Notes under the pieces: model-generated
Databases searched by the model: none
The model's input: the letters and a program-made list of their open reading frames with translations, nothing else
What the model was told of the DNA's origin: nothing
Shown here: positions 1-64,000 of the stretch, in pieces
Layout of the letters: the number at the start of each line of letters is the position of its first letter
How positions within the stretch are numbered: position 1 is the first letter of the stretch
Source: Alloyangia mangrovi
GTDB taxonomy: Bacteria > Pseudomonadota > Alphaproteobacteria > Rhodobacterales > Rhodobacteraceae
NCBI RefSeq assembly: GCF_002300555.2
Contig: NZ_NTHN02000028.1
Location: 1 to 64,000 of the forward strand
Direction: 5' to 3'
Length of the DNA: 64,000 nucleotides
Position numbers and translations under genes: made by a program

Positions 1-202
1 GGATCAGGAAATAGCCCCCCGCTCGACCGCGTTTCGCCCCCAGATAGCCCGACTTCCGCAGGTCGAGCAGGATGTGCTCGAGAAAGCGCTTCGGCGCACC
101 CGACCGTTGCGCGACCTCTTCGATGGTCAGCGCCGTGCCATGCTCCACCGCGCCGAGCGCCATGAGCGATTTGAGGGCATATTTGGTCTTCTGGGTGATC
201 AT
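1..202 (-). CDS. Rrf2-family transcriptional regulator (partial, 3' part off the left edge)
   Basis: The reverse strand from an ATG at 202 reads without a stop to the window edge (67 complete codons). The N-terminus (MITQKTKYALKSLMALG, then a segment with EEVAQRSGAPKRFLEHIL and LRKSGYLGAKRGRGGY) is the winged-helix pattern of the Rrf2/IscR/NsrR family. The helix-turn-helix lies at about residues 25-45, followed by the glycine-rich wing. The C-terminal half, where cysteine ligands for an Fe-S cluster would lie, is outside the window, so whether it is a redox sensor cannot be judged. It is divergent from the Lrp-type gene, so the AT-rich gap between them probably holds both promoters. Confidence 0.85.
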   Translation of the reverse strand, partial: MITQKTKYALKSLMALGAVEHGTALTIEEVAQRSGAPKRFLEHILLDLRKSGYLGAKRGRAGGYFLI

Positions 203-329
203 GTCGGCAGTAAATCACCAATTTCGCGGCAGGAGAAGTCGTCTTTCTCTTAATCACGACAATAGCAGTAGACTTATTGTAAATTAGCGACATGCTGGGG
301 TCATGACCCGAGTCGCAGGAGGCGCCCGG
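203..329. promoter_or_regulatory. Divergent intergenic region between Rrf2- and Lrp-type regulators
   Basis: This gap separates two divergent regulator starts and is clearly more AT-rich than its surroundings, especially around 245-295. It contains a strong Shine-Dalgarno, AGGAGG at 317-322, seven bases before the ATG at 330. That fixes the Lrp start there rather than at the upstream ATG at 303. No convincing operator palindrome was found. Confidence 0.5.
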
Positions 330-800
330 ATGGATCTCGACCGCATAGACCGCAAGATCGTTGCTACGCTGATGGCCGACGCGACCGTGCCGCTCGCGCG
401 GCTGGCCGACATGGTGGGCCTGTCGCAGACGCCGTGCTGGAAGCGCCTGCGCAAGCTGCAGGAGGCCGGGGTGATCCGCGGCCGCGTGGCGCTGGTGGAT
501 CCCGAAAAGCTGGGGCTTGGCCTGACCGTCTTTGCCGGGGTGTCCGCCCCCGAGCAGGGCGCGGACTGGCAGCGCCGGTTCGAGGAGGTGGTGGGCGACC
601 TGCCCGAGGTCATGGAGGCCTACCAGCTTGCCGGGAGCCACGACTACGTGCTGCGCATCGTGGTGCGCGACATGGCCGATTTCGAGCGCATCCGGCGGCA
701 GATCACCGAGGCGATCCCGGTCCGGGATCTCTCGGCCAACTTCGCGCTGAAGCGGCTGAAGTCGCAGACGGTGCTGCCGATCGACACCGTGTCCGCCTGA
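330..800 (+). CDS. Lrp/AsnC family transcriptional regulator
   Basis: A 156-residue protein with the standard Lrp/AsnC architecture. An N-terminal winged helix opens with MDLDRIDRKIVATLM and continues through a recognition segment (LADMVGLSQTPCWKRLRKLQEAGVIRG). A C-terminal RAM/AsnC ligand-binding domain follows (VVGDLPEVMEAYQLAGSHDY, then the conserved LRIVVRDMADFE strand). These proteins bind amino acids or related metabolites and usually control a neighbouring gene. The immediate neighbours here are a divergent Rrf2 gene and decayed sequence downstream, so the target is unclear. The start is chosen for its perfect SD. Confidence 0.9.
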   Translation: MDLDRIDRKIVATLMADATVPLARLADMVGLSQTPCWKRLRKLQEAGVIRGRVALVDPEKLGLGLTVFAGVSAPEQGADWQRRFEEVVGDLPEVMEAYQLAGSHDYVLRIVVRDMADFERIRRQITEAIPVRDLSANFALKRLKSQTVLPIDTVSA

Positions 801-837
801 CGATCCCGGACGCGCCGTCCCGGATTCTTAGCCCCAG

Positions 838-1157
838 TCAGGGCGCGGCGTGTCGCCGGGACATCTCCCAGGCGCCGCGCCAGTAATCGCTGAGCGCGCG
901 CGACAGGTCGCGGCCGAAGTCGACGCGCGCGAAGGGGTGGCCGGCGAAGCCCGGATGGGCGCGTACGGTCTCGGGCAGGTCGGCCACCTGCCAGAGGCCG
1001 CGGGTCATCGCGAAGCTGCGGAAGAGCAGGTCCACGCCGTTTATCGCATGAAGTCCAGCGCCCGCTCCATGGACTGCCCCGCGCCGTCGAGCGCCTCCGA
1101 GAACTGTGTCTTGAAATCGATCAGAGCTTTGTCCGACAGCGCGGGTTCCAAAGGCCA
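838..1157 (-). pseudogene. Remnant of an unidentified minus-strand gene end, in two reading frames
   Basis: Two protein-like minus-strand segments lie end to end in different frames. One, from about 1157 to a TAA at 1041, ends with LDGAGQSMERALDFMR. The other runs from about 1036 to a TGA at 838, contains TRGLWQVADLPETVRAHPG and ends GAWEMSRRHAAP. Both have the codon bias of real genes, but neither has a start codon with an RBS, and the upstream part is replaced by the plus-strand isomerase sequence. They may be one frameshifted C-terminus or the ends of two genes. I do not recognise the family. The right end of this remnant overlaps the start of the isomerase ORF, which marks a rearrangement junction. 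Confidence 0.35.
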
Positions 1158-1557
1158 CCGCGTCGTCGAATACCTGAAGTGCCTCGGTCACGAGGTTATC
1201 GACGTCGGCTCCTACGACGAAGAACCCGTCGACTTTCCCGAGATCGCGCAGGCGGTGACCCGCGCGGTCAACGACGGTTCGGCCGAGCGCGGCCTGCTGG
1301 TCTGCGGCACCGGCGTCGGCGCCTCGATCGCCCCCAGCAAGGTCAAGGGCATCCGCGCCGCGGTCGGCCACGACGTGCATTCGGCGCATCAATGCGTCGA
1401 GCATGACGACGTCAACGTGCGCTGCATCGGGGCGCAGATCGTCGGGTCCTGGCTGGCGCTCGACCTCATCGACGCCTTCCAGAGCGCCGAGTTCTCGACC
1501 GACGAGGATTTCCGCCGCCGGGTCTCGATGCTGCACGACATGGACAACGCACGGTAA
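1111..1557 (+). CDS. RpiB/LacA/LacB-family sugar-phosphate isomerase, 5' end eroded
   Basis: From residue 8 the protein matches the RpiB/LacAB fold: SDSAG (the phosphate/substrate loop near the N-terminus), LGHEVIDVGSYDEEPVDFPE, the GLLVCGTGVGASIAPSKVKG active-site region and the HDDVNVRCIGAQIVG segment. The family interconverts aldose and ketose phosphates in the cytosol. Normal members begin MKIAIGSDHAGF. Here the first strand is degenerate, no ATG sits in the usual place, and the only in-frame start giving a normal length (148 aa) is a TTG without an SD. An ATG at 1048 would add 21 unrelated residues. Either a rearrangement removed the original start or the gene uses a weak TTG. Function is doubtful although the catalytic core is intact. 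Confidence 0.65.
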   Translation: MKSIRALSDSAGSKGHRVVEYLKCLGHEVIDVGSYDEEPVDFPEIAQAVTRAVNDGSAERGLLVCGTGVGASIAPSKVKGIRAAVGHDVHSAHQCVEHDDVNVRCIGAQIVGSWLALDLIDAFQSAEFSTDEDFRRRVSMLHDMDNAR

Positions 1558-1941
1558 GAGCGCGGGCGGGTTGGCGGTGCACCCCTGCCAACGCTTTCCG
1601 AAGGCCGTACCGCCCGCGATCCCCTCCGTAGGCGCGCGGGGGGGGTCTGCCCTTTGTGCTGCCGTCCGGACCGATGTCAAATAGCGCGAGCAACCTTGCG
1701 GCCCTGTGCCAACTTGCGTGGCAGCGCGTGCGAGGCCCGGGGACACGTCATTGACGGACTTGCGGCATCTCCACGAATTAGCGATGGCAATGAGCAACGC
1801 ACAGAATTTTTGCGATCTAGGGCGTTTGATTTCGCGGCGACGGGTCGAGGCCTCTCTTCCGTCATGATGGCTTGACCAGCTCGGCGACTATGCGAGCCCT
1901 AAGACCTCTGCGGGGCATCTCAGGGTCGTGATGAAGGCCTG
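1558..1941. other. Intergenic stretch without a supported gene
   Basis: About 380 bases with no ORF that has an RBS and family resemblance. Short plus-strand segments near 1670-1870 look weakly protein-like in two frames and may be decayed coding sequence. A run of eight G lies near 1640. No terminator or repeat is evident. Confidence 0.4.
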
Positions 1942-2127
1942 CTAGAGTGCTGACAGGAGCAGCGCGATTATGGCAATTGCCAAGACGGGAAGCGCGAGGA
2001 TAAGTGGCAGCGGGAACTGGTTGATTACTGGCGCCGGCTGGTAACAGTATCCACAGTCGGCAGCGCCGAGGCGAATTTTGTGGCCGCAGGATCGGCAGTG
2101 AAATAGCCGACGGCTCTGAGTACTCAT
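1942..2127 (-). CDS. Small zinc-ribbon membrane protein (hypothetical)
   Basis: A 61-residue protein. Residues 10-30 carry two cysteine pairs (CRSC and CGYC), the signature of a zinc ribbon. A proline-containing linker follows, and the last 25 residues are almost purely hydrophobic and form one transmembrane helix ending at the C-terminus. The ATG is preceded by TTGAGGAATAGTA, giving a good SD (GAGGA) with normal spacing, which supports real translation despite the short length. The cytosolic ribbon with a tail anchor suggests a membrane-tethered adaptor. No partner gene is adjacent and no function can be assigned. Confidence 0.6.
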   Translation of the reverse strand: MSTQSRRLFHCRSCGHKIRLGAADCGYCYQPAPVINQFPLPLILALPVLAIAIIALLLSAL

Positions 2128-2833
2128 TACTATTCCTCAATACGTAACGCGGAATATGGAAACGATAACGCTTCGCCACTGTACGCTAGGGTTCAACGCC
2201 AGAGCATGTAAATGAAAGCTCAGGTAACAATCAGTTGAGGCGGTGTGGTGGGGCCGCAACGGCGTAGTTGCATAGAACTACAAGATCTATCACGTGAACC
2301 CAGCATGACATCTGGGAACGATGAGCTGGCCTCCGAAGGCCTGCTACCAATCCACTAACTGGTCAAGCTACAATTAGGCGTCGGGTTGCCGCAGAGCTTG
2401 TTTCAGACGCAGGAAACGAGCTGAGCATCGGTTGAAAGATACTGGACTGATGCAGCGGAGCGGATCGACCAAGGCGAGTTCGATATGATTGCGGTCGGCT
2501 GCGCGCTGATCGCCGATCCGGATTGGCCCAAAAAGATCTTGGCAAGTGTAACGCCAAGGGCGTACGCACGGGCGCAGTTGTCAACTCTCACATGAATGGG
2601 AGCGTGGCCGCGGCGCTCTTGTGGCAAACTTGGCGTTGTGGAACCTTAAGGCTGGCCGACCTCGGGGGAGCGGCAGGGCACACTCATGCACGGTGGCACT
2701 CGACCCATGACGATTGTAAAATCGGCTGGGCTCTCTCGGAACCTGCTCTTCTGGTCTGGACAACCGAGGTCATTGGCCTAAGTGCGGAGAAATCCTACGA
2801 AAGATCGCCGCACCAATTCAAAGGGAGAGAGCG
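2128..2833. other. Low-density stretch around a gene remnant
   Basis: Apart from the flavin oxidoreductase remnant described separately, this stretch contains no ORF with an RBS or recognisable family. Base composition is less GC-rich than the flanking operons and coding signal is patchy, consistent with decayed or imported sequence. A candidate SD (GGGAGA) for the following gene lies at its right end. Confidence 0.4.
2425..2595 (+). pseudogene. C-terminal remnant of an Old Yellow Enzyme-type NADH:flavin oxidoreductase
   Basis: The plus strand reads about 56 codons that match the end of the OYE/2,4-dienoyl-CoA-reductase-like TIM barrel: ERIDQGEFDMIAVGCALIADPDW followed by PKKI and a short tail to TGA. 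The pattern GEFDMIAVG-x-ALIADPDWP surrounds the FMN phosphate-binding end of the barrel, and the usual GR is GC here. Nothing upstream continues the protein: an in-frame TGA lies directly before, and the sequence before that has no barrel motifs. It is a relic of a deleted or recombined gene. Confidence 0.7.
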
Positions 2834-3583
2834 TTGACTCGACGGTTGGTGAACCTCGGGAGCGGATTCTGGAATATCCGTTGCACCATGAAGGTGGTCG
2901 GTGTCATCAACGTCGGGACGCACGTTTCGATCGTTCGGCTACAGAGCGGCCGTTTCGTATTCCTCGACAGCTACACACTGAATGGGGAAATCCGCGAGCT
3001 GGTCATGGATCTGACCAAGGATGGCAGTCTGGTGGACGCGGTCCTCAATCTTCACCCGTTCCACACGCTGCACTGCGCTGCCATGGCTCGGGATTTCCCA
3101 AAAGCGAAATTCTACGGCTCTGAGCGGCATCATCGTGTCTGCACCTCGGTGCCCTGGGAAGCTGAGCGCGTTGAAAGCGCAGCGGTGGCAGAGCGGTATT
3201 CTAGCGATCTCCAGTTTTCGCTGCCGTCGGGCATCCAGTATTTTTCTGAAAATGAGAAGGTGCATGCGGGCTCACTCCTGGCATTTCATCCGGCCAGCGG
3301 GTCTCTGCACGTCGATGACACGCTGAATGTTCTGCCTGTGCCAGGAGCTCTGCGGGGGTACGTGCCGCGGCTCGTCCTGCATCCCACGCTAGGGGCGGCG
3401 ATGAATGCAGAGGACGGTGCTGAAGAGAAGTTCTGCCGCTGGCTAGAGGAAATTGGGGCGCGATGGTGCGGCACGAAGTCCGTCTGCGCCGCCCATAATG
3501 GGGTCGCACGTTTTGCTGAGGGCGATTTCGAGCAGGTCATGCGCGGACTCGCAGCACGAACCCGGAAAAGGACAGCTGCCTAG
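2834..3583 (+). CDS. Metallo-beta-lactamase-fold-like hypothetical protein
   Basis: A 249-residue protein starting at TTG, six bases after an AGGGAG SD. It has the strand order and spacing of small MBL-fold hydrolases: THVSIVRLQSGRFVFLDSY early, NLHPFHTLHCAAMARDFPKAKFYG in the position of the metal-binding loop, and a later LHVDDTLNVLP segment. The classical HxHxDH motif is replaced by HPFHTLH, so metal binding is uncertain. The end (TKSVCAAHNGVARFAEGDFEQVM) also resembles the final strand-helix of this fold. I recognise the fold type but not a characterised subfamily. It stands alone, with no operon partner. Confidence 0.5.
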   Translation: MTRRLVNLGSGFWNIRCTMKVVGVINVGTHVSIVRLQSGRFVFLDSYTLNGEIRELVMDLTKDGSLVDAVLNLHPFHTLHCAAMARDFPKAKFYGSERHHRVCTSVPWEAERVESAAVAERYSSDLQFSLPSGIQYFSENEKVHAGSLLAFHPASGSLHVDDTLNVLPVPGALRGYVPRLVLHPTLGAAMNAEDGAEEKFCRWLEEIGARWCGTKSVCAAHNGVARFAEGDFEQVMRGLAARTRKRTAA

Positions 3584-3613
3584 CCTTGCCCCAGGCCCGC
3601 GCTGCAGACCGCG

Positions 3614-3808
3614 TTAGACGCCCATGACCCGCAATTCCATGGCGGTCTCTGGGATGACGAAGGTGCCGTCCGCGTTCGCCTCGACCTTGCGCCCGTTACC
3701 CAGCACATAGCGTTGGTGGGTTCCATCAGATTGCCTGAACACGGTGACGGCGCGGCCGACCACGTCTTCGCATTCCATGATCTGAATGTTCATCCATTCG
3801 GCTGACAT
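3614..3808 (-). CDS. Small hypothetical protein, 64 aa
   Basis: The start is set by an excellent SD (GGAGG) five bases before the ATG. A longer in-frame reading upstream to 3904 lacks an RBS. The protein is acidic and predicted to be a small beta-rich fold, with segments NIQIMECEDVVGRAVTVF, GTHQRYVLGNGRKVEANADG and TFVIPETAMELRVMGV. No signal peptide or transmembrane helix is present. I do not recognise the family, and it is isolated between a convergent gene and a long non-coding stretch. Confidence 0.55.
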   Translation of the reverse strand: MSAEWMNIQIMECEDVVGRAVTVFRQSDGTHQRYVLGNGRKVEANADGTFVIPETAMELRVMGV

Positions 3809-4330
3809 GTCTTCCTCCAGCGCAGTGATGCCGTCGCTCGATGTCTTGCCTGCAGCAGTGTTCTGCTTTCTTCCACCGTCGGCGATAGGGCCCAGTCTCG
3901 GCAAGGGGAGATTTCAACCTCAGGCAGATTGAGCTAGCTTCTGCCCGAGACTTGTCGTGTGAATAGGGGCCGAAAGTGGGGCGTGGCAAGTCATATGTTC
4001 GTCATTTGTTCTTGTTGCGCGTAAGGATAATTATGGTGAAAACCCAAGCCCCGGTGGATGACCATTCTATCTGCTGAACACCAAAATTCCTTCCAGTGTC
4101 TCCTGCAAGCACGGTGTCGGACCGTCCCGTCACCAGAAAATCAGGCGCGGCAGCTGGCCATGGGATCGTGATCGCGCCTGGGGCTGCTTTGGTGATGCCC
4201 CTTTGTAGCGGCCTACGCCCGCTCAAGTTAGCCTCCGATAATCACATGGACGATGCGCTGGCACCTTGAGTACCCGGGTCATTTTCACGAGCGCAGGCTC
4301 GGCAGGGTTTGCCGCAATCGTCGCCGGGCG
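3809..4330. other. Intergenic stretch without a supported gene
   Basis: About 520 bases before the GH3 gene end. Short ORFs exist on both strands but none has an SD or a recognisable motif. One minus-strand reading (about 4002-4226) has slightly protein-like content and no start signal. No clear terminator hairpin for the upstream minus-strand operon was identified here. Confidence 0.35.
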
Positions 4331-5377
4331 TTAGCTTCCGTTGCTAGCTTTCTCCCGGGACCAGCTCTCGAACCGATGAGCGGCGGAGCGGATCCTGCGT
4401 GCGGATTCGCCAAGCTCCTCTTCCGACAGCATGCCTGAATCTACCGCAGCCATGATCGACCTCACGACATCACTGAGTTGAGAGCCCGTATCCGCAAGCA
4501 GCAGGTAGTCGCATCCGGCAGCAAGGGCCTGGACCGCGACATGGGGCACACTATCGCCTCGCAGCGTGGCAGCCGCGTCAAGATCGTCGGCCATGACGAT
4601 GCCTTCAAAGCCGAAAGGCCCTTTCAGCCTCTCTATGATCGCCGGCGTGCGCAGGGCAGCCAGCCTGGGTTCCAAGGCCGTGACGGGCGCCGGGCCGACC
4701 ATCATCATCGCCGTGCCGGCGGCGATCGCGGCGTGGAAGGGCGCGGCGCCCGCGGCGAGCACCTCCAGCGGGACGTCACAGACCGCCTGCGGATCGAGCG
4801 CCGGGTCTCCGGTGACCGAGGCAAAGCCCGGGAAGTGCTTCGAACAGGTCGCCACCCCGGCAGATTGCACGCCGGTCACATAGGCGCGGGCCAGCCGGGC
4901 CGCGCGGGCCGGCTCGAGCGACATCTTGCGCCCCTCGAGCCAGGGGTTGCTTCCCGGCAGGCTGTCGAGGACCGGCGCCAGGAACAGGTTGACGCCAAGC
5001 GCGCATGCCTCCTGTGCGACACGGGCACAGGCGGCCTCGACCTCGGCTTCGGACAAGTCCTCGCCGCTATGGATGTCGGGAAACGGCGACACCAGGTCAT
5101 GCAGCCGGCAGATGCCACCCAGTTCCTGGTCGATCGCCGCCAGCAGCGTGCCGCTGCGCGCCCGGACGGCCTCGATGCCCTGGATGATGTCGTGGGCGGT
5201 CTCGCTGCTGCGGCGGACATCGGACATGCGCCGCGCGACGTATTCGGAGCGACTTTCGCCGAAGAGAGCCGAGACTCCCCCGCCATCCAGAAACCGCCGC
5301 ATCTCGTCGCTGAGCGTCAGCCCGTCAAAGGCTGGCAGCAGGACCGCGCGGGCGTTTTCCTCGACCGACCAACTCAT
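4331..5377 (-). CDS. Glycoside hydrolase family 3 enzyme (beta-glycosidase/NagZ-like)
   Basis: A 348-residue single-domain GH3 barrel. The family's diagnostic KHFPG is at 180-184, and the nucleophile-bearing strand GIVMADDLDAAATLRG puts the candidate catalytic Asp at 264. The N-terminal AIDQELGGICRL segment is the conserved beta-strand region. NagZ enzymes carry an Asp-Ser-His dyad loop after KHFPGHG. Here the loop is GFASVTGDPALD without His, so N-acetylhexosaminidase activity is not assured. There is no signal peptide. It is the last gene of the minus-strand operon, and its ATG overlaps the stop of the upstream hydrolase (ATGA), indicating translational coupling. Confidence 0.8.
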   Translation of the reverse strand: MSWSVEENARAVLLPAFDGLTLSDEMRRFLDGGGVSALFGESRSEYVARRMSDVRRSSETAHDIIQGIEAVRARSGTLLAAIDQELGGICRLHDLVSPFPDIHSGEDLSEAEVEAACARVAQEACALGVNLFLAPVLDSLPGSNPWLEGRKMSLEPARAARLARAYVTGVQSAGVATCSKHFPGFASVTGDPALDPQAVCDVPLEVLAAGAAPFHAAIAAGTAMMMVGPAPVTALEPRLAALRTPAIIERLKGPFGFEGIVMADDLDAAATLRGDSVPHVAVQALAAGCDYLLLADTGSQLSDVVRSIMAAVDSGMLSEEELGESARRIRSAAHRFESWSREKASNGS

Positions 5378-6291
5378 TCTGCGGCCCCGATTAGCCGGGT
5401 CGTGAACCAGTCGACGGTTGCGGGGGCCAGGTGTTCCTCCACCACGGATTTGGCCTCCTCCCAGTTCCAGCCGTGATCGCTGTCGATCGTGATCAATACC
5501 TCGGGGCCCTCATGGTAATTCAGCAGGACCTCGGCGGCCAGCGGCTGCGGCGTGACGATGGTTTCGCGCAGGCCCGCCATGATCGCCAGCGGCCCGGGAT
5601 AGCCGGCAATGGCGGCGACCGGATCGACCGTTACCAATTCATGGAAAAAACGCGCGTTCAGCGTGGTTTCGCCTCCCCAGGACATGGGCGCGGTCACCGG
5701 CTGATCGGCCGGCGCGCGCAGCGCCGTCTCAACAGCATCCGAGCCGAGAATTCCCGCATAGGTGCGCAGGGGGTTGGTGACCGGCGCCCAAAGTGCGACG
5801 GCGCTGACCTCGGGGCGCAGGCCGGCCAGATGGGCCCCCACCAGCCCGCCCTGGCTATAGCCCAGAACGCCGATCCGGCTGCTGTCGACAGCGCCATGCG
5901 CCTGCAGGAAGTCGAAGGCGGCAACGGCATCGGCGATCTGTCCCGTGAAGGTTGTCTCGACCCAAGCGCCGGTGCTCTCGCCCGAGCCGGCGAAATCGAT
6001 ACGCAGCGAGGCGATGCCGGCCTCTGCCAGGGCGGCCGCCATGAGGGTATAGAGGCCCGTCCCATCCACGGGCGAGGGTGTTTCGTTGCGCTGCCCGGTA
6101 AAGCCGTGCAGCATCAGCACCACCGGCGGCATTTCCACATCGTCGGGCAGGTTCACCGTCGCCGCCAATTTCTGCCCGTGCGAGGCAATGGTCAGCGTGC
6201 TTTCCGCCGCCGGGGTGATTGTCGGCAGAAGCAGCGTCAGTCCCAGCGCGATGCCCGTGACCATACCCCGGCTCGCAGTAATGCTATTCAT
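5374..6291 (-). CDS. Secreted alpha/beta-hydrolase (esterase-like)
   Basis: About 305 residues. A hydrophobic N-terminal signal peptide (residues 1-29, ending near TPAAES) is followed by an alpha/beta-hydrolase fold with oxyanion segment VLMLHGFTG, nucleophile elbow GYSQGG (Ser) and the late acid/His region ending in IDSDHGWNWEEA. Likely periplasmic, hydrolysing an ester or similar bond. An upstream ATG at 6321 lacks an SD, whereas GGGAAGA precedes the ATG at 6291. It overlaps the end of the GMC gene and the start of the GH3 gene, so these last three genes are translated as a block. Confidence 0.8.
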   Translation of the reverse strand: MNSITASRGMVTGIALGLTLLLPTITPAAESTLTIASHGQKLAATVNLPDDVEMPPVVLMLHGFTGQRNETPSPVDGTGLYTLMAAALAEAGIASLRIDFAGSGESTGAWVETTFTGQIADAVAAFDFLQAHGAVDSSRIGVLGYSQGGLVGAHLAGLRPEVSAVALWAPVTNPLRTYAGILGSDAVETALRAPADQPVTAPMSWGGETTLNARFFHELVTVDPVAAIAGYPGPLAIMAGLRETIVTPQPLAAEVLLNYHEGPEVLITIDSDHGWNWEEAKSVVEEHLAPATVDWFTTRLIGAAE

Positions 6292-7822
6292 GTCTATCTT
6301 CCCATTGGCGAAGGTGATCATCGTTTGTTGTCAGAAACTTGCGAATACCTTCCGCCGCGCGTAGCGCCAGTGCGGCGACTGTCAGCGCAGGGTTCACCGC
6401 TGCCGAGGTCGGCAGCACCGAGGCATCCGTGATCCAGAGGTTGCCGATTTGATGGCTCCGCAGGTCCGGGGCGACGACCGACGTCGCTGCATCTTGTCCC
6501 AGGCGCGCCGTGCCACATTGATGCGATGTCGTCCTCACCCCGAACGTTCTTGTCAGCACGATCGGGAAGCCTGCGCGTTTCATCAGCTCGCGCGTACGCT
6601 GAATGAGGGCCCTGTGCGCGCGCATGTTGCTACGCTGCCAGTGGATGACGATACGGCCATCCCGGAACGTCACCCGGCTTTCGGGATCGGGCAGGTCCTC
6701 GCTTTGCAGGAACCAGCCAAACGCATAGGCCGCCAGCACCCGCGCCAGGGGCATCGGCAGCCAGCGCATGTTGGACTTCAACACCGCAGCGGTGACCCGC
6801 CCCAACCCCTGCACATTGCCGAGCGGCGCCCGGGTCTGCGGATCGGCATCGTAAAAATCATTCAGGCTGAGGGTCTTTTGATAGACCGACGTGTTCCGCA
6901 GCAAAGGGTTGATCGTCAGCATGGCCGAGCTGTTGTGGTTCATGAAATTCCGGCCAACCTGATCGGAGCCGTTTGCCAGCCCGGAGGGATGGGCGGCATT
7001 GGCCGACTTCAGCAGCAGGGCGGCGGACTGGACGGCCCCGGCGGCCAGTGCGAAGCCCCGCGCGCGGATCATGATGTCCCTGCCTTCCCCGCGGACCAAA
7101 GCGCCGATGATCCTCGCGCCCGACGGATCGGTGTCCAGCCGGATGACCTCGGCCCCGGTCAGCAGGCGCACGTTATCATGGGTCAGGGCCTCTGTCAGGG
7201 GCCCGGACTCGGCATCGATCTTGCCCATGCCGGTGTTCGGGAAGGCGTCCCAACCGGTCTGGCCTCCGGCCAGCCAGGCGCCGATGTCGATGGCCAGCGG
7301 CAGCGAGGCGGGGTGGGCTCCGGCGCACTTCAGACGGCGGCGCACCTCGGCAATGACGGGCTCGTCCGGAACAGCGGGCCAGCCATAAGGCTGGTTTCGC
7401 GGTGGGTCGGTTGGGTCTTCGCCCCCCTGCCCCCGCACCCGGAACATGGCCTCGGCGGCATCGTACCAGGGGCTGAGCTCCGCGTACGCCAAGGGCCAGC
7501 CGGGGGTGACTCCCTCAAAATGCCGGCGCGGCGCGAAGTCCGCTTCGCGAAAGCGGTACATGACCGCGCCGTAGAACTTGGAATTGCCCCCCACCGCATA
7601 GTGGTTGCCCGCAACGAAAGGAGTCCCGTCAGAACTCAGCCACTGCTCGGTCGGGGCGAAATGTCCACGGAGGAAAATCGCGCGATCGTCGCGGGCCTCC
7701 GGGCAAGGCCCTAGACGCTGGCCCTTCTCGAGAATGAGAATGCGAAGCCCGGACGGGGCAAGCGCCGCCGCGAGGGAAGCGCCGCCGATGCCCGAACCGA
7801 TGATGACCAGATCGGCATCCAT
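6284..7822 (-). CDS. GMC-family FAD-dependent oxidoreductase
   Basis: A 512-residue flavoprotein: dinucleotide-binding motif GSGIGGASLAAAL at the N-terminus, FAD-contact segment YAVGGNSKFYGAVMYRF, the second GMC signature (ALAAGAVQSAALLLKS), and a C-terminal block SHQCGTARLG plus a NPALTVAALALRAAEG tail that holds the catalytic His/Asn region. It is closest in style to sugar and polyol dehydrogenases of the gluconate/fructose dehydrogenase type. There is no signal peptide. Its place directly after an ABC sugar importer ATPase (six-base gap) suggests it oxidises the imported sugar or sugar alcohol. Confidence 0.85.
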   Translation of the reverse strand: MDADLVIIGSGIGGASLAAALAPSGLRILILEKGQRLGPCPEARDDRAIFLRGHFAPTEQWLSSDGTPFVAGNHYAVGGNSKFYGAVMYRFREADFAPRRHFEGVTPGWPLAYAELSPWYDAAEAMFRVRGQGGEDPTDPPRNQPYGWPAVPDEPVIAEVRRRLKCAGAHPASLPLAIDIGAWLAGGQTGWDAFPNTGMGKIDAESGPLTEALTHDNVRLLTGAEVIRLDTDPSGARIIGALVRGEGRDIMIRARGFALAAGAVQSAALLLKSANAAHPSGLANGSDQVGRNFMNHNSSAMLTINPLLRNTSVYQKTLSLNDFYDADPQTRAPLGNVQGLGRVTAAVLKSNMRWLPMPLARVLAAYAFGWFLQSEDLPDPESRVTFRDGRIVIHWQRSNMRAHRALIQRTRELMKRAGFPIVLTRTFGVRTTSHQCGTARLGQDAATSVVAPDLRSHQIGNLWITDASVLPTSAAVNPALTVAALALRAAEGIRKFLTTNDDHLRQWEDRHE

Positions 7823-7828
7823 GGCGTG

Positions 7829-8917
7829 TCAGTCCAGCCGGGTTTCGGTTTCCGGGTCGAAGAGCACGATCTTCTCGGCCTTGACCCCGAAACGGGCCTT
7901 GGTCCCCACGGAAATCGCCAGAGGATCGAGCCGCGCCACCACGTCGGCGCCGCCGGCGGAGAAGACCACCAGGGTGTCCGGCCCGGTCGGCTCTACCATG
8001 TCCACGGTCAGCGGAACCGCGCCCGCGGTATCCATCGTGAAATGCTCGGGGCGGATGCCGACAAGCACCTCGCGGTCGCGGAAGCGGGCGGCGCTTTCGG
8101 GCGACAGCGGGACACCTGACACCAGCGCCTCGCCGTCGGAGGTCTCGAACGCCACCGTCACCGGGCCGTCGGAGGCCACCAGACGGCCGCGCAGGATGTT
8201 CATGGCCGGCGAGCCGACGAAGCGCGCTACATAGGTGTTGGCCGGGCGATCATAGACCTCCTGCGGGGTGCCGAAGTGCTGGACGATGCCGTCCTTCATC
8301 ACCGCGACCTTGGTGGCCAGCGTCATCGCCTCGATCTGGTCGTGGGTCACGTATACGATCGTCGCCCCGAGCCGCTGGTGCAGGCGCTTGATCTCGGTGC
8401 GCATGTCGACCCGCAGCTTCGCATCGAGGTTGGACAGGGGCTCGTCGAACAGGAACAGCTCTGGGTGCCGCACGATGGCGCGGCCCATGGCCACGCGCTG
8501 ACGCTGGCCGCCGGAGAGCTGGCTGGGCTTGCGGTCAAGCAGGCCGGTCATCTGCAGCATCTCCGCAGCCGCCTTGGTCGCCTTGGCCCGCTCCTCGGCC
8601 GAGATGCCGCGGATCTTCATGCCGAACTCGATGTTCTGGCGCACGGTCATGGTCGGGTAGAGCGCGTAGGACTGGAATACCATGGCGATGTCGCGGTCCT
8701 TGGGAGGCAGGTCGTTGACCACGCGGTTGCCGATCAGCACGTCGCCGCCGGTGATGTCCTCGAGGCCGGCGATGATGTTGAGCAGCGTGGACTTGCCGCA
8801 GCCGGACGGCCCCAGCAGAACGAGAAATTCGCCGTCCTCGATCGAGATGTTGACCTCTTTAAGCACCTCCATGGAGCCGTAGGACTTGCGGACGCGGTTG
8901 ATGTCGAGAGTTGCCAT
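7829..8917 (-). CDS. Carbohydrate ABC transporter ATP-binding protein (MalK/UgpC type)
   Basis: A 362-residue ATPase with Walker A GPSGCGKST, Q-loop VFQSYALYP, signature LSGGQRQRVAMGRA, Walker B LFLFDEPLSNLDAK, the switch His in VYVTHDQIEAMTLA, and a C-terminal TOBE/OB regulatory domain (VGIRPEHF near residue 290) typical of the CUT1 family. It energises the two permeases encoded immediately upstream. The start has a good SD (AAGGATAG), with four bases after the permease stop. Confidence 0.95.
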   Translation of the reverse strand: MATLDINRVRKSYGSMEVLKEVNISIEDGEFLVLLGPSGCGKSTLLNIIAGLEDITGGDVLIGNRVVNDLPPKDRDIAMVFQSYALYPTMTVRQNIEFGMKIRGISAEERAKATKAAAEMLQMTGLLDRKPSQLSGGQRQRVAMGRAIVRHPELFLFDEPLSNLDAKLRVDMRTEIKRLHQRLGATIVYVTHDQIEAMTLATKVAVMKDGIVQHFGTPQEVYDRPANTYVARFVGSPAMNILRGRLVASDGPVTVAFETSDGEALVSGVPLSPESAARFRDREVLVGIRPEHFTMDTAGAVPLTVDMVEPTGPDTLVVFSAGGADVVARLDPLAISVGTKARFGVKAEKIVLFDPETETRLD

Positions 8918-8921
8918 GAGA

Positions 8922-9794
8922 CTATCCTTTCACGGCGCCAGCGGTCAGCCCGCGGACGAAGTAGCGTCCGGCGGTGACGTAAACGAGAAGGGTTGGGATC
9001 GCCGCGATCATCGCCGAAGCCATATCGACGTTGTATTGCTTGCGGCCGGTGGTGACGTTGACGATGTTGTTCAGCGCCACGGTGATCGGGGAGTCGCTGC
9101 CAGAGGTGAAGGACACCCCGAACAGGAAGTCGTTCCAGACCTGGGTGAACTGCCAGATGCAGCTGACCACGATGATCGGCAACGCGGCGGGCAGCATGAT
9201 CGAAAAGAAGATGCGGAAGAACCCGGCCCCGTCGATCTGCGCCGCCTTGGTCAGCTCGTCGGGGATGGTGATGAAGTAGTTGCGGAAGAACAGGCTGGTG
9301 AAGCAGATGCCATAGAGCGTGTGAACCAGGATCAGCCCGGGAATGGTGCCCGACAGGCCCAGCTTTCCAAGCACCTGCGCCATCGGCAGGATCACCGCCT
9401 GGTAGGGCAGGAAGCAGCCGAACAGCATCATGCCGAAGACAAGGTTCGCCCCCCTGAAGCGCCACTTCGTCAGCACGTAGCCGTTCAGCGCCCCGAGCCC
9501 GGTCGACAGCAGCACGGCCGGCACGACCATCAGGATCGAATTGATGAAGTAGGGCTTCAGCCCGGTGCATTCGGTGCCGATGCAGGCACCCGACCACGCC
9601 TTGGACCAGGCCTCGAAAGTGACGGTCTGCGGCAGCCCGATGAAAGAGCCGCCATAGATCTCGTCCAGTGGCTTCAGCGAGGTGGTGATCATTACCCAGA
9701 GCGGGGTCAGGTAATAGAGCGCCAGCAGTGCCAGCACGCCGTAAATGAAGGTTTGGCCCATGGCTCTCTGCCGGGCAAGCGACTTAGTGGCCAT
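8922..9794 (-). CDS. Carbohydrate ABC transporter permease (MalG type)
   Basis: A 290-residue inner-membrane protein with six predicted transmembrane segments. The cytoplasmic EAA loop (LTKAAQIDGAGFFRIFFSI) couples it to the ATPase. The C-terminal motif RYFVRGLTAGAVKG is a hallmark of MalG-like CUT1 permeases. The short soluble insertion with CIGTECTG after the first helix is periplasmic. It overlaps the preceding permease gene by 11 bases. Confidence 0.92.
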   Translation of the reverse strand: MATKSLARQRAMGQTFIYGVLALLALYYLTPLWVMITTSLKPLDEIYGGSFIGLPQTVTFEAWSKAWSGACIGTECTGLKPYFINSILMVVPAVLLSTGLGALNGYVLTKWRFRGANLVFGMMLFGCFLPYQAVILPMAQVLGKLGLSGTIPGLILVHTLYGICFTSLFFRNYFITIPDELTKAAQIDGAGFFRIFFSIMLPAALPIIVVSCIWQFTQVWNDFLFGVSFTSGSDSPITVALNNIVNVTTGRKQYNVDMASAMIAAIPTLLVYVTAGRYFVRGLTAGAVKG

Positions 9795-10722
9795 GGGAAT
9801 CCTCGCGCAGTTCGGAATAGAGGTAGGGTACGATGATCGCCGCGACGGTCATCAGCATCATGATCGCGCTGGCCGCCCCGACGCCCATCTGGTTGCGCTG
9901 GAAGGTGTAGGCGAACATAAAGGTGGAGGGCATCTCGGTCGAGCCGCCGGGGCCGGTATTGGTCAGCGCGAGAACGAGATCGAAGCTCTTGATCGAGATG
10001 TAGGACAACAGAACGATCACGCTCAGGAACGCGGGGCGCAGCATCGGCACGATGATGCTGGCGTAGATGCGCGGCAGGGTGGCACCCTCGATCTGGGCCG
10101 CCTTGATGATCGAGCCGTCGATGCCGCGCAGGCCCGCGAGGAAGATCGCCATAGCAAAGCCGGTGGATTGCCAGACCGCCGCGATCACGATGCAGTAGAT
10201 GGCGAAATCGGGCCGGGTGATCCAGTCGAAGGCAAAGCTTTCCCATCCCCAGGATTGCACCAGTTTCTCGATCCCCAGGTCCGGGTTCAGCATCCATTTC
10301 CACGCGGTGCCGGTCACGATGAACGACAGCGCCATGGGATAGAGGTAGATCGTGCGCAGCACACCTTCGGCGCGGATATTCTGATCCAGTAGGATCGCCA
10401 TCAGCAGACCCAGCGCGATGGTGATCGCAAGGAATAGCGCGGTGAACAGGAAGAGATTGATGACGGCGGTATGCCAGCGCGGCGTGTTCCAGAGCCGGAC
10501 ATATTGCTCGAGGCCCACGAAATCGTAGCGCGGCAGCATCGAGGACGACGACATCGAGATCCACAACGTCCAGCCGATGAAGACGTAAACTCCGATCAGG
10601 ACGGCCATGAAACTCGGGGCCAGAACGATGCGCGGTAGCCAGTGCGCAAGCCGCACCGAAAGTGACGCGGATGGTCGGCGCGGCGCGACACCCGCGCTTG
10701 CCGGCTTGGAAATGTCTGACAT
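9784..10722 (-). CDS. Carbohydrate ABC transporter permease (MalF type)
   Basis: A 312-residue membrane protein, the first permease of the importer. The start at 10722 is preceded by AGGAGAGG, and a longer upstream reading lacks an RBS. Its N-terminal 30 residues are cytoplasmic and Ala/Pro-rich, followed by six transmembrane helices and the EAA loop IKAAQIEGATLPRIYASI. A strong hairpin separates it from the binding-protein gene. Confidence 0.92.
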   Translation of the reverse strand: MSDISKPASAGVAPRRPSASLSVRLAHWLPRIVLAPSFMAVLIGVYVFIGWTLWISMSSSSMLPRYDFVGLEQYVRLWNTPRWHTAVINLFLFTALFLAITIALGLLMAILLDQNIRAEGVLRTIYLYPMALSFIVTGTAWKWMLNPDLGIEKLVQSWGWESFAFDWITRPDFAIYCIVIAAVWQSTGFAMAIFLAGLRGIDGSIIKAAQIEGATLPRIYASIIVPMLRPAFLSVIVLLSYISIKSFDLVLALTNTGPGGSTEMPSTFMFAYTFQRNQMGVGAASAIMMLMTVAAIIVPYLYSELREDSHGH

Positions 10723-10750
10723 GACCTCTCCTTTCTTCAGGGACGTTGGA

Positions 10751-10783
10751 GGCCGGAGCGCGCCGGGGCGCCGCGCTCCGGCC
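10751..10783 (-). terminator. Hairpin between binding-protein and permease genes (attenuator/mRNA processing stem)
   Basis: Perfect 11-bp inverted repeat: GGCCGGAGCGC at 10751-10761 and its complement at 10773-10783, with an 11-base loop. It sits between the solute-binding-protein stop and the first permease start, with no U-run. That is the usual position of a stem that protects the abundant binding-protein mRNA or partly terminates transcription. Confidence 0.75.
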
Positions 10784-10790
10784 TGAGGGA

Positions 10791-12041
10791 TCACATCGCG
10801 TTGGCGATGCCGCTGGCCAGCATCTCGACCGCCTGCTGCGAGGTCATGTCGGTGACGAAGAACTGTCCGACGACATCGCCGAAGACGCCGGCGAATTGCG
10901 GCTGGCTGGCGAAGCCATGGGTCAGCGCCCCCAGCATCGCACCGCTTTCCACGGCCGCCGCGCGGTCCTCGAACCCCTTGATCGCGCAGGCGTCGAAGCC
11001 GTCGACGGACACGTCAGAGCGTGCCGGGATCGACCCTTTGATCATGTTGAACTCGCGTTGCACCTGCGGGTCCATGGTCGCCATCGCCAGCGCATCCTGT
11101 GCCGCGGTGGTTGCGGCATCGCTGGTTTTGAAGGCGCCGAAGCTGTCGATCAGGAACAGGAAGCTCGGTGTCTCGCTGGGGGTCGCAAAGCAGAGGAAGT
11201 CCTCGCCTTCGGTCAGCCCCTGGGCCAAGAATTCGCCCTTGGCCCAGTCGCCATGCACCTGCATCGCCGCCTCGCCCGAGGCGACCATGCCGGTTGCCAC
11301 CGCCCAGTCCCGACCGACGAAGCCGTCATCGACCAGTCCGCGCACCTGGCGCAGGGTGTCGAAAACATCGATCATCTCTGGGCCGGACAGCGCCTCAGGG
11401 TCGAGCTCGACCACCGACCGTCGGTAGAAGTCTGGGCCGTGCAGGTCGGCGACCAGGGCGTCAAAGATCAGCTGGATCTGCCAGGCCTCGTCACCGGTGG
11501 CCAGCGGCACGATGCCCGCCTCCTTCAGCACCGGGCCCATCGCGATCAGCTCGTCCCAGGTTCCGGGCACCGTCAGACCGTGTTCGTCAAAGACCTTCTT
11601 GTTCGCCCAGACCCAGTTCTGGCGGTGCATGTTGATCGGCATCGCGAAGAAGGCGCCATCCTTGGTCACGAAATCGCGCACCTGCGGGGCGATGGCGTCA
11701 AACCAGCCCTCGGCAGTCGCCACGTCGGCAAAGTCGCGCACGACGCCCTCAGCAAACCAGTTCTGGCCCTCGTAGCCGAGGAACTGCATCGCGCCTGGCG
11801 GATTGCCAGAGGCCAGCCGGGTGCGCAGAGCCTGCGTGGCGTTGGCGCCGGACATGCCGCCCACGGCGCTGTCTTCCCAGCCGAATCCCTCGGCAGCCAG
11901 CTTTTCCCGCACGACGTTCAGCGCGGCCACTTCACTTTCGGACACCCAGTGGTGCAGCACCTCGATGGTGCCCTTGTCCTGGGCCATCGCCGGCACCGGC
12001 AGCGCCAGCACGCTGGCAAACAGAGCAGATTTGAGTTTCAT
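10791..12041 (-). CDS. Extracellular sugar-binding protein of the CUT1 ABC importer
   Basis: 416 residues with a classical signal peptide (MKLKSALFASVLALPVPAMA, cleaved before QDKG) and a family-1 solute-binding fold: EVLHHWVSESEVAALNVV, PGAMQFLGYEGQNWFAEG and MPINMHRQNWVWANKKVFDE. The last of these is typical of bacterial sugar binders, with an aromatic ligand platform. Periplasmic. It is encoded before the two permeases and the ATPase, so all four form one importer. Confidence 0.92.
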   Translation of the reverse strand: MKLKSALFASVLALPVPAMAQDKGTIEVLHHWVSESEVAALNVVREKLAAEGFGWEDSAVGGMSGANATQALRTRLASGNPPGAMQFLGYEGQNWFAEGVVRDFADVATAEGWFDAIAPQVRDFVTKDGAFFAMPINMHRQNWVWANKKVFDEHGLTVPGTWDELIAMGPVLKEAGIVPLATGDEAWQIQLIFDALVADLHGPDFYRRSVVELDPEALSGPEMIDVFDTLRQVRGLVDDGFVGRDWAVATGMVASGEAAMQVHGDWAKGEFLAQGLTEGEDFLCFATPSETPSFLFLIDSFGAFKTSDAATTAAQDALAMATMDPQVQREFNMIKGSIPARSDVSVDGFDACAIKGFEDRAAAVESGAMLGALTHGFASQPQFAGVFGDVVGQFFVTDMTSQQAVEMLASGIANAM

Positions 12042-12123
12042 GTGATGTTCCCTGTCGTTTGATCTTGGTTTTCGGATGTGGCCCGGTTGGGGTTGCGTCG
12101 GGCCACGGCACGCAGGACCGGGT

Positions 12124-13443
12124 TCAATCCGCCAAGGCGGCCGCCCCGTATTCAAGGTTGCGGCGGCCGTAGCGGCGCACGCGGACGTTGGCCTGCTCGG
12201 CATGGCCGACGAAGCCCTCGAGGTGGCACAGGCGCGAGCCGTAGGCGCCGATCAACGCACTGGCCTCATCGGTAAGCACGCGCTGATAGGTGCAGGTCTT
12301 CAGGAACTTGCCGACCCACAGCCCGCCGGTGTAGCGCGCTGCGCGCATGGTCGGCAGCGTGTGGTTGGTGCCGATCACCTTGTCGCCGAAGGCCACGTTG
12401 GTGCGCGGGCCAAGGAACAGCGCGCCGTAGTTGCGCATGTTCTCTAGGAACCAGTCGTCGCGGTCCGTCATGATCTGAACGTGCTCGCTGGCGATCTCGT
12501 CCGCCTTTGCCAGCATCTCGTCGTAGCTGTCGCAGACGATGACCTCGCCATGGGTCTCCCAACTGGCGCGGGCGGTTTCCGCCGTTGGCAGCCGCTCCAG
12601 CAGGCGCTCAATCTCTGCAATCGTCTGACGTGCCAACGTCTCCGAGTTGGTCAGCAAAACGCAGGGGCTGTTGTAACCATGCTCCGCCTGCCCAAGTAGG
12701 TCGGTTGCGCACAGCTCGGCGTCGGCGGCGGTCTCGTCGGCGACTACCAGCGTCTCGGTCGGCCCGGCAAACAAATCGATGCCGATGCGCCCGTAGAGTT
12801 GACGCTTGGCTTCCGCGACAAAGGCGTTTCCGGGGCCGACGATCATGTCGACGGGGGCAATTGTTTCGGTTCCAAGCGCCATGGCCCCGATCGCCTGGAT
12901 GCCGCCCAGGACGTGGATCTCATGCGCGCCGCCAAGCTTCATGGCCGCGATGACAGCGGCATTGGGCTCGCCTTTGAACGGCGGGGTGCAGGCGACGATG
13001 CGCGGCACCCCGGCGACCTTTGCCGTGGCCACCGACATATGTGCGCTGGCGACCATTGGGAAGCGGCCGCCCGGGACGTAGCAGCCGACCGATTGCACGG
13101 GGATGTTGCGATGGCCCAGCACGACGCCCGGCAAGGTTTCCACCTCGATATCGGTCATCGAGGCCCGCTGCGCGCGGGCGAAATTGGTGACCTGATCATG
13201 GGCAAACCGGATGTCGGCCATGTCGCGGTCGGACACGCGCTGGGTGATCGCCTCAATCTCGCTGTCGCTCAGCCGGAACGAGGCCGGCGCATAGCCGTCG
13301 AACTTCTCGCTCAGCGCGCGGACGGCGGCGTCCCCGCCGGTCTGGATCTCTGCGAGGGTGGTTTCCACGACCGCGCGGGTGCGGGCATCGGCATCCGCCA
13401 CGGCCTCTGCCGACTGGCCCCGCTTGAGGTACTGGATTGCCAT
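12124..13443 (-). CDS. Histidinol dehydrogenase-family alcohol dehydrogenase
   Basis: 439 residues of the HisD fold: [19 protein letters not shown], the [18 protein letters not shown] cofactor-site segment, [13 protein letters not shown], and [13 protein letters not shown] with the zinc-binding Gln/His pair. Later Asp/His residues lie near TNHTLPT. Several Rhodobacteraceae HisD paralogues, such as sulfopropanediol dehydrogenase HpsN, oxidise small diols or sulfonates rather than histidinol, and this one sits among sugar-uptake genes, not his genes. The natural substrate is therefore an NAD-dependent alcohol or diol oxidation of unknown identity. The start at 13443 has AGGAG nine bases upstream; the ATG at 13452 abuts the SD and is unlikely. 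Confidence 0.8.
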
Positions 13444-13590
13444 GGTGTTCATCTCCTGTGAGGTCGCGTGGTGCCGATCGGGGGCGTGTCCGCCGGAGGC
13501 ATCGGCGCAAAAGTCAGGCTGCAGCCGAAGGTGATACGGCCGTGCAGGGCGGGGCGTGATCTCACGCCTCTGGGGTTCGGGGTTTCGGGG

Positions 13591-13626
13591 CCCCTGCCGC
13601 TAGGGGAGGGTCAGTAGCGGCAGGGG
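13591..13626 (-). terminator. Strong hairpin between TPP-enzyme and HisD-like genes
   Basis: Perfect 12-bp inverted repeat (CCCCTGCCGCTA at 13591-13602, complement at 13615-13626) with a 12-base loop, lying 16 bases beyond the TPP-enzyme stop. No U-run follows on the transcribed strand, so it may be a processing or attenuation stem within the operon rather than an absolute terminator. Confidence 0.65.
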
Positions 13627-13642
13627 TCAGGCCGACGCGCGA

Positions 13643-15445
13643 TCAGAGATGCTGCTCGAGCGCGGCCATGGCGGCGTAATCCGCCTGTTCCTTTTCGTAG
13701 TAGGCGGGCGACGGGAAATCCCACCAGCCGGTCGCGAAGGGGCCGGCCGCATCGCGCGACACGATCACCTCGACCAGCGCCGGACCGCCGCAGGTCAGCG
13801 CGGCCTCGAGGCTGCTTTCCAAGTCTTCGTCCTTTTCGACCTTCCAGGCCTGCAGTCCGAAGGCCCGGGCGCTGGCCGCGATGTCCGCCGAATAGGGCTC
13901 GCCGTTTCCGGAATGATGGTTGAACTCGGAGGCCACATGCCGGCCCATGAACTTGCGCTGGCCGCCGCGGATCGACATGTAGCCCTGGTTGTTCAGCACC
14001 AGGAACACCACGTTGATGCCGTTCATCACCGCCGTGCCCATTTCCGGCAGCGACATCATGAAATCCCCGTCACCGACGATGGCCACGACCTGCTTTTCCG
14101 GTTTGGCGAGCTTCGCACCCATGGCCGCGGGCACGGCCCAGCCCATCGGTGAATAGGAGCCAGACGTCAGGTGCGTGCGGGGCTCGTAGACTGGGAAGCT
14201 CTGCTTGACCGAACCTTGCGTGTTGCCCGACCCCACCACCACGATCCCGTCGCGATCAAGAACCTTGCGCAGTGCCATCAGCGGGCGTTGCGAGGTGAAG
14301 GGCGTCTCGCGGCTGGTCTCGCGCGGCTCCACCTGGGCCCGCCACTTGGCCTTGGCCTCGGCCACGTCGGTGTGGAAGCCCTGCCGCGCCTCGAGCATCG
14401 CCGCCGAATCCGCGTCGCTGATGAGCTCCAGCATTGCCTGTAGCGCAATCTTCGCGTCCGACACGATGCCCACCTCGGTCGGGTAGGTCTTGCCGATTTC
14501 GCGCGGGTCGAGGTCGATGTGGATCAGCTTTCCGGGCGGGAAGGAGAAGGACACGCCCTTGGCATAGGAAGAAGCCGACCAGTCGGTAAAGCGGCAACCG
14601 ACAGAGATTACCACATCGGCAGAGGCGGTGATGGCGTTGCCGCAGGTAGTGCCGGTCTGGCCCACAGCGCCGATGAAGCCGTCGTGGTCCTCGGGGATCG
14701 CGCCCTTGCCGTTCCAAGTGATCGACACTGCAGCACCCAGTCGCTCGGCCAGCTTGACCAACTCGGCCGAGGCATTTGCTGTGATCGCTCCGCCGCCCGC
14801 CACGATGACGGGGCGCTCCGCCATCTTCAGCAGATCCACCGCTGCACGGATGGCCCGCGGATCGGGATGGGCGAGCCCGATGGGCAGACGCTTGTCCAGC
14901 GGGTGGATGGTGACATCCGCCTCCTCGACCTGAACGTCCATCGGCACTTCGACATGCACCGGGCCGGGGCGGCCGGTCATCATCTCGTTGAAGGCGCGAT
15001 GCATGATCGACGGCAGCACCTTGACCGAATTGGCCTGCCAGGCGCGCTTGGTCACCTGTTCGGTGATCCGGCCAAAGGCGTTGTCCTGCTGGCGCTCGAG
15101 CTCCTGCATGGTGCCGTGGCCCTGCATGTAGGTCTGCGGCGAGCCGGACACGTAGAATACCGAGGTGGAATCCACATAGGCGGTCGCCAGGCCGATCACG
15201 GTATTGGCCGCGCCCGGCCCCACCGAGGTCGAGCAGGCCATCGGTTTGCCGCTGGCGCGGAAGTAGCCGTCCGCCATGTGTACGGCGCTTTGCTCGTGCA
15301 TCACCTGGATGAAGGGAATGTTGCTTTCCTCTTGCAGGAACGCATCGAAAAGCGCCCAGATCCCGTGACCCGGCACACCGGCGACATACTCTACCCCATA
15401 GTCCTTGAGCGCCCTTGCGACGACTTCTCCACCGGTCAACTTCAT
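13643..15445 (-). CDS. Thiamine-pyrophosphate-dependent enzyme, acetolactate synthase-like
   Basis: A 600-residue three-domain TPP enzyme. The N-terminal PYR domain has the catalytic Glu in VMHEQSAVHMADGYFRASG. The central domain contains NGKGAIPEDHDGFIGAVGQTG. The C-terminal PP domain carries the TPP/metal motif GDGDFMMSLPEMGT through to NNQGY. It belongs to the acetolactate synthase/glyoxylate carboligase/sulfoacetaldehyde acetyltransferase superfamily, but subfamily residues do not identify a known substrate. It is the first gene of the nine-gene minus-strand unit, behind an operator shared with the XRE regulator. Start chosen at 15445 (AGGG SD). Confidence 0.85.
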   Translation of the reverse strand: MKLTGGEVVARALKDYGVEYVAGVPGHGIWALFDAFLQEESNIPFIQVMHEQSAVHMADGYFRASGKPMACSTSVGPGAANTVIGLATAYVDSTSVFYVSGSPQTYMQGHGTMQELERQQDNAFGRITEQVTKRAWQANSVKVLPSIMHRAFNEMMTGRPGPVHVEVPMDVQVEEADVTIHPLDKRLPIGLAHPDPRAIRAAVDLLKMAERPVIVAGGGAITANASAELVKLAERLGAAVSITWNGKGAIPEDHDGFIGAVGQTGTTCGNAITASADVVISVGCRFTDWSASSYAKGVSFSFPPGKLIHIDLDPREIGKTYPTEVGIVSDAKIALQAMLELISDADSAAMLEARQGFHTDVAEAKAKWRAQVEPRETSRETPFTSQRPLMALRKVLDRDGIVVVGSGNTQGSVKQSFPVYEPRTHLTSGSYSPMGWAVPAAMGAKLAKPEKQVVAIVGDGDFMMSLPEMGTAVMNGINVVFLVLNNQGYMSIRGGQRKFMGRHVASEFNHHSGNGEPYSADIAASARAFGLQAWKVEKDEDLESSLEAALTCGGPALVEVIVSRDAAGPFATGWWDFPSPAYYEKEQADYAAMAALEQHL

Positions 15446-15567
15446 GATTTTTTCCCTGTATCGATTGCGCTTGGCCGGGATCGGCGCGGCAGTTCCGACC
15501 AATCCGACATTGCCGGGAAAGGTCACAAAACAGCGCTTGCAAAACAATTTCGCATGGGTCAAAAATC

Positions 15568-15584
15568 TGACGCAAACTGACGCA
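15568..15584. promoter_or_regulatory. Predicted XRE-regulator operator 1 (direct TGACGCA repeats)
   Basis: Two TGACGCA units start at 15568 and 15578, exactly 10 bp apart, in the divergent gap between the TPP-enzyme start and the XRE start. Read on the other strand the block is TGCGTCAGTTTGCGTCAGA, nearly identical to the site after the XRE gene. Its position allows control of both divergent transcripts. Confidence 0.75.
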
Positions 15585-15611
15585 CTGCCTTGCGCCAGAG
15601 AAAGAAGCTTC

Positions 15612-16445
15612 GTGACACAGCCTGATCAAACAGACCCACGACTCGTCGCATTTTCAGAGAATTTGCGGCAGCTCTGCGAGCAGCAGGGGTCGATTTCGCA
15701 GATCTGCCGCAAGATCGGAATCAACCGCCAGCAGTTCAACAAGTACCTCGCGGGCAAGCACCTGCCCTCTACTGCCAACATCCGCGCGATCTCGAACCAC
15801 TTCGGCCTCGCGCCCGAGGTCATGTTCGAGGCACCCGAGGATTTCCGGGCCCTGATCGACGGCGATTTCCTCGAGACATTCAACCGGCTGCGCCGCATGC
15901 CCGAGGTCGGCACCTTCCTGTCGACCGCCATGGCGGTGCCCGACACGCTGCGTGACCAGATCGTGGGTGTCTATGACCGCTACCATTTCTCGTCGATCTA
16001 TCCGCGCCGCATCCTGCGGGCCAGCATGTGCATCTACCCCGGCGCCGACGTTCTGCAGCACGTCTATGTCGAGAGGTTCCCCAACCCCGACGATCGCAGC
16101 CGGACGGCCTATCGGTTCAAGTACCACGGCTTCGTCTTTCCGATCCAAGGGCGGATCTTCACCATGGATTTCGAAACCAACCAACGCAACGAGATGACCT
16201 TCGGCATCTATTCGCAGATCCAGCGGAACACCAAATCCCTCATGCTCGGGATCACCTCGGGGATCGCCGCGAACATGTACCGCCAGCCCTTTTCCACGCG
16301 GCAGGCGTTGCATTACCGCAGACCTGGACTGCTCAAGCGAAGTGACCTCAGCCGGACTTCGGCATTGGACTTCAACGACCCCAGCATTCCCGCGGAAGTG
16401 CGCGACTACCTTGGCACCGAGCCCGACATGATCATGCCGGTCTGA
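15612..16445 (+). CDS. XRE-family transcriptional regulator with C-terminal effector domain
   Basis: 277 residues from a GTG preceded by a purine-rich stretch. Residues 10-65 form an XRE helix-turn-helix (LRQLCEQQGSISQICRKIG, then NRQQFNKYLAGKHLP and TANIRAISNHFG). The remaining 200 residues (VYDRYHFSSIYPRRILRA, YRFKYHGFVFPIQGRIF) form a conserved effector region seen in alphaproteobacterial XRE proteins but of unknown ligand. Divergent from the TPP/HisD/ABC operon and upstream of cupin and lyase genes, it probably controls both, because the same phased repeat lies at each start. Longer upstream readings would overlap the operator and are rejected. Confidence 0.82.
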   Translation: MTQPDQTDPRLVAFSENLRQLCEQQGSISQICRKIGINRQQFNKYLAGKHLPSTANIRAISNHFGLAPEVMFEAPEDFRALIDGDFLETFNRLRRMPEVGTFLSTAMAVPDTLRDQIVGVYDRYHFSSIYPRRILRASMCIYPGADVLQHVYVERFPNPDDRSRTAYRFKYHGFVFPIQGRIFTMDFETNQRNEMTFGIYSQIQRNTKSLMLGITSGIAANMYRQPFSTRQALHYRRPGLLKRSDLSRTSALDFNDPSIPAEVRDYLGTEPDMIMPV

Positions 16446-16479
16446 CGCGATTTGCGTCAGTCTGCGTCAGAATTCGTCA
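16443..16479. promoter_or_regulatory. Predicted XRE-regulator operator 2 (three phased repeats)
   Basis: Starting at the stop codon of the XRE gene, TGACGC is followed by TGCGTCA at 16453, TGCGTCA at 16463 and TTCGTCA at 16473. All units are spaced 10 bp, and the first pair forms an inverted repeat. It lies about 70 bases upstream of the next gene, a suitable position to control a separate promoter for the cupin-like and AspA-like genes. Confidence 0.75.
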
Positions 16480-16547
16480 CGGCGCGAAATGGTCTAGACG
16501 CCTCTGCGCGTGTTGATTTGGGTGCAAATCACCAGCGGAGATCCCCA

Positions 16548-17243
16548 ATGCCCAACCTTTCGCGCCAGTTGGCCTTTGCCGACGACTTCATCCACGCCGA
16601 GCTCGTCGAAGATGCGCGCGACCTTGTCGTGCAGGATGCCATTGCCATCAACCTGTCACCGCGCCCGATGGTGACCGGATCGGATCACCCCGCCATCGTA
16701 CCGGCTTGGAAATCGACCTGGCTGCGCGGCGGCACGATCAGGGCGGCCGAGCGCGTCGCGCTCATCAAGGTCCGGCGCAAGACCAACCTCGGCGGTGCCG
16801 GTCTGCGCGGCTGGGACTGGCTGGGCAACCGCATCCGCAGCTTTCCGCGCGACACCCCGCTCTATATCTCGCCTTTCGATCATGTCGGCGAGGTCGTCAC
16901 CGACCCTTTCGTCTTCACCAATGAGCGCGCCGCACCGCAAGTCGAACAGGCGTTCGATCTGCGGCTGAATCTCTGGTGGTCGCCCGGCGACACGGATTGC
17001 TTCATCCACACCGAACACCCGTTCCTGGAAATCCACACGCAGATCCACGGCACCGGCCGGATGCAGAAGTTCCACGAGAACGACGAGGCCACCGTCTACG
17101 AGGACATCCCCATGAGCCCTGGTGCCACCCATGATCCCTTCTGCCGGGTCACGGGGGACAACCAGTGGACCTACCCCTGGCATCGCTACTACGCAGACAG
17201 CGACTGTGTCTGGCTGGCGATCGAACTTCACCCCAAGGGCTGA
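16548..17243 (+). CDS. Cupin-like hypothetical protein
   Basis: 231 residues. The C-terminal half has alternating hydrophobic/His/Glu strands (FIHTEHPFLEIHTQIHG, MQKFHENDEATVYEDIPMSPGATHDPF) suggestive of a double-stranded beta-helix with a histidine-rich pocket. The first half lacks known motifs. I do not recognise a characterised family. An enzyme or sensor of a sugar acid is possible. It ends three bases before the AspA-like gene, so the two are co-transcribed, and the start follows a CGGAG SD. Confidence 0.55.
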   Translation: MPNLSRQLAFADDFIHAELVEDARDLVVQDAIAINLSPRPMVTGSDHPAIVPAWKSTWLRGGTIRAAERVALIKVRRKTNLGGAGLRGWDWLGNRIRSFPRDTPLYISPFDHVGEVVTDPFVFTNERAAPQVEQAFDLRLNLWWSPGDTDCFIHTEHPFLEIHTQIHGTGRMQKFHENDEATVYEDIPMSPGATHDPFCRVTGDNQWTYPWHRYYADSDCVWLAIELHPKG

Positions 17244-17245
17244 GC

Positions 17246-18616
17246 ATGGGCGACAGTGTCAGCACCGCGCCCCGGACCCGGCGCGAGCAGGACAGCCTGG
17301 GGCCGATGGAGGTTCCGGTGAATGCGCTCTACGGCGCGCAGACCGCGCGCGCCGTAGAGAATTTCCCGATCTCCGGCATCACCCTCGAGCAGTTCCCGCC
17401 GCTCATCCGGGCTCTGGCGCAGGTCAAGCAGGCCGCCGCCCGTGCAAATGCCGCGCTGGGTCGCATGACGCAGGCCAAGGCGGATGTCATATCGAAGGTC
17501 TGCGATGAGATCATCGCAGGCCATCACCACCGGCATTTTCCGGTCGACGTGCTGCAGGGAGGTGCCGGAACCTCGAGCAACATGAACGTGAACGAGGTCA
17601 TCGCCAATCGCGGGCTGGAATTGATGGGGCTGCCCTGCGGCTCCTACGAGCATCTGCACCCGAATGACGATGTGAACCGCGCGCAGTCGACGAATGATGT
17701 CTACCCGACCGCGGTCCGCATCGCCCTGATGACGGCTGTTCCACTCTTGATGTCCGCGCTTGAAGACCTGGCCGACGCTTATGACCGCAAGGGCGACGCC
17801 TTCGAGGGCATCCGCAAACTCGGCAGGACCGAATTGCAGGACGCGGTTCCGATGACCCTTGGGGCCGAGATGCGCGCCTACGGCCACACGCTCCGCGAAG
17901 ACGTGGCACGGTTGCAGGCGGCGATCGGGCTGCTGTCCGAGGTCAACCTTGGCGGCACGGCGATCGGAACCCGGGTTGCCGCAACGCCCGAATTCCAGAG
18001 CCTTGCCCTGGCCGAGCTGCGGCGGATCACCGGGCTGGCGCTGACGCCTTCCAGTGACCTGATCGAGGCGAGCTGGGACGTCGGGGTCTTTGTCCACCTC
18101 TCCGGCAACTTCAAACGCCTGGCGACCAAGCTTTCGAAGATGGCAAGCGACCTGCGGCTGCTTTCCTCCGGGCCGCGCGGCGGCCTGGGCGAAATATCTC
18201 TGCCCCCAATGCAGCCCGGATCGTCGCTGATGCCGGGCAAGGCAAACCCGGTGATCCCCGAGATGGTCAACCAGGTGGCGTTTCAGGTCATCGGCATCGA
18301 CGTCAGCATCACCTGCGCCGCAGAGGGCGGGCAGCTGCAGCTCAACCCGTTCGAGCCATTGATCGCCTATGGGCTGCTGCATGCCGTGCAACTGCTGCGC
18401 AATGCGGTAGAGACCCTGCGCCTGCGCTGCGTCGAGGGGATCGAGGCGCGGCCCGCCCGGTGCGCCGCGCATCTGTCGGCCAGCACCGCCAATTTCGCGG
18501 CGCTGGTTCCCGAAATCGGGTATGACAATGCCTCGGCACTCGCCCGCGATATGATGGAGAGCGGCGAAGACTGGGACGCCTTCGCCAAGCGGCGCGGTCT
18601 GCCCACCCGCGGTTGA
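17246..18616 (+). CDS. Aspartase/fumarase-superfamily lyase (AspA-like)
   Basis: 456 residues with the three conserved regions of the superfamily: the TSSNMNVNEVIANR block, HPNDDVNRAQSTNDVYPTA, and the mobile signature loop GSSLMPGKANPVIPE with the catalytic Ser. Tetrameric enzymes of this family eliminate ammonia, water or an amine from succinyl compounds to give fumarate. The loop is the aspartase/fumarase C form, but a role in a sugar-uptake regulon suggests an N-substituted aspartate rather than housekeeping aspartate. A second AspA-like gene lies 20 kb away. Start chosen after the cupin-like stop with an AAGGGC SD. Confidence 0.88.
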   Translation: MGDSVSTAPRTRREQDSLGPMEVPVNALYGAQTARAVENFPISGITLEQFPPLIRALAQVKQAAARANAALGRMTQAKADVISKVCDEIIAGHHHRHFPVDVLQGGAGTSSNMNVNEVIANRGLELMGLPCGSYEHLHPNDDVNRAQSTNDVYPTAVRIALMTAVPLLMSALEDLADAYDRKGDAFEGIRKLGRTELQDAVPMTLGAEMRAYGHTLREDVARLQAAIGLLSEVNLGGTAIGTRVAATPEFQSLALAELRRITGLALTPSSDLIEASWDVGVFVHLSGNFKRLATKLSKMASDLRLLSSGPRGGLGEISLPPMQPGSSLMPGKANPVIPEMVNQVAFQVIGIDVSITCAAEGGQLQLNPFEPLIAYGLLHAVQLLRNAVETLRLRCVEGIEARPARCAAHLSASTANFAALVPEIGYDNASALARDMMESGEDWDAFAKRRGLPTRG

Positions 18617-18622
18617 GCGGCA

Positions 18623-18652
18623 TCCCGCAGCGTGCCGGCGGCGGCTGCGGGA
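18623..18652. terminator. Bidirectional terminator hairpin between convergent genes
   Basis: Nine-bp inverted repeat TCCCGCAGC / GCTGCGGGA with a 12-base loop, in the 49-base gap where the AspA-like and TIM-barrel genes converge. No long T-run on either side; called from stem strength and position. Confidence 0.65.
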
Positions 18653-18665
18653 CACCCTTGCGAGG

Positions 18666-19538
18666 TTACAGGATGGTCCGCGCCATCAGGTCGTGCAACT
18701 CGCGGGCCACGGCAAAGCTGTTGTCCTGATGCTGGCGGCGGCAGAACAGCTCGCAGCTCCACCAGCCTTGGTAACCGGTCGCCTTGACTGCATCGGTCCA
18801 TTCGCGCAGGTCCAGCACCCCCTGCCCTGTGGCCACGTCGCGCAGCACGGCCTCATTCGGCAAACCGCCCTGATGGGCGCGGGAGTCGCAGAAGTGGACG
18901 CCGTAGATAAGCTCGCTGTCCAGCCGCGACACTTCGTCGGGCGTGTTGCCGGAGGCGTAACAATGCCAGAAGTCGACAACCATCCGCAGGTTGTCGCGAC
19001 CGGCGCGGCGCAGAAGCTCGACTTGATCGGCCAGAGTGTTGAACGGTAGCCAGGCCAATGCCTCGAGGTAGACGATCAGCCCCTGCCCCGCCGCCAGATC
19101 AGCTAGCGCCGCCAAATTGTCGACTAGGACGCGCCGCTGTTCGTCTCGCGGCAGACCAAGGACGCCGCGATAGCCGGGCCACGCCGCGCCCTGGCTTGAT
19201 GCCTGCGCGGCGCGAAGGTCGACTGGCCCGGTGATGACCTGAACGCCTTTAGCCCCGGCGATCTCGGCCAAGGCAAAAAGGTTCTCGGCATCACGCATGA
19301 GCGCGGCGCGGTCGGTACCGTGGCGCTCTATGTCCATAAGGAAGCCGATTCCGGGAACCTCCACCTCCGCGAACCTCGAGGCCAGATCCGCCTCGGAGAA
19401 ACCGGCCTCGAGCATCGCGCGCATCTTGGCCGCCGAGACCTCTAACCCGGAAAAGCCGGTTCGCTGCATGATCTCGAGGTCCATTGCCAAGGTTGCCTCT
19501 TTAGAAGCCAGCCCGTGATAGATCAGTGTCTGCACCAC
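18666..19538 (-). CDS. Sugar-phosphate isomerase/epimerase-like TIM-barrel protein
   Basis: 290 residues of the xylose-isomerase-like (AP endonuclease family 2) barrel. The metal-site elements appear in order: YLEALAW (Glu), MVVDFWHCY (Asp, His), YGVHFCDSRAHQ (His) and WWSCELFC (Glu). Relatives include hydroxypyruvate isomerases and IolE/IolI-type inositol enzymes, which isomerise or dehydrate sugar-like ketones using a divalent metal. It is transcribed divergently from a GMC oxidoreductase, with a predicted XRE site between, so it probably acts on the GMC product. Confidence 0.78.
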   Translation of the reverse strand: MVQTLIYHGLASKEATLAMDLEIMQRTGFSGLEVSAAKMRAMLEAGFSEADLASRFAEVEVPGIGFLMDIERHGTDRAALMRDAENLFALAEIAGAKGVQVITGPVDLRAAQASSQGAAWPGYRGVLGLPRDEQRRVLVDNLAALADLAAGQGLIVYLEALAWLPFNTLADQVELLRRAGRDNLRMVVDFWHCYASGNTPDEVSRLDSELIYGVHFCDSRAHQGGLPNEAVLRDVATGQGVLDLREWTDAVKATGYQGWWSCELFCRRQHQDNSFAVARELHDLMARTIL

Positions 19539-19632
19539 CAGTTCCTCCGCTGTGATGGCGCCAGACGTAGCCGAACAAGCAGACGTCGCGCAAGAAATAA
19601 TCTCATTTATGTATTTATTTTCATATACTTAT

Positions 19633-19669
19633 TCGCATCTTTGCGCATAAGGTGCGTCACTTTGCGAGG
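19633..19669. promoter_or_regulatory. Predicted XRE-regulator operator 3
   Basis: The gap between the divergent isomerase and GMC genes contains TGCGTCA at 19653 followed by TTTGCGAGG, matching the pattern TGCGTCAnTTTGCG of the two other sites. Related half-elements (TCGCAT, TGCGCA) lie 10-20 bases upstream in nearly the same helical phase. The match is weaker than at sites 1 and 2. Confidence 0.6.
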
Positions 19670-19764
19670 GTTTTTGATCTCCTGCGAAATTGTCCTTTAA
19701 GCAAGGGCTCTCCTATGGTTCAGCCGCCCCCCGAGCATTCGGACCATTAAGCGGAGAGCAGATC

Positions 19765-21348
19765 ATGCAGAGCGTCGATTACGTCATTGTTGGGGGCGGC
19801 TCCACCGGATGCGTGGTGGCTTCCCGCCTGAGTGAAAACCAGTCCTGCGAAGTCGCGCTTCTCGAAGAAGGTCCGCGCGACCGCAATCCGTACATTCACA
19901 TCCCCGGCGCGTACTACAAGACGGCGCAAGGGCCCTTGCTGAAACGGTACGAATGGGAAGCGCGGCCGGAACAACAGCGTCCTGAGCGCGAAACCATGGT
20001 CCAGGCGCGTGTGCTGGGCGGCGGCAGCTCCGTCAATGCGATGATCTACATCCGCGGGAACCCGCAGGACTATGACGGCTGGGCCAGCGCAGGAGCCGAA
20101 GGTTGGTCCTACGAGGACGTGTTGCCCTATTTCCGCAAGTCCGAAAGCAACAACCGCTTCGCCGGCGAGACCCACGGGACCGATGGACCGCTGAAGGTCT
20201 CAGATATCGACTCGATCCATCCCCTGACCCGGGCCTGGCTCCAAGCCTGTCAGCAACAGGGCCTACCCTTCAATCCGGACTTCAACAGCGGCACGCAGGC
20301 CGGAACGGGGTTGTACCAGATCACCTCGCGCGGGCGGCGGCGGTCTTCGGCGGCGGTGGCCTATCTGCACCCGGCGCTTGCGCGTCGGAACCTTCAGGTG
20401 AAAACGGGCGCGCAGGTGACCCGTGTCATCGTCGAGAATGGCCGCGCAACCGGCGTTGAATTCCTGCAGGGCGGCAAGCGCCGGGTCCTGATGGCACGGG
20501 AGGAGGTCATCTTGAGTGCCGGTGCCGTCGCGACGCCGCATCTGATGATGCGTTCCGGCCTCGGTCCGGCGGACGTGTTGCAGCGCCATGGTATCGCGGT
20601 GCAACAGGATCTTCCGGGGGTGGGGCAGAACCTGCAGGACCACATCGAGATCTCGCTCGTCTACCAACTAAACGGCCCGCACAGCTACGACCGCTACAAG
20701 AAACTGCATTGGAAGGCCCTTGCCGGGCTCGAGTACCTGATGTTCGGCAAGGGTCCGGCAGTTTCGAACCTGATCGAAGGCGGCGCCTTCTGGTGGGGCG
20801 ACAAGAGCGAGGCCCTACCCGATTGCCAGTTCTTTCTGGTCTGCGGCGCCGGTATCGAGGAAGGCGTCGATGGTGTCCCCGGCGGCAATGGCTGTACGGT
20901 GAACCTTGGACAGGTCCGTCCCTACTCGCGCGGCGAAGTCACCTTGCGCAGCGGCGACTCCGAGGCCGCCCCGATCATTCGCCCGAACTATTTCGGAGAT
21001 CCGCGCGATCTGGAGGCGGTCACCGATGCCACGCTCTTCGCAATGGACGTGATGGAGCAGCCCGCAATCTCCCGCTTTGTCGAACGGCGCCACGTTCCGG
21101 ATGCCACGCGCAGCACGCGCGACAGCATCCGGCAGTTCTGCCAGCGCGAAGCACACGCCGCGCTGCACCCCTGCGGCACTGCCCGAATAGGGAAAGACAA
21201 CATGGCGGTGGTCGACCCCTCGTTGCGCGTGCACGGGGTGGACGGGCTCCGCGTTGCCGACGCATCGGTGATGCCGAACATCGTCTCGGGAAATTTGAAC
21301 GCCGTCTGCATGATGATCGGGGAAAAGGCGGCAGATCTGATGAGCTGA
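19765..21348 (+). CDS. GMC oxidoreductase (choline dehydrogenase-like)
   Basis: 527 residues. FAD-binding VGGGSTGCVVASRLSE, first GMC signature (ARVLGGGSSVNAMIYIRG, then NPQDYDGW), second signature SAGAVATPHLMMRSG, and C-terminal active-site HPCGTARIG with the paired Asn in SGNLNAVCMM. No signal peptide. Members oxidise primary alcohols such as choline, glucose or polyols. The start at 19765 (GGAG SD) is preferred over an upstream reading. Linked to the XRE regulon by the site in its promoter. Confidence 0.9.
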   Translation: MQSVDYVIVGGGSTGCVVASRLSENQSCEVALLEEGPRDRNPYIHIPGAYYKTAQGPLLKRYEWEARPEQQRPERETMVQARVLGGGSSVNAMIYIRGNPQDYDGWASAGAEGWSYEDVLPYFRKSESNNRFAGETHGTDGPLKVSDIDSIHPLTRAWLQACQQQGLPFNPDFNSGTQAGTGLYQITSRGRRRSSAAVAYLHPALARRNLQVKTGAQVTRVIVENGRATGVEFLQGGKRRVLMAREEVILSAGAVATPHLMMRSGLGPADVLQRHGIAVQQDLPGVGQNLQDHIEISLVYQLNGPHSYDRYKKLHWKALAGLEYLMFGKGPAVSNLIEGGAFWWGDKSEALPDCQFFLVCGAGIEEGVDGVPGGNGCTVNLGQVRPYSRGEVTLRSGDSEAAPIIRPNYFGDPRDLEAVTDATLFAMDVMEQPAISRFVERRHVPDATRSTRDSIRQFCQREAHAALHPCGTARIGKDNMAVVDPSLRVHGVDGLRVADASVMPNIVSGNLNAVCMMIGEKAADLMS

Positions 21349-21376
21349 TGCGAGCATCCGCATCGCCGCCAAATGG

Positions 21377-21406
21377 TGCCCCGCGATCCGGATAGGTCGC
21401 GGGGCA
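21377..21406 (+). terminator. Terminator-like hairpin after the GMC gene
   Basis: Perfect 10-bp inverted repeat TGCCCCGCGA / TCGCGGGGCA with a 10-base loop, 29 bases after the GMC stop. No poly-T follows, but the stem is strong and the next gene has its own promoter region. Confidence 0.65.
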
Positions 21407-21556
21407 ACCGCGCATCTAGGCCCCCCATCTGACCCTTCGCGCCTCAGACAGCACCGGAGACCTCTGGGTTCGCCTTCGAAAGTTTGCCTCGGGCCGGTGC
21501 TACTGCTCGGCATTTCCGGCTCCTAACGATCCGTACATGCTACACTTTTGTAACGT

Positions 21557-21605
21557 CATAAGTTTCAGCTTATGCCTTGCCCGCCGAAATTGTCGTTTGC
21601 GACAA
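21557..21605. promoter_or_regulatory. Two palindromes upstream of the TRAP operon
   Basis: CATAAG-N6-CTTATG (21557-21574) and TTGTCG-N4-CGACAA (21590-21605) lie 64-112 bases before the DctP start. The first has the spacing of a LysR-type box and would suit the LysR gene at the operon end. The second looks like an independent operator. The rest of the roughly 260-base gap after the GMC terminator shows no gene. Confidence 0.5.
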
Positions 21606-21668
21606 GGCCCCCTCTGCCGCGACATCATCGTCACACAAAGAACCATAATTTCGCTAGCAGGGAGCACC

Positions 21669-22673
21669 ATGAAACAAATATTCGCATCTGCCGCAGCCAT
21701 CGCAATCTTCGCATCACTCGGCAGCGCCGCCTTCGCCGCCGGCGAGCACCGCCTCGTGCTGACCAGCGAGGCCGGCGACCGCGAGAGCCCTGTGGGCAAG
21801 GCCATGACCACCTGGGCCGAAAAGATCGGCGAGAAGTCCGACGGCCGCATCCGCGTCGATGTGTTCTTCCAGGGCGAGCTTGGCGGCCAGCAGGAGCTCT
21901 TCGACCAGTTCGTGCGCGGCAACGTCGACATGATGATCACCTGGCCGCAGACCTCCTATGACCAGCGCATGTCGGTGATGTTCACGCCCTACCTCGTGAT
22001 GGGCTGGGACGACGCGATCGAAAGCTACGCCGAAGACGGCTGGGTCAGCGAGGTCGTACAGCCGATCTACAACGACATGGGCCTGCATTACTTCGGCCCC
22101 TTCCCCGAGGGCTTCGGCGGCATCGCCACAAAGGGCGCCTATGCCACCTCCTTCGAGGACGCGCAGGGCATGAAGGTCCGCTCGCAGCCGATCTTCCCGC
22201 TGCCGCAGACCGTCCAGGCAATGGGCTTCCAGGCTGTGCCGATCGACTGGTCCGAGGTCTATACCTCGATCCAGACCGGCGTGGTCGATGGCGACAGCTC
22301 GAACGTGATCTACTGGGACGTCGAATACTTCGGTGACCAACTCGACTACTTCGTGCAGTCCTCGCACAACTTCTCGACCTTCTACCTGCTGATGAACGAA
22401 GGCAGCTGGAGCAACCTCGACGAAGAGGATCAGGGCATACTGAGCGACGCCGCCAGCGAGGTGATCACCACGCAGTTCCAGGCGGCCCGCGCCGAGGACG
22501 AGAAGTGGATCAAGACGGCGCAGGAGCGCGGCATGGAATACATCGTGCCGACCGCCGAGCAAAAGGGCGCCTGGGTCGAGCGCGTCCGCGCCGAGGTCTG
22601 GCCGCAGATCGAAGAGGTCGTCGGCACCGAGATCATGGACAAGGTCCGCGCCAACGCCTCGACCCCCGAGTAA
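21669..22673 (+). CDS. TRAP transporter substrate-binding protein (DctP family)
   Basis: 334 residues with a cleavable signal peptide (ending SAAFAAGEH). The DctP fold includes ITWPQTSYDQRMSVMFTPYL, GMKVRSQPIFPLPQTVQAMG and the helix-strand VYTSIQTGVVDGDSSN, in which the conserved Arg of GMKVR normally binds a carboxylate. A carboxylic-acid ligand is thus likely. Periplasmic. First gene of a TRAP operon, SD AGGGAG. Confidence 0.93.
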   Translation: MKQIFASAAAIAIFASLGSAAFAAGEHRLVLTSEAGDRESPVGKAMTTWAEKIGEKSDGRIRVDVFFQGELGGQQELFDQFVRGNVDMMITWPQTSYDQRMSVMFTPYLVMGWDDAIESYAEDGWVSEVVQPIYNDMGLHYFGPFPEGFGGIATKGAYATSFEDAQGMKVRSQPIFPLPQTVQAMGFQAVPIDWSEVYTSIQTGVVDGDSSNVIYWDVEYFGDQLDYFVQSSHNFSTFYLLMNEGSWSNLDEEDQGILSDAASEVITTQFQAARAEDEKWIKTAQERGMEYIVPTAEQKGAWVERVRAEVWPQIEEVVGTEIMDKVRANASTPE

Positions 22674-22683
22674 GGCCGCCGTC

Positions 22684-22708
22684 CGGGCGCAGGCACGCCC
22701 TGCGCCCG
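22684..22708 (+). terminator. Hairpin between DctP and DctQ genes
   Basis: Nine-bp perfect stem CGGGCGCAG / CTGCGCCCG with a seven-base loop, directly after the DctP stop and without a U-run. Likely raises binding-protein expression relative to the membrane subunits. Confidence 0.65.
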
Positions 22709-22740
22709 CTCCCCTCCCTCTATGCAAGGATCCGGAGATC

Positions 22741-23232
22741 ATGGTGCCCTTTCTGTCCCGTCTCGATCAGCTTCTCGGTTTCGTGCTGAAAGCCGTCGTC
22801 GTGCTGACCGGTCTCGCCGTCGCGGTGATGCTGGTGGTCGGCATCTTCTTTCGCTCGGCGCTCGAGCACCCGGTGTTCGGGCTCGAAGAGATCGTCCTCT
22901 TCAGCGTGATGTGGTTCTACATGTGCGGCGCGGTGCTCGCCTCGCGCGAGCGCTCGCATCTCGCCGCGGACTTCATGTCGGTCATGGTGAGCGATCCGCG
23001 CAAGCTGCGGATCATCGGCACCGTGACCACCGCCATCTCGCTCGTGCTGGCGATCTTCTTCACCGCCTGGGCCTGGAGCCTCGTCTCCTGGGGCATCGAG
23101 CGCGGCCAGAGCACGCCGGTCTTCTCGCTGCCGATGTGGGTCAGCCAGGCCAGCCTGCTCTTCGCGGCGGTCTGCTTCGTTCTCTACCTCGCGCGGGACC
23201 TGGTCCGCGACCTCAGCGGCAAGGAGTACTGA
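22741..23232 (+). CDS. TRAP transporter small permease (DctQ family)
   Basis: 163 residues with four predicted transmembrane helices. The conserved pattern FGLEEIVLFSVMWFYMCGAVLASRE between helices two and three is diagnostic of DctQ subunits. Together with DctP and DctM it forms a sodium-driven uptake system. Spacing to the next gene is three bases. Confidence 0.92.
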   Translation: MVPFLSRLDQLLGFVLKAVVVLTGLAVAVMLVVGIFFRSALEHPVFGLEEIVLFSVMWFYMCGAVLASRERSHLAADFMSVMVSDPRKLRIIGTVTTAISLVLAIFFTAWAWSLVSWGIERGQSTPVFSLPMWVSQASLLFAAVCFVLYLARDLVRDLSGKEY

Positions 23233-23235
23233 CCG

Positions 23236-24534
23236 ATGGGAGCCGTCTACGCAATTCTCGCCGTCGTGGCGCTCATGATGCTGGGCGTGCCGGTGGTGTT
23301 CTCCTTTGCCGCCATGACGCTGGTGCTGTCGCTGGCCTATGACGTCGATATCTCGTCGCTGATGACCACCGGCTTCTGGTCGGTCAACTCGATCATCCTC
23401 ACTGCGCTGCCGCTCTTCGTGATGACCGGCTACCTGATGCAGTCGGGCGGGCTGGCGCGGCGGCTGGTGGAATTCGTCGAGACCCTCGTCGGGCGCTCGC
23501 GCACCGGCATGGGCACCTCGATGGTGGTGGCCTGCGGCGTCTTCGGAGCGATCTCGGGCACCGGCTCGGCGGCAGTCGCCTCGATCGGGTCGATCATGAT
23601 CGACCCGATGGAAAAGCACGGCTACAGCCGCGGCTACACCTCGGCGCTGCTCGGCATCTCGTCGCTGCTGGGGCTGCTGATCCCGCCGTCGATCACCATG
23701 ATCCTCTTTGCCGTGGTCACCAAGCAATCGGTCGCCGCCTGCTTCCTCGCCACCATCGGCCCGGGCATCCTGCTAATGATCGTGCTCTCGGTGCTGAACG
23801 CGCTGCACGTCAGGCGCACGGGCGGCAACAGCAAGGACGTGATGAGCTGGGCGGTGCGCGCTCGCGCCATCGGCTCGGACGGCTGGAAGGCCGCCCCCGC
23901 CCTGCTCCTGCCGGTGCTGATCCTCGGCGGCATCTACGGCGGCATCTTCACCCCCACCGAAGCCGCAGCGCTCTCGGTCGTCTACGCCATCCCCGTCGGC
24001 TTCTTCGTCTACCGCGAGCTGACGCTGAAGAGCCTGTTCTCGGCGGTGGTCGAGGCGGCGACAACCACGGGCGTCATCATGATCATCCTGGTTTTCAGCT
24101 TCGTCGCCTCGCGCATCTTCACCTTCGAGCGCGTGCCGCAGGCGCTGACCGACCTGCTGCTCGGCACCTTCGAGAGCCCCATTCTGATCCTGCTTCTGGT
24201 CAACGTCTTCCTGATCCTGCTCGGCATGATCATGGACGACGTCAGCGTGATCGCCATCATCAGCCCGCTGGTGGTGCCGGTGATGCAGTCGATCGGCGTC
24301 GACCCGGTGCATTTCGCCGCGATCATCGGCACCTCGGTGGTGATTGGCGCGAACAGCCCGCCGATGGCCCCAATCCTCTTCATGGCCTGCCGCGTCGGCA
24401 AGGTCGGGATGAAGGACGTGATCCGCCCCGCGCTCTTTTTCATGACCTTCGCCGCGCTCCCCGTCATGCTGGTGACGACCTACTGGCCGGACCTCTCGCT
24501 CTTCCTGCCGCGCGCCGCCGGCTACCTGCCCTGA
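23236..24534 (+). CDS. TRAP transporter large permease (DctM family)
   Basis: 432 residues, strongly hydrophobic throughout, about 12 transmembrane segments in two repeats. DctM features include GAISGTGSAAVASIGSIM, GLLIPPSITMILFAVVT and the second-half LVNVFLILLGMIMDDVSV, which frames the ion-binding site. It is the transport channel of the system. Confidence 0.94.
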   Translation: MGAVYAILAVVALMMLGVPVVFSFAAMTLVLSLAYDVDISSLMTTGFWSVNSIILTALPLFVMTGYLMQSGGLARRLVEFVETLVGRSRTGMGTSMVVACGVFGAISGTGSAAVASIGSIMIDPMEKHGYSRGYTSALLGISSLLGLLIPPSITMILFAVVTKQSVAACFLATIGPGILLMIVLSVLNALHVRRTGGNSKDVMSWAVRARAIGSDGWKAAPALLLPVLILGGIYGGIFTPTEAAALSVVYAIPVGFFVYRELTLKSLFSAVVEAATTTGVIMIILVFSFVASRIFTFERVPQALTDLLLGTFESPILILLLVNVFLILLGMIMDDVSVIAIISPLVVPVMQSIGVDPVHFAAIIGTSVVIGANSPPMAPILFMACRVGKVGMKDVIRPALFFMTFAALPVMLVTTYWPDLSLFLPRAAGYLP

Positions 24535-24556
24535 TCTCCTTCCGAAAGGTGACACC

Positions 24557-25475
24557 ATGACCTTCAGACTGACACTCGAGGGGATCTACACCCCGCTCGT
24601 TACCCCGCTGAACGCGGACGGCTCGTTCAACCTGGGTCGCCTCGCCGACCTCGTGGAGCACCTCATCGAAAAGGGTGTGCACGGCCTGATCTCGGGCGGC
24701 TCTACCGGCGAGAACTACGCGCAGACCGTCGAAGAACGGCTGCAGCTGGCGAAGTTCATCACCGAGGCCAGCAAGGGCCGCCTGCCGGTCATCATCGGCA
24801 CCGGCGCCATGCGCACCGAGGACAGCCTTGCGCTGGCCAGGGGCGCGCGAGAGATGGGCGCCGATGCGCTGCTGCTCGGGACGCCCCCCCTACTCGGTGC
24901 CGACCGAGCGCGAGAACGCGCTGAACGCTCTGGCCATCGACCGTGCCGCCGACCTGCCGATCATCCTCTACAACTACCCCGGCCGGATGGGCGTCAACAT
25001 GGGCGAGGAGTTCCTCAACCGCGTCTGCCGCTCGCGCAACGTGATCGGCATCAAGGAAAGCTCGGGCGACATCAACCGCGTCCACCTGCTGGCCCGCGAC
25101 TACCCGCACATCCAGATGTCCTGCGGCATGGACGACCAGGCGCTGGAGTTCTTCGCCTGGGGCGCGCGCAGCTGGATCTGCGCCGGCTCGAACTTCCTGC
25201 CCGAGGAACACGTCTACCTCTACGAGACCTGCGTGGTGAACGGCGACTTCGTGAAGGGCCGCAGGATCATGTCGGCGATGATGCCGCTGATGCGTGTGCT
25301 CGAGCAGGGCGGCAAGTTCATCCAATGCGTCAAGCACGGCACCAGCGTGCAGGCGGTGCCCACCGGCGGCATGCGCCCGCCGCTCAAGGGGCTCAACATC
25401 GACGAGAAGCGCGAGCTCGAACAGGTGATCCGCGTGCTCAAGACCACCATCGCAGACATCAAGGCAGGGAACTGA
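24557..25475 (+). CDS. DapA-family (dihydrodipicolinate synthase-like) lyase, +1 frameshift as read
   Basis: About 305 residues once a single extra C is removed from the C7 run at 24894-24900. The first frame ends its match at LLGTPP, and the second resumes with YSVPTERENAL. Class I lyase features are all present: GGSTGEN substrate loop, YNYPG (active-site Tyr) and GIKESSGD (Schiff-base Lys). The family includes pyruvate-condensing aldolases and dehydratases/deaminases such as 1-pyrroline-4-hydroxy-2-carboxylate deaminase and 5-keto-4-deoxyglucarate dehydratase. Followed four bases later by an aldehyde dehydrogenase, which fits a product semialdehyde. The frameshift is probably a sequencing error. 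Confidence 0.85.
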
Positions 25476-25479
25476 TCCT

Positions 25480-26985
25480 ATGACCGATCTTCTGACCAAG
25501 GCTGAATACACAGCCCTCGCCAAGTCCCTCGACCTGCCGGTGAACGCCTTCATCGACGGCAGCTTCCGCCCGGCGCAGTCGGGCAAGACCTTCGAGACGG
25601 TGAACCCCGCCACCGGCGCCAAGCTGGCCGATGTGGCCGCCTGCGACCCCGAGGACGTGGATTTCGCCGTCGCCAAGGCCCGCGACGCATTCGAGGACGG
25701 GCGCTGGTCGCGCCTGCATCCGGGCGAGCGGAAGGAGGTGCTGCTGAAGCTGGTCAAGCTGCTCGAACGCAACCAGCCCGAGCTGGCCGTGCTGGAAAGC
25801 ATCGACAGCGGCAAGCCGGTCTACGACTGCGCTACCACCGACATCCCCGAGACCATCCACTGCCTCAAGTGGCACGCCGAGCTGATCGACAAGATATACG
25901 ATCAGGTCGCCCCGTCCTCGGACAGCCATATCGCGCTGGTCGTGCGCGAGGCGGTGGGCGTGGTCGGCCTCGTGCTGCCGTGGAACTTCCCGTTGCTGAT
26001 GCTGGCGTGGAAGATCGGCCCGGCGCTGGCCGCGGGCTGTTCGGTGGTGGTCAAGCCGGCGGCCGAGACCTCGCTCTCGACGCTGCGCCTCGCCGAGCTG
26101 GCGATGGAGGCCGGCCTGCCCGCGGGCGTGCTGAACGTGGTGACCGGCAGCGGCGCCGAGGTCGGCGAGCCGCTGGGCCGTCACCCCGATGTCGACATGG
26201 TCTCCTTCACCGGCTCGACCGCGACCGGCCGGCGCTTCCTGCACTATTCGGCCGACAGCAACCTCAAGGAAGTCGTGCTCGAGATGGGCGGCAAGAACCC
26301 CTGCATCGTGCTCGACGACGCCGAGAACCTCGACGTGGTCGCGGCGCATGTGGTCAACGGCGCGTTCTGGAACATGGGCGAGAACTGCTCGGCGGCGTCG
26401 CGGCTGATCGTGCAGTCGGGCGTCAAGGCGAAGCTGCTCGAGAAGGTTGCCGCCCATGCCCGCGAATGGCCCGTCGGCGATCCGCTCGACCCCGAGACCC
26501 GCATCGGCGCGCTGGTGTCGAAGGCGCATTACGACAAGGTCGCGGGCTATCTCGGCAAGGTCGGCAAGGGCAAGGTGGTGATCGGCGGCGAAGCCAACGG
26601 CACCCATGTCTCGCCCACCGTCGTCGAGATCCCCGGCAACGACCACGTGCTCGCCCGAGAAGAGATCTTCGGGCCGATCCTGTCGGTGATCGAGGTCGGC
26701 AGCTTCGAGGAGGCGATCCGCGTCGCCAATGACACCGACTACGGGCTTGCGGCCTCGATCTTCACGTCGAACGCCAAGCGCGCCATCCGCGGCGCGCGGA
26801 TGATCAAGGCGGGCACCGTCACCGTGAACAGCTTCGGCGAGGGCGACATCTCGACCCCCTTCGGCGGCTACAAGCAGTCGGGCTTCGGCGGGCGCGACAA
26901 TTCCATCCACGCGCATGACCAGTACACCCAGCTGAAGACGATCTGGATCGACCTGAGCGATGACGCCGGCGACGCTGTCGACTGA
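25480..26985 (+). CDS. Aldehyde dehydrogenase (PuuC/AldA-like)
   Basis: 501 residues. NAD-site LPWNFPLLML and FTGSTATGRRFLHYS, general-base Glu in LEMGGKNPCIV, catalytic Cys in GENCSAASRLIV, and C-terminal PFGGYKQSGFGGRDNS. The NMGENCSAASR context is typical of gamma-glutamyl-aminobutyraldehyde and related amino-aldehyde dehydrogenases. Cytosolic NAD(P)-dependent oxidation of a semialdehyde from the neighbouring lyase or FAD oxidoreductase is the likely role. Confidence 0.92.
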   Translation: MTDLLTKAEYTALAKSLDLPVNAFIDGSFRPAQSGKTFETVNPATGAKLADVAACDPEDVDFAVAKARDAFEDGRWSRLHPGERKEVLLKLVKLLERNQPELAVLESIDSGKPVYDCATTDIPETIHCLKWHAELIDKIYDQVAPSSDSHIALVVREAVGVVGLVLPWNFPLLMLAWKIGPALAAGCSVVVKPAAETSLSTLRLAELAMEAGLPAGVLNVVTGSGAEVGEPLGRHPDVDMVSFTGSTATGRRFLHYSADSNLKEVVLEMGGKNPCIVLDDAENLDVVAAHVVNGAFWNMGENCSAASRLIVQSGVKAKLLEKVAAHAREWPVGDPLDPETRIGALVSKAHYDKVAGYLGKVGKGKVVIGGEANGTHVSPTVVEIPGNDHVLAREEIFGPILSVIEVGSFEEAIRVANDTDYGLAASIFTSNAKRAIRGARMIKAGTVTVNSFGEGDISTPFGGYKQSGFGGRDNSIHAHDQYTQLKTIWIDLSDDAGDAVD

Positions 26986-26993
26986 CCCTCCCC

Positions 26994-27021
26994 GCGGGGG
27001 CGGCACTCTGCCCGCCCCCGC
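26994..27021 (+). terminator. Hairpin after the aldehyde dehydrogenase gene
   Basis: Perfect 10-bp repeat GCGGGGGCGG / CCGCCCCCGC with an eight-base loop, nine bases after the stop. There is no T-run. It may attenuate transcription into the FAD oxidoreductase and LysR genes. Confidence 0.6.
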
Positions 27022-27079
27022 CGCCCTTGCCCACCTCAATACCCCCGTGGGCCCCGGCCCCGGTTTCGGGAGTTTGCCC

Positions 27080-28426
27080 ATGTCTCGAAGCTACACCGCC
27101 CGCCGCACCCCGCGGCACACCGGGGCCGCCGCCTGGGACGCGATCCTCGGCCCGCGCGCGCACCATGCGCCGCTGCAGGGCACGCAGACCTGCGATGTCG
27201 CGGTGATCGGCGGCGGCTTCGCCGGGCTCAGCGCCGCGCGCCGCCTGCACCAGCTGGCGCCGCAGGCAAGGATTGCGCTCATCGACGCCGGCCGCATCGG
27301 TCAGGGCGCTTCGGGGCGCAATTCCGGTTTCATGATCGACCTGCCGCACGAGCTGACCTCGGACAATTACGCCGGCGAGACCAAGGCCCAGGACCGGCGG
27401 GTCATCCGCACCAACCGCGCCGCCATCGCCTTTGCCGCCGAGGCGGTGGACGAGCTTGGCATCTCGTCCGAGTTCTTCCGCCGCGACGGCAAGGTCAACG
27501 GCGCCGCCTGTGACAAGAGCCACCGCCAGAACCTCTCCTATGCCGCCCATCTCGCCACGCTGGACGAGCCGCATGAGGCGCTCGACGCCCAGGCTATGTT
27601 CGAGCTGACCGGCAGCCGCCACTACCTGTCGGGGCTCTACACGCCGGGCACGGTGATGCTGCAACCCGCCGGCTACGTCCGCGGCCTCGCCGCCGGTCTG
27701 GCCCGCCACATCCGCATCTTCGAGGACAGTTCGGTGCTGTCGCTGGACCGCGGCAACGGCGCCTGGACCCTGCGCAGCCACGCAGGGGAGCTGCACGCCG
27801 GCCAGGTCATCATGGCCACCAACGGCCATCTCGAGAGCTTCGGCTTCCTGCGCAACCGACTTATGCACATCTTCCTCTTCGCCTGCATGACCGAAGAGCT
27901 CCCGCCCGAGGCGCTGCAGCGTCTCGGCGGCGCGCCCTGCTGGGGCATCACCCCCTCCGATCCGATGGGCACCACGCTGCGCCGGATCAGCACCGGCCAG
28001 GGCGGCAACCGCATCGTCACCCGCACCATCGCCACGATGGAGCCGGGCATGGAAACCACCCCGGCACAGATGCGCCGCGCCGAGCGCGTCATGCGCCAGA
28101 AATTCGCCGACCGCTTCCCACAGCTTACCGGGGTGAAGATGGCACATGGCTGGTCCGGGCACCTGTGCCTGTCGCGCAACCACGTCTCGGTCACCGGCCA
28201 GCTCGACGACGGGCTCTTCGCCGCCTGCTGCCAGAACGGCCTTGGCACCGCCCGCGGCACGCTGACCGGGATCTGCGCCGCCGAACAGGCGCTTGGCCAC
28301 GAGAGCGAGATCACCCGCTTCTTCGCGACGGAGCCGGGGCCAACCCGTCTGCCGCCCGCACCCCTTGCCAGGATCGGGGCGAACATGTTCATTCGGTGGC
28401 GCGAGCATCAGGCGCGCAGCGAGTGA
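27080..28426 (+). CDS. FAD-dependent amine/amino-acid oxidoreductase (DadA/PuuB-like)
   Basis: 448 residues of the DAO family: FAD motif VAVIGGGFAGLSAARRL at residues 40-56, RIGQGASGRNSGFMIDLPHE flavin loop, and the C-terminal GWSGHLCLSRNHVSV followed by CCQNGLGTARGT. It resembles gamma-glutamylputrescine oxidase and D-amino acid dehydrogenases that oxidise a secondary or primary amine to an imine. The start at 27080 has a GGGAG SD. With the DapA-like lyase and ALDH upstream it could form an amine-to-acid route. Confidence 0.88.
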   Translation: MSRSYTARRTPRHTGAAAWDAILGPRAHHAPLQGTQTCDVAVIGGGFAGLSAARRLHQLAPQARIALIDAGRIGQGASGRNSGFMIDLPHELTSDNYAGETKAQDRRVIRTNRAAIAFAAEAVDELGISSEFFRRDGKVNGAACDKSHRQNLSYAAHLATLDEPHEALDAQAMFELTGSRHYLSGLYTPGTVMLQPAGYVRGLAAGLARHIRIFEDSSVLSLDRGNGAWTLRSHAGELHAGQVIMATNGHLESFGFLRNRLMHIFLFACMTEELPPEALQRLGGAPCWGITPSDPMGTTLRRISTGQGGNRIVTRTIATMEPGMETTPAQMRRAERVMRQKFADRFPQLTGVKMAHGWSGHLCLSRNHVSVTGQLDDGLFAACCQNGLGTARGTLTGICAAEQALGHESEITRFFATEPGPTRLPPAPLARIGANMFIRWREHQARSE

Positions 28427-28452
28427 CGATCCGGCGAAAGGCGAGGCTGGCG

Positions 28453-29412
28453 ATGACAGGCACCCCGAAGCAGTCGCGCTCCGTGAGACGCAGGTTCCTG
28501 CCCTCGCTCGGCTCCTTCGCGACCTTCGAGGTGGCGGCCAAGCACCTCTCCTTCACCCAGGCCGCGACCGAACTCAACGTGACGCAGGCGGCGATCAGCC
28601 AGCAGATTCGCGCGCTCGAGAAGGGGCTCGGCGCACGGCTCTTTCATCGCCAGCACAACGCGCTCGAACTGACGCAGGAGGGGCGCACGCTGCTGGCGGC
28701 GGTGACGCTCGGGCTCGACGCGCTGGCCGATGCCGCCGCGCGGGTCGGCCAGTCGGCCGACGAGAGCACGATCACTTGCGCGGGCACCAATGCCGCCATC
28801 ACCTTCTGGTTCCGCCCCATGGCCGCGCGGTTCCGCCAGAGCCACCCGGGCACCCGCTTCGTGCTGCTGTCTTCGGACGAAAACGACACGCTCTCAAATT
28901 TCGAGGAGGTGGACATGGCGCTGATCTGCGGCAACGACCGCAGGCCGCCGGGCGAGGACATGATCCCGCTCTTCCGCGAGACCGTCACCCCGGTCTGCGC
29001 GCCCTCCTACCTCGAGCGCTTCGGTACGCTCACCAGCCTCGACGACCTGCAGAGCGCGGGCCTCATGGAGCTCCACCGCATGCACTGGGCCAGCGAGGCT
29101 ATCGCCTGGTATCCGCTGAGCTGGGACGACTGGTTCCGCGAGCACCTGCCCGAGGCCGAGCCCCCGCGCCCGGTCCTGACCACCAACAACTATGCGACGC
29201 TGACCGAGGCGGCGCTCGACGGCGAGGGCATCATGCTGGGCTGGCACCACCTCGTCGAGGACCTTGTCCAGCAAGGACGGCTGGTGCGGCTCTTCGACGA
29301 GACCCTCGACAGCGGCCGGGTCTACTACCTGAAGCGCAACCCCGCGCGCCTAGATGCACCCCATGTCGAGGACTTCGCAAAGATGCTCTCTGAGACATGG
29401 CGCGTATCCTGA
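28453..29412 (+). CDS. LysR-family transcriptional regulator (GcvA-like)
   Basis: 319 residues. N-terminal LysR HTH (SLGSFATFEVAAKHLSFTQA, AISQQIRALEKGLGARLF), linker helix, and type-2 periplasmic-binding-like effector domain with PMAARFRQSHPGTRF and TEAALDGEGIMLGWHHLVEDL. It is last in the TRAP operon and is the natural candidate for the CATAAG/CTTATG box upstream of DctP. The ATG at 28453 with GAGG is preferred to a GTG overlapping the previous stop. Confidence 0.9.
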   Translation: MTGTPKQSRSVRRRFLPSLGSFATFEVAAKHLSFTQAATELNVTQAAISQQIRALEKGLGARLFHRQHNALELTQEGRTLLAAVTLGLDALADAAARVGQSADESTITCAGTNAAITFWFRPMAARFRQSHPGTRFVLLSSDENDTLSNFEEVDMALICGNDRRPPGEDMIPLFRETVTPVCAPSYLERFGTLTSLDDLQSAGLMELHRMHWASEAIAWYPLSWDDWFREHLPEAEPPRPVLTTNNYATLTEAALDGEGIMLGWHHLVEDLVQQGRLVRLFDETLDSGRVYYLKRNPARLDAPHVEDFAKMLSETWRVS

Positions 29413-29568
29413 GGGTGCGTGAGCTCAAACACCTTCCTTGCACCTCACCCAGCGCCAAAAGACCGAGAAGGCGGTTTCCTGCGTCTGCTGATTGCGACAT
29501 CGGACCCATCGTATGTGACGACGAGGGCCCGATGCCGATCTTGAAGACATCAAGGACCTAGAGGACCC
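29413..29568. other. Short non-coding gap after the LysR gene
   Basis: No ORF or clear hairpin. Marks the boundary between the TRAP operon and a gene remnant. Confidence 0.3.
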
Positions 29569-29796
29569 TCACGCGCTGTAGATCGGGAAATCGGCGCAGA
29601 GCGCGCAGACTGCCTCGCGCACCATCGCCTCGCCCTCGGCGTTGCCTTCGGGATCGTGCGACAGAGCGTCGATCACCCGCAGGATCAGCCCGCCGATCAG
29701 TTCGAACTCGGCCTCGCGGAAGCCGCGCGTGGTGCCCGCCGAGGTGCCGAGCCGGATGCCCGAGGTGACGAAGGGCTTCTGCGGATCGTTGGTGAC
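29569..29796 (-). pseudogene. C-terminal remnant of serine hydroxymethyltransferase
   Basis: The minus strand reads 75 codons that match the end of SHMT (GlyA): [20 protein letters not shown], then [18 protein letters not shown] and a tail ending [10 protein letters not shown]. The SGIRLGT-x-AGTTRGF segment lies near the PLP/folate site. Upstream of 29796 the reading continues but no longer resembles SHMT, and no start follows. A full gene would need about 350 more codons. It is therefore a fragment left by deletion or rearrangement. Confidence 0.8.
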
Positions 29797-30034
29797 CTGC
29801 CCCCCGCGAAATCCCTCACCGTAATGTAGAGTCTGCGCCGGGATAATCGCGGCCGAGCTGCTTCATGCCAGATGAAAAAGGTCAACGAGCACAGGCAGTG
29901 CAGGCCATTGCAAAACCCGCGATGCGTACGTCAAAACGTCCCATCCGATGACCGAAAAGATCATATCAGGATCAATAGATTTCGACGCAAGAGTACACCC
30001 CCGAAGAACCCTTCGGAGGCGCAACCCAAGTCCG
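29797..30034. other. Non-coding gap before the LrgAB pair
   Basis: About 240 bases with no supported gene. Composition is less biased than coding DNA. No terminator with a T-run was found after the LrgB stop. Confidence 0.3.
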
Positions 30035-30757
30035 CTACAGCCACCCCACCAGTACCGGTACCAGGAAGCTTGTCAGTACCGCGTTCAGCGCCATTCCGAT
30101 ACCGGCATAGGCGCCGGCGACAGGGTTCACCTGAAACGCGCGAGCCGTCCCGATGCCATGCGCAGCAACACCAACTGCAAAGCCGCGTGCGCGCCAGTCC
30201 CTGATGCCGAGTGCGTCCATCAGCGGCGTGATGGTGATCGCCCCAATGATCCCTGTCAGGATCACAAGCGTGGCTGTCAAAGTTGGCAATCCCCCAAGCG
30301 CTTCCGAAATCCCCAGTGCCACCGGGGCTGTTGTGGACTTGGGTGCGAGTGACAGGACAACCACATCCGGCAACCCCAGGAGCTTGGCGATCAGGATCGC
30401 CGAGGTGGCAGCGACAACAGACCCGACGAACAATGCGGCAAGGAGCGACGCTTTCGCGCGGCGTATGGTCTCCATATTGTCATTGAGCGGCAGGGCCAAG
30501 GCAACGGTCGCCGGTCCGAGGAGGAAGTGAATGAACTGCGCACCTTCGAAATAAGTCGCGTAATCTGTCCCGCTGAAGGACAGCACAGGTGCGATGAGCA
30601 GAACCGAAAGAAGAACCGGATTGGCCCAGGGCTTGCGGGCCACGCGCGCAGAGCACCAGTCTGCAAACGCGTATGCCGCCAATGTGGCGGTGAGCCAGAG
30701 CAATGGCCGAGCGCTGAGATAGCTCCAGATGTCGGTGATGTCGTTCAGGTTCTTCAT
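30035..30757 (-). CDS. lrgB: LrgB/CidB family membrane protein
   Basis: 240 residues with seven or eight transmembrane helices. The conserved core GLPDVVVLSLAPKSTTAPVA and the AVGVAAHGIGTARAFQ motif are the signature of LrgB/PLGG1-type transporters. In bacteria LrgAB-type proteins are linked to murein hydrolase control and, in Bacillus, to pyruvate transport; the plant homologue moves glycolate and glycerate. Start overlaps the LrgA stop by four bases (ATGA). Confidence 0.9.
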   Translation of the reverse strand: MKNLNDITDIWSYLSARPLLWLTATLAAYAFADWCSARVARKPWANPVLLSVLLIAPVLSFSGTDYATYFEGAQFIHFLLGPATVALALPLNDNMETIRRAKASLLAALFVGSVVAATSAILIAKLLGLPDVVVLSLAPKSTTAPVALGISEALGGLPTLTATLVILTGIIGAITITPLMDALGIRDWRARGFAVGVAAHGIGTARAFQVNPVAGAYAGIGMALNAVLTSFLVPVLVGWL

Positions 30758-31113
30758 TGGCCAAGCTGCCCCTGCAGCCGCTGAACGGCCAGGAAGGTTG
30801 CCACCGATGCCAATATCGCCAGGAGCGTGCTCGCAACCAAAGCCACCGAAATGGCAAACCACCCTGCGCTCAGAAGCTCGAGATTGGCCATGACGCCGAC
30901 ACCCGCCGGAACAAAGAGCAGTGAAAGCAGACCGAGGAGTGCTGTGATTGCAGGCCGCAAGCGTTCGACCATCTGCGGCCGCGCGCGGAAGAGAATGAAG
31001 AGGAATGCCATGCCGAACACGGGCCCCGGAACGGGGAGCGCAAAGCCACGCGCGATGGCTTCTCCAGCAAGCTGAAGGGTCAGGAGGAGCAGAAACGACC
31101 GGACAAAGATCAT
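30754..31113 (-). CDS. lrgA: LrgA/CidA family membrane protein
   Basis: 119 residues with four transmembrane helices. LrgA features include LQLAGEAIARGFALPVPGPV and FVPAGVGVMANLELL. Partner of the downstream LrgB. A Rho-independent terminator lies just upstream, so the pair probably has its own promoter in the roughly 30 bases between that stem and the start, where GGGAGGA serves as SD. Confidence 0.88.
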   Translation of the reverse strand: MIFVRSFLLLLTLQLAGEAIARGFALPVPGPVFGMAFLFILFRARPQMVERLRPAITALLGLLSLLFVPAGVGVMANLELLSAGWFAISVALVASTLLAILASVATFLAVQRLQGQLGQ

Positions 31114-31135
31114 GGGAGGAAGTGTCCTTTAACGA

Positions 31136-31169
31136 GAAAAAGCAGCCCGCCGGGAGGAGCGGGACTGCT
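31136..31169 (-). terminator. Rho-independent terminator of the DMFase-like operon (minus strand)
   Basis: Stem AGCAG-CCCGC / GCGGG-(A)-CTGCT with one bulged base and an eight-base loop. On the minus strand it is followed by five consecutive U residues (31136-31140 plus the last stem base). It lies 46 bases past the alpha/beta-hydrolase stop and separates that operon from LrgAB. Confidence 0.8.
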
Positions 31170-31214
31170 GAGATGTCTTATTGAAAGCGGCAGCTGCGCT
31201 GCGCCTGAGGCGGA

Positions 31215-31967
31215 CTAGTCGTCCAAAACCCAGTCCGCAATTTCGGCTGCGACTTCCACGTGGGAAGTGTCGTTCAGAAGATCATGGTAGGCGTCGGGAA
31301 AGACCTTCGAAGTTGCCGAGGGCAGGCGAGCCTCGCATCGAGAGATAACTTCCGCCGGGCACAGGAAGTCGTGGTCTCCCGCAACGAGCAAGACCGGAAC
31401 GTTAAGTTCTGACAAGCGTTCGCTAAGGCCATGCGACGGATCGAGCACCCGCATAGCGTGCGGGAACTCGGCGAGCGCGTCGAAGCCGAGCGGATCGTGC
31501 TCCAGCTCATCGAGGTAGAAAGGGTCTTTCGACATGATCGCTTCGGGCAAGCTTGCCTGTTGCGCCGGAGAGATGCCGTCCAGAGGCATGCCGCTGAGGA
31601 CAAGTTTCGTCACCTGCTCGGCATGATCAAGTGTGAGCGCAAGCGCGGTGATCGCCCCCATGGAGTGTCCAATGACGAAACAAGGTCGATTGGGCGCTTC
31701 ATCTCGGAGCTCTTCCAAGCAAAGCTTGGCATTCTCCACCAGATGCGCGAGTGCCTCCGGGTTTCCCCGCTCGCCATCCGATTGTCCATGGCCTATCGCA
31801 TCGGGAGCGAGCACCTCAATCCCGCGCGCGACCAGCGCGTTTGCGAACCTGTGGTAGTGCCCGGAATGCTCACCATAGCCATGAAGGAGCAGCGCGTGCG
31901 CCTTGGGCGCGCTTGCCTTCCAGTGCCGGAAAAAGATCTTGCGCGGCGAAACGGTCAGATAAGGCAT
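31215..31967 (-). CDS. Alpha/beta-hydrolase (monoacylglycerol lipase-like)
   Basis: 250 residues: HALLLHGYGEHSGHYHRFAN oxyanion region, nucleophile elbow VIGHSMGAIT (Ser), acid LLVAGDHDFLCPAE (Asp) and a late His in VFPDAYHDLLND. These are the hallmarks of the Hydrolase_4 group that hydrolyses esters of small or lipid alcohols. No signal peptide. It is last in the operon, eight bases after the mutarotase gene, so it probably processes the imported compound. Confidence 0.85.
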   Translation of the reverse strand: MPYLTVSPRKIFFRHWKASAPKAHALLLHGYGEHSGHYHRFANALVARGIEVLAPDAIGHGQSDGERGNPEALAHLVENAKLCLEELRDEAPNRPCFVIGHSMGAITALALTLDHAEQVTKLVLSGMPLDGISPAQQASLPEAIMSKDPFYLDELEHDPLGFDALAEFPHAMRVLDPSHGLSERLSELNVPVLLVAGDHDFLCPAEVISRCEARLPSATSKVFPDAYHDLLNDTSHVEVAAEIADWVLDD

Positions 31968-31974
31968 GCTGGCC

Positions 31975-32445
31975 TCAAATTCCGTTAATGATCATGTCGA
32001 TCGGGATATCCGCGCTGGGATATCCCCCGATCAAAATGACATTCGCGTGGACCCGGTAGTCCCCGGTCTGCACAAACGCCTTACAGCGATCCCGCATGTC
32101 GTAATAGTCCGGCATGTATTTCATTTCATGGACGCGGTCTTCTCCGAAAAGACCGACCAGCATGGCGAAGCCATCGGGATTGGCGCTGCGCATGTCTTCC
32201 GTGACGATACACGCCTCGATGTCGGCATTGTCGCAGATGACAGGCACGAGATCATCGAGCGAAGGCACACCGGTCACGACCTCGAGATTGATTTGCTCGA
32301 CGCCGGGGTCGAGCGGCCGCAGAGCCTTTGCGTGGCTCCCGCTTCCCGCATCGGCGACAAAGAGCATTTCACCGTGGCGAAGCTCTGCGAGGATTGCGGC
32401 GAGTCGCGGGTTCAACACGCGCGGCCGCTGATTCAAGGTTACCAT
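31975..32445 (-). CDS. RbsD/FucU family sugar mutarotase
   Basis: 156 residues of the RbsD/FucU fold: LRHGEMLFVADAGSGSHA, with the catalytic His of the family near the N-terminus, and the C-terminal VQTGDYRVHANVILIGGY, where Tyr/Asn residues contact the sugar. Members interconvert anomers or ring forms of ribose or fucose after uptake. Its presence between a ribose-type ABC importer and other catabolic genes suggests that the ligand is a reducing sugar or contains one. Two bases separate it from the DMFase-like stop. Confidence 0.88.
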   Translation of the reverse strand: MVTLNQRPRVLNPRLAAILAELRHGEMLFVADAGSGSHAKALRPLDPGVEQINLEVVTGVPSLDDLVPVICDNADIEACIVTEDMRSANPDGFAMLVGLFGEDRVHEMKYMPDYYDMRDRCKAFVQTGDYRVHANVILIGGYPSADIPIDMIINGI

Positions 32446-32447
32446 GA

Positions 32448-34506
32448 TTACTCCTTGGCTGATCGTTGTTCGCTGCCGCGGTTCTCTAGGAACCGGCGCA
32501 GGACATTCGTGCTGAGACGGGCGACGTCATTGTCGTAGTCATTGGTCCCCAGGCTCCCGGCCCAACAGATCGAGCCGGTCGAAAAGACCTCTCCTCCCCC
32601 TTCGTGGCGCACGAGGACGCAATCCGCGCGCACTGCGGGGTTGGTAGGTCCCGCTTGCCCGGGGCCAACTTCGGTAACGGCGTCCAGCGTCGGGAAGAAC
32701 AGGTCCTCGTGCCGCGAGGACATCAGGACAATGGTGCCATCGGGCGTTCCGCGCGCCGGGTCGGCGTGATCCATTTCGTCCCCGGCTGCACCCCCCAGAA
32801 GATAGCCATGAGCGCCGATCAACTCCCCCTCGATGCCCTCGAATGCCCAGGACGCTTCGGGGGCATAGCTCGCCTCGGTACGTTGGTAGCCCGACGCCCT
32901 TCCCCAGCCAGCGGCCGCCATGCCGATGCCGAACACCGGGTTCTGGTCGCGACCACGGTGCCGCCACGCGGCCCCCTGCTTGCCGGTCGTGGCTTGGTGA
33001 ACCTCCGCCGGATGCGACGTCCAGTTCCGTTGCGCCGCATAGCCTCGGCGCACTTCTATTGCGTCACGGCCCCCGTCCAGAAAATCCGTGACCCAAAAGA
33101 AGCCATTGGCCCCCATGTACATGAACCTGCCGCCGGCGTGGATGTAGCCTTCGATCGCGTCCAGGATTGCCTCTGTGGGATATTCTGGGTGCGACCCCGA
33201 AACGACGACATCGTAGTGCTTGAGCAGCTCCAGTCCCCGCTCATCGAGGTCCTGCTCGGTCGTCACGTCGAAACGGACGCCGGCTTTCTCGAGCCATCCG
33301 GTAATGAAGAAATCCGCCGAAAAGTGCCGGGGGCCGCTGGAGAGCCAGTTCCAGTGGTTGGGCTGCAGGTTCGTGAGCGGCCGAAGGCGCGACGCGTGCA
33401 TGACGCCGCTGCCGTCCGCATGGCGGTCATACAGCGATCTGCCGAGCCGCGGCTCGTCCTGAAGAAGCTCTTCCGCAGTGTCGAGGCGAATTGGATCGGC
33501 CTTTAGGCGCTGGTGTGTCTCACCCCGCTCCCCCTCCCAGAGATGCTCATTGGCATAGGCGAGATAGGTGTTGGTCGGCGCGACAAAGAGAACCCTCGTG
33601 GACGGCGTCGTGGGTCTTACGTAGAAGGGCACGAAGAAGGCATCGCCATCTTGTTCCAGCTTCACCGCATAGATTCCGCTGTCAGCGGGGGCTTCGATCG
33701 AGAAATCCGTTTCCCACCCCGCGTCATAGAGATCGTCCTCGTGCAGATGCACCGCGTTCCACTGGCCGGGATCATCGGTCCATCGAAGGGTCTGGCGATC
33801 CCAGTGCGGCCCGAGCACTGCACGCGCGGGGCGCTGATGCAGGACGCCGTGATTTTCCCGACCGGAGGTATCGACCGCGACGGCTCCCCCCCATGGCCTC
33901 GGAGAAGTCGAGATCGAAGAGCGGCGTGCCACCTACAGTGCAGCGGACCTCTGCGACCCGGCCATTCAGCGGCAGAAGGCGGTCTTCGCTTTGACCGATC
34001 AGCACTCGCGCGCCGGCGAGCGGGCCATTTAGCGCGGCCTCTACGAGCCTGCCGGCGAGCCCCGCCCGAACCGTCTGACCTTCGATTTGGAGACGCAGGT
34101 TGTGCCAGCGGCCAAGTGAAAGCGGGGCCGACACGGTCTCGCGGGTATCGCCCTGGCCCAGAACGAGCTGCCCCTCGACAAGATCAAGGCAGAGATCTCC
34201 AAGCTGCACAACGCGTTGCGGGGTGTCTGTCTTCGTTGGGCAGAGCGACAGGCTGATCTCTGTCCGCTCCGACCAGTCCTGACCCGCAACTTCGATTTCG
34301 ACGTATGAGCCCGGGCAAAGACCCTGATGTCTCGCCTGATGTACTGACCTGTCCCCGATCAGCTCTTCGCGCACTCGTAGGGCGGCGCCGTCCTGCAGGC
34401 CGTGGAGCCTGACCAAAGTCGCGGAGACTTCGCCGCGACCGGACATCTTGATTTCCAACGTCTCACCGGGATCGACGGTGAGCTTGTCGCTGTATGCGAG
34501 CAGCAT
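32448..34506 (-). CDS. N,N-dimethylformamidase large-subunit-like protein, +1 frameshift as read
   Basis: About 685 residues when one G is removed from the minus-strand G7 run near 33891-33897, which joins FSEAMGG to AVAVDTSGRENHG. The N-terminal half is beta-rich and LamG-like. The C-terminal half is the DMFase core with TNTYLAYANEHLWEGE, LGRSLYDRHADGSGV and SGSHPEYPTEAILDAIEGY. Paracoccus DMFase uses an iron held by two Tyr and one Glu, and Tyr317, Tyr359 and Glu441 here fall at about that spacing, with His439 adjacent. No small subunit gene is nearby. The likely reaction is hydrolysis of an amide-type C-N bond, substrate unknown. It sits between a ribose-type permease and a mutarotase gene. 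Confidence 0.78.
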
Positions 34507-34579
34507 AAAGGTTTCCTGATGGTTCAGTGCGAGAGATTAGTCGTCGGGAGAGATGCCCCCCCGACGCCTTCTTTCCTTC

Positions 34580-35770
34580 TTAGCGCCGCCCGGCCGTCGT
34601 GCTGCGTGCGAGGGTCGCGTCTGCGAGGACGGCAAGCACCAGGACGCTCCCCTGCACCAGGAGGCGGGCTTCGGTGCTGGCGTTGATCAGGAACATGCCA
34701 TTGGCGATCGAGCCAATCACGAGCGCGCCAAGGAGCGCCGACCAGACATTTCCGCGCCCGCCAAACAGGCTGGTGCCCCCGATCACGGCGGCCGCGATCG
34801 ACTCCAGCAGCAGGGTTTCGTCAGCCGAAGCGGGCGATACACCCAGTACCCGAGCAGAGGCCACCATGCCGCCCACCGCCGTCAGCATGCCCAGCAAGGT
34901 GAATGCGCTGATCTTGACGAAGTTCACCGGGATCCCGGCGCGCCGTGTCGCCTCGCGGTTGCCGCCAATACCATAGAGCCAGGTGCCGAAGCGCGTCTGC
35001 GTGGTCAGGTAGGAGAAGGCGGTGAACAGGCCAACAAGAATCGCAAGCGGGACCGGAACTCCACGGTAGCTGTCAAAAATCCAAACGGTGAGGAGCGCGG
35101 CCGCGAGGATCGCGGCACCGACACCAAGCGCCTTGCCACCATTCGAAGGCAGACCATAAGCGAGGCGCTTGCGATGATCAGCGAGCCTGACGGCAATTAC
35201 GACGAGTCCGCCCAGCAGCGCGAGCCCGTAGCTCAGGACGCTGGGCAGCTTCCAGGAGAATACCGCCTGAACATCGGTGCCTGCCAGTGCCACCAAGCCA
35301 CTGCTGGTAGGCAGCAGGATGAGCAGCACGCCCTGCAGCGCAAGCGAGAAGCCGAGCGAGATGATAAAAGCAGGCGCGCCACTGAAGACCACCAGCGAGC
35401 CCTGCACCATACCCGTCAATCCGCCCGTGAGCAGGGCGCAGGCCAGCGCAATCGGGAACGGCCAGCCAAGGTTTGCAACCAGAACGCCATTGACACCCGC
35501 GCAGACAGCCGAGAGCGCGGCAACAGAGAGGTCGATCTCCGAAACGAGGAGCACCATGACAAGACCAAGTGCGACGATGCTAGTCGTCGTGATCTGGTCA
35601 GCGAGGTTGGTCATGTTCTGCGGGGTCAGGAACACCGGGGACAAACTTGCGAAAATTCCCCAGATGACGAGAAGCGACACGACAACAGGGACAACACGCC
35701 AGCGGGTGGACAGCGCATCGAGCAACTGCGCACTGACTGGACGAGAACTGCTTGAGACAGCCTGAGACAT
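34580..35770 (-). CDS. Ribose/xylose-type ABC transporter permease (RbsC/XylH family)
   Basis: 396 residues with ten or so transmembrane helices. LVSEIDLSVAALSAVCAGVNGV, GAPAFIISLGFSLALQGVLL and the GIGGNREATRRAGIPVNFVK cytoplasmic loop are typical of CUT2 permeases, and the size matches the longer XylH/FrcC branch. It works with the upstream ATPase and binding protein. Confidence 0.92.
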   Translation of the reverse strand: MSQAVSSSSRPVSAQLLDALSTRWRVVPVVVSLLVIWGIFASLSPVFLTPQNMTNLADQITTTSIVALGLVMVLLVSEIDLSVAALSAVCAGVNGVLVANLGWPFPIALACALLTGGLTGMVQGSLVVFSGAPAFIISLGFSLALQGVLLILLPTSSGLVALAGTDVQAVFSWKLPSVLSYGLALLGGLVVIAVRLADHRKRLAYGLPSNGGKALGVGAAILAAALLTVWIFDSYRGVPVPLAILVGLFTAFSYLTTQTRFGTWLYGIGGNREATRRAGIPVNFVKISAFTLLGMLTAVGGMVASARVLGVSPASADETLLLESIAAAVIGGTSLFGGRGNVWSALLGALVIGSIANGMFLINASTEARLLVQGSVLVLAVLADATLARSTTAGRR

Positions 35771-35793
35771 TTCTGAGTTTCCTTTCAGTCAGC

Positions 35794-36556
35794 TTACGCT
35801 GCGACGCCCGTGATAGCGGCAACGAGACTGCTCCGGTTCCATTCGCTGATCGGCTTGTCGGCAACCTTCTCGCCCAGGCGGAGCACGACGACGCGATCGG
35901 CGACGTTGAGCACGTCCGCCAGATCGTGGGAGACAAGGATGATGCCGAGCCCCTGCCCCCGCAGTCGTTCAATCAGAGCGGAGACCTCGGCGCGCTGCGC
36001 CACGCCCAGAGCGGCGGTCGGCTCGTCGAGCAGGATGACCTTAGGTCGGGACATCACCGCGCGCGCGATGGCCACCGACTGTCTCTGCCCGCCCGACAGG
36101 CTTCCGACCGGCGTGGAATAGTCCCTGATCTTGACGTTGAGCCGCTCGAGCTCCTCATGGGCCCGTTTTTCCATCAGGGGCCGCGACAGGCGGAAAAAGC
36201 TGCGCCACCCCCCCCGAAAGTTCACGGCCGAGGAAGAGGTTCTGGACCGTGTCCAGGTTGTCGCAGAGAGCGAGGTCCTGGTAGACGGTCTGAATGCCCA
36301 GATCGTTGGCATCTTGCGGGGCGCTCATGGTCGCCGGCTTACCGTCAAACAGGATTTGTCCCTCATCGGCGGCAATGATGCCGCTGATGATCTTAATCAT
36401 GGTGCTCTTGCCTGCGCCGTTGTCCCCTGCAAGCGCCACAACCTCCCCCGGGGCGACGTCGAAGGACACCCCCGAAAGGGCCGTGACGCCGCCGTAGTGC
36501 TTGCCGATGTCCTTGAGAGAGAGGATCGGCATTCTCGAGACGCGGTGGTCGTTCAT
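35794..36556 (-). CDS. Sugar ABC transporter ATP-binding protein (CUT2, FrcA-like), +1 frameshift as read
   Basis: A single-ATPase CUT2 subunit of about 253 residues after removal of one G from the minus-strand G8 run at 36208-36215 (GRELSGG joins WRSFFRLSR). Walker A GDNGAGKST, Q-loop IQTVYQDLALCD, signature LSGGQRQSVAIARA, Walker B VILLDEPTAALG and switch His LVSHDLADVL are all present. RbsA proteins carry two such domains; this short form matches FrcA-like subunits. The start is ambiguous among ATGs at 36574, 36556 and 36532. 36556 is chosen because GGGAG lies upstream, although spacing is long. Confidence 0.82.
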
Positions 36557-36577
36557 GTCAATGCGATCTCCCATCGG

Positions 36578-37672
36578 TCAGTTCGCCTTGCAGAGATCGG
36601 TATCAACCGCGATGCCCCCACAGAGCTGCTCCCGCGTGTAGAGACCCGCGTCGAGGACTGCCTCCTGGATTGTCTCGGGCAGGATGACGCTGTTGACAGC
36701 GTGGACCTCGGGAAGCCCGCCGGGATAATCGTTGTCATAGGACGTCACGACCATGTCGCCCGGGATTGTCTGGCCCTGCGCCGCCATGATCGACAGCTCG
36801 ACAGCAAGGCGGTTCATTCCGACGTAGTCCACCGTCATGTCCATCTCCTGCTGGCCCGCGGCGACACGACGGACCCCGGCGATCGACGCATCGTATCCAC
36901 CGAACAGCTTGACCGAACCGATTGCGGCGGCTTCGACAGCTGCCAGCGCGGCACCCCCGGTATCGTCATTCATCGCAAAGATGCCGTCGACCTGCCCGTC
37001 GGTCTTCGCGATGCATTGGGACATCGCGGTCTGGGCCCGCGGCGGCAGCCAAAGCAGAGCATCTGCCTCGCAGACGACTTCAAGCTTGCCGGCTTCGACC
37101 AGCGGGTCGAGGATCGGATCAATGCCCTTCACCTGGTCGGTGTAGAACGGGAACTTGGGATCACCGTAGATCTTGGCCAACCGGAACGGCTCGCCGGTCT
37201 CCGAGAAATGTTGTTCGATGACTTCGGCTGCCTTTTGCGCCTGCTTCTCGCCGATCTCGATGAACGGCGCTGTCAGATACGCAAAGGCAGGGCCACCATG
37301 ACATGCGTGCGCCATGCAGATCACCGGAATGCCTGCGTCAGCCGCGAGCGCCAGCGATCCCGCCGCTTGCTTCGGATCGACGGTGATCAGCACAATTGCC
37401 TTCGCACCATTCGCGATCGCCGCCTGAACTTGAGAGGTCTGGCGCTGGACATTGTTCTCCGAGTTGAGGACTTCGACCTGGGCATTTGGCATCAGCTCTG
37501 CCGCCGCCTTTTCGAAGGCCGGGCGATCGAACTGTTCGAACCTGACCGTCTCCACATCCGGCAGAATGTAGTAGAACTTGCCCGTTACATCTGCGTCTTG
37601 CGCGGATGCGGTGACGACCTGCAGGCACAGCGCGGCTGCGCTCACACTGAGGGTGTGAGATTTCCGGATCAT
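36578..37672 (-). CDS. Sugar-binding protein of the CUT2 ABC importer (RbsB-like)
   Basis: 364 residues. Signal peptide MIRKSHTLSVSAAALCLQVV ending near ASAQ. Type-1 periplasmic fold with NAQVEVLNSENNVQRQTSQ, GAKAIVLITVDPKQAAGSL, VDGIFAMNDDTGGAALAAVE and VKLFGGYDASIAG, as in ribose/fucose binding proteins. The ATG at 37672 has a GGAGAGG SD and is preferred to one at 37684. First gene of the operon, behind two LacI boxes. Confidence 0.9.
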   Translation of the reverse strand: MIRKSHTLSVSAAALCLQVVTASAQDADVTGKFYYILPDVETVRFEQFDRPAFEKAAAELMPNAQVEVLNSENNVQRQTSQVQAAIANGAKAIVLITVDPKQAAGSLALAADAGIPVICMAHACHGGPAFAYLTAPFIEIGEKQAQKAAEVIEQHFSETGEPFRLAKIYGDPKFPFYTDQVKGIDPILDPLVEAGKLEVVCEADALLWLPPRAQTAMSQCIAKTDGQVDGIFAMNDDTGGAALAAVEAAAIGSVKLFGGYDASIAGVRRVAAGQQEMDMTVDYVGMNRLAVELSIMAAQGQTIPGDMVVTSYDNDYPGGLPEVHAVNSVILPETIQEAVLDAGLYTREQLCGGIAVDTDLCKAN

Positions 37673-37721
37673 GAACCTCTCCATGTTGGGGTGGCGCCTT
37701 TTGAGTAAAGCGACATTCTTA

Positions 37722-37819
37722 GTAAACGTTTTCCTACGCTACCTTAGACGCCCAACCTGTCAATGATTCATCTCCGAAAATCTCATAAAAACTGCCTTAC
37801 GTAAGTTGTAAGCGTTTTC
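37722..37819. promoter_or_regulatory. Two LacI-type boxes upstream of the CUT2/DMFase-like operon
   Basis: GTAAACGTTTTC at 37722-37733 is the exact reverse complement of GAAAACGTTTAC. GTAAGCGTTTTC at 37808-37819 differs at one base. They lie 50 and 136 bases before the binding-protein start, a spacing that would permit repression by looping, and match boxes near the LacI gene. Confidence 0.75.
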
Positions 37820-37829
37820 CTGTTTAGGG

Positions 37830-39219
37830 CTATTCGCCAGGGATGGCGCGTGACAGCGCGTTTGCAAGGTCCTCCTGCGCAAGACCGGCGAGCTCGGCTG
37901 CCACGGTCGCGATGTCGCGGCCCTCGGCATGCGCCGTTTTTGCGATCCGGGTGGCCATTTCGTAGCCGACAAGAGGCACCAATGTCGTCGCGAGCACCAG
38001 ACTTCCATTGAGAAGTTCAGTGCATCGAGCCTCGTCGGCACGGATACCGGACACACACTTCCGCTGAAGGACACGCATAGCCTGCGACAGGCTCCGAATG
38101 GACTCGAGCAGCTTGAACGCGACAATGGGCTCCATGGCGTTCAACTGCAGTTGTCCCGCCTCTGCTGCGAAGGTGATGGTAAGATCATTGCCGATCACCT
38201 GATAGGCAACTTGGTTCACCACCTCGGGAATGACAGGGTTGATCTTGCCAGGCATGATCGAAGACCCTGCTTGGACCGGCGGAAGGATGATCTCGCCGAT
38301 CCCTGCTCGCGGACCACTCGAAAGAAGGCGGAGGTCGTTGCAGATCTTGGAGAGCTTCACCGCGATCCGTTTCAGCACGCTCGAGAAGGTGACAAACGCG
38401 CCAAGGTCCGACGAGGCTTCGATCAGATCCGTCGCCGGGACCAGAGGCCAGCCCGAGAGCCGAGCAAGATGCCGTACCGCAATCGGACCGTACCCATCGG
38501 GCGCTGTAATGCGCGTGCCGACCGCCGTGCCGCCGAGGTTCACCTCGGTGAGCAGAGAAGACAGCTGCCGTACTCGCGCAATGTCCTCGTCTATGGTGCT
38601 GGCAAAGGATCTGAACTCGGCGCCAAGGGTCATCGGCACCGCGTCCTGCAACTGTGTCCTGCCCACCTTGCGGATACTGTCAAACTCGCGGCCCTTCTCG
38701 GCGAAGGCCGCGCTCAGGTCGGCCTGTGCCTCGAGCAGTGGCGCGCAGGCGTTAAGGATCGCAAGCCGGATCGCGGTTGGATAGACGTCGTTGGTCGATT
38801 GCGAGCGGTTGACATGATCGTTCGGATGAAGGTGGGCGTACTCTCCAGGCTTGTGCCCTAACTTGAGCAACGCGAGGTTTGCGATGACCTCATTGGCATT
38901 CATATTCGTCGAGGTTCCGGCTCCGCCCTGCACCATGTCGACGACGAAGTGCTCGTGATGCGCGCCGCCGGTGATTTCCGCACAGACTTCGCGGATGACA
39001 CTCCCGAGCTCTGGCGCGAGTACACCTAGCTCAACGTTCGTCTGCGCCGCAGCGTTTTTTTACGAGCGCCAGCGCAGACACGAGCTCGGGGAAATGGGCG
39101 AGTGTCACGCCGGTCATCGGGAAGTTTTCGACGGCGCGCTGCGTGTGAATACCGTGCAGCGCCTCGGCGGGGAGTTCGAGCGACCCCAGGCCGTCAAGTT
39201 CAGTACGAGTCGAGGACAT
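37830..39219 (-). CDS. Aspartase/fumarase-superfamily lyase (AspA-like), +1 frameshift as read
   Basis: About 462 residues when one A is removed from the minus-strand A7 run at 39055-39061 (ALALVK joins NAAAQTNVELG). Conserved blocks: GGAGTSTNMNANEVIANLAL, HPNDHVNRSQSTNDVYPTA, and the catalytic loop GSSIMPGKINPVIPE. The length and SSIMPGKINP loop match aspartate ammonia-lyase/fumarase C. As the paralogue of the XRE-linked gene it is probably also specialised, possibly releasing fumarate from an aspartate adduct. It follows an ALDH and importer on the same strand. Confidence 0.85.
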
Positions 39220-39288
39220 CTTGTCTGGTCTCTTCCAACTGGGAAGGCGCCCCCGGAAGGGAGCGCCTGATCAGGTTTTCGCGATGGA

Positions 39289-40773
39289 TTACAGGGTGTG
39301 CGGCAGGACCGGCTGGCGCTTACCAAGCTTGATGAAGGCCGACTTCACCTCAGTGTACTCGAGCAAGCCGTCGATGCCGTTTTCCCGGCCTACACCACTT
39401 TGCTTGAAACCGCCGAAGGGCATCTGGACAGACGTCTCAAGGAAGGTATTGACGAAGACCGTCCCCGATTTGAGCCGCCGGGTGATCAGGATGGCTTTGT
39501 CGACATCCTTGGTCCACAGACCATTGCCGAGGCCGTAGTTCGTGTCATTGGCGAGCGCCACGGCCTCGTTTTCGGTCTTGAACGTGGTCACGGTCAGAAC
39601 AGGGCCGAAAATCTCCTCACGGAAGATCCGCATGTCAGGGGTCACGTTCGTGAAGATCGTAGGCTCGACGAAGAAGCCCTTGTCGAGACCGCCCTCGGTG
39701 ATCCGATTGCCGCCGCAGGCCAGGGTGGCGCCTTCTTGTTTGCCGATCTCGATGTAATCGAGAACCTTCTGCAGATGGCCCTCGTGGATGAGCGCCGATT
39801 GATCTGCGGTTTTGTCGAGAGGCAGACCAGTGCGAACTTTGGCGGCGCGCGCGCAGAGCTTTTCGACGAACTCCGCAGCAACGCTTTCCTCGATCAGCAG
39901 GCGCGTGCCGCCCACGCATTCCTCACCCTGGTTGAGAATGATCCCGAACAGAACGCCATCGAGTGCGGCATCGAGGTCGGCATCCGCGAAGACGACGTTG
40001 GCAGCCTTGCCGCCAAGTTCGAGAGCGCAGCGCTTGACGCTGCGTGCGCATGCCTCGCCGATCGCCTTGCCCACCGGGGTCGAGCCTGTGAACGAGATCA
40101 TGTCGACCTCAGGATGACTGGTCATCGCGTTGCCGACGACGGAACCGGTGCCGGTCACCACGTTGAAGACACCTGCCGGCAGCCCCGCCTGGGCGCCGAG
40201 ACGGGCGGCTTCGATTGTCGTTCCCGAGGTCAGCTCGGAAGGCTTGACCACGACGGAACAGCCTGCTGCAAGGGCATAGGGCAGTTTCTGGAAAAGGGTG
40301 ACCATCGGGAAGTTCCAGGGCGTGATCATCCCGACGACGCCGCGCGGTTCGCGCGACACGAGCCCAAGTGCATTCTGGCCAACGTTCTGGAACGCCTCGC
40401 CATGGAGTTGCAGGCCCAAGGATGCCGCATAGCGGGTCATGGCCACGGAATGCTGGATCTCCCCCTTGGCATAAGAGATCGGCTTTCCGGACTCTTCCGC
40501 CTCGATCTCGGCCAGACGCTCGAGGTTCTCGAGGATCAGGTCACCCCAGCGGTTTAGGATTGCCGCTTTATCCGTCGCGGGCATCTCGCGCCACGGCCCT
40601 TCTTCGAAGGACCGGCGGGCCGCTGTCACCGCGACATTCAGATCCTCGGCGGTGCCTGCCGCGAAGTCGGCCAGATCGCCACCATGGCCCGGCGAGGTTC
40701 GACGAATGGTCTCGGACGACGTGCCCGCAGCGTCCGCGCCATCAATGAAGTGGGCGTAGGTACGAAGTGTCAT
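39289..40773 (-). CDS. Aldehyde dehydrogenase (betaine-aldehyde/phenylacetaldehyde type)
   Basis: 494 residues. ITPWNFPMVTLFQKLPYALA and FTGSTPVGKAIGEACA nucleotide-binding elements, general-base Glu in LELGGKAANVV, catalytic Cys in NQGEECVGGTRLL and C-terminal PFGGFKQSGVGRENG. Substrate undetermined. The start at 40773 with an AAGGAAAT SD is chosen over a long upstream reading. It lies between an ABC ATPase and the AspA-like lyase, so it likely oxidises an aldehyde produced from the imported compound. Confidence 0.9.
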   Translation of the reverse strand: MTLRTYAHFIDGADAAGTSSETIRRTSPGHGGDLADFAAGTAEDLNVAVTAARRSFEEGPWREMPATDKAAILNRWGDLILENLERLAEIEAEESGKPISYAKGEIQHSVAMTRYAASLGLQLHGEAFQNVGQNALGLVSREPRGVVGMITPWNFPMVTLFQKLPYALAAGCSVVVKPSELTSGTTIEAARLGAQAGLPAGVFNVVTGTGSVVGNAMTSHPEVDMISFTGSTPVGKAIGEACARSVKRCALELGGKAANVVFADADLDAALDGVLFGIILNQGEECVGGTRLLIEESVAAEFVEKLCARAAKVRTGLPLDKTADQSALIHEGHLQKVLDYIEIGKQEGATLACGGNRITEGGLDKGFFVEPTIFTNVTPDMRIFREEIFGPVLTVTTFKTENEAVALANDTNYGLGNGLWTKDVDKAILITRRLKSGTVFVNTFLETSVQMPFGGFKQSGVGRENGIDGLLEYTEVKSAFIKLGKRQPVLPHTL

Positions 40774-40799
40774 GGTATTTCCTTGTGTTGATTTTGGGC

Positions 40800-41870
40800 T
40801 TAGCGATCCCGTGCGACCGCACGGACATGCTCCCTCGGCGCGATGACACCGATGGTGTCGCCGGCCTCCACCGTCGTCCGGTCGGTGACGACGATGTATC
40901 TCTGGTCCCCCGACAGGAGGTAGATGTTCGTGGTTTGACCAAGCGGCTCCACAAGCTCGACGATGGCCTCCGCAGACCCCGCCGTTCCGGCCGCAACGCA
41001 CTGCAGGTGTTCAGGGCGGACGCCGACCGAGAAGTGGCCATGCTGGTCCGCCATCTGCGTCGCGCGATGACGCTCGGTTTCATCCAGGGCCTGGCCAAAC
41101 TCCTGAATTTGGCACACCACGCGGCCGCCTTTGGAGAGCTCGGCGCTGAACAGGTTCATGGGCGGCGAACCGATGAAATCCGCGACGAAGCGAGTTGCGG
41201 GACGGTCGTAAATCTCCAGCGGCGGCGCCACCTGAACCATGTCGCCCTTGTACATCACCGCGATCCGATCAGCCATCGACATGGCCTCGATCTGGTCGTG
41301 GGTCACATAGACCGTGGTGATCCCCTGCTCCGTCACCAGACGCCGGATTTCTGTCCTCATCACAGCGCGCAGCTTAGCATCGAGGTTTGAGAGCGGCTCG
41401 TCCATGAGGAAGACCTTGGGGTTCCGAACCAGCGCCCTTGCAAGCGACACGCGCTGGCGCTGGCCGCCCGACATCTGCGCCGGCTTGCGGCCGAGGTAGT
41501 CACCGATCCCGAGGGTGCCCGCGGTCTCTTCGACCTTCTTGCGGCGCTCAGCCTCAGGCATCTTGCGGATTTTCAGCGGGAATTCGATGTTTTCGAAAAC
41601 CGACATATTCGGATAGAGGCCGTAGTCCTGAAAGGCCATTGCGATGTCGCGATGTCGCGGCTCCGCGTAGGTCACGTCCTTGCCATGGATGAAGACCTTA
41701 CCTTCGGACGGCGTCTCGAGACCTGCGATCATGCGCAGTGTCGTGGTCTTGCCGCAGCCCGACGAGCCCAGCAGGGTGAAAAATTCGCCATCCTTGATGT
41801 CGACCGAGATGTCGTTCACCACGGTGAGCGAGCCGAAACGTTTGACGAGGTTCTTGATCTGGATACCCAT
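40800..41870 (-). CDS. Carbohydrate ABC transporter ATP-binding protein (MalK/UgpC type)
   Basis: 356 residues: Walker A GSSGCGKTT, Q-loop FQDYGLYPNMS, signature MSGGQRQRVSLARA, Walker B VFLMDEPLSNLD, switch VYVTHDQIEAMSMA, and a TOBE domain with VGVRPEHLQCV. It is the energy subunit of the second CUT1 importer. Start at 41870; earlier readings overlap the permease. Confidence 0.94.
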   Translation of the reverse strand: MGIQIKNLVKRFGSLTVVNDISVDIKDGEFFTLLGSSGCGKTTTLRMIAGLETPSEGKVFIHGKDVTYAEPRHRDIAMAFQDYGLYPNMSVFENIEFPLKIRKMPEAERRKKVEETAGTLGIGDYLGRKPAQMSGGQRQRVSLARALVRNPKVFLMDEPLSNLDAKLRAVMRTEIRRLVTEQGITTVYVTHDQIEAMSMADRIAVMYKGDMVQVAPPLEIYDRPATRFVADFIGSPPMNLFSAELSKGGRVVCQIQEFGQALDETERHRATQMADQHGHFSVGVRPEHLQCVAAGTAGSAEAIVELVEPLGQTTNIYLLSGDQRYIVVTDRTTVEAGDTIGVIAPREHVRAVARDR

Positions 41871-41881
41871 TGTGGATCCTT

Positions 41882-42724
41882 TCAGCCCTTCACGGCGCCA
41901 AGAGTAAGGCCGCGGACGAGATAGCGTTGCATGAGCAGGACAAGCACGACGACCGGAAGCGACATCATTACGCCCGCCGCCGAGGCGAGGCCCCATGCGA
42001 TGGATTTCGGTTTGATTGCGTTGGCTGCGATGACGGGGAGCGTTTTCGCCTCTTGCGAGGTCAGCATCGAGGCGAGAAGAAACTCGTTCCACGAGAACAT
42101 GAAGACGATCACCATCGTCGCCGCCAGCCCGGGAAGCAGAAGCGGGAGGGTTACCCTCCAGAAGGTCTCGAAACGGGAGCAGCCATCGATCATCGCGGCT
42201 TCTTCGATCGACTGCGGAATATCCTGGATGAAGACCCGCATGACCCAGACGACGAACGGCAGACCCGCAAGCCCGTAGGCAGCTGCAAGAAGCCAGTAGG
42301 TATCGAAGATCCCCAGCGTCCGCGCAATGATGAACATCGGGATGACGCTCACGATCGGAGGCAGCATGCGGATCGAGAGCACCTCGAACGCCATCACCTC
42401 CTTGCCCTTCATGTCGAAGCGCGCCAGCGCGTAGGCCGCCATCGTTCCGCAGATCATCGCAAGGGACGTGGCCATTGCGACGATAACTGCCGAGTTGATG
42501 AAGGCGTCGAGCGCATCGAGCTGGGTGAACAGCTCGGCGTAGTTGACCAAGGACGGCTCGAACGACGTGAACACAGGCGGATATTGCGAGATGTCGAGCT
42601 CGCTCTTCAGCGACGACGACGCCATCCAGAAGACGGGGAACGCGAAGAACAGAGTTGCGAGTATCGCGAGAGCATAAGCGCCGAGCCCCTGAAGCACCGG
42701 GCGCAGAGTTTTTGGTTTGGACAT
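41882..42724 (-). CDS. Carbohydrate ABC transporter permease (MalG type)
   Basis: 280 residues with six transmembrane helices, EAA loop IEEAAMIDGCSRFETFWRV, and the MalG-type end RYLVRGLTLGAVKG. Start set at 42724 after a purine-rich SD (GAGGGGG); a longer reading would overlap the MalF-type gene. Confidence 0.92.
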   Translation of the reverse strand: MSKPKTLRPVLQGLGAYALAILATLFFAFPVFWMASSSLKSELDISQYPPVFTSFEPSLVNYAELFTQLDALDAFINSAVIVAMATSLAMICGTMAAYALARFDMKGKEVMAFEVLSIRMLPPIVSVIPMFIIARTLGIFDTYWLLAAAYGLAGLPFVVWVMRVFIQDIPQSIEEAAMIDGCSRFETFWRVTLPLLLPGLAATMVIVFMFSWNEFLLASMLTSQEAKTLPVIAANAIKPKSIAWGLASAAGVMMSLPVVVLVLLMQRYLVRGLTLGAVKG

Positions 42725-42738
42725 GATGACCCCCTCGC

Positions 42739-43665
42739 TCAACGATTTTCCTTGTCCGCCACCAGCTTCATGAAGCCGGTCAGACGCACAAACAGCAGGA
42801 CGACGACGAGAACGATGATCAGCGTGAGCCAAGACAGGGCAGAGCCGTAGCCGAGATCGAAGAAGCGGAAGTTCACGCGCTGCAGGTAAACGCTGACGAC
42901 GTCGGTCGCGAAATCCGGCCCGCCCCGCGTGATGGTGTAGATGGTGTCGTAGGTTCGGAACGCATCGACGATGCGTAGCAGGGTGGCGATCACGATCACC
43001 GGCTTCAGCATCGGCAAGGTCAGAGAGACGAACATCCGCCAAGGCGAGGCCCCATCGATAGCTGCAGCCTCGAAGGGCGTCTTCGGCAATGAGGAAATGC
43101 CCGCGTAGATGATCAGAAACATGAACGGCGTCCATTGCCAGACGTCGACAAGGATCACCGAAAGCAATGCCGTCGAGGACGAGCCCGCCCAGAGCGCCGG
43201 CGGGATGCCAATGAGGCCCATCAAGTAGTTCAGCACCCCGAGGTCAGGCATCATCATGATCCGCCAGGTGATCCCCACCGCGACAGGCGTGATCAGCATC
43301 GGGATCAGGATGACCGTGCGCAGGATCATGAACCCCGGGAAGCGCAGGTTGAACAGCAGGGACAGGAGCACGGCAAGCACCAGAGAGATGCTGACGCTTG
43401 CCGCAGTGAAGATCAGCGTGATCAGTATCGAATGCCAGAACTGGCCATCCTCGAACGCGTAGACATAGTTCGCGAGGCCAATGAACTCCTTGGCGTCGCC
43501 GTAAGTCGGGTTGTAGTTGGTGAGCGACAGGTAGAGCGAGTGCAGGAGCGGGTAGAGGCCGACAACCGTCATGACGATGACGGTAGGTGCCATAAGGAGG
43601 GTCGCGATCTTCCCTTCGCCAGCACGTTGCGCCTTGTCTGCGCTTTGTGTCTTGGGCATGGTCAT
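42739..43665 (-). CDS. Carbohydrate ABC transporter permease (MalF type)
   Basis: 308 residues with a 25-residue cytoplasmic N-terminus and six transmembrane helices. The EAA loop is FEAAAIDGASPWRMFVSL. It forms the membrane pore with the MalG-type subunit. Follows a hairpin after the binding-protein gene. Confidence 0.92.
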   Translation of the reverse strand: MTMPKTQSADKAQRAGEGKIATLLMAPTVIVMTVVGLYPLLHSLYLSLTNYNPTYGDAKEFIGLANYVYAFEDGQFWHSILITLIFTAASVSISLVLAVLLSLLFNLRFPGFMILRTVILIPMLITPVAVGITWRIMMMPDLGVLNYLMGLIGIPPALWAGSSSTALLSVILVDVWQWTPFMFLIIYAGISSLPKTPFEAAAIDGASPWRMFVSLTLPMLKPVIVIATLLRIVDAFRTYDTIYTITRGGPDFATDVVSVYLQRVNFRFFDLGYGSALSWLTLIIVLVVVLLFVRLTGFMKLVADKENR

Positions 43666-43677
43666 CTTCCTTGATTG

Positions 43678-43704
43678 TCGGGGCGCCGTCGGGCGGCGCC
43701 CCGA
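43678..43704 (-). terminator. Hairpin between binding-protein and permease genes of the second CUT1 importer
   Basis: Ten-bp perfect stem TCGGGGCGCC / GGCGCCCCGA with a seven-base loop, 11 bases from the binding-protein stop and without a U-run. Same position as the stems in the other two transporter operons of this window. Confidence 0.7.
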
Positions 43705-43714
43705 CGCGATGGGA

Positions 43715-45025
43715 TTAGCGGCGCACGAGACGTTTCAGTCGTTTTTCCGCATCGACCATGGCCTCCTGAGGCTCCTTGCGACCATTCACGCCGGCCAGGA
43801 TTTCCTCGTAGAGCACGCGCTGCACCTCGACCGCGTTGCGAAGACGGTAAGGCGGGATCGAAATGGGTGTTGTGCCGCGAAGCTCGAAGTCCCGGAATGC
43901 CTGGAGCATGGGGATTTGCTCCACGATCTCGGGGTTCTCAATGTCGCGCTGCAGAGCGAGCGACGATTCACCCCCTTCGCGGAAGAGCTCATACGCACGC
44001 CCTTCGGCCATCCAGGCAAGGAAGCGATAGGCGTCCGCCTTGTTTTCAGATGCCGCGTTCACCATGATCGACCAGCCACCAACCATCTGCTGCTCGAACG
44101 CTTCAGTGGGCGCGACGGTGTAGCCAAAGCGGCCTTTCATGGGGCCATCCTCGATCCCGACGATCACGTCGGACCAAGTGATCATCATGGCGGCCTTGCC
44201 CTGCTGCATGAGCGAGGAGCCCTCCGCGTAATCGAGACCATCGACGCCACGCGGCGTGAACGGCAGCACTTCACGCAGACGTTCGATCGCGCGGGCCCCC
44301 TGCCCTTCGGAGTTGAAGATCAGGTTGCCTTCTTCGTCCATCACGCCGTCATTGTGGGGCTCGATCTTCGTCATTCCCATGAGGCGTGAGCCCCAGTCTC
44401 CGCTCATGTGAGCATCTTGACCGCCCAGCAGAAGCACGTTGCCGGCGACCTCGTCGCTGTGAAGCTTTTCGGCCGCGTCACGGTACTCATCCCAATTTGT
44501 CGGTACCTTGGTAATGCCAGCCTGCTCGAAGAGGTCCTTGCGATAGACGAAGACCGGTGTCGTCATGATCAGCGGCAGGCCCCAGCGTTTTCCCTGGAAT
44601 TCGGAATAGGTCAGCGACGCCGGCGCGAGGTTGGCCACGGAAATTTCGGGCAGATCGGGATTCTCGGCCTTGATGTCATCGAGGGCGACTGCCCACCCGT
44701 TTTCCATCGGCTGTCGGATCCACAGGTTGTCGATCGTGACGAGATCGAAAGTCGAGGAGCCTTGGCTCAGTTCAATGAGGAGCTTTTCGAAATGGGCCTC
44801 GTAGGGGTTGCTTTCGCCCGTCACCTTGGCGCCCTCGTAGGCCTCGGCCACCGAGGATGTGAGTGCTTCTGCCCATGCCGTGTTGCTATTGAGGATATTG
44901 AGCGTCGGCAGGGACTGTGCTGCAGCAAATCGCGCGCCGGGAACCGCCATCAAGGCGGAAGCCGCAGCCATGCTCTTCAGTACGCTCCGACGCGACCGCG
45001 AAATCATCTGTGGGTTTTTCATCAT
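43715..45025 (-). CDS. Extracellular solute-binding protein, Tat-exported (CUT1 importer)
   Basis: 436 residues with a twin-arginine leader: [17 protein letters not shown], then cleavage near FAAAQ. Family-1 fold with [39 protein letters not shown] and [15 protein letters not shown]. Tat export suggests folding, possibly with a partner, before secretion. The AGAGGAG SD precedes ATGATG. Two LacI boxes lie upstream, so this is the head of a six-gene operon with permeases, ATPase, ALDH and AspA-like lyase. Confidence 0.9.
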
Positions 45026-45366
45026 CTACTCCTCTGCTGGTCACCGGACCATTCTTCTGAGTCTCGGCCAGAAAACGTTTACCAGAAAACGTTTCAAAAG
45101 CGACTTTCGTCAAGTGCTTTTTTTTGGCCATGATGGGATAATCACATCCTGCAGGTGCGGCGAAGCGAGAAGAGAATGGGAAGATTATAGTATGTTTTTA
45201 GCATCTTATAGATGACACCAAGACATTCTCCAAAACTGCGCTCGAGCCCGACGAGACTGCAGAAAAATTGAGCTCTGGCCGTGAAAGGCAACGGAGTCTA
45301 TGGAAAGTTAACCAGGTCACCTGACCACAGCGGCGCCTTGGCGCCAGTCAATATGGACTTCGAAAC
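45026..45366. other. Divergent regulatory region between importer operon and LacI gene
   Basis: About 340 bases with no ORF. Holds the two LacI boxes near its left end and a T8 run near 45117. AT-rich around 45180-45220, consistent with promoters for both directions. Confidence 0.5.
45071..45096. promoter_or_regulatory. Tandem LacI-type boxes upstream of the CUT1 operon
   Basis: GAAAACGTTTAC at 45071-45082 and GAAAACGTTTCA at 45085-45096, spaced 14 bp. They lie 46-71 bases before the binding-protein start, where they would cover its promoter. Confidence 0.8.
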
Positions 45367-46410
45367 GTGCCCAAAGCAGCCGCCACAACACCCAAGACGC
45401 CTCGCTCCAAAGCCAACATTCATGACGTTGCCAAGGCGGCTGGCGTATCGATCGCGACCGTCTCTCGCGTTCTGAACAAGAACAAGACCGTGCGCTCCGA
45501 CATGCAGGAGCGGGTCATGGCGGCGGCAAGATCGCTCGGATACACCGCCAATTCCGTGGGCCAGGCCCTGAGAACTCAGAGAACGCATGTCATCGGCACG
45601 ATGCTGCCAAAGATCGACGATCCGATTTTTTCGATCATCGGCGCTGGCGTTCAGGAAACACTCCTCGCCCGTGGGTATGTCGGCTTCATGCAGACCATCG
45701 GTTTCGACAACCGAGACCTTTTCGATCATGCCATGTCGATGATCGAAAAGGGGGCAGAAGGTTTGATCGTGGTAGGACAGGTGCAGGACGAGCGCCTCCT
45801 AACCTACTGCCAAGAATTCAGTTTCCCGATCGTATCCGTATATTCCTATACGGAATCTGGCGCTCTTCCTTCTGTTGGGTTTGACAACTACGAGGCGGCG
45901 CGCCAACTGCTGGACATGCTGGCGCAGTTCGGCCACCGCAAGATCTGCATGATCGCCGGCACGACCGATGGGAATGACCGCCAGGCAAGGCGCGTCGATG
46001 CGTATAACGCATTCATGGCGGAACTCGGCGAAGAGCCGATCGTCGAGACCCTCGACATGACGCGAGACTATGCCACTGGCGCCTCTGCATTGCGGCGGAT
46101 CCTTTCCCGGCGGCCGGACGTGACCGCCGTGCTCTGCAACCGCGATGAGATTGCCTTCAGCGTCCTGGCGGAATGCCGGAGGCGGCGAATCCGGGTCCCC
46201 GAAGACCTTTCAGTCACCGGGTTCGACGACCTCGAGCACGCTGCTCTTTTCAATCCAAGCGTTACGACGGCGGCAGTGCCAGCAAGGAAGATGGCCGAAC
46301 ACGCGGCAGAGGCCATCATGAACCTTCTCGACAGCGGTTCGGCAATTGAATCAGCGCGTTACGAGACAGAAGTCATCCTCAGAGAGTCCACTTCTCGCCC
46401 CAAGGTATGA
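45367..46410 (+). CDS. LacI-family transcriptional regulator
   Basis: 347 residues from GTG. HTH at residues 17-60 (NIHDVAKAAGVSIATVSRVL, then GYTANSVGQALRTQRTHVIG as the hinge). Periplasmic-binding-like effector domain: DPIFSIIGAGVQETLLARGY, GAEGLIVVGQVQDERLL, VGFDNYEAARQLLDMLAQFG, TAVLCNRDEIAFSVLAECRR and VTGFDDLEHAALFNPSVTT. Sugar-sensing LacI proteins bind inverted sites centred on CG, as in the GAAAACGTTTAC boxes here. Divergent from the CUT1 operon and upstream of the racemase-family operon, it is the likely master regulator of the region. Confidence 0.92.
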   Translation: MPKAAATTPKTPRSKANIHDVAKAAGVSIATVSRVLNKNKTVRSDMQERVMAAARSLGYTANSVGQALRTQRTHVIGTMLPKIDDPIFSIIGAGVQETLLARGYVGFMQTIGFDNRDLFDHAMSMIEKGAEGLIVVGQVQDERLLTYCQEFSFPIVSVYSYTESGALPSVGFDNYEAARQLLDMLAQFGHRKICMIAGTTDGNDRQARRVDAYNAFMAELGEEPIVETLDMTRDYATGASALRRILSRRPDVTAVLCNRDEIAFSVLAECRRRRIRVPEDLSVTGFDDLEHAALFNPSVTTAAVPARKMAEHAAEAIMNLLDSGSAIESARYETEVILRESTSRPKV

Positions 46411-46462
46411 CTGTTTTCTAGGCAAATGAGGGCGCAAAAGGGCCACAGGCCAAACTGCGCGC

Positions 46463-46487
46463 TTGACAGGTATGAGAAAACGTTTAC
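46463..46487 (+). promoter_or_regulatory. Promoter element with LacI box before the proline-racemase-family gene
   Basis: TTGACA (46463-46468), a consensus -35, is followed by a LacI box GAAAACGTTTAC at 46476-46487. The box occupies the -10/spacer region, so binding would block RNA polymerase. The gene start is 33 bases further. Confidence 0.7.
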
Positions 46488-46519
46488 CCAATGATGTGGT
46501 CCACTGAGAGGAGCCCCAG

Positions 46520-47542
46520 ATGAATTTTTCGAGAATGGTCAATGTCGTCAGCGCCCACGCGGCGGGCGAGACCAACGACGTCATTACCGGCGGCGTGCTT
46601 TCCGTGCCCGGTCAGACCATGTTCGAGAAAATGCAGTGGCTGGAACGCGAAGGCGACGAATTGCGTCAATTCTTGCTGAACGACCCGCGCGGCGGCGTCA
46701 CGCTGTGCATGAACCTCATCCTCCCCTCGAACGATCCCAAAGCCGCCTTTGGCTACGTGATCATGGAATCCGATTTCTACGTGCCGATGTCCGGAACGAA
46801 TACGATCTGCACGGTGACCGTTGCTCTCGAGACCGGCATGGTCCCCATGCAGGAGCCCGTCACCGATCTGGTGATCGAGGCACCCGCGGGCCTGGTGCCG
46901 ATCCGCGCGGAATGCGAGCGCGGAAAAGTCACCTCGGTCAGCTTTGACAACGTGCCCTCTTTCGTCTTCTACCGCGATGCCGAGATCGACGTTCCCGACA
47001 TCGGGAAGCTCAAGGTCGATGTGGCCTATGGCGGGATGATCTACGTGATCGTCAACGCTGAGGACTGCGGGTTCTCGCTCGATCGCGAGGATGCCGCCGA
47101 CCTCGTTACGGTCGGCGAGAAGATCAAGGCCGCCGCGGCGGTCCAACTCCCCTGCGTTCACCCGGAAAACCCGGAAATTCACACCATCAACCAGACCCTA
47201 TTCGCTGGCCCGCTTCGCCGCGAGGATGGTGTCCTGCGCTCGAAGAATGCAGTTATTGTGTCCCCCGGGCGCATCGATCGTTCCCCCTGCGGCACCGGAA
47301 CTTCGGCCCGACTGGCGTTGCTGCACGCCAGGGGCGAAATCGCCGAGGGCGAGCTCTTTGTTCACGAGAGCATCATCGACACCGAATTCCAGGGAGTGGT
47401 GAGCGCCACGACCACCTGCGGTGGCCAGCCGGCCATCTCGCCGCGGATCAGTGGCCAGGCGTGGATCACCGGATTCCACCAACACGTCCTCGATCCGACC
47501 GACCCGTTCCCGACGGGCTATCGGCTTGGCGACACTTGGTGA
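46520..47542 (+). CDS. Proline racemase-family enzyme with Ser/Cys active site
   Basis: 340 residues. The two catalytic loops are recognisable: FYVPMSGTNTICTVT (first acid/base, Ser91 instead of the usual Cys) and GRIDRSPCGTGTSARLA (second acid/base, Cys257). Proline racemase and 4-hydroxyproline epimerase mostly have Cys/Cys, and trans-3-hydroxyproline dehydratases have Cys/Thr; Ser/Cys variants occur in the superfamily. The product is therefore an epimerised or dehydrated imino or amino acid, undetermined. First gene of a seven-gene operon directed by a LacI box. Confidence 0.82.
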   Translation: MNFSRMVNVVSAHAAGETNDVITGGVLSVPGQTMFEKMQWLEREGDELRQFLLNDPRGGVTLCMNLILPSNDPKAAFGYVIMESDFYVPMSGTNTICTVTVALETGMVPMQEPVTDLVIEAPAGLVPIRAECERGKVTSVSFDNVPSFVFYRDAEIDVPDIGKLKVDVAYGGMIYVIVNAEDCGFSLDREDAADLVTVGEKIKAAAAVQLPCVHPENPEIHTINQTLFAGPLRREDGVLRSKNAVIVSPGRIDRSPCGTGTSARLALLHARGEIAEGELFVHESIIDTEFQGVVSATTTCGGQPAISPRISGQAWITGFHQHVLDPTDPFPTGYRLGDTW

Positions 47543-47556
47543 GAAAGGAAAAGAGA

Positions 47557-49220
47557 ATGGCTAAGATCCTAAAAAAAACCGACCCGTTCGACCTACGACA
47601 ATATCGTTGTTGGTTCCGGCTCCGCAGGTGCTGTCGTCGCCCGCAGGCTTGCAGACGCCGGGCACAAGGTGCTGCTCATCGAAGCGGGCCCCAATGACGA
47701 TCACATCCATATCCGGATGCCCGCTGCCCTTGGCCTGCCCCTCGGCAACGACCGTTTCAACTGGCGTCTGGAGAGCGAGCCCGAGCCGCATCTGAACAAT
47801 CGCCGCATCCTTGAAGCGCGTGGCCGCGTTCTCGGCGGTTCTTCGTCAATCAACGGCATGAACTGGGTCCGCGGCAACCCGGCCGACTATGATCACTGGC
47901 GCCAGCTCGGCCTTGAGGGTTGGTCCTACGACGAGGTGCTGCCCTACTTCCGCCGCTCCGAGACCTTCGACAAGGGGGGGCAACAGCTACCGTGGCGGCG
48001 ACGGTCCGATGCAGATCGAGACCTGCGGAGCCAAGGGGCCGCTCTACGATGCATTCCTGAGCTCTGCCGAGCAATGGGGCATGGAGCGGGTGGCCGATCA
48101 CAATGCCTACCGTCAGGAAGGCGTCCATGTCACGCAGCGCAATGTCGGGCGCGGTCTGCGCTGGAGCACCGCGCGCGGCTATCTGCACGAGCTCCCGGAC
48201 CGCGAAGGCTTCGACATCTGCGTCCAGGCTCGCCTCCTCAAGATCGAATTCTCCGGCAAGCGCGCCGTGCGCGCGCGGATTGATTTCGCGGGCGAAGCAC
48301 GCGTCATCGGAATCGAACAGGAACTCGTGCTTTGCGCTGGCGCCATCCACAGCCCGCAACTGCTCAAGCTCTCCGGCATCGGAAACGCTGATGAGCTGCG
48401 CGAGCACGGTATCGACGTGGTGCAGCATCTGCCCGGTGTGGGCGAAGGTCTGAAAGATCACGTCGCGGCACCCGTCATGTACCGCGCGACCCAGAACGTC
48501 TCTGCTGCAAAAGAGCTCTCTACCTTTGGCAAGCTCAAGCTGGGCGCTCAGTGGGTCCTCGCGAAGAAGGGGCTCGGCGCCACCAACTTCTTCGAGGTCG
48601 GCGCGTTCATCCGTACCGATGACAGTGTCTCGATCCCGAACGTGCAGTTCGAGTTCGTGCCGATGCTTGGCGAGATGCAGCATGGGTCGGTCAAACTCGA
48701 AAATGGCTTCCAGTATTTCTTCAGCCTGATGCGGCCCCGCTCGGAGGGCAGGGTCTGGCTCCGCGATGCGGACCCCCGCTCCAATCCGAAATTCGTCTTC
48801 AACTACTTTGCTGACGAGAATGACCGGCGGGAGGCGATTGCCGCGATCCGCATCATCCGCGACGTGATTTCGCAAAATGCGTGGGATCCCTATCGCGGCG
48901 AAGAGGTGATGCCGGGCATTCAGCACCGCTCCGACGAAGAGATTTTCGCGTTCCTCCAGAAGGAAGCGGGCACGAACTACCACCCCTGCTGCACCTGTAG
49001 GATGGGCACCGGTGACATGGCCGTGACGGACGCGCAGGCGCGTGTCCACGGCATCGAGAACATGCGGGTCGTCGACGCATCGATCATGCCCGACATCGTT
49101 TCTGGCAACCTCAACGCGCCGGTCATCATGATGGGTGAGCGGGTGTCCGACATGATGCTGGGGCGCAGCCTGCCGCCCGCATCCGCAGACTATTACAAGA
49201 CAGAAGGAGCCGCAGCATGA
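47557..49220 (+). CDS. GMC oxidoreductase (choline dehydrogenase-like), two +1 frameshifts as read
   Basis: About 553 residues after removing one A from the A8 run at 47571-47578 (MAKILKK joins PTRSTYDNIVVG) and one G from the G7 run at 47984-47990 (TFDKGG joins NSYRGGDGPMQ). FAD motif VVGSGSAGAVVARRLADAG, first GMC signature RGRVLGGSSSINGMNWVRGN, second signature CAGAIHSPQLLKLSG, active-site HPCCTCRMG and SGNLNAPVIMMGER. Probably oxidises an alcohol group of the imported molecule. Overlaps the next gene's start by four bases. Confidence 0.88.
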
Positions 49221-49765
49221 GCATCAAGAAGAGTCCCGAGAGCTGGGCCCCCAACGCCGATCAGGATCTTGGTCCCGTGCTTATCCTCGAACCAGAGGAG
49301 GGAAAGAACTTCTGGCAGCCGCAACCGGCCAACGGGCATATCTCCGTTCGCATTTCCCCTGATTTCCTGGACGTGCAAACGCCGTTCTCGCTCGGCACGC
49401 AGACACTCCCCGCCGGCGGATACGTTCGCGAACACTCACACCCGGAGCATGACGAGGTGCTTCACTTCATCCGCGGTACCGGAAAGGCGGTGGTCGATGG
49501 GGAAGAACATGCAATCGTGCCCGGGAAAACGATTTTTGTTGGGCGGAACCGCCGCCACATGTTCGTCAACAGCTCGCAGGATGAGCTGCACTGGGTGTGG
49601 TTCATCCAACCGAACGGGCTTGAGCACTTCTTCGAGGAAATAGGCCGAGAGATGGTGGTGGGCGGAGAGGACCCGACCCCCTTCCCCCGACCGGAAAACG
49701 TTCTCGAGATCGAGGCGCGCACAGCGTTTGCCCCGCAACCTGCGGACCAGCGGAAGCCCGACTGA
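49217..49765 (+). CDS. Cupin-domain protein
   Basis: 182 residues with a single cupin barrel: first motif GGYVREHSHPEHDEVLHFIRG (HxH...E metal ligands) and second motif around GKTIFVGRNRRHMFVNSS (His). Such proteins are metal-dependent isomerases, dioxygenases or sugar-binding sensors. Translationally coupled to the GMC gene (ATGA), so it may act on its product. Subfamily not recognised. Confidence 0.78.
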   Translation: MSIKKSPESWAPNADQDLGPVLILEPEEGKNFWQPQPANGHISVRISPDFLDVQTPFSLGTQTLPAGGYVREHSHPEHDEVLHFIRGTGKAVVDGEEHAIVPGKTIFVGRNRRHMFVNSSQDELHWVWFIQPNGLEHFFEEIGREMVVGGEDPTPFPRPENVLEIEARTAFAPQPADQRKPD

Positions 49766-49766
49766 C

Positions 49767-50579
49767 ATGCCGTTTCATACTGCAGATGATGGAACCCGGA
49801 TTCATTTCCGCGACATCGGGGAGGGTCCCGCAGTGGTCCTCATACCCGGTCTTGGAGGGGATGGCGCGTTCTGGAACGGGGTCGTTTCCTTGCTGCAAGG
49901 GCGCTACCGGCTGATCGTGACTGACCATCGCGGCGCCGGGCAAAGCGATCGGCCCGACGGGCCCTACTCCATTCCCCGCATCGCCAAGGATGTTCTCGGG
50001 ATCCTTGATGATCTCGGGATCCATCGGGCAACCTTCGTCGGACACTCGACGGGCGGCATGATCGTGCAGACGATCGCCACCTCCTGCCCACGTCGCGCCT
50101 CCGCGATCATCCTGTCAGGCACCTGGGAACGCAGGGATCTGCGCTTTCGCAGGATGTTCCAGGCCCGCATCGCGCTGCTCGAGCATGCTGGTGCCGTGGA
50201 TTACCACCGGCTCACGCAGGCCCTCGGCTATGACAACGACTGGCTCGAAGCGCATGCCGAGGAGATGGCGCAGGAGTTGGACCGTGCCGAGGAACGCCTC
50301 GCCCCAAAGGCCGTACAACTCGCGCGCATGCAGATGCTCCTGGAGCATGATTGCCACGACAGGTTGCCCGAAATCGACTGCCCCACACTCGTGCTCGGCG
50401 CCGGCGACGACGCCCTAATCCCGCTCGTTCACGCCGAGAGGCTTGCAGCCTTGATCCCCAACGCGCGGCTCCGTGCGCTGTCGGGCGGGCACTTCTACCC
50501 GCGCGCCTATCCCGAGCAGTTCGCGACCCACGTCAGTTCATTCATAGAAGAGGCGCTTCCATGCACCACCCAAGCATAG
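49767..50579 (+). CDS. Alpha/beta-hydrolase (3-oxoadipate enol-lactonase/haloperoxidase-like)
   Basis: 270 residues. VVLIPGLGGDGAFWNGV oxyanion region, DHRGAGQSDRP strand, nucleophile elbow FVGHSTGGMI (Ser), acid in LVLGAGDDALIPL and late His in LSGGHFYPRAYPE. The overall pattern is that of enol-lactone hydrolases and related lactonases, which would fit opening of a lactone formed by the GMC enzyme. Two-base gap from the cupin gene; its end overlaps the aspartate dehydrogenase start by 19 bases. Confidence 0.82.
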   Translation: MPFHTADDGTRIHFRDIGEGPAVVLIPGLGGDGAFWNGVVSLLQGRYRLIVTDHRGAGQSDRPDGPYSIPRIAKDVLGILDDLGIHRATFVGHSTGGMIVQTIATSCPRRASAIILSGTWERRDLRFRRMFQARIALLEHAGAVDYHRLTQALGYDNDWLEAHAEEMAQELDRAEERLAPKAVQLARMQMLLEHDCHDRLPEIDCPTLVLGAGDDALIPLVHAERLAALIPNARLRALSGGHFYPRAYPEQFATHVSSFIEEALPCTTQA

Positions 50580-51355
50580 CCGCCATCGGCTTCGGCGCCA
50601 TGGCACGCAGCCTACAGAAATCTCTGGAGCAACATGGCGACGTCACCCTGAGCGCCTGCCTCGTGCCGGAAGCCTTTCGCGCGTCTGTCCCTGACACGAT
50701 CACGGCCTACACGAGCGTCGAGGATCTCATCGCGGCCAAACCCGATCTTGTCGTGGAATGTGCGACGCACGACGCTGTGCGCGAGAGCGTCCCTCCGATC
50801 CTTCGCGCGGGTATCGATGTCATCATCGTGTCGATCGGCGCTTTGGCCGACCGCGACCTGCGGGAAACCCTTCAGGACGCGGCTCATTCCGGAGGATCGC
50901 GGGTTTCGGTCGTATCGGGTGCCATCGGCGGCCTTGACGTGCTGAGAGCCGGCGCGCTGGCCGGGCTTGAAGAGGTGACATACGTCGGACGCAAGCCCCC
51001 GCGCGCCTGGGCCGGTACACCAGCCGAAACGCTTCTCAACCTGAGCGCTTTGACCGAGCCAACAGAATTCTACGAAGGTTCGGCAACCCAGGCCGCGCAC
51101 GACTACCCGAAGAACACCAATGTGACCGCCGCCGTGGCGCTCGCAGGCGTGGGCTTCGACGATACCCGCGTCAAGCTGATCGCCGACCCCACCGCTCAAA
51201 CGAACTCTCATGAGCTCGAGGCGCGTGGCGCGTTCGGACGGTTCCGGATCGTTCTTGAAAACAATGCTCTACCCGAAAACCCGAAGACCTCGTGGCTTGC
51301 AGCACTCAGTGTCGAGCAAGCAGTCCTTCGGCACTTCAACAGCATGGAGGTCTAA
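50561..51355 (+). CDS. L-aspartate dehydrogenase (NadX-like)
   Basis: 264 residues. Rossmann start IAAIGFGAMARSLQKSLEQH, conserved SVVSGAIGGLDVLRAGALAG, VGRKPPRAW, and the catalytic TNSHELEARGAFGRF with the family's active-site His. It oxidatively deaminates aspartate to iminosuccinate/oxaloacetate or works in reverse. Position in a LacI-associated catabolic operon, not a NAD biosynthesis cluster, argues for catabolic use, consistent with aspartate as an intermediate. SD AGAGG. Confidence 0.88.
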   Translation: MHHPSIAAIGFGAMARSLQKSLEQHGDVTLSACLVPEAFRASVPDTITAYTSVEDLIAAKPDLVVECATHDAVRESVPPILRAGIDVIIVSIGALADRDLRETLQDAAHSGGSRVSVVSGAIGGLDVLRAGALAGLEEVTYVGRKPPRAWAGTPAETLLNLSALTEPTEFYEGSATQAAHDYPKNTNVTAAVALAGVGFDDTRVKLIADPTAQTNSHELEARGAFGRFRIVLENNALPENPKTSWLAALSVEQAVLRHFNSMEV

Positions 51356-51358
51356 ATC

Positions 51359-52120
51359 ATGGACATGAATCTGGCCAACAAGGTCGCCATCATCACCGGT
51401 GCCGGTGCGGGCATCGGCGCCGCAACCGCGAAGCTCTTCGCGGCCGAAGGCGCTCAGGTCGTGGTCGCAGACTATGACGCAACAAACGCCAAAGACGTCG
51501 CCGACGAAATTGGAAATTCCGCCATCGCCATCGAGGTCGATGTTCGCGACAGCGCCTCGGTGAAGGCGATGATCGACGAGACCATCAGCGCCTTCGGTGG
51601 GATCGACATCCTCGTCAATAATGCCGGTCGCGGGTCGCTGGGAACCGTCGAGACCTGCGACGAGGATCAGTGGAACGACATCATGGCGGTGAACGTCAAT
51701 GGTGTTTACCTCTGCTCGAAGCACGCGGTTCCGGAAATGCGCAAGCGTGGCGGTGGTGTCATCGTCAACACCGCTTCGAACATCGCCATGGCCATGGCGA
51801 TCAAGGACCGCGCTGCATATGTCGCCGCGAAGGGTGCCACTGCATCCCTGACCCGCGCCATGGCGCTCGATTTCGCCGCCGACAATATCCGCGTGAACTC
51901 TGTCGCGCCCGGCGTGATCTGGTCAAACTACTACAACAAGATGCTTGGTGAAGTCGCGGATCCCGACGCCTTCAAGGCGGGACTTCGTGCCCGTGCGCCC
52001 TCCAATGCGTGGGGACAGCCCGAAGATATCGCCAATGCGATCATCTATCTCGCCTCCGACCGGTCTTCCTTCGCGGTGGGCACCATGCTGACGGTCGACG
52101 GCGGCGCATCGATCTGGTGA
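51359..52120 (+). CDS. Short-chain dehydrogenase/reductase
   Basis: 253 residues: NAD-binding TGAGAGIGAATAKLF, NNAGRGSLGT, catalytic Ser-Tyr-Lys in TASNIAMAMAIKDRAAYVAAK, and the closing ASDRSSFAVGTMLTVDGGAS. A classical SDR that oxidises or reduces a hydroxyl group of a small sugar-like substrate. Three bases after the aspartate dehydrogenase gene. Confidence 0.93.
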   Translation: MDMNLANKVAIITGAGAGIGAATAKLFAAEGAQVVVADYDATNAKDVADEIGNSAIAIEVDVRDSASVKAMIDETISAFGGIDILVNNAGRGSLGTVETCDEDQWNDIMAVNVNGVYLCSKHAVPEMRKRGGGVIVNTASNIAMAMAIKDRAAYVAAKGATASLTRAMALDFAADNIRVNSVAPGVIWSNYYNKMLGEVADPDAFKAGLRARAPSNAWGQPEDIANAIIYLASDRSSFAVGTMLTVDGGASIW

Positions 52121-52125
52121 GCCAC

Positions 52126-52443
52126 ATGATCCTCGAGGAACGAGACTACCGCCTGAAGCCGGGAAAGGCCCCGACCTTCCTCCAGATTTACGAGAAGTAC
52201 GGGCTGCCTGTGCAACGGCGTCACCTGGGAGAGCCATACGGCTTCTTTACCAGCGAGATTGGCGAACTCAATCATGTGGTCGCCATGTGGCGCTACAACG
52301 ATCTGAACGACCGCGCCGAGCGACGCGCCGCTATGTTGCTGGACCCGGATTGGCCCGGATACCTCTCGAAGATTGATGGGCTCATCGACGTGCAGAATAT
52401 CCGCATTCTCACCCCAGCGGGCTTCTTCTTCCCGGCCCGTTGA
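52126..52443 (+). CDS. NIPSNAP-family protein
   Basis: 105 residues of the ferredoxin-like NIPSNAP fold: ILEERDYRLKPGKAPTFLQI, GEPYGFFTSEIGELNHVVAM and MWRYNDLNDRAERRAAM. These small alpha/beta-barrel proteins are commonly found next to dehydrogenases and are of uncertain role. Start chosen at the ATG five bases after the SDR stop; a GTG overlapping that stop is possible. A Rho-independent terminator lies just after the gene. Confidence 0.82.
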   Translation: MILEERDYRLKPGKAPTFLQIYEKYGLPVQRRHLGEPYGFFTSEIGELNHVVAMWRYNDLNDRAERRAAMLLDPDWPGYLSKIDGLIDVQNIRILTPAGFFFPAR

Positions 52444-52448
52444 CCCCT

Positions 52449-52486
52449 GGGCTGGCCGGCTCCCTCAAATTCGGCCAGCCCCTTTT
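52449..52486 (+). terminator. Rho-independent terminator after the seven-gene operon
   Basis: Perfect 10-bp stem GGGCTGGCCG / CGGCCAGCCC with a 13-base loop, followed by CTTTT. It lies six bases after the NIPSNAP stop and would end the operon that starts with the racemase-family gene. Confidence 0.85.
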
Positions 52487-52493
52487 CCATGGA

Positions 52494-53420
52494 TTGGTCT
52501 TCAGCTTGGAGAACAAATTCAATAGGCACTCGAGGAGCGTCGGCAACCGATCGCGGCATGCATCGCACCGTGTGCCGATCGTTGGATTGATCTTGACCGG
52601 CCCACCGGAGCGCAGGATCGCCGACCCCGAATGGGGTGAGTTCCTCTGCGGTGCATCAGACGCATGTTTACATCTCGGGTTTCAGCTCCGGCTGGTCGGC
52701 GCCGCAGGAAAGGCCCCGGATCAGCTCAGCCTGCGGCTGCTGGAGCGCGACGCGTGCGACGGCTACATCCTTTTCGGGGGGACGACTTGTAACGCGCCGA
52801 CGCTCGAAGCCTGGCCTGAAGATTTCTCAACCCCGGTCGTGCTGTTTGGAGTCCCGCCAGGGAGGACTTCCAAACTACAGGCGCTCCTTGAGATTGATCA
52901 CGAAGCGGCATTGCGGCAGGCCTTCGACTATCTGGACGCGCTCGGCCATCACAGGTTGAGCGCATTCTTCTCGGGCAGAAGCGCTGAAGCATTCAGAGAT
53001 CATAGTCCCTCTGACCTTGACGTAGAGGTTCACGCCGATGTGCTGACGGAACGTCAGGCTTTTCGGCGCGCCATGGTGCTCTTGGAGACTAGCCCACCCC
53101 CGACCGCGTTTCTCACGAGTTCTCCAATTCTTGCCATCGGTATCCGCCGGGCACTCGAAGGCTGCGGCCTCACCTTGGGGCGTGACGTGTCCATCATCAC
53201 CTTCGACCCTTCAATCAGCATGCTTGGCGGCACCGATATGGCACCGGCTTTCACCTGCATTCGTTACTCCGCCCAGGAAGCCGGAAGCCGGAGCGTTGAA
53301 CTTTTTGCAGCCCTCTTGTCGAGCCGCCACGAAGACACGCTGTTCGACACGATGACCCCGAAACTCGTCATCGGACCAAGCACGGGCCCCCTACTCGGAA
53401 AGAAAAGTCATGAGCATTGA
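52494..53420 (+). CDS. LacI-like effector-domain protein lacking its DNA-binding domain
   Basis: About 308 residues from a TTG after the terminator; the start is uncertain. From RVPIVGLILTGPPERRIADP onwards it is a LacI/PBP1 effector domain (DGYILFGGTTCNAPTL, IDHEAALRQAFDYLDALGHH, AFLTSSPILAIGIRRALEGC, DVSIITFDPSISML). Only the hinge-like NRHSRSVG precedes it; the usual N-terminal HTH of 50-60 residues is absent in every frame examined. It may be a truncated regulator or an HTH-less sensor. Its end overlaps the HAD gene start by 11 bases. Confidence 0.6.
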   Translation: MVFSLENKFNRHSRSVGNRSRHASHRVPIVGLILTGPPERRIADPEWGEFLCGASDACLHLGFQLRLVGAAGKAPDQLSLRLLERDACDGYILFGGTTCNAPTLEAWPEDFSTPVVLFGVPPGRTSKLQALLEIDHEAALRQAFDYLDALGHHRLSAFFSGRSAEAFRDHSPSDLDVEVHADVLTERQAFRRAMVLLETSPPPTAFLTSSPILAIGIRRALEGCGLTLGRDVSIITFDPSISMLGGTDMAPAFTCIRYSAQEAGSRSVELFAALLSSRHEDTLFDTMTPKLVIGPSTGPLLGKKSHEH

Positions 53421-54249
53421 ACGGCTGAACCTCCTTAGCGATACCCACCTCCTACGCCAGCCCGCGGCCGTCTTGTGCGACGTTGACAGAACCCTTCTCC
53501 GGCACGACCACAGCCTGCCGGAAGACGTCGCAACCGCAGCCCGAGACTTGCCGTTTCCCCTTATTCTGGCGTCCGCAAGGTCGCCCATCGGCCTACACCA
53601 TGTCCATGACCGCACCGGCGCGGAAGATTTGGCGGTTTGCTTTAACGGCGCCTGGATTGGAAACCCGCAGACCAGGCAACCCCTCTACGCACTGCCCCTG
53701 CCTCGAGATGCGGCTGAATTTGCCTTCTCGCTCATCCTTGAGCTTGGCGGGGCCCCAGCCTGGTTTGGCATCGACCATGCGGTTGCATTGACGACGCAGG
53801 CTGACTGCGTCGGGCAAAGGATCAAGGTGACCGGAGGTCCGCTTCGTCTGGTTGACCACGCGTCGGAAATTTCTGGTACACCGTTCAAACTTCTCGCGAC
53901 GGTCGATCCCGACAGAATTGCCGAGATTTCGGCAGCGCTCGGCAGAACTCTAAGGGACGTCGCCTATGTGGCTCAATCGGGCCCGGGGCTGATCGAGATC
54001 GTTCATCCGGAAGTTTCGAAAGGTGTCGCGCTCTACAAGGTCGCTGAAATCCTTGGGGTGCCGCCCGAACGGCTTGCAGCCGCGGGTGACTCCAGCAACG
54101 ACATCGAAATGCTCAGGGCCGCCGGCCTGAGCATCGTTCCGGACAATGCCTCTAGGGAGGTCAAGAAGTTCGCTGACGTTGTTGTTCCCCATTGCGACGA
54201 AGGCGGCATCGCGCATGGCTTTCGCTGGCTGGCAACTCTGCCTGAGTGA
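53410..54249 (+). CDS. HAD-superfamily phosphatase (Cof/type IIB)
   Basis: 279 residues. Motif I is AVLCDVDRTLLRHDHSL (Asp24 and Asp26; the usual Gly after the second Asp is Arg), motif III Lys lies in HPEVSKGVALYK, and motif IV is AAGDSSNDIEML. The C2 cap region supplies specificity for sugar phosphates. A phosphatase for a sugar phosphate is plausible. Co-transcribed with the HTH-less regulator gene. Confidence 0.82.
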   Translation: MSIERLNLLSDTHLLRQPAAVLCDVDRTLLRHDHSLPEDVATAARDLPFPLILASARSPIGLHHVHDRTGAEDLAVCFNGAWIGNPQTRQPLYALPLPRDAAEFAFSLILELGGAPAWFGIDHAVALTTQADCVGQRIKVTGGPLRLVDHASEISGTPFKLLATVDPDRIAEISAALGRTLRDVAYVAQSGPGLIEIVHPEVSKGVALYKVAEILGVPPERLAAAGDSSNDIEMLRAAGLSIVPDNASREVKKFADVVVPHCDEGGIAHGFRWLATLPE

Positions 54250-54299
54250 CCTCCACTTGAGTGGCTTGGCAAAGATGTAGGCGAGATACATTTTCCCAT

Positions 54300-54320
54300 T
54301 TATATTACTAAGTAATATAA
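54300..54320. promoter_or_regulatory. Perfect 21-bp palindrome, candidate MarR operator
   Basis: TTATATTACT, one central A, then AGTAATATAA, an inverted repeat with 10-bp arms. It lies 32 bases before the bicupin start in AT-rich sequence, the expected location of an operator for the MarR-type gene at the end of this pair. Confidence 0.75.
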
Positions 54321-54351
54321 GTAGGAAAGTTATCTGAAAATGGAGTCTGCC

Positions 54352-55345
54352 ATGAATATCGACAAGGCCATGGAAGCATTCAAAGGGCCGAAGGCCGTCA
54401 TCCTGCCAGACCAAGGGCAAAGCTTCACCTACGGCGAGAAAAGAATTCCGGCGCTCCTCAAGCTCGCCCCGGGTCAGTACCCGCACTACAAGTTCAGTGC
54501 CGTCCGCTTTGATCTCGCGCCGGGACAGAACCTCGACCTGATGGCCACGCGACTGGCAGGGCGCATGCTGTACTGTCTGGAAGGAAACGGCGCCATCTAT
54601 CTGAACGGCAAGAAGTTCCCGTTCTTCGAAGAATGCTTCGCGCATGTCGGGGAAGGCCATTACTCGGAAGTGAAGAACACCGGCAGCACGCCACTTCAAG
54701 TTTTCAGCTTCGTGTTCGGCCCGTCCCTCGAGGGGGGGGGCGGGGATTGCCGATGGCGCTGAACCGCATGTCAGCATCAACCCGGCAACGAAGGCGTCGC
54801 TTGGTCTCCTCACAAGGGAAGAAGCGGCTGCCCTTAGTGACGACGCTCGCGGCGTTCTCAGCCACCAACTTCCCGATACTGGCCCGTCGTTCTGGCAAGC
54901 GCGACCGAGCGCCGGCTGGGTGGAGGTCAAGCTCGCGCCGTTCACCCACGATGTGCATCACTACGCCCTCCTGATGCAGACCCTGTATCCTGGTGCCGCC
55001 GTTCGAGAGCATGCCCATAATCAGCTCAACGAGTTCTTCATCATCACGAGGGGCACAGCACGTGCATCTCTCGATGGCGCAGAGGCCACCTGTCCCAAGG
55101 GCTCGGTCATCATCATCGGCCGGAACGTGTGGCATTGGTGGGGAAATCCGGGTGAGGTCAACGCCCAGAATTTCGCGATCATTGACCCGCCGGGTGTCGA
55201 GGGTGCGCTCGCCCTGACCGGACGAGAGCGTCGCCACGATGAGCCGTGGCCCGATGATATCGAACGTAGCCCCGAAACCGGACGAATCCTCCACGAGCGC
55301 TACGGTTTCGTGATTAAAGACGGTTCTGCGGACGCCACGGCTTGA
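54352..55345 (+). CDS. Bicupin protein, +1 frameshift as read
   Basis: About 330 residues when one G is removed from the G9 run at 54732-54740 (SLEGG joins AGIADGAEPHV). Two cupin barrels: the first with YKFSAVRFDLAPGQNLDLM and LYCLEGNGAIYLNGKKFPFF, the second with AVREHAHNQLNEFFIITRG and KGSVIIIGRNVWHWWGNPG (His/Glu ligands). Resembles bicupins of the ureidoglycine aminohydrolase type in layout, but no substrate is assigned. The start at 54352 has a GGAG SD. Overlaps the MarR start by four bases. Confidence 0.72.
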
Positions 55346-55932
55346 AAACCGAGCGGCCCGGCGACAACCTCCCCGGGCCGCACATGAAATGGGTGGCGCC
55401 CGCCAGCGACCAACGTTTCAAATATCAGGGCAGAGATTTGACCCAGCGCGACAAGCCGATCGAGGGGGCCTACAGGCCGATCATCTACAGCCTTCTGCAG
55501 GTTGCCCAAAAGATGCTGCAAACACGCGAGATCTACGCAAACATCGTAGGCGTGACGCCGCCGCAGTTCAGCATCCTGACCGCTATCGGAGAGAGCCCCC
55601 GGACATCCGTTGGCGACCTTGCGATGCGCCTCAATGTCACCGGTCCCTTTGTGACCAACGAAGTGCGAAAGCTCGTCACCGAAGGCCTGGTGCAAAAGAC
55701 GAGTTCCGACGCAGACAAACGTCGCGCGGAACTTGTGCTGACCGCGGAAGGTACCGCGCGACTGCACCGCGCCGACGTTGAACGTCACACCGCTAACGCC
55801 ACCATCTTCGAAGCCTTCACCTCGACCGATCTTGCCGAATTGGGACAAGACCTTGATCATCTCAGGGAAGGACTGGACAAGGCACTTTACCAACTCGACG
55901 CTCCTACCGGGACCAAACACGGACAAGACTGA
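55342..55932 (+). CDS. MarR-family transcriptional regulator
   Basis: 196 residues from a TTG overlapping the bicupin stop (TTGA). Winged helix: YANIVGVTPPQFSILTAIGE, NVTGPFVTNEVRKLVTEGLV and KTSSDADKRRAELVLTAEG, with the wing. A C-terminal dimerisation helix follows. Likely autoregulates via the palindrome upstream of the bicupin. An alternative ATG at 55384 would drop 14 residues. Confidence 0.88.
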   Translation: MKTERPGDNLPGPHMKWVAPASDQRFKYQGRDLTQRDKPIEGAYRPIIYSLLQVAQKMLQTREIYANIVGVTPPQFSILTAIGESPRTSVGDLAMRLNVTGPFVTNEVRKLVTEGLVQKTSSDADKRRAELVLTAEGTARLHRADVERHTANATIFEAFTSTDLAELGQDLDHLREGLDKALYQLDAPTGTKHGQD

Positions 55933-55985
55933 GAAAATTTTAGGCTAAGCACGCTGCAATCAAGAATTTTAGCATATGATTGCGA

Positions 55986-55997
55986 GAAAACGTTTAC
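55986..55997. promoter_or_regulatory. LacI box upstream of the MFS transporter gene
   Basis: Exact GAAAACGTTTAC in the gap between the MarR and MFS genes, 109 bases before the MFS start. Identical to the boxes near the LacI gene 10 kb away, which places the transporter in that regulon. Confidence 0.75.
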
Positions 55998-56105
55998 TCT
56001 GTCGCGAATCTTTCATATCCAATACGCCAATCGCCCCCACCCAACACGGCAGCCTGTCGTCTGCGTGAGAAGAGGCATCCGGACATTTTGACATGGAGGA
56101 CGCCC

Positions 56106-57305
56106 TTGTCCCATTCAGCCAGCATCCCCGATATCCGCATTCCGAGAATCGCGACCACAGCCGTGTTCTTCATCAATGGCATGGCATTGGCGCTGTTCTT
56201 CGCGAACATCTCCTTGATCAAGGATGCGCTCCAGCTCAGCGACAGCAGCCTTGGCAGTGCCCTCGGCCTTCAAGGCCTGGGGACGGTGGTTTTCGTGGTG
56301 ATTGGCAGCCTCGTCGCAATTCGGCTCGGGACCCGAGCCACGATGCTGATCGGCGCATGCTTTATGAGCGCGGCGCTGACGGCAATCGGAAGTGCCGGAA
56401 GCTTCTACCCCTTCCTACTCGCGGTGCTCGCGCTGGGTGCGGCGAACAGCTTCGTCGATGTCTCAATGAACACGCATGCCTCCCTCGTAGAACGCGAGTA
56501 CAGCCGCGAAATCATGCCGACCTTCCACGCCGCGTATAACTTCGGCGGCTTCGCAGGTGCGGCCATCGCTTCGGTGCTGATCCGCATGACCGAGACGGCG
56601 ATGACTTCGCTTCTGCTGGCTGGCGTTGCAATGGTTGCAATTCTTGTCGTCGGCTGGACGTTTCTGGGTGATCTGCGCCCATCGAAATCCGTGTCTGAGG
56701 AGCGTCCCCTGTTCCCCTCTCTGCGTAAGATCGGTGGGAACTCCACCCTTCTCCTTCTCGGCAGCCTGATCGCGGTCGCGCTCTTCGTCGAAAATGCAAT
56801 GAATGGTTGGAGCGGCGTTTATCTCAACAATGTTGTCGGTCAGGATGCTGCCCGTGCGGCGGATGCCTTCGCCGCCTTCCAGATCGCCCTGGCGATTGGG
56901 CGTCTCGGAGGCAGTTGGGCCCTCGCACGGCTGGGCGCCCGCCGCGTGATCATTTTCGGCGGTCTTCTCGCGAGTGCAGGTGTTGTTCTGGTTGTGACGG
57001 TGATCTCTCACTGGGCAGCGCTCATCGGCTTCGCGGCGATTGGCCTCGGTCTCGCAAACTGCACGCCGATGTTCTTTACCCGCGCTGCGGCGGCCATCCC
57101 ATCAGCCCCTGCAGTCGGGATCGCCTTGGCGAACGTCATCGGATATCTTGGATACATTGCCGGACCGGTCGTTCTTGGGCTCCTCTCCGAAGTCAGCGAC
57201 CTTAAAACCGCCTTCCTCGCTGTTCTCGCGGCGATGCTCCTCATTGCGCTGGGTAGCAAGAGTGTCATGAAGATCCGCTGCTCGGCAGACCTAGCTGCGA
57301 ACTGA
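56106..57305 (+). CDS. Major facilitator superfamily transporter (YbjJ-like)
   Basis: 399 residues with about 12 transmembrane helices, opening with TTAVFFINGMALALFFANIS and including GSLVAIRLGTRATMLIGACF and FHAAYNFGGFAGAAIASVLI. The TTG start at 56106 has a strong SD (TGGAGGA). A longer reading from 55980 would include the LacI box and is rejected. Likely an exporter or importer of the region's substrate or a pathway intermediate. Confidence 0.82.
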   Translation: MSHSASIPDIRIPRIATTAVFFINGMALALFFANISLIKDALQLSDSSLGSALGLQGLGTVVFVVIGSLVAIRLGTRATMLIGACFMSAALTAIGSAGSFYPFLLAVLALGAANSFVDVSMNTHASLVEREYSREIMPTFHAAYNFGGFAGAAIASVLIRMTETAMTSLLLAGVAMVAILVVGWTFLGDLRPSKSVSEERPLFPSLRKIGGNSTLLLLGSLIAVALFVENAMNGWSGVYLNNVVGQDAARAADAFAAFQIALAIGRLGGSWALARLGARRVIIFGGLLASAGVVLVVTVISHWAALIGFAAIGLGLANCTPMFFTRAAAAIPSAPAVGIALANVIGYLGYIAGPVVLGLLSEVSDLKTAFLAVLAAMLLIALGSKSVMKIRCSADLAAN

Positions 57306-57647
57306 CCGATTTCGGATGCAGGCCGTGCCAGCGGCTTGCATCCTCGTCTAAAGTAAGACCTGCGACCTGGAGGTCCCCAAGCTGCTTTTGTCTGTTTCGA
57401 ACCACTGGACTTGGGGCAGCGATAAAACGCATCTCCTGATCGGACAAAGTGTCGGTCATCGCGACGTCATATGCCAAAACGCCGCGAGACCTTCTTGTCC
57501 GCCATCTGGCACCACACCGAGTACAGGACGCAATCTTTCGGCGAACGAGGGTCACTTGCTACAGCGCTCGGAGGCCCAACCACTTCTCCTCCGTCGGATA
57601 AGGCCAAATTATGTGATTAAAGAATGATATGAGCCAGTGAACTGTCT
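57306..57647. other. Intergenic stretch without a supported gene
   Basis: About 340 bases between convergent MFS and GntR genes. Short ORFs on the minus strand (57265-57555) have no RBS or motif. The first 40 bases contain GCAGG/GCCGTGCC-type short repeats but no convincing terminator with a T-run. Confidence 0.35.
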
Positions 57648-58370
57648 TTACCTCGCGTTTGACGTCTCGCCTTGACGGTTGGCGTCTCCTCCGAAGAGAC
57701 GGATGATGCCCTGCTCAATATGACGGGTCATTGCCTCGCGTGCGCCGGCCTGGTCCCCGGCCCGGATCGCAAAAAGCACTTCTTCGTGCTCTGTTATGAC
57801 TCTGTCAGAGACTTCATGCAGCCCAATGCCACGCAACTTTCGACCGAACTCCAGCCCCAGCGCGATTTGCTGACGTAGGGTTTCCAGCGCGAAACGATAG
57901 TAGGGATTGCCCGAAGCCGCAGCGACCGCGATGTGAAAGGCGAAATCAAGGTCGAACACGCTGCCGCCAGGCGGCATGCCTGCAAGCGCGCCATGTGCGG
58001 TCGCAATCGCCTCGATCGCGACGGGGTCCTGCAGTCGCGCGGCATCCTCGGCGGCCGCAGCCTCGACGATCTGACGGAACCGCATGCAGCGCTTCATGTC
58101 CTGCACGGTCCGGATCGACAGCGCGCCGAATTCGGTCAATGGCGGCTCCACGATCACCCGCGGCTGCACGTAGTTTCCTGACCCCCGGCGAGAGAACAGC
58201 CTTCCCTCGTCGCGCAACCGCGCCAACGCCTTGCGAAGCACGGGACGCGACACGCCGATCTCGCGAGCCAGCTCGGTCTCCGGCGGCAGTCGCCCGCCCG
58301 CGGCCCACTCTGGTTTGTTCAGCATGTCCGATATCATGGCATGTGCCTGTGAAGGAAGATCCTGAAGCAT
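57648..58370 (-). CDS. GntR-family (FadR/FCD) transcriptional regulator
   Basis: 240 residues. N-terminal GntR HTH (WAAGGRLPPETELAREIGVS, RPVLRKALARLRDEGRLFSR, GSGNYVQPR wing). C-terminal FCD all-helical domain with metal-binding residues in FDLDFAFHIAVAAASGN, ITEHEEVLFAI and RHIEQGIIRLF. FCD regulators usually sense sugar acids or carboxylates. Divergent from the acid-sugar operon, whose promoter holds a perfect inverted repeat. Confidence 0.92.
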   Translation of the reverse strand: MLQDLPSQAHAMISDMLNKPEWAAGGRLPPETELAREIGVSRPVLRKALARLRDEGRLFSRRGSGNYVQPRVIVEPPLTEFGALSIRTVQDMKRCMRFRQIVEAAAAEDAARLQDPVAIEAIATAHGALAGMPPGGSVFDLDFAFHIAVAAASGNPYYRFALETLRQQIALGLEFGRKLRGIGLHEVSDRVITEHEEVLFAIRAGDQAGAREAMTRHIEQGIIRLFGGDANRQGETSNAR

Positions 58371-58466
58371 GCAGCGCTGCGCCCCCTTGTGCGCATGGAG
58401 GTGGGAGTGGCCTGCGACAATGCCCGATTTGGCCGGGTCGGTCGAGCGGATTGGTAAAAATGACTA

Positions 58467-58506
58467 ACTAATCTTTACTCATATTGACTCCTGAGTAAAG
58501 ATTAGT
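58467..58506. promoter_or_regulatory. Perfect 15-bp inverted repeat, predicted GntR operator
   Basis: Arms ACTAATCTTTACTCA (58467-58481) and its exact complement TGAGTAAAGATTAGT (58492-58506), with a 10-base spacer containing TTGACT. It sits in the divergent gap between the GntR gene and the enolase-superfamily gene and would cover the latter's promoter. Confidence 0.85.
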
Positions 58507-58548
58507 ACTTCTATGTCTCGACGGCAGCTTACGCATGAGGAGGAGCGG

Positions 58549-59784
58549 ATGCGCATCATCGGCCTGGAAACGGTGCAGCTCGAGGATTTTGGCAACCTTG
58601 TCTGGGTGCGGGTGCACACCGACGAGGGTCTGATCGGACTTGGCGAGACCTTTCGTAACCCCGAGGCTGTCTGCGCCTATATCCATGAGACCTGCGCCCC
58701 GCGCCTGATCGGCGAAGACCCCCGCGCCCGGACCCGGCTCGCGCAGGCCCTGCGCTTCGATGTCGGCAATCGCTTTCAGGGTTTCCCGACCCGCTCGATC
58801 GAGATCCGCGGCAATTCGGCCGTCGACATCGCCCTCTGGGACCTCTGCGGCAAGATCTTCGACCAGTCGATCACCACGATGCTCGGCGGCACGGTCCACG
58901 AGAGCTTCCGGCTGTACAACACCTGCGCCAACTCGAACTACAACAACAAGGTGCGCACCGGCTACGACAGCCAGATCTACTCGCGCAAGACCCAGGCACC
59001 GCAGGAGATTACCCGTCACGAAGACTTGCTGATGCAGGTCTACGAGCCAGCTCGCCTTGCCCGCGAATTGCTCGACGAGGGCATCACCGCAATGAAGATC
59101 TGGCCCTTCGACGTGCCCGCGCGCGAGAGCGGCGGCCGCTGGATCACCGCCGAGCAGATGAAGGAAGGCCTCTGGGTGCTTGAGCAGATCCGCGACGAGG
59201 TCGGCGATGCGATGGACATCCTGATGGAATACCACGGCCTGTGGACCCTGCCGCCGGCGCTCGAGATCGCCCGAGCCACCGAAGAGTTCGGGATCTTCTG
59301 GCAGGAGGACGCCGTCAAGCTCGACAATTTCGACGACCTGCAACGCTATGCCGAGGTCTCGCGGACGCGCATCGCCGGCTCCGAAAACCTCGGAACATTG
59401 CCCTGGTACCGCGAGATGTTCGCCCGTGGCACCATTGATGTCGCCAACTTCGATGTGGCCTGGACCGGTGGCCTGACCGAGGCGCAGCGCACCTCGCATA
59501 TGGCCCTGGCACACGACCGCACCATCGCGCCGCATGACTGCACGGGGCCGGTCACCCTGCTCGCCAACCTGCAGCTGATGGCGGCGATGCCAAATGCGTT
59601 GATCGCCGAAACCGTCCGCTCGCATCTGGAGGGATTCTACAAGGAAGTCATGACGGATGTGCCGCGGGTCGAGAACGGAAGGATCTTCCCGACCTCCGGC
59701 CCGGGTCTTGGTGCGGCGCTGAATTCCGACGTGATGTCGCGCCCCGACCTGCGGCGACGCATCAGCGGACGGGCCTGCGACTGA
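58549..59784 (+). CDS. Mandelate racemase/enolase-superfamily acid-sugar dehydratase
   Basis: 411 residues. Capping domain, then the barrel. Catalytic Lys183 is in AMKIWPFD. Metal ligands Glu227 (LMEYHGLW), Glu253 (WQEDAV) and Glu279 (GSENLGT), and the Asp302/His329 dyad (NFDVAWTGG and APHDCTGP), mark the mandelate racemase subgroup. Such dehydratases convert aldonic or aldaric acids to 2-keto-3-deoxy acids. The start at 58549 has a GAGGAGGAG SD; an ATG at 58513 lies seven bases past the operator and has none. First gene of the operon, fitting the aldolase at its end. Confidence 0.88.
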   Translation: MRIIGLETVQLEDFGNLVWVRVHTDEGLIGLGETFRNPEAVCAYIHETCAPRLIGEDPRARTRLAQALRFDVGNRFQGFPTRSIEIRGNSAVDIALWDLCGKIFDQSITTMLGGTVHESFRLYNTCANSNYNNKVRTGYDSQIYSRKTQAPQEITRHEDLLMQVYEPARLARELLDEGITAMKIWPFDVPARESGGRWITAEQMKEGLWVLEQIRDEVGDAMDILMEYHGLWTLPPALEIARATEEFGIFWQEDAVKLDNFDDLQRYAEVSRTRIAGSENLGTLPWYREMFARGTIDVANFDVAWTGGLTEAQRTSHMALAHDRTIAPHDCTGPVTLLANLQLMAAMPNALIAETVRSHLEGFYKEVMTDVPRVENGRIFPTSGPGLGAALNSDVMSRPDLRRRISGRACD

Positions 59785-59831
59785 GCCGGGTCCAACAGTC
59801 CATCACTTCGTTTGCCAGGAGGAGAAAACGA

Positions 59832-60785
59832 ATGAGTGTTAAGAAAATGTTTAGCTTTGGGGCGATTGCACTGATCGCGTCGACCTGTGCCGGCGCAGCG
59901 CTGGCGCAGTCCAACTTTCCAGAAGGCACGGTCACCATCATCGTGCCATACAGCGCCGGAGGCGGCACCGACAACTTCGTACGCGCCCTCGAGGCACCGC
60001 TGGAGGAAGCTTTCGGCACAGATGTGGCGGTTCGGAACATCGCTGGCGGAGGCGGCGCGGTGGGGCTGACGCAGACGCTCGCAGCCAAGCCCGACGGCTA
60101 CACGGTGACCATTCCCAACAATGCCTTTTACACCCTGATCGGTATGGGCAACGTACAGTTCGCGATCGACGATTTCGACTATATCGCGCGCATCGTGACG
60201 GAACCCTACGTGCTGACCCTCTCACCCAAGAGCGGCCACAGCGACCTTGCCAGCTTAGTCGCCGCCTCGCAGGAGAAGCCGGTGACGCTCGGCTTTGCGG
60301 GGGTTGGCTCTTCCTCGCACATCCTCACGCTCGCGATCGCCGAGGCGCTTGGCGCGCAGGTGAAATTCGTGCCCTACGCCGGCGGCTCCGAGGCGACCGC
60401 GGCGGCGCTCGGCGGACATATCGACGGCGTCGTGCTCTCCCCATCCGACGTGGTCTCGGCGATCGAGGGCGACGGCAGTCTTGTACCCGTGGCCACCACC
60501 AGCAAGACCTCGCTGCTGCCCGACGTGCCGACCTTCGCCGACGAGGGGTTCGAGGTGACCACCGACCAGTGGCGCGGAATCGCCGCCCCGGCGGGCGTGC
60601 CGGCCGAGGTGATCACTGCCTGGGAAGAGGCCCTCAAGCGGGCGGTCCGGGACGAAGGCTTCCAGACCGCGGCAAAGAACCTAGGTGTCGAATTCGCCCC
60701 GCTCTATGGAGCGGAGTTGCAGGAGTTCGTGAAGACCGGTGAAGAGGTCCTTCTGCCTCTAACCCGCGAAGTCGCGGGCCGCTAG
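59832..60785 (+). CDS. Tripartite tricarboxylate transporter binding protein (TctC family)
   Basis: 317 residues with a signal peptide (ending AGAALAQSN) and a Bug/TctC fold: TIIVPYSAGGGTDNFVRALE, NIAGGGGAVGLTQTLAAKPD, VPYAGGSEATAAALGGHIDG and PDVPTFADEGFEVTTDQWRG. Periplasmic binder of carboxylated compounds. Head of the TctCBA uptake system. Confidence 0.92.
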   Translation: MSVKKMFSFGAIALIASTCAGAALAQSNFPEGTVTIIVPYSAGGGTDNFVRALEAPLEEAFGTDVAVRNIAGGGGAVGLTQTLAAKPDGYTVTIPNNAFYTLIGMGNVQFAIDDFDYIARIVTEPYVLTLSPKSGHSDLASLVAASQEKPVTLGFAGVGSSSHILTLAIAEALGAQVKFVPYAGGSEATAAALGGHIDGVVLSPSDVVSAIEGDGSLVPVATTSKTSLLPDVPTFADEGFEVTTDQWRGIAAPAGVPAEVITAWEEALKRAVRDEGFQTAAKNLGVEFAPLYGAELQEFVKTGEEVLLPLTREVAGR

Positions 60786-60861
60786 GCCAGCGCCTGCAGC
60801 GCTCCGCCGGTCTCTCCCGCCGGCGGAGCCTCGGTTTTCCATGACAAACCAGGAGACTGCC

Positions 60862-61350
60862 ATGCGCCTACTGTCCGGACGCATCGTGTTCGATCTCGCC
60901 CTTCTCGCCGGCGCCGCCTGGGGACTCTGGCAGAGCCAGAGCCTGCCGCCAGGATACGGCGGGGGCGACATTGGCCCCGGAGATTTCCCCCGTGCCGTTC
61001 TGGTTCTCGGCGTGATCGCGCTGCTTGCAGTGCTGCGCCAGGACGTCAGCGCGGCACTGCGGCGCGCCCCTGACGTGGACACCCCGCCGCATCTGCAGGG
61101 GACGTTTGCCGCGCTGCTGATCTCCGCGCTGCTGATCGCTTATGTGCTGCTGCTCGAGCCACTCGGCTTCTTGGCGGCGACCGGCGCCTTCCTCTTCTTC
61201 GGCATCCTCGCCTGCAGCCGGTTCTTGGACCCGCCCGACTCCGTCGCGGCCTGGCGGCGTACGCTGCTTGGCGCCGCGCTCGTCGCCACGGTGGCGACCG
61301 GGCTATCTTTCTTTGTCTTCACCTACGGCTTCGGCCTGATCTTCCCCTGA
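60862..61350 (+). CDS. TctB-family transporter subunit
   Basis: 162 residues with four predicted transmembrane helices, beginning RLLSGRIVFDLALLAGAAWG and with GGGDIGPGDFPRAVLV, the TctB motif. ATG at 60862 has an AGGAG SD; an ATG at 60841 lacks one. Small subunit of the TTT system. Confidence 0.88.
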   Translation: MRLLSGRIVFDLALLAGAAWGLWQSQSLPPGYGGGDIGPGDFPRAVLVLGVIALLAVLRQDVSAALRRAPDVDTPPHLQGTFAALLISALLIAYVLLLEPLGFLAATGAFLFFGILACSRFLDPPDSVAAWRRTLLGAALVATVATGLSFFVFTYGFGLIFP

Positions 61351-61378
61351 GATTCGCAAGGCCGAGAGGAACTTACGC

Positions 61379-62893
61379 ATGGACAACATTCTCGAAGCCC
61401 TCACCCTGGTGGCCGACCTGCGGGTGCTGCTCGGCATTTGCACGGGCACCTTCCTCGGGCTCGTCATGGGCGCGCTGCCCGGGTTGACCGCAGCCATGGC
61501 CATCGCCCTGCTGATCCCGCTGACTTTCGGCATGGGGCCGGTGCTGGGCGTCGGTATGCTGCTCGGGGCCTTCTGCGGCGCCATTGCGGGCGGCGCGGTG
61601 CCGGCGATCCTGCTTAACATTCCCGGCACGCCCTCGTCGGTGACCACCACGCTCGACGGCTTTCCGATGGCCCGCAACGGCGAAGCGGGCAAGGCGCTCG
61701 GCATTTCGATCACCTCGAGCTTCATCGGGGGCGTCATCGGGGCGCTGCTGTTGATCGCCCTGTCGCTGCCGATCGCCCGGTTCGCCCTGGAGTTCGGACC
61801 GGCGGAGTTCTTCGCGCTCGGGGTTTTCGGCCTGGTGATCATCGCGTCGGTGTCCTCGGGCTCGATGCTGCGCGGGCTGGTGGCTGGGCTGCTGGGGCTG
61901 TTCCTCGCCACGGTCGGGTCCGATCCGATGACCGGGGCCTTGCGCTTCACTGGCGGCGAGCCTGCGCTGATTACCGGCATCGGCCTGCTGCCGGCGCTGA
62001 TAGGCCTCTTTGCCGTGAGCCAGGTGCTGCAGGACGTCTACAGCCGGACTGGACGGCGCGCCGCCGAAGCCGTCACCCAGAGCTTCGATCGCGCTCGCCC
62101 GCCGTTCGGGCTGATCGCCCGCGCGTGGAGGGTCGTGGCGTCCTCCACAATCATCGGCGTCATCGTCGGGGCCATTCCGGGTGCCGGCGGCTCGATCTCG
62201 TCGTTCATTTCCTACGATCAAGCCCGGCGCATGTCGCGCACACCCGAGAAGTTCGGCACCGGCGCGCCCGAGGGGCTGATCGCCTCAGAAAGTTCGAACA
62301 ACGCCACTGCGGGCGGCGCGCTGATCCCCATGCTGACGCTCGGCGTGCCGGGCGAAGTGGCCACCGCGGTGCTGATGGGCGGGCTGACGATCCAGGGCGT
62401 GCGGCCCGGCCCGGCCCTCTTCGATCAGCAGGCCTCGCTGGTCTACGCGATCTTCCTCGCCTTCATCCTTGCTAATTGCGCGATGTTCCTGATCCAGCTT
62501 TTCGGGATCAGGCTGTTCGTCCGCATCCTCGGGGTGCCGACGCGGGTCATGATGCCTCTCATCCTGATGTTCTGCGTGATCGGGGTCTACGGGGTAAACG
62601 GTTCGGTCTTCGAGCTCTGGCTGATGCTTGGCTTCGGGGTGCTAGGGTTTTTCCTCAACCGCTACGGCTTCGGAACAGCGCCGGTGATCCTCGGGCTCAT
62701 CCTGGGGGCGCTCACCGAGTCTAACTTGCGCCGAGGCATGACCGTATTTGACGGCGACTGGACGGCCTTTCTGTTACGGCCAATCAGTGCAACGCTATTG
62801 CTGTTGGCCGTGCTCTTCCTCAGCGCGATCCTTTGGCAAAACCATAAGTTCAGGCAGAACGACAAAAAGGCAGAGGAGGCCTCACAGCGATGA
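61379..62893 (+). CDS. TctA-family transporter large permease
   Basis: 504 residues with about 12 transmembrane helices. Conserved TctA motifs: LVMGALPGLTAAMAIALLIP near the N-terminus, AIPGAGGSISSFISYDQARR, SSNNATAGGALIPMLTLGVP and ILGLILGALTESNLRRG. Forms the sodium-driven channel for the acid captured by the TctC protein. Confidence 0.94.
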   Translation: MDNILEALTLVADLRVLLGICTGTFLGLVMGALPGLTAAMAIALLIPLTFGMGPVLGVGMLLGAFCGAIAGGAVPAILLNIPGTPSSVTTTLDGFPMARNGEAGKALGISITSSFIGGVIGALLLIALSLPIARFALEFGPAEFFALGVFGLVIIASVSSGSMLRGLVAGLLGLFLATVGSDPMTGALRFTGGEPALITGIGLLPALIGLFAVSQVLQDVYSRTGRRAAEAVTQSFDRARPPFGLIARAWRVVASSTIIGVIVGAIPGAGGSISSFISYDQARRMSRTPEKFGTGAPEGLIASESSNNATAGGALIPMLTLGVPGEVATAVLMGGLTIQGVRPGPALFDQQASLVYAIFLAFILANCAMFLIQLFGIRLFVRILGVPTRVMMPLILMFCVIGVYGVNGSVFELWLMLGFGVLGFFLNRYGFGTAPVILGLILGALTESNLRRGMTVFDGDWTAFLLRPISATLLLLAVLFLSAILWQNHKFRQNDKKAEEASQR

Positions 62894-63649
62894 CCAACAA
62901 CCCTTTCAAAGCCGCGCTCGCCGCGCGAGGAAGGCTCTCCGGCTTCTGGCTCTCGCTCTGTTCGCCCGCGGTGACTGAAATCGCGGGGGGGGAGCGCTGC
63001 GGACTGGTTGCTGCTCGACATGGAGCACGCCCCCAATGACCTGTCGATGATGGCCGATCAACTGCGCGCCTCGAAGGCGGTGGGCGGGCCCGAGCCAGTG
63101 GTGCGCCCGCCGGTCTCAGAGCCGGTCATGACGAAACGCCTGCTCGATGTCGGCGCCCGCAGTCTGATGTTCCCGATGATCCAGTCGGCGGAGATGGCCG
63201 CCGATGTGGTGCGCTGGACACGCTATCCGCCGCACGGCATTCGCGGCCATTCGGGCACGATCCGCGCCAATCGCTACGGGCGGAGCACGGATTACCTAAT
63301 GAGCTACGAGGCGGATTTGTGCATCATTGTGCAGGTCGAGACTCCAGAAGCGATTGCCGCCATCCCCGAGATCGCCGCAGTCGAGGGGATCGACGCGATC
63401 TTCATTGGTCCCGGTGATTTGGCCTCGTCGATGGGCAAGGTCGGCAATGTTGGAGACGCGGAGGTGCAAGAGGCGATCCGGCGTGCCACCGCAGCCTGCC
63501 AAACCGCGGGAATCGCGGTCGGCATTCTTGGATACGGCGCTGAGGCCGCACGCTCCTACTTCGACGCTGGCATCAACTTCGTCGCGATAGCCGGCGATGC
63601 TTGGCTCTTGGCGCGCGCTATGGACGACATGATCAAACAAGTCGGCTAG
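62890..63649 (+). CDS. HpcH/HpaI-family class II aldolase, +1 frameshift as read
   Basis: About 252 residues when one G is removed from the G8 run at 62985-62992 (TEIAGG joins SAADWLLLDMEHAPND). Features: WLLLDMEHAPND (catalytic His/Glu region), the metal Glu in VQVETPEAIAAI, and the Asp in AIFIGPGDLASSMG. Family members cleave 2-keto-3-deoxy acids to pyruvate and an aldehyde using a divalent metal, the expected step after the dehydratase. ATGA overlap with the TctA gene. Confidence 0.85.
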
Positions 63650-63837
63650 CGGGGGCTTGGAGACAAAAAGCGGGTAGCTGGCGTTTAGGCTAAGTGGGAA
63701 CTAAAATCGTCGCTAAGATCCGAGTGTTCGTCATCAAGTGGGTCGGGGGCTCAGGATACTCTGACGCTAGGACGGCTCTTCCAGGATTGGCGCTCGAAGG
63801 AGGGGCGCTGAGCCGTCTCCTGCCCCCCCAAGCAGAC

Positions 63838-63862
63838 GCGCCCGCAGCCAAGCTGCGGGCGC
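63838..63862 (+). terminator. Terminator hairpin after the acid-sugar operon
   Basis: Perfect 11-bp stem GCGCCCGCAGC / GCTGCGGGCGC with a three-base loop, followed by TTT on the plus strand. It lies between the aldolase and the convergent dehydrogenase gene and could serve both. Confidence 0.75.
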
Positions 63863-63886
63863 TTTCGCCTGCGGTGCCCGGACGTC

Positions 63887-64000
63887 TCAGGCGACCTGAT
63901 TCGGAACTTCTCCGCCGCTGAACCAGGCATCGAGGTTGTCCAGAACCCGGTCGCCCATCGCCCGGCGGGTGACTTCGGTTGCCGAGCCCACATGCGGCAG
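63887..64000 (-). CDS. 2-hydroxyacid dehydrogenase (glyoxylate/hydroxypyruvate reductase type), C-terminus only
   Basis: The minus strand enters the window with LPHVGSATEVTRRAMGDRVLD and ends with AWFSGGEVPNQVA. LPHVGSAT-x-x-TR-x-AM holds the catalytic His of the D-isomer-specific 2-hydroxyacid dehydrogenases (GhrB/HprA group). Only 37 codons are visible. Its convergence with the aldolase gene may indicate a role in reducing glyoxylate-like or hydroxypyruvate-like products of that pathway. Confidence 0.82.
   Translation of the reverse strand: MPHVGSATEVTRRAMGDRVLDNLDAWFSGGEVPNQVA

Follow-up and report, generated by a model that had tools for sequence, protein, structure and literature searches.

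What nutrient is served by a gene cluster that sets two sugar-type ABC importers beside an iron-type amide hydrolase, an aspartase-type lyase and an aspartate dehydrogenase? The cluster lies at positions 30035–57305 of the 64-kb stretch of the Alloyangia mangrovi genome analysed here (the window), and family scans of the region's proteins recovered the enzyme and importer families listed in a preliminary description. We found no account of this gene set in the open-licence full-text literature, among the matches listed. Our preferred reading, to which we give a probability of about one half, is that LacI controls these genes as one regulon, which would break down a hydroxylated, sugar-like amino alcohol.

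The LacI-family regulator (45367–46410, plus strand) carries PF00356 and sensor domains, while a second gene (52440–53420, plus) has a LacI-like sensor domain and no helix-turn-helix match. Exact copies of the palindromic box GAAAACGTTTAC lie upstream of the CUT2 binding protein (37722–37733, minus), at 45071–45082 (plus), upstream of the proline-racemase-family enzyme, ProRac (46476–46487, plus), and between a MarR gene and an MFS transporter (55986–55997, plus; the same place is boxed in Paracoccus versutus). Together with a one-mismatch copy (37808–37819, minus) and a two-mismatch copy at 45085, beside the exact 45071 box, they make up the six boxes in four intergenic regions noted previously; another two-mismatch match, at 49694, falls within the cupin gene. 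The exact box occurs four times in the 5.53-Mb genome, always inside the window, and its reversed control not at all. At up to one mismatch the genome holds eight matches (five in the window) and the control likewise eight, so that only the exact class stands clearly above genome-wide background. Up to two mismatches, the window has 15 matches (both strands, palindromic sites counted twice) against 1.56 expected and a largest shuffle of 5.

The box is also conserved elsewhere. Where LacI is 45% or more identical, all 14 loci have it no more than 150 bp upstream of ProRac, versus none of 32 other loci and 74 of 9200 random segments, the 45% cut and the 62% ProRac cut used below both having been chosen after inspection of the data. 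The pattern is not perfect: one locus (L075) has seven boxes with LacI absent from the fetched stretch, in two others (L074 and L112, LacI 42–43%) an exact box is placed elsewhere than upstream of ProRac, and in Paracoccus there are one-mismatch matches located within genes. Nonetheless, a LacI helix-turn-helix protein with a palindromic box at its target promoters, the mark of a LacI regulon, supports one regulon, co-conserved beyond the A. mangrovi genome, with a putative operator that the regulator would by comparison bind; the earlier view of a single LacI-associated region is thereby strengthened.

On the plus strand, the regulator is followed by ProRac (46520–47542; PF05544), a choline-dehydrogenase-like GMC alcohol oxidoreductase (47558–49220), a cupin (49217–49765), an alpha/beta hydrolase resembling RutD, enol-lactonases and esterases (49767–50579), aspartate dehydrogenase (AspDH, 50561–51355), an SDR oxidoreductase (51359–52120; NF004791, 353 bits, cut-off 312) and a NIPSNAP-family protein (52126–52443; PF07978). 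Further downstream on that strand are a HAD-IIB phosphatase (53410–54249), a bicupin (54340–55345; C-terminal part 76% identical in Paracoccus), the MarR-family regulator (55342–55932) and the MFS transporter (56106–57305; 66% in Paracoccus). The minus strand encodes the CUT1 importer, comprising a binding protein (43715–45025), a permease called from tblastn alone (42739–43665; 73–80%, same position in three orthologous clusters), a MalG-like permease (41882–42724) and an ATPase (40800–41870), and then a BADH-like aldehyde dehydrogenase (ALDH, 39289–40773) and the aspartase-type lyase AspA (37830–39220). Five genes of the region contain frame shifts, every one of them at a homopolymer of at least seven (the DMFase-like gene at C run 33886, the CUT2 ATPase at C run 36208, AspA at T run 39055, GMC twice, at 47571 and 47974, and the bicupin at G run 54732); sequencing error is the most likely cause. 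The LrgB-like gene with which the region opens (30035–30862) need not belong to the set.

ProRac and its neighbours travel together. Splitting ProRac loci at 62% identity gave 42 close and 38 distant loci, of which 31 and none, respectively, had at least three of the five partners cupin, hydrolase, AspDH, SDR and NIPSNAP; the remaining 11 close loci had fewer than three. In L144, moreover, AspDH, hydrolase and cupin occur with ProRac absent. Taken singly, the close and distant counts were 36/42 versus 0/38 for the cupin, 32/42 versus 0/38 for the hydrolase, 31/42 versus 0/38 for AspDH, 38/42 versus 7/38 for the SDR, 23/42 versus 0/38 for NIPSNAP and 24/42 versus 0/38 for LacI. Among loci with at least 5 kb on both sides (38 close, 21 distant), the cupin was present in 33/38 versus 0/21 and AspDH in 29/38 versus 0/21. 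Gene order is kept on plasmids of P. versutus, Shinella zoogloeoides and Rhizobium 11515TR and in seven further CUT1 loci, some from near relatives of these three. In these 10 loci outside the window CUT1, ALDH and GMC recur, a box stands at the place matching 45071, and the CUT1 binding protein is 72–80% identical, as against 28% for the best of 147 other relatives. The expected grouping of AspA with ALDH and CUT1 was borne out in six of the 10 (L032, L034, L047, L048, L049, L051). The set with the same regulator and operator is scattered across Alphaproteobacteria, and the core without that operator also occurs in Paraburkholderia, Caballeronia, Pseudomonas and Pantoea; four copies of the whole or partial set are plasmid-borne. 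The gene set is thus conserved yet patchily distributed, and its recurrence in scattered taxa suggests that its nutrient is probably common.

Could this instead be two or more unrelated cassettes under one LacI, a sugar or polyol route (CUT1, CUT2, GMC, ALDH, RbsD) and an amino-acid route (ProRac, AspDH, AspA), sharing control since their nutrients are met together, as in plant exudates? LacI regulons may be composite, which allows for such an arrangement, and the CUT2, DMFase-like and RbsD genes are not co-conserved with the remaining genes in the loci examined. In Rhizobium leguminosarum the genes are separated: its CUT1-ALDH-AspDH block does not adjoin ProRac, and the plasmid of strain GLR17 that bears the block carries a 61% ProRac some 33 kb from it. 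Against this division, GMC, ALDH and CUT1 adjoin the ProRac-AspDH core with order kept in the 10 other loci, GMC sits inside the core run itself, between ProRac and the cupin, and importer type and GMC change together on the tree (below). We therefore regard unrelated cassettes as unlikely.

The amino-alcohol reading draws on this joint change. GMC is present in all 14 loci with a sugar/polyol-type importer (10 CUT1, 4 MFS) and in none of 23 with an amino-acid-type importer (14 Liv, 8 polar-amino-acid, 1 ProW; p = 1.6e-10, uncorrected for descent), where importer classes are family calls, the MFS calls for L064 and L078 rest on the window's own MFS, an unspecific query (39–55% identity), and five of the 37 classed loci (L040, L043, L046, L061, L065) match themselves, having supplied queries. 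Nine of the 46 core loci fall outside the importer classes, two of them carrying GMC (L075, L118). ALDH at 60% identity or more is likewise found in 14/14 sugar/polyol-type loci, whereas D-amino-acid dehydrogenase is found in 17/23 amino-acid-type loci and in 0/14 of the sugar type. Many amino-acid-type loci also have DHDPS-family genes, and the AspDH of Liv-type loci is just 35–44% identical. On the tree, where the window's ProRac forms a long branch, importer type switches seven times, and GMC follows in 5/5 independent pairs on supported branches (p = 0.0625). Two near-sister Pseudomonas loci illustrate the switch: L063 has MFS, GMC and ALDH, while L072 has an amino-acid binding protein and no GMC. 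From this association and co-switching we infer an amino alcohol that is oxidized to a proline-like acid; one lineage would import the alcohol, the other the acid.

GMC fits the same reading. The nearest solved structures to GMC are choline dehydrogenase, first, and a chloramphenicol-inactivating oxidoreductase, second, both of which use amino alcohols. GMC, ALDH, SDR and the hydrolase all belong to broad families. ProRac scores below the NCBIfam equivalog cut-offs for both t3HypD (435 vs 550 bits) and 4HypE (275 vs 376 bits); its nearest sequence is a Ser/Thr 3-hydroxyproline dehydratase, but its own dyad, Ser91/Cys257, is of the epimerase Ser/Cys type, as is that of the main ProRac in 46/46 core loci. 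In eLife 03275, epimerase dyads are Cys/Cys or Ser/Cys and dehydratase dyads Ser/Thr or Cys/Thr. That study also has hydroxyproline betaine feeding ProRac's enzyme family, which lends something to a choline/betaine-type route, in which GMC and ALDH would convert an amino alcohol with a quaternary or N-methyl nitrogen to the betaine of a proline-like acid. GMC nearest to choline dehydrogenase, ALDH nearest to BADH and a locus that couples the core with a ProW/ChoW-type importer (L046) fit such a route. However, no demethylase of the Rieske, P450 or sarcosine type was found among the region's proteins scanned, and the only P450, ferredoxin and formaldehyde genes observed lay close to the R. leguminosarum variant; we consider this route quite improbable.

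Nitrogen release at the aspartate level is suggested by two enzymes. AspDH meets equivalog NF009827 (265 bits, cut-off 226) and exceeds the NF009828 cut-off, and its His217, which we take to be the catalytic histidine, is conserved in 8/8 aligned sequences and aligns with the His of solved AspDHs. AspA meets subfamily NF008909 (594 bits, cut-off 510) and closely resembles known aspartases, including those in the PDB; against equivalog TIGR00839 (cut-off 681) it reaches 533 bits, its first ~50 residues being lost to the frame shift, and a longer paralogue at 17165 reaches 527. The DMFase-like iron amide hydrolase (32448–34506, minus) has PF20254 in its C-terminal piece (274 bits, cut-off 27), while the N-terminal piece alone had no family match in profile scans. 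The six iron-ligand and catalytic residues of Paracoccus DMFase, a 2-Tyr-1-Glu site for iron together with a His, an Asn and a Glu (Y399, Y440, E521, H519, N547 and E657; PMC7686228), are all identical in the alignment. Its nearest solved structure is N-acetyl-(R)-beta-phenylalanine acylase, and it is at most 43% identical to any sequence among the matches listed.

On its strand, this gene lies between an RbsD/FucU-type mutarotase (31975–32445; PF05025, 62.9 bits, cut-off 25; below the D-ribose pyranase equivalog cut-off), beyond which is an alpha/beta hydrolase (31215–31967; Hydrolase_4, S33; PF12146), and the CUT2 permease (34580–35770, from a family scan), ATPase (35794–36575) and XylF/ChvE-like binding protein (36578–37684), all minus. 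Contrary to expectation, the DMFase-like, FucU and CUT2 genes were not co-conserved: none of the 15 stretches surrounding DMFase relatives, which represent 14 of the 18 other matching genomes, contained the set, and the fetched stretches of the 46 core loci had no DMFase match. In three other genomes, a related CUT2 cassette (binding protein 42–44% identical) adjoins a metal amidohydrolase (PF01979) in the DMFase-like gene's place, which supports the C–N hydrolysis step proposed there.

The preliminary description had favoured an Amadori-type or N-substituted aspartate adduct, whose N–C bond the AspA-like lyase would split to fumarate while the DMFase-like enzyme cuts an amide. An AspA-type lyase and AspDH within one regulon, the intact iron site and the amidohydrolase equivalently placed beside CUT2 in three other genomes all suit that proposal. 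Yet AspA is close to known aspartases and is absent, in the fetched stretches, from 4/10 CUT1 and 23/23 amino-acid-importer loci, so that it is not the key step. Amadori or fructosyl-amino-acid catabolism is defined by a kinase and deglycase, or an amadoriase, and no amadoriase, fructosamine kinase or deglycase was found among the region's proteins scanned. A nitrogen-containing, sugar-like substrate still fits; the adduct itself we do not favour and think very unlikely.

For the hydroxylated amino alcohol, comparison suggests the following substrate class, reaction order and enzymatic activities. Uptake would be by the CUT1 importer and probably also by the MFS and CUT2 importers. GMC and the BADH-like ALDH would oxidize a CH2OH adjacent to the nitrogen as far as COOH. 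On the alpha carbon of the resulting proline-like or beta-hydroxy amino acid the Ser/Cys ProRac may then act, by 2-epimerization or beta-elimination. SDR, alpha/beta hydrolase and cupin would serve later dehydrogenation and hydrolysis, and AspDH, with the aspartase in some lineages, would free nitrogen at the aspartate level, yielding oxaloacetate or fumarate. The DMFase-like/RbsD/CUT2 part appears to be a local addition, probably freeing the amine from an N-acylated form. The boldest substrate candidate, and a doubtful one, is a dedicated pathway for iminosugars (plant polyhydroxylated pyrrolidines or related amino alditols). Sugar-type import would be followed by conversion of the ring CH2OH to a carboxylate by GMC and ALDH, and ProRac would channel the resulting hydroxylated proline into the shared amino-acid core; in Leisingera (L118), with its order ALDH-GMC-ProRac-ALDH-DHDPS, the route would lead to 2-oxoglutarate, and that of the window would finish at aspartate, oxaloacetate or fumarate. 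If true, this would be a breakdown route for glycosidase inhibitors, which are of interest in plant and pharmaceutical research.

Known systems resemble the window in part. It has both members of the AspDH and aspartase nitrogen-release pair, recognized by NCBIfam as an equivalog (AspDH) and a subfamily (aspartase), and we know of no other case of the two together in a LacI regulon. With choline/betaine oxidation (BetA GMC, BetB BADH) it shares the GMC and BADH-like ALDH pair, although both fall below the curated BetA/BetB cut-offs, GMC having been scanned minus its N-terminal part. Choline clusters have a BetI regulator and betaine transporters, whereas the window has sugar-type importers and LacI. 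The DMFase/N-acetyl-(R)-beta-phenylalanine acylase family has PF20254 and the six iron and catalytic residues in common with the window's DMFase-like gene, which, unlike the family's known systems, adjoins RbsD and a CUT2 importer. Finally, trans-4- and trans-3-hydroxy-L-proline clusters, as described in eLife 03275, combine 4HypE or t3HypD with DAO, a DHDPS-family deaminase and KGSA dehydrogenase. The window shares their proline-racemase-family enzyme, and its amino-acid-importer relatives have DAO and often DHDPS-family genes; neither gene was found among the window region's proteins scanned, which, unlike those clusters, include GMC, AspDH, SDR, hydrolase, cupin, NIPSNAP, CUT1 and LacI.

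Scans with NCBIfam and Pfam, together with a genome-wide count of the box, bore out the gene list and the repeated boxes of the preliminary description. To the left of the LacI gene (45367-46410) these scans place a sugar-type importer (CUT1), a BADH-like aldehyde dehydrogenase (ALDH), an aspartase-type lyase, a CUT2 importer, a DMFase-like protein, RbsD/FucU and an alpha/beta hydrolase. To its right lie a proline-racemase-family enzyme (ProRac), a choline-dehydrogenase-like oxidoreductase (GMC), a cupin, an alpha/beta hydrolase, aspartate dehydrogenase (AspDH), SDR and NIPSNAP, and then a LacI-like ligand-sensing protein (52440-53420, between NIPSNAP and HAD; neither an HTH nor the LacI DNA-binding domain was matched), HAD, bicupin, MarR and MFS. 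Six frame shifts fall in five genes (33886, 36208, 39055, 47571, 47974 and 54732), each within a homopolymer of at least seven, and relatives of the DMFase, AspA, GMC and bicupin genes have single open frames. True gene decay is therefore rejected, and homopolymer sequencing error in this assembly is the most likely source. An Rfam scan of the window gave no hits at gathering thresholds. Outside the region, another CUT1 importer adjoins a histidinol-dehydrogenase-family gene (7829-13452), and 57648-60785 holds a GntR regulator, an enolase-superfamily dehydratase-like protein that scores under its curated cut-offs, and a protein resembling TTT-type binding proteins by eye, with no family match.

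An AspDH query against plasmids led to clusters in Paracoccus versutus, Shinella zoogloeoides and Rhizobium 11515TR, which have in common the gene order ALDH-CUT1 / LacI / ProRac-GMC-cupin-hydrolase-AspDH-SDR-NIPSNAP. When an alignment of four ProRac sequences (A1) was run against GTDB species genomes, the best 80 of 90 relatives were kept and split into 42 loci with ProRac at least 62% identical and 38 below, a cut placed post hoc where identities drop from 63% to 59%. In the flanking sequence retrieved (at most 10 kb, and shorter in the more distant group), the close and distant loci differed in cupin (36/42 vs 0/38), hydrolase (32/42 vs 0/38), AspDH (31/42 vs 0/38), SDR (38/42 vs 7/38), NIPSNAP (23/42 vs 0/38) and LacI (24/42 vs 0/38). 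Among loci with at least 5 kb on both flanks, the counts were 33/38 vs 0/21 for cupin, 30/38 vs 0/21 for hydrolase, 29/38 vs 0/21 for AspDH and 35/38 vs 4/21 for SDR. Fewer than three of the five core partners were present in 11 of the 42 close loci. We regard the region (30035-57305) as a genuine, conserved regulon for catabolism, familiar in its general kind and with a testable substrate class, every function in it being predicted from sequence.

The putative LacI-type operator, GAAAACGTTTAC, has four exact copies in the genome, all four of them in the window, against none for the reversed control; at one mismatch there are eight in the genome, five of these in the window, and eight for the control. 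Boxes at 37722 and 37808 belong to the CUT2-DMFase block. Among 46 core-type loci (the 42 close-ProRac loci, the three plasmid clusters and one in Leisingera), a LacI of 45% identity or more is present in 14; this cut-off was chosen after the data were seen. In all 14 of these loci, and in none of the other 32, the 150 bp upstream of ProRac contain a box with no more than one mismatch; the background is 74 of 9200 random 150-bp segments from the same loci. The CUT1 binding protein has a box upstream in 10 of 10 CUT1 loci (confirmed against gene coordinates in three and at the matching offset in the other seven), and P. versutus has one between MarR and MFS as well. On the genome-wide exact count and the upstream-of-ProRac statistics, a chance origin of the boxes is rejected. 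The locus L075 has seven boxes, yet its stretch lacks LacI, which counts against a perfect picture of regulation; two other loci (L074, L112) have an exact box but not upstream of ProRac, and in Paracoccus loci there are one-mismatch matches within genes.

By importer class, the 46 loci comprise 14 of sugar/polyol type (10 CUT1, 4 MFS), 23 of amino-acid type (14 Liv, 8 polar-amino-acid, 1 ProW) and nine unclassed. GMC is present in 14/14 sugar/polyol-type and 0/23 amino-acid-type loci; an ALDH at least 60% identical is likewise found in all 14 of the former, whereas the latter have none above 41%. D-amino-acid dehydrogenase occurs in 17/23 amino-acid-type loci against 0/14 of the sugar type, and the same 17 loci have a Cys/Cys ProRac paralogue. 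Importer type switches seven times across the ProRac tree; in all five independent pairs taken from supported branches, GMC switches with it (0.0625 by sign test; five pairs are too few to reach 0.05). The simplest reading is that an imported alcohol is converted by GMC and ALDH to an amino acid which other species take up as such. L040 (at 7317-9098 of the locus), like 13 other Liv-type loci, encodes a 594-aa protein whose C-terminus holds a B12-binding domain. Its N-terminal part had no sequence match in Pfam, NCBIfam or the PDB at the limits used; for its structural model (mean pLDDT 61, medium confidence) the best full-length folds were methylmalonyl-CoA and glutamate mutases, at low TM-scores (~0.2-0.46). 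Where the pathway takes its amino-acid form, this protein may represent a new family of B12 mutases.

The DMFase-like/FucU/CUT2 set, for which a test of co-conservation had been proposed, did not recur: it was found in none of 15 stretches of 12-20 kb around DMFase relatives, drawn from 14 of the 18 further genomes that matched DMFase (the four omitted had weaker matches) and few of 85 plasmid records. The DMFase-like protein keeps 6/6 of the Paracoccus DMFase site residues as listed in PMC7686228. Among solved structures its closest relative is an N-acyl amino acid acylase, which suggests that it would release an amine from an N-acylated form. Related CUT2 cassettes in three other genomes have a LysR-type gene and a PF01979 amidohydrolase adjoining CUT2, with no box nearby at up to two mismatches. 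The Paracoccus cassette's amidohydrolase is matched elsewhere in the window's genome at only 43-44% (four full-length matches), which would fit replacement, though it is no proof.

AspDH scores above its equivalog cut-off and has the His that solved AspDHs share; the regulon's aspartase-type lyase passes its subfamily cut-off. Another lyase of this type elsewhere in the window (17165-18616) is 54% identical to it. In seven genomes with the nearest AspA relatives, no adjoining ProRac, CUT1 binding protein or ALDH of the set was found (one stretch, L140, is only 5.9 kb); near one of these relatives (L143) lie a CUT2-type permease and ATPase together with an AspDH at 32% identity. An AspDH operon of P. 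aeruginosa lies near PA3505. In a sample of 147 other relatives, of which 19 belong to the window's genus, the CUT1 binding protein is matched at 28% identity at best and ProRac at 53%, and AspDH reaches 58% in one. These values and the plasmid carriage elsewhere suggest horizontal transfer. A variant occurs on plasmids of the R. leguminosarum group (L030, L033, L035), in which CUT1-ALDH-AspDH is joined by ETF genes and GMC and no ProRac adjoins it; P450/ferredoxin or formaldehyde genes are nearby, and L030 and L033 add ETF-QO, a bicupin-type cupin and CoA transferase. A same-genus stretch (L144) has P5C-reductase-like, FMO, AspDH, hydrolase, cupin, DAO, GntR, 3HCDH and NIPSNAP genes, and ProRac was not found in it. 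This variant and L144 show that ProRac is not indispensable.

ProRac in the window carries a Ser91/Cys257 dyad, and all 46 core loci have Ser/Cys in their main copy. In one account, Ser/Cys marks a 4-hydroxyproline epimerase family and Ser/Thr a 3-hydroxyproline dehydratase family (eLife 03275). The window's ProRac is closer in sequence to the 3-hydroxyproline dehydratases, although its dyad is Ser/Cys and not Ser/Thr; on both grounds its substrate is likely to be a proline-like or beta-hydroxy amino acid. A simple hydroxyproline cluster is rejected, since scans of the region matched neither DAO nor DHDPS. Among the matches listed, literature titles and abstract openings gave no cluster like the window's under the gene combination, iminosugar catabolism or calystegine catabolism. 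On a Leisingera plasmid the gene order is ALDH-GMC-ProRac-ALDH-DHDPS, which would fit a route from an alcohol through a hydroxylated proline to 2-oxoglutarate.
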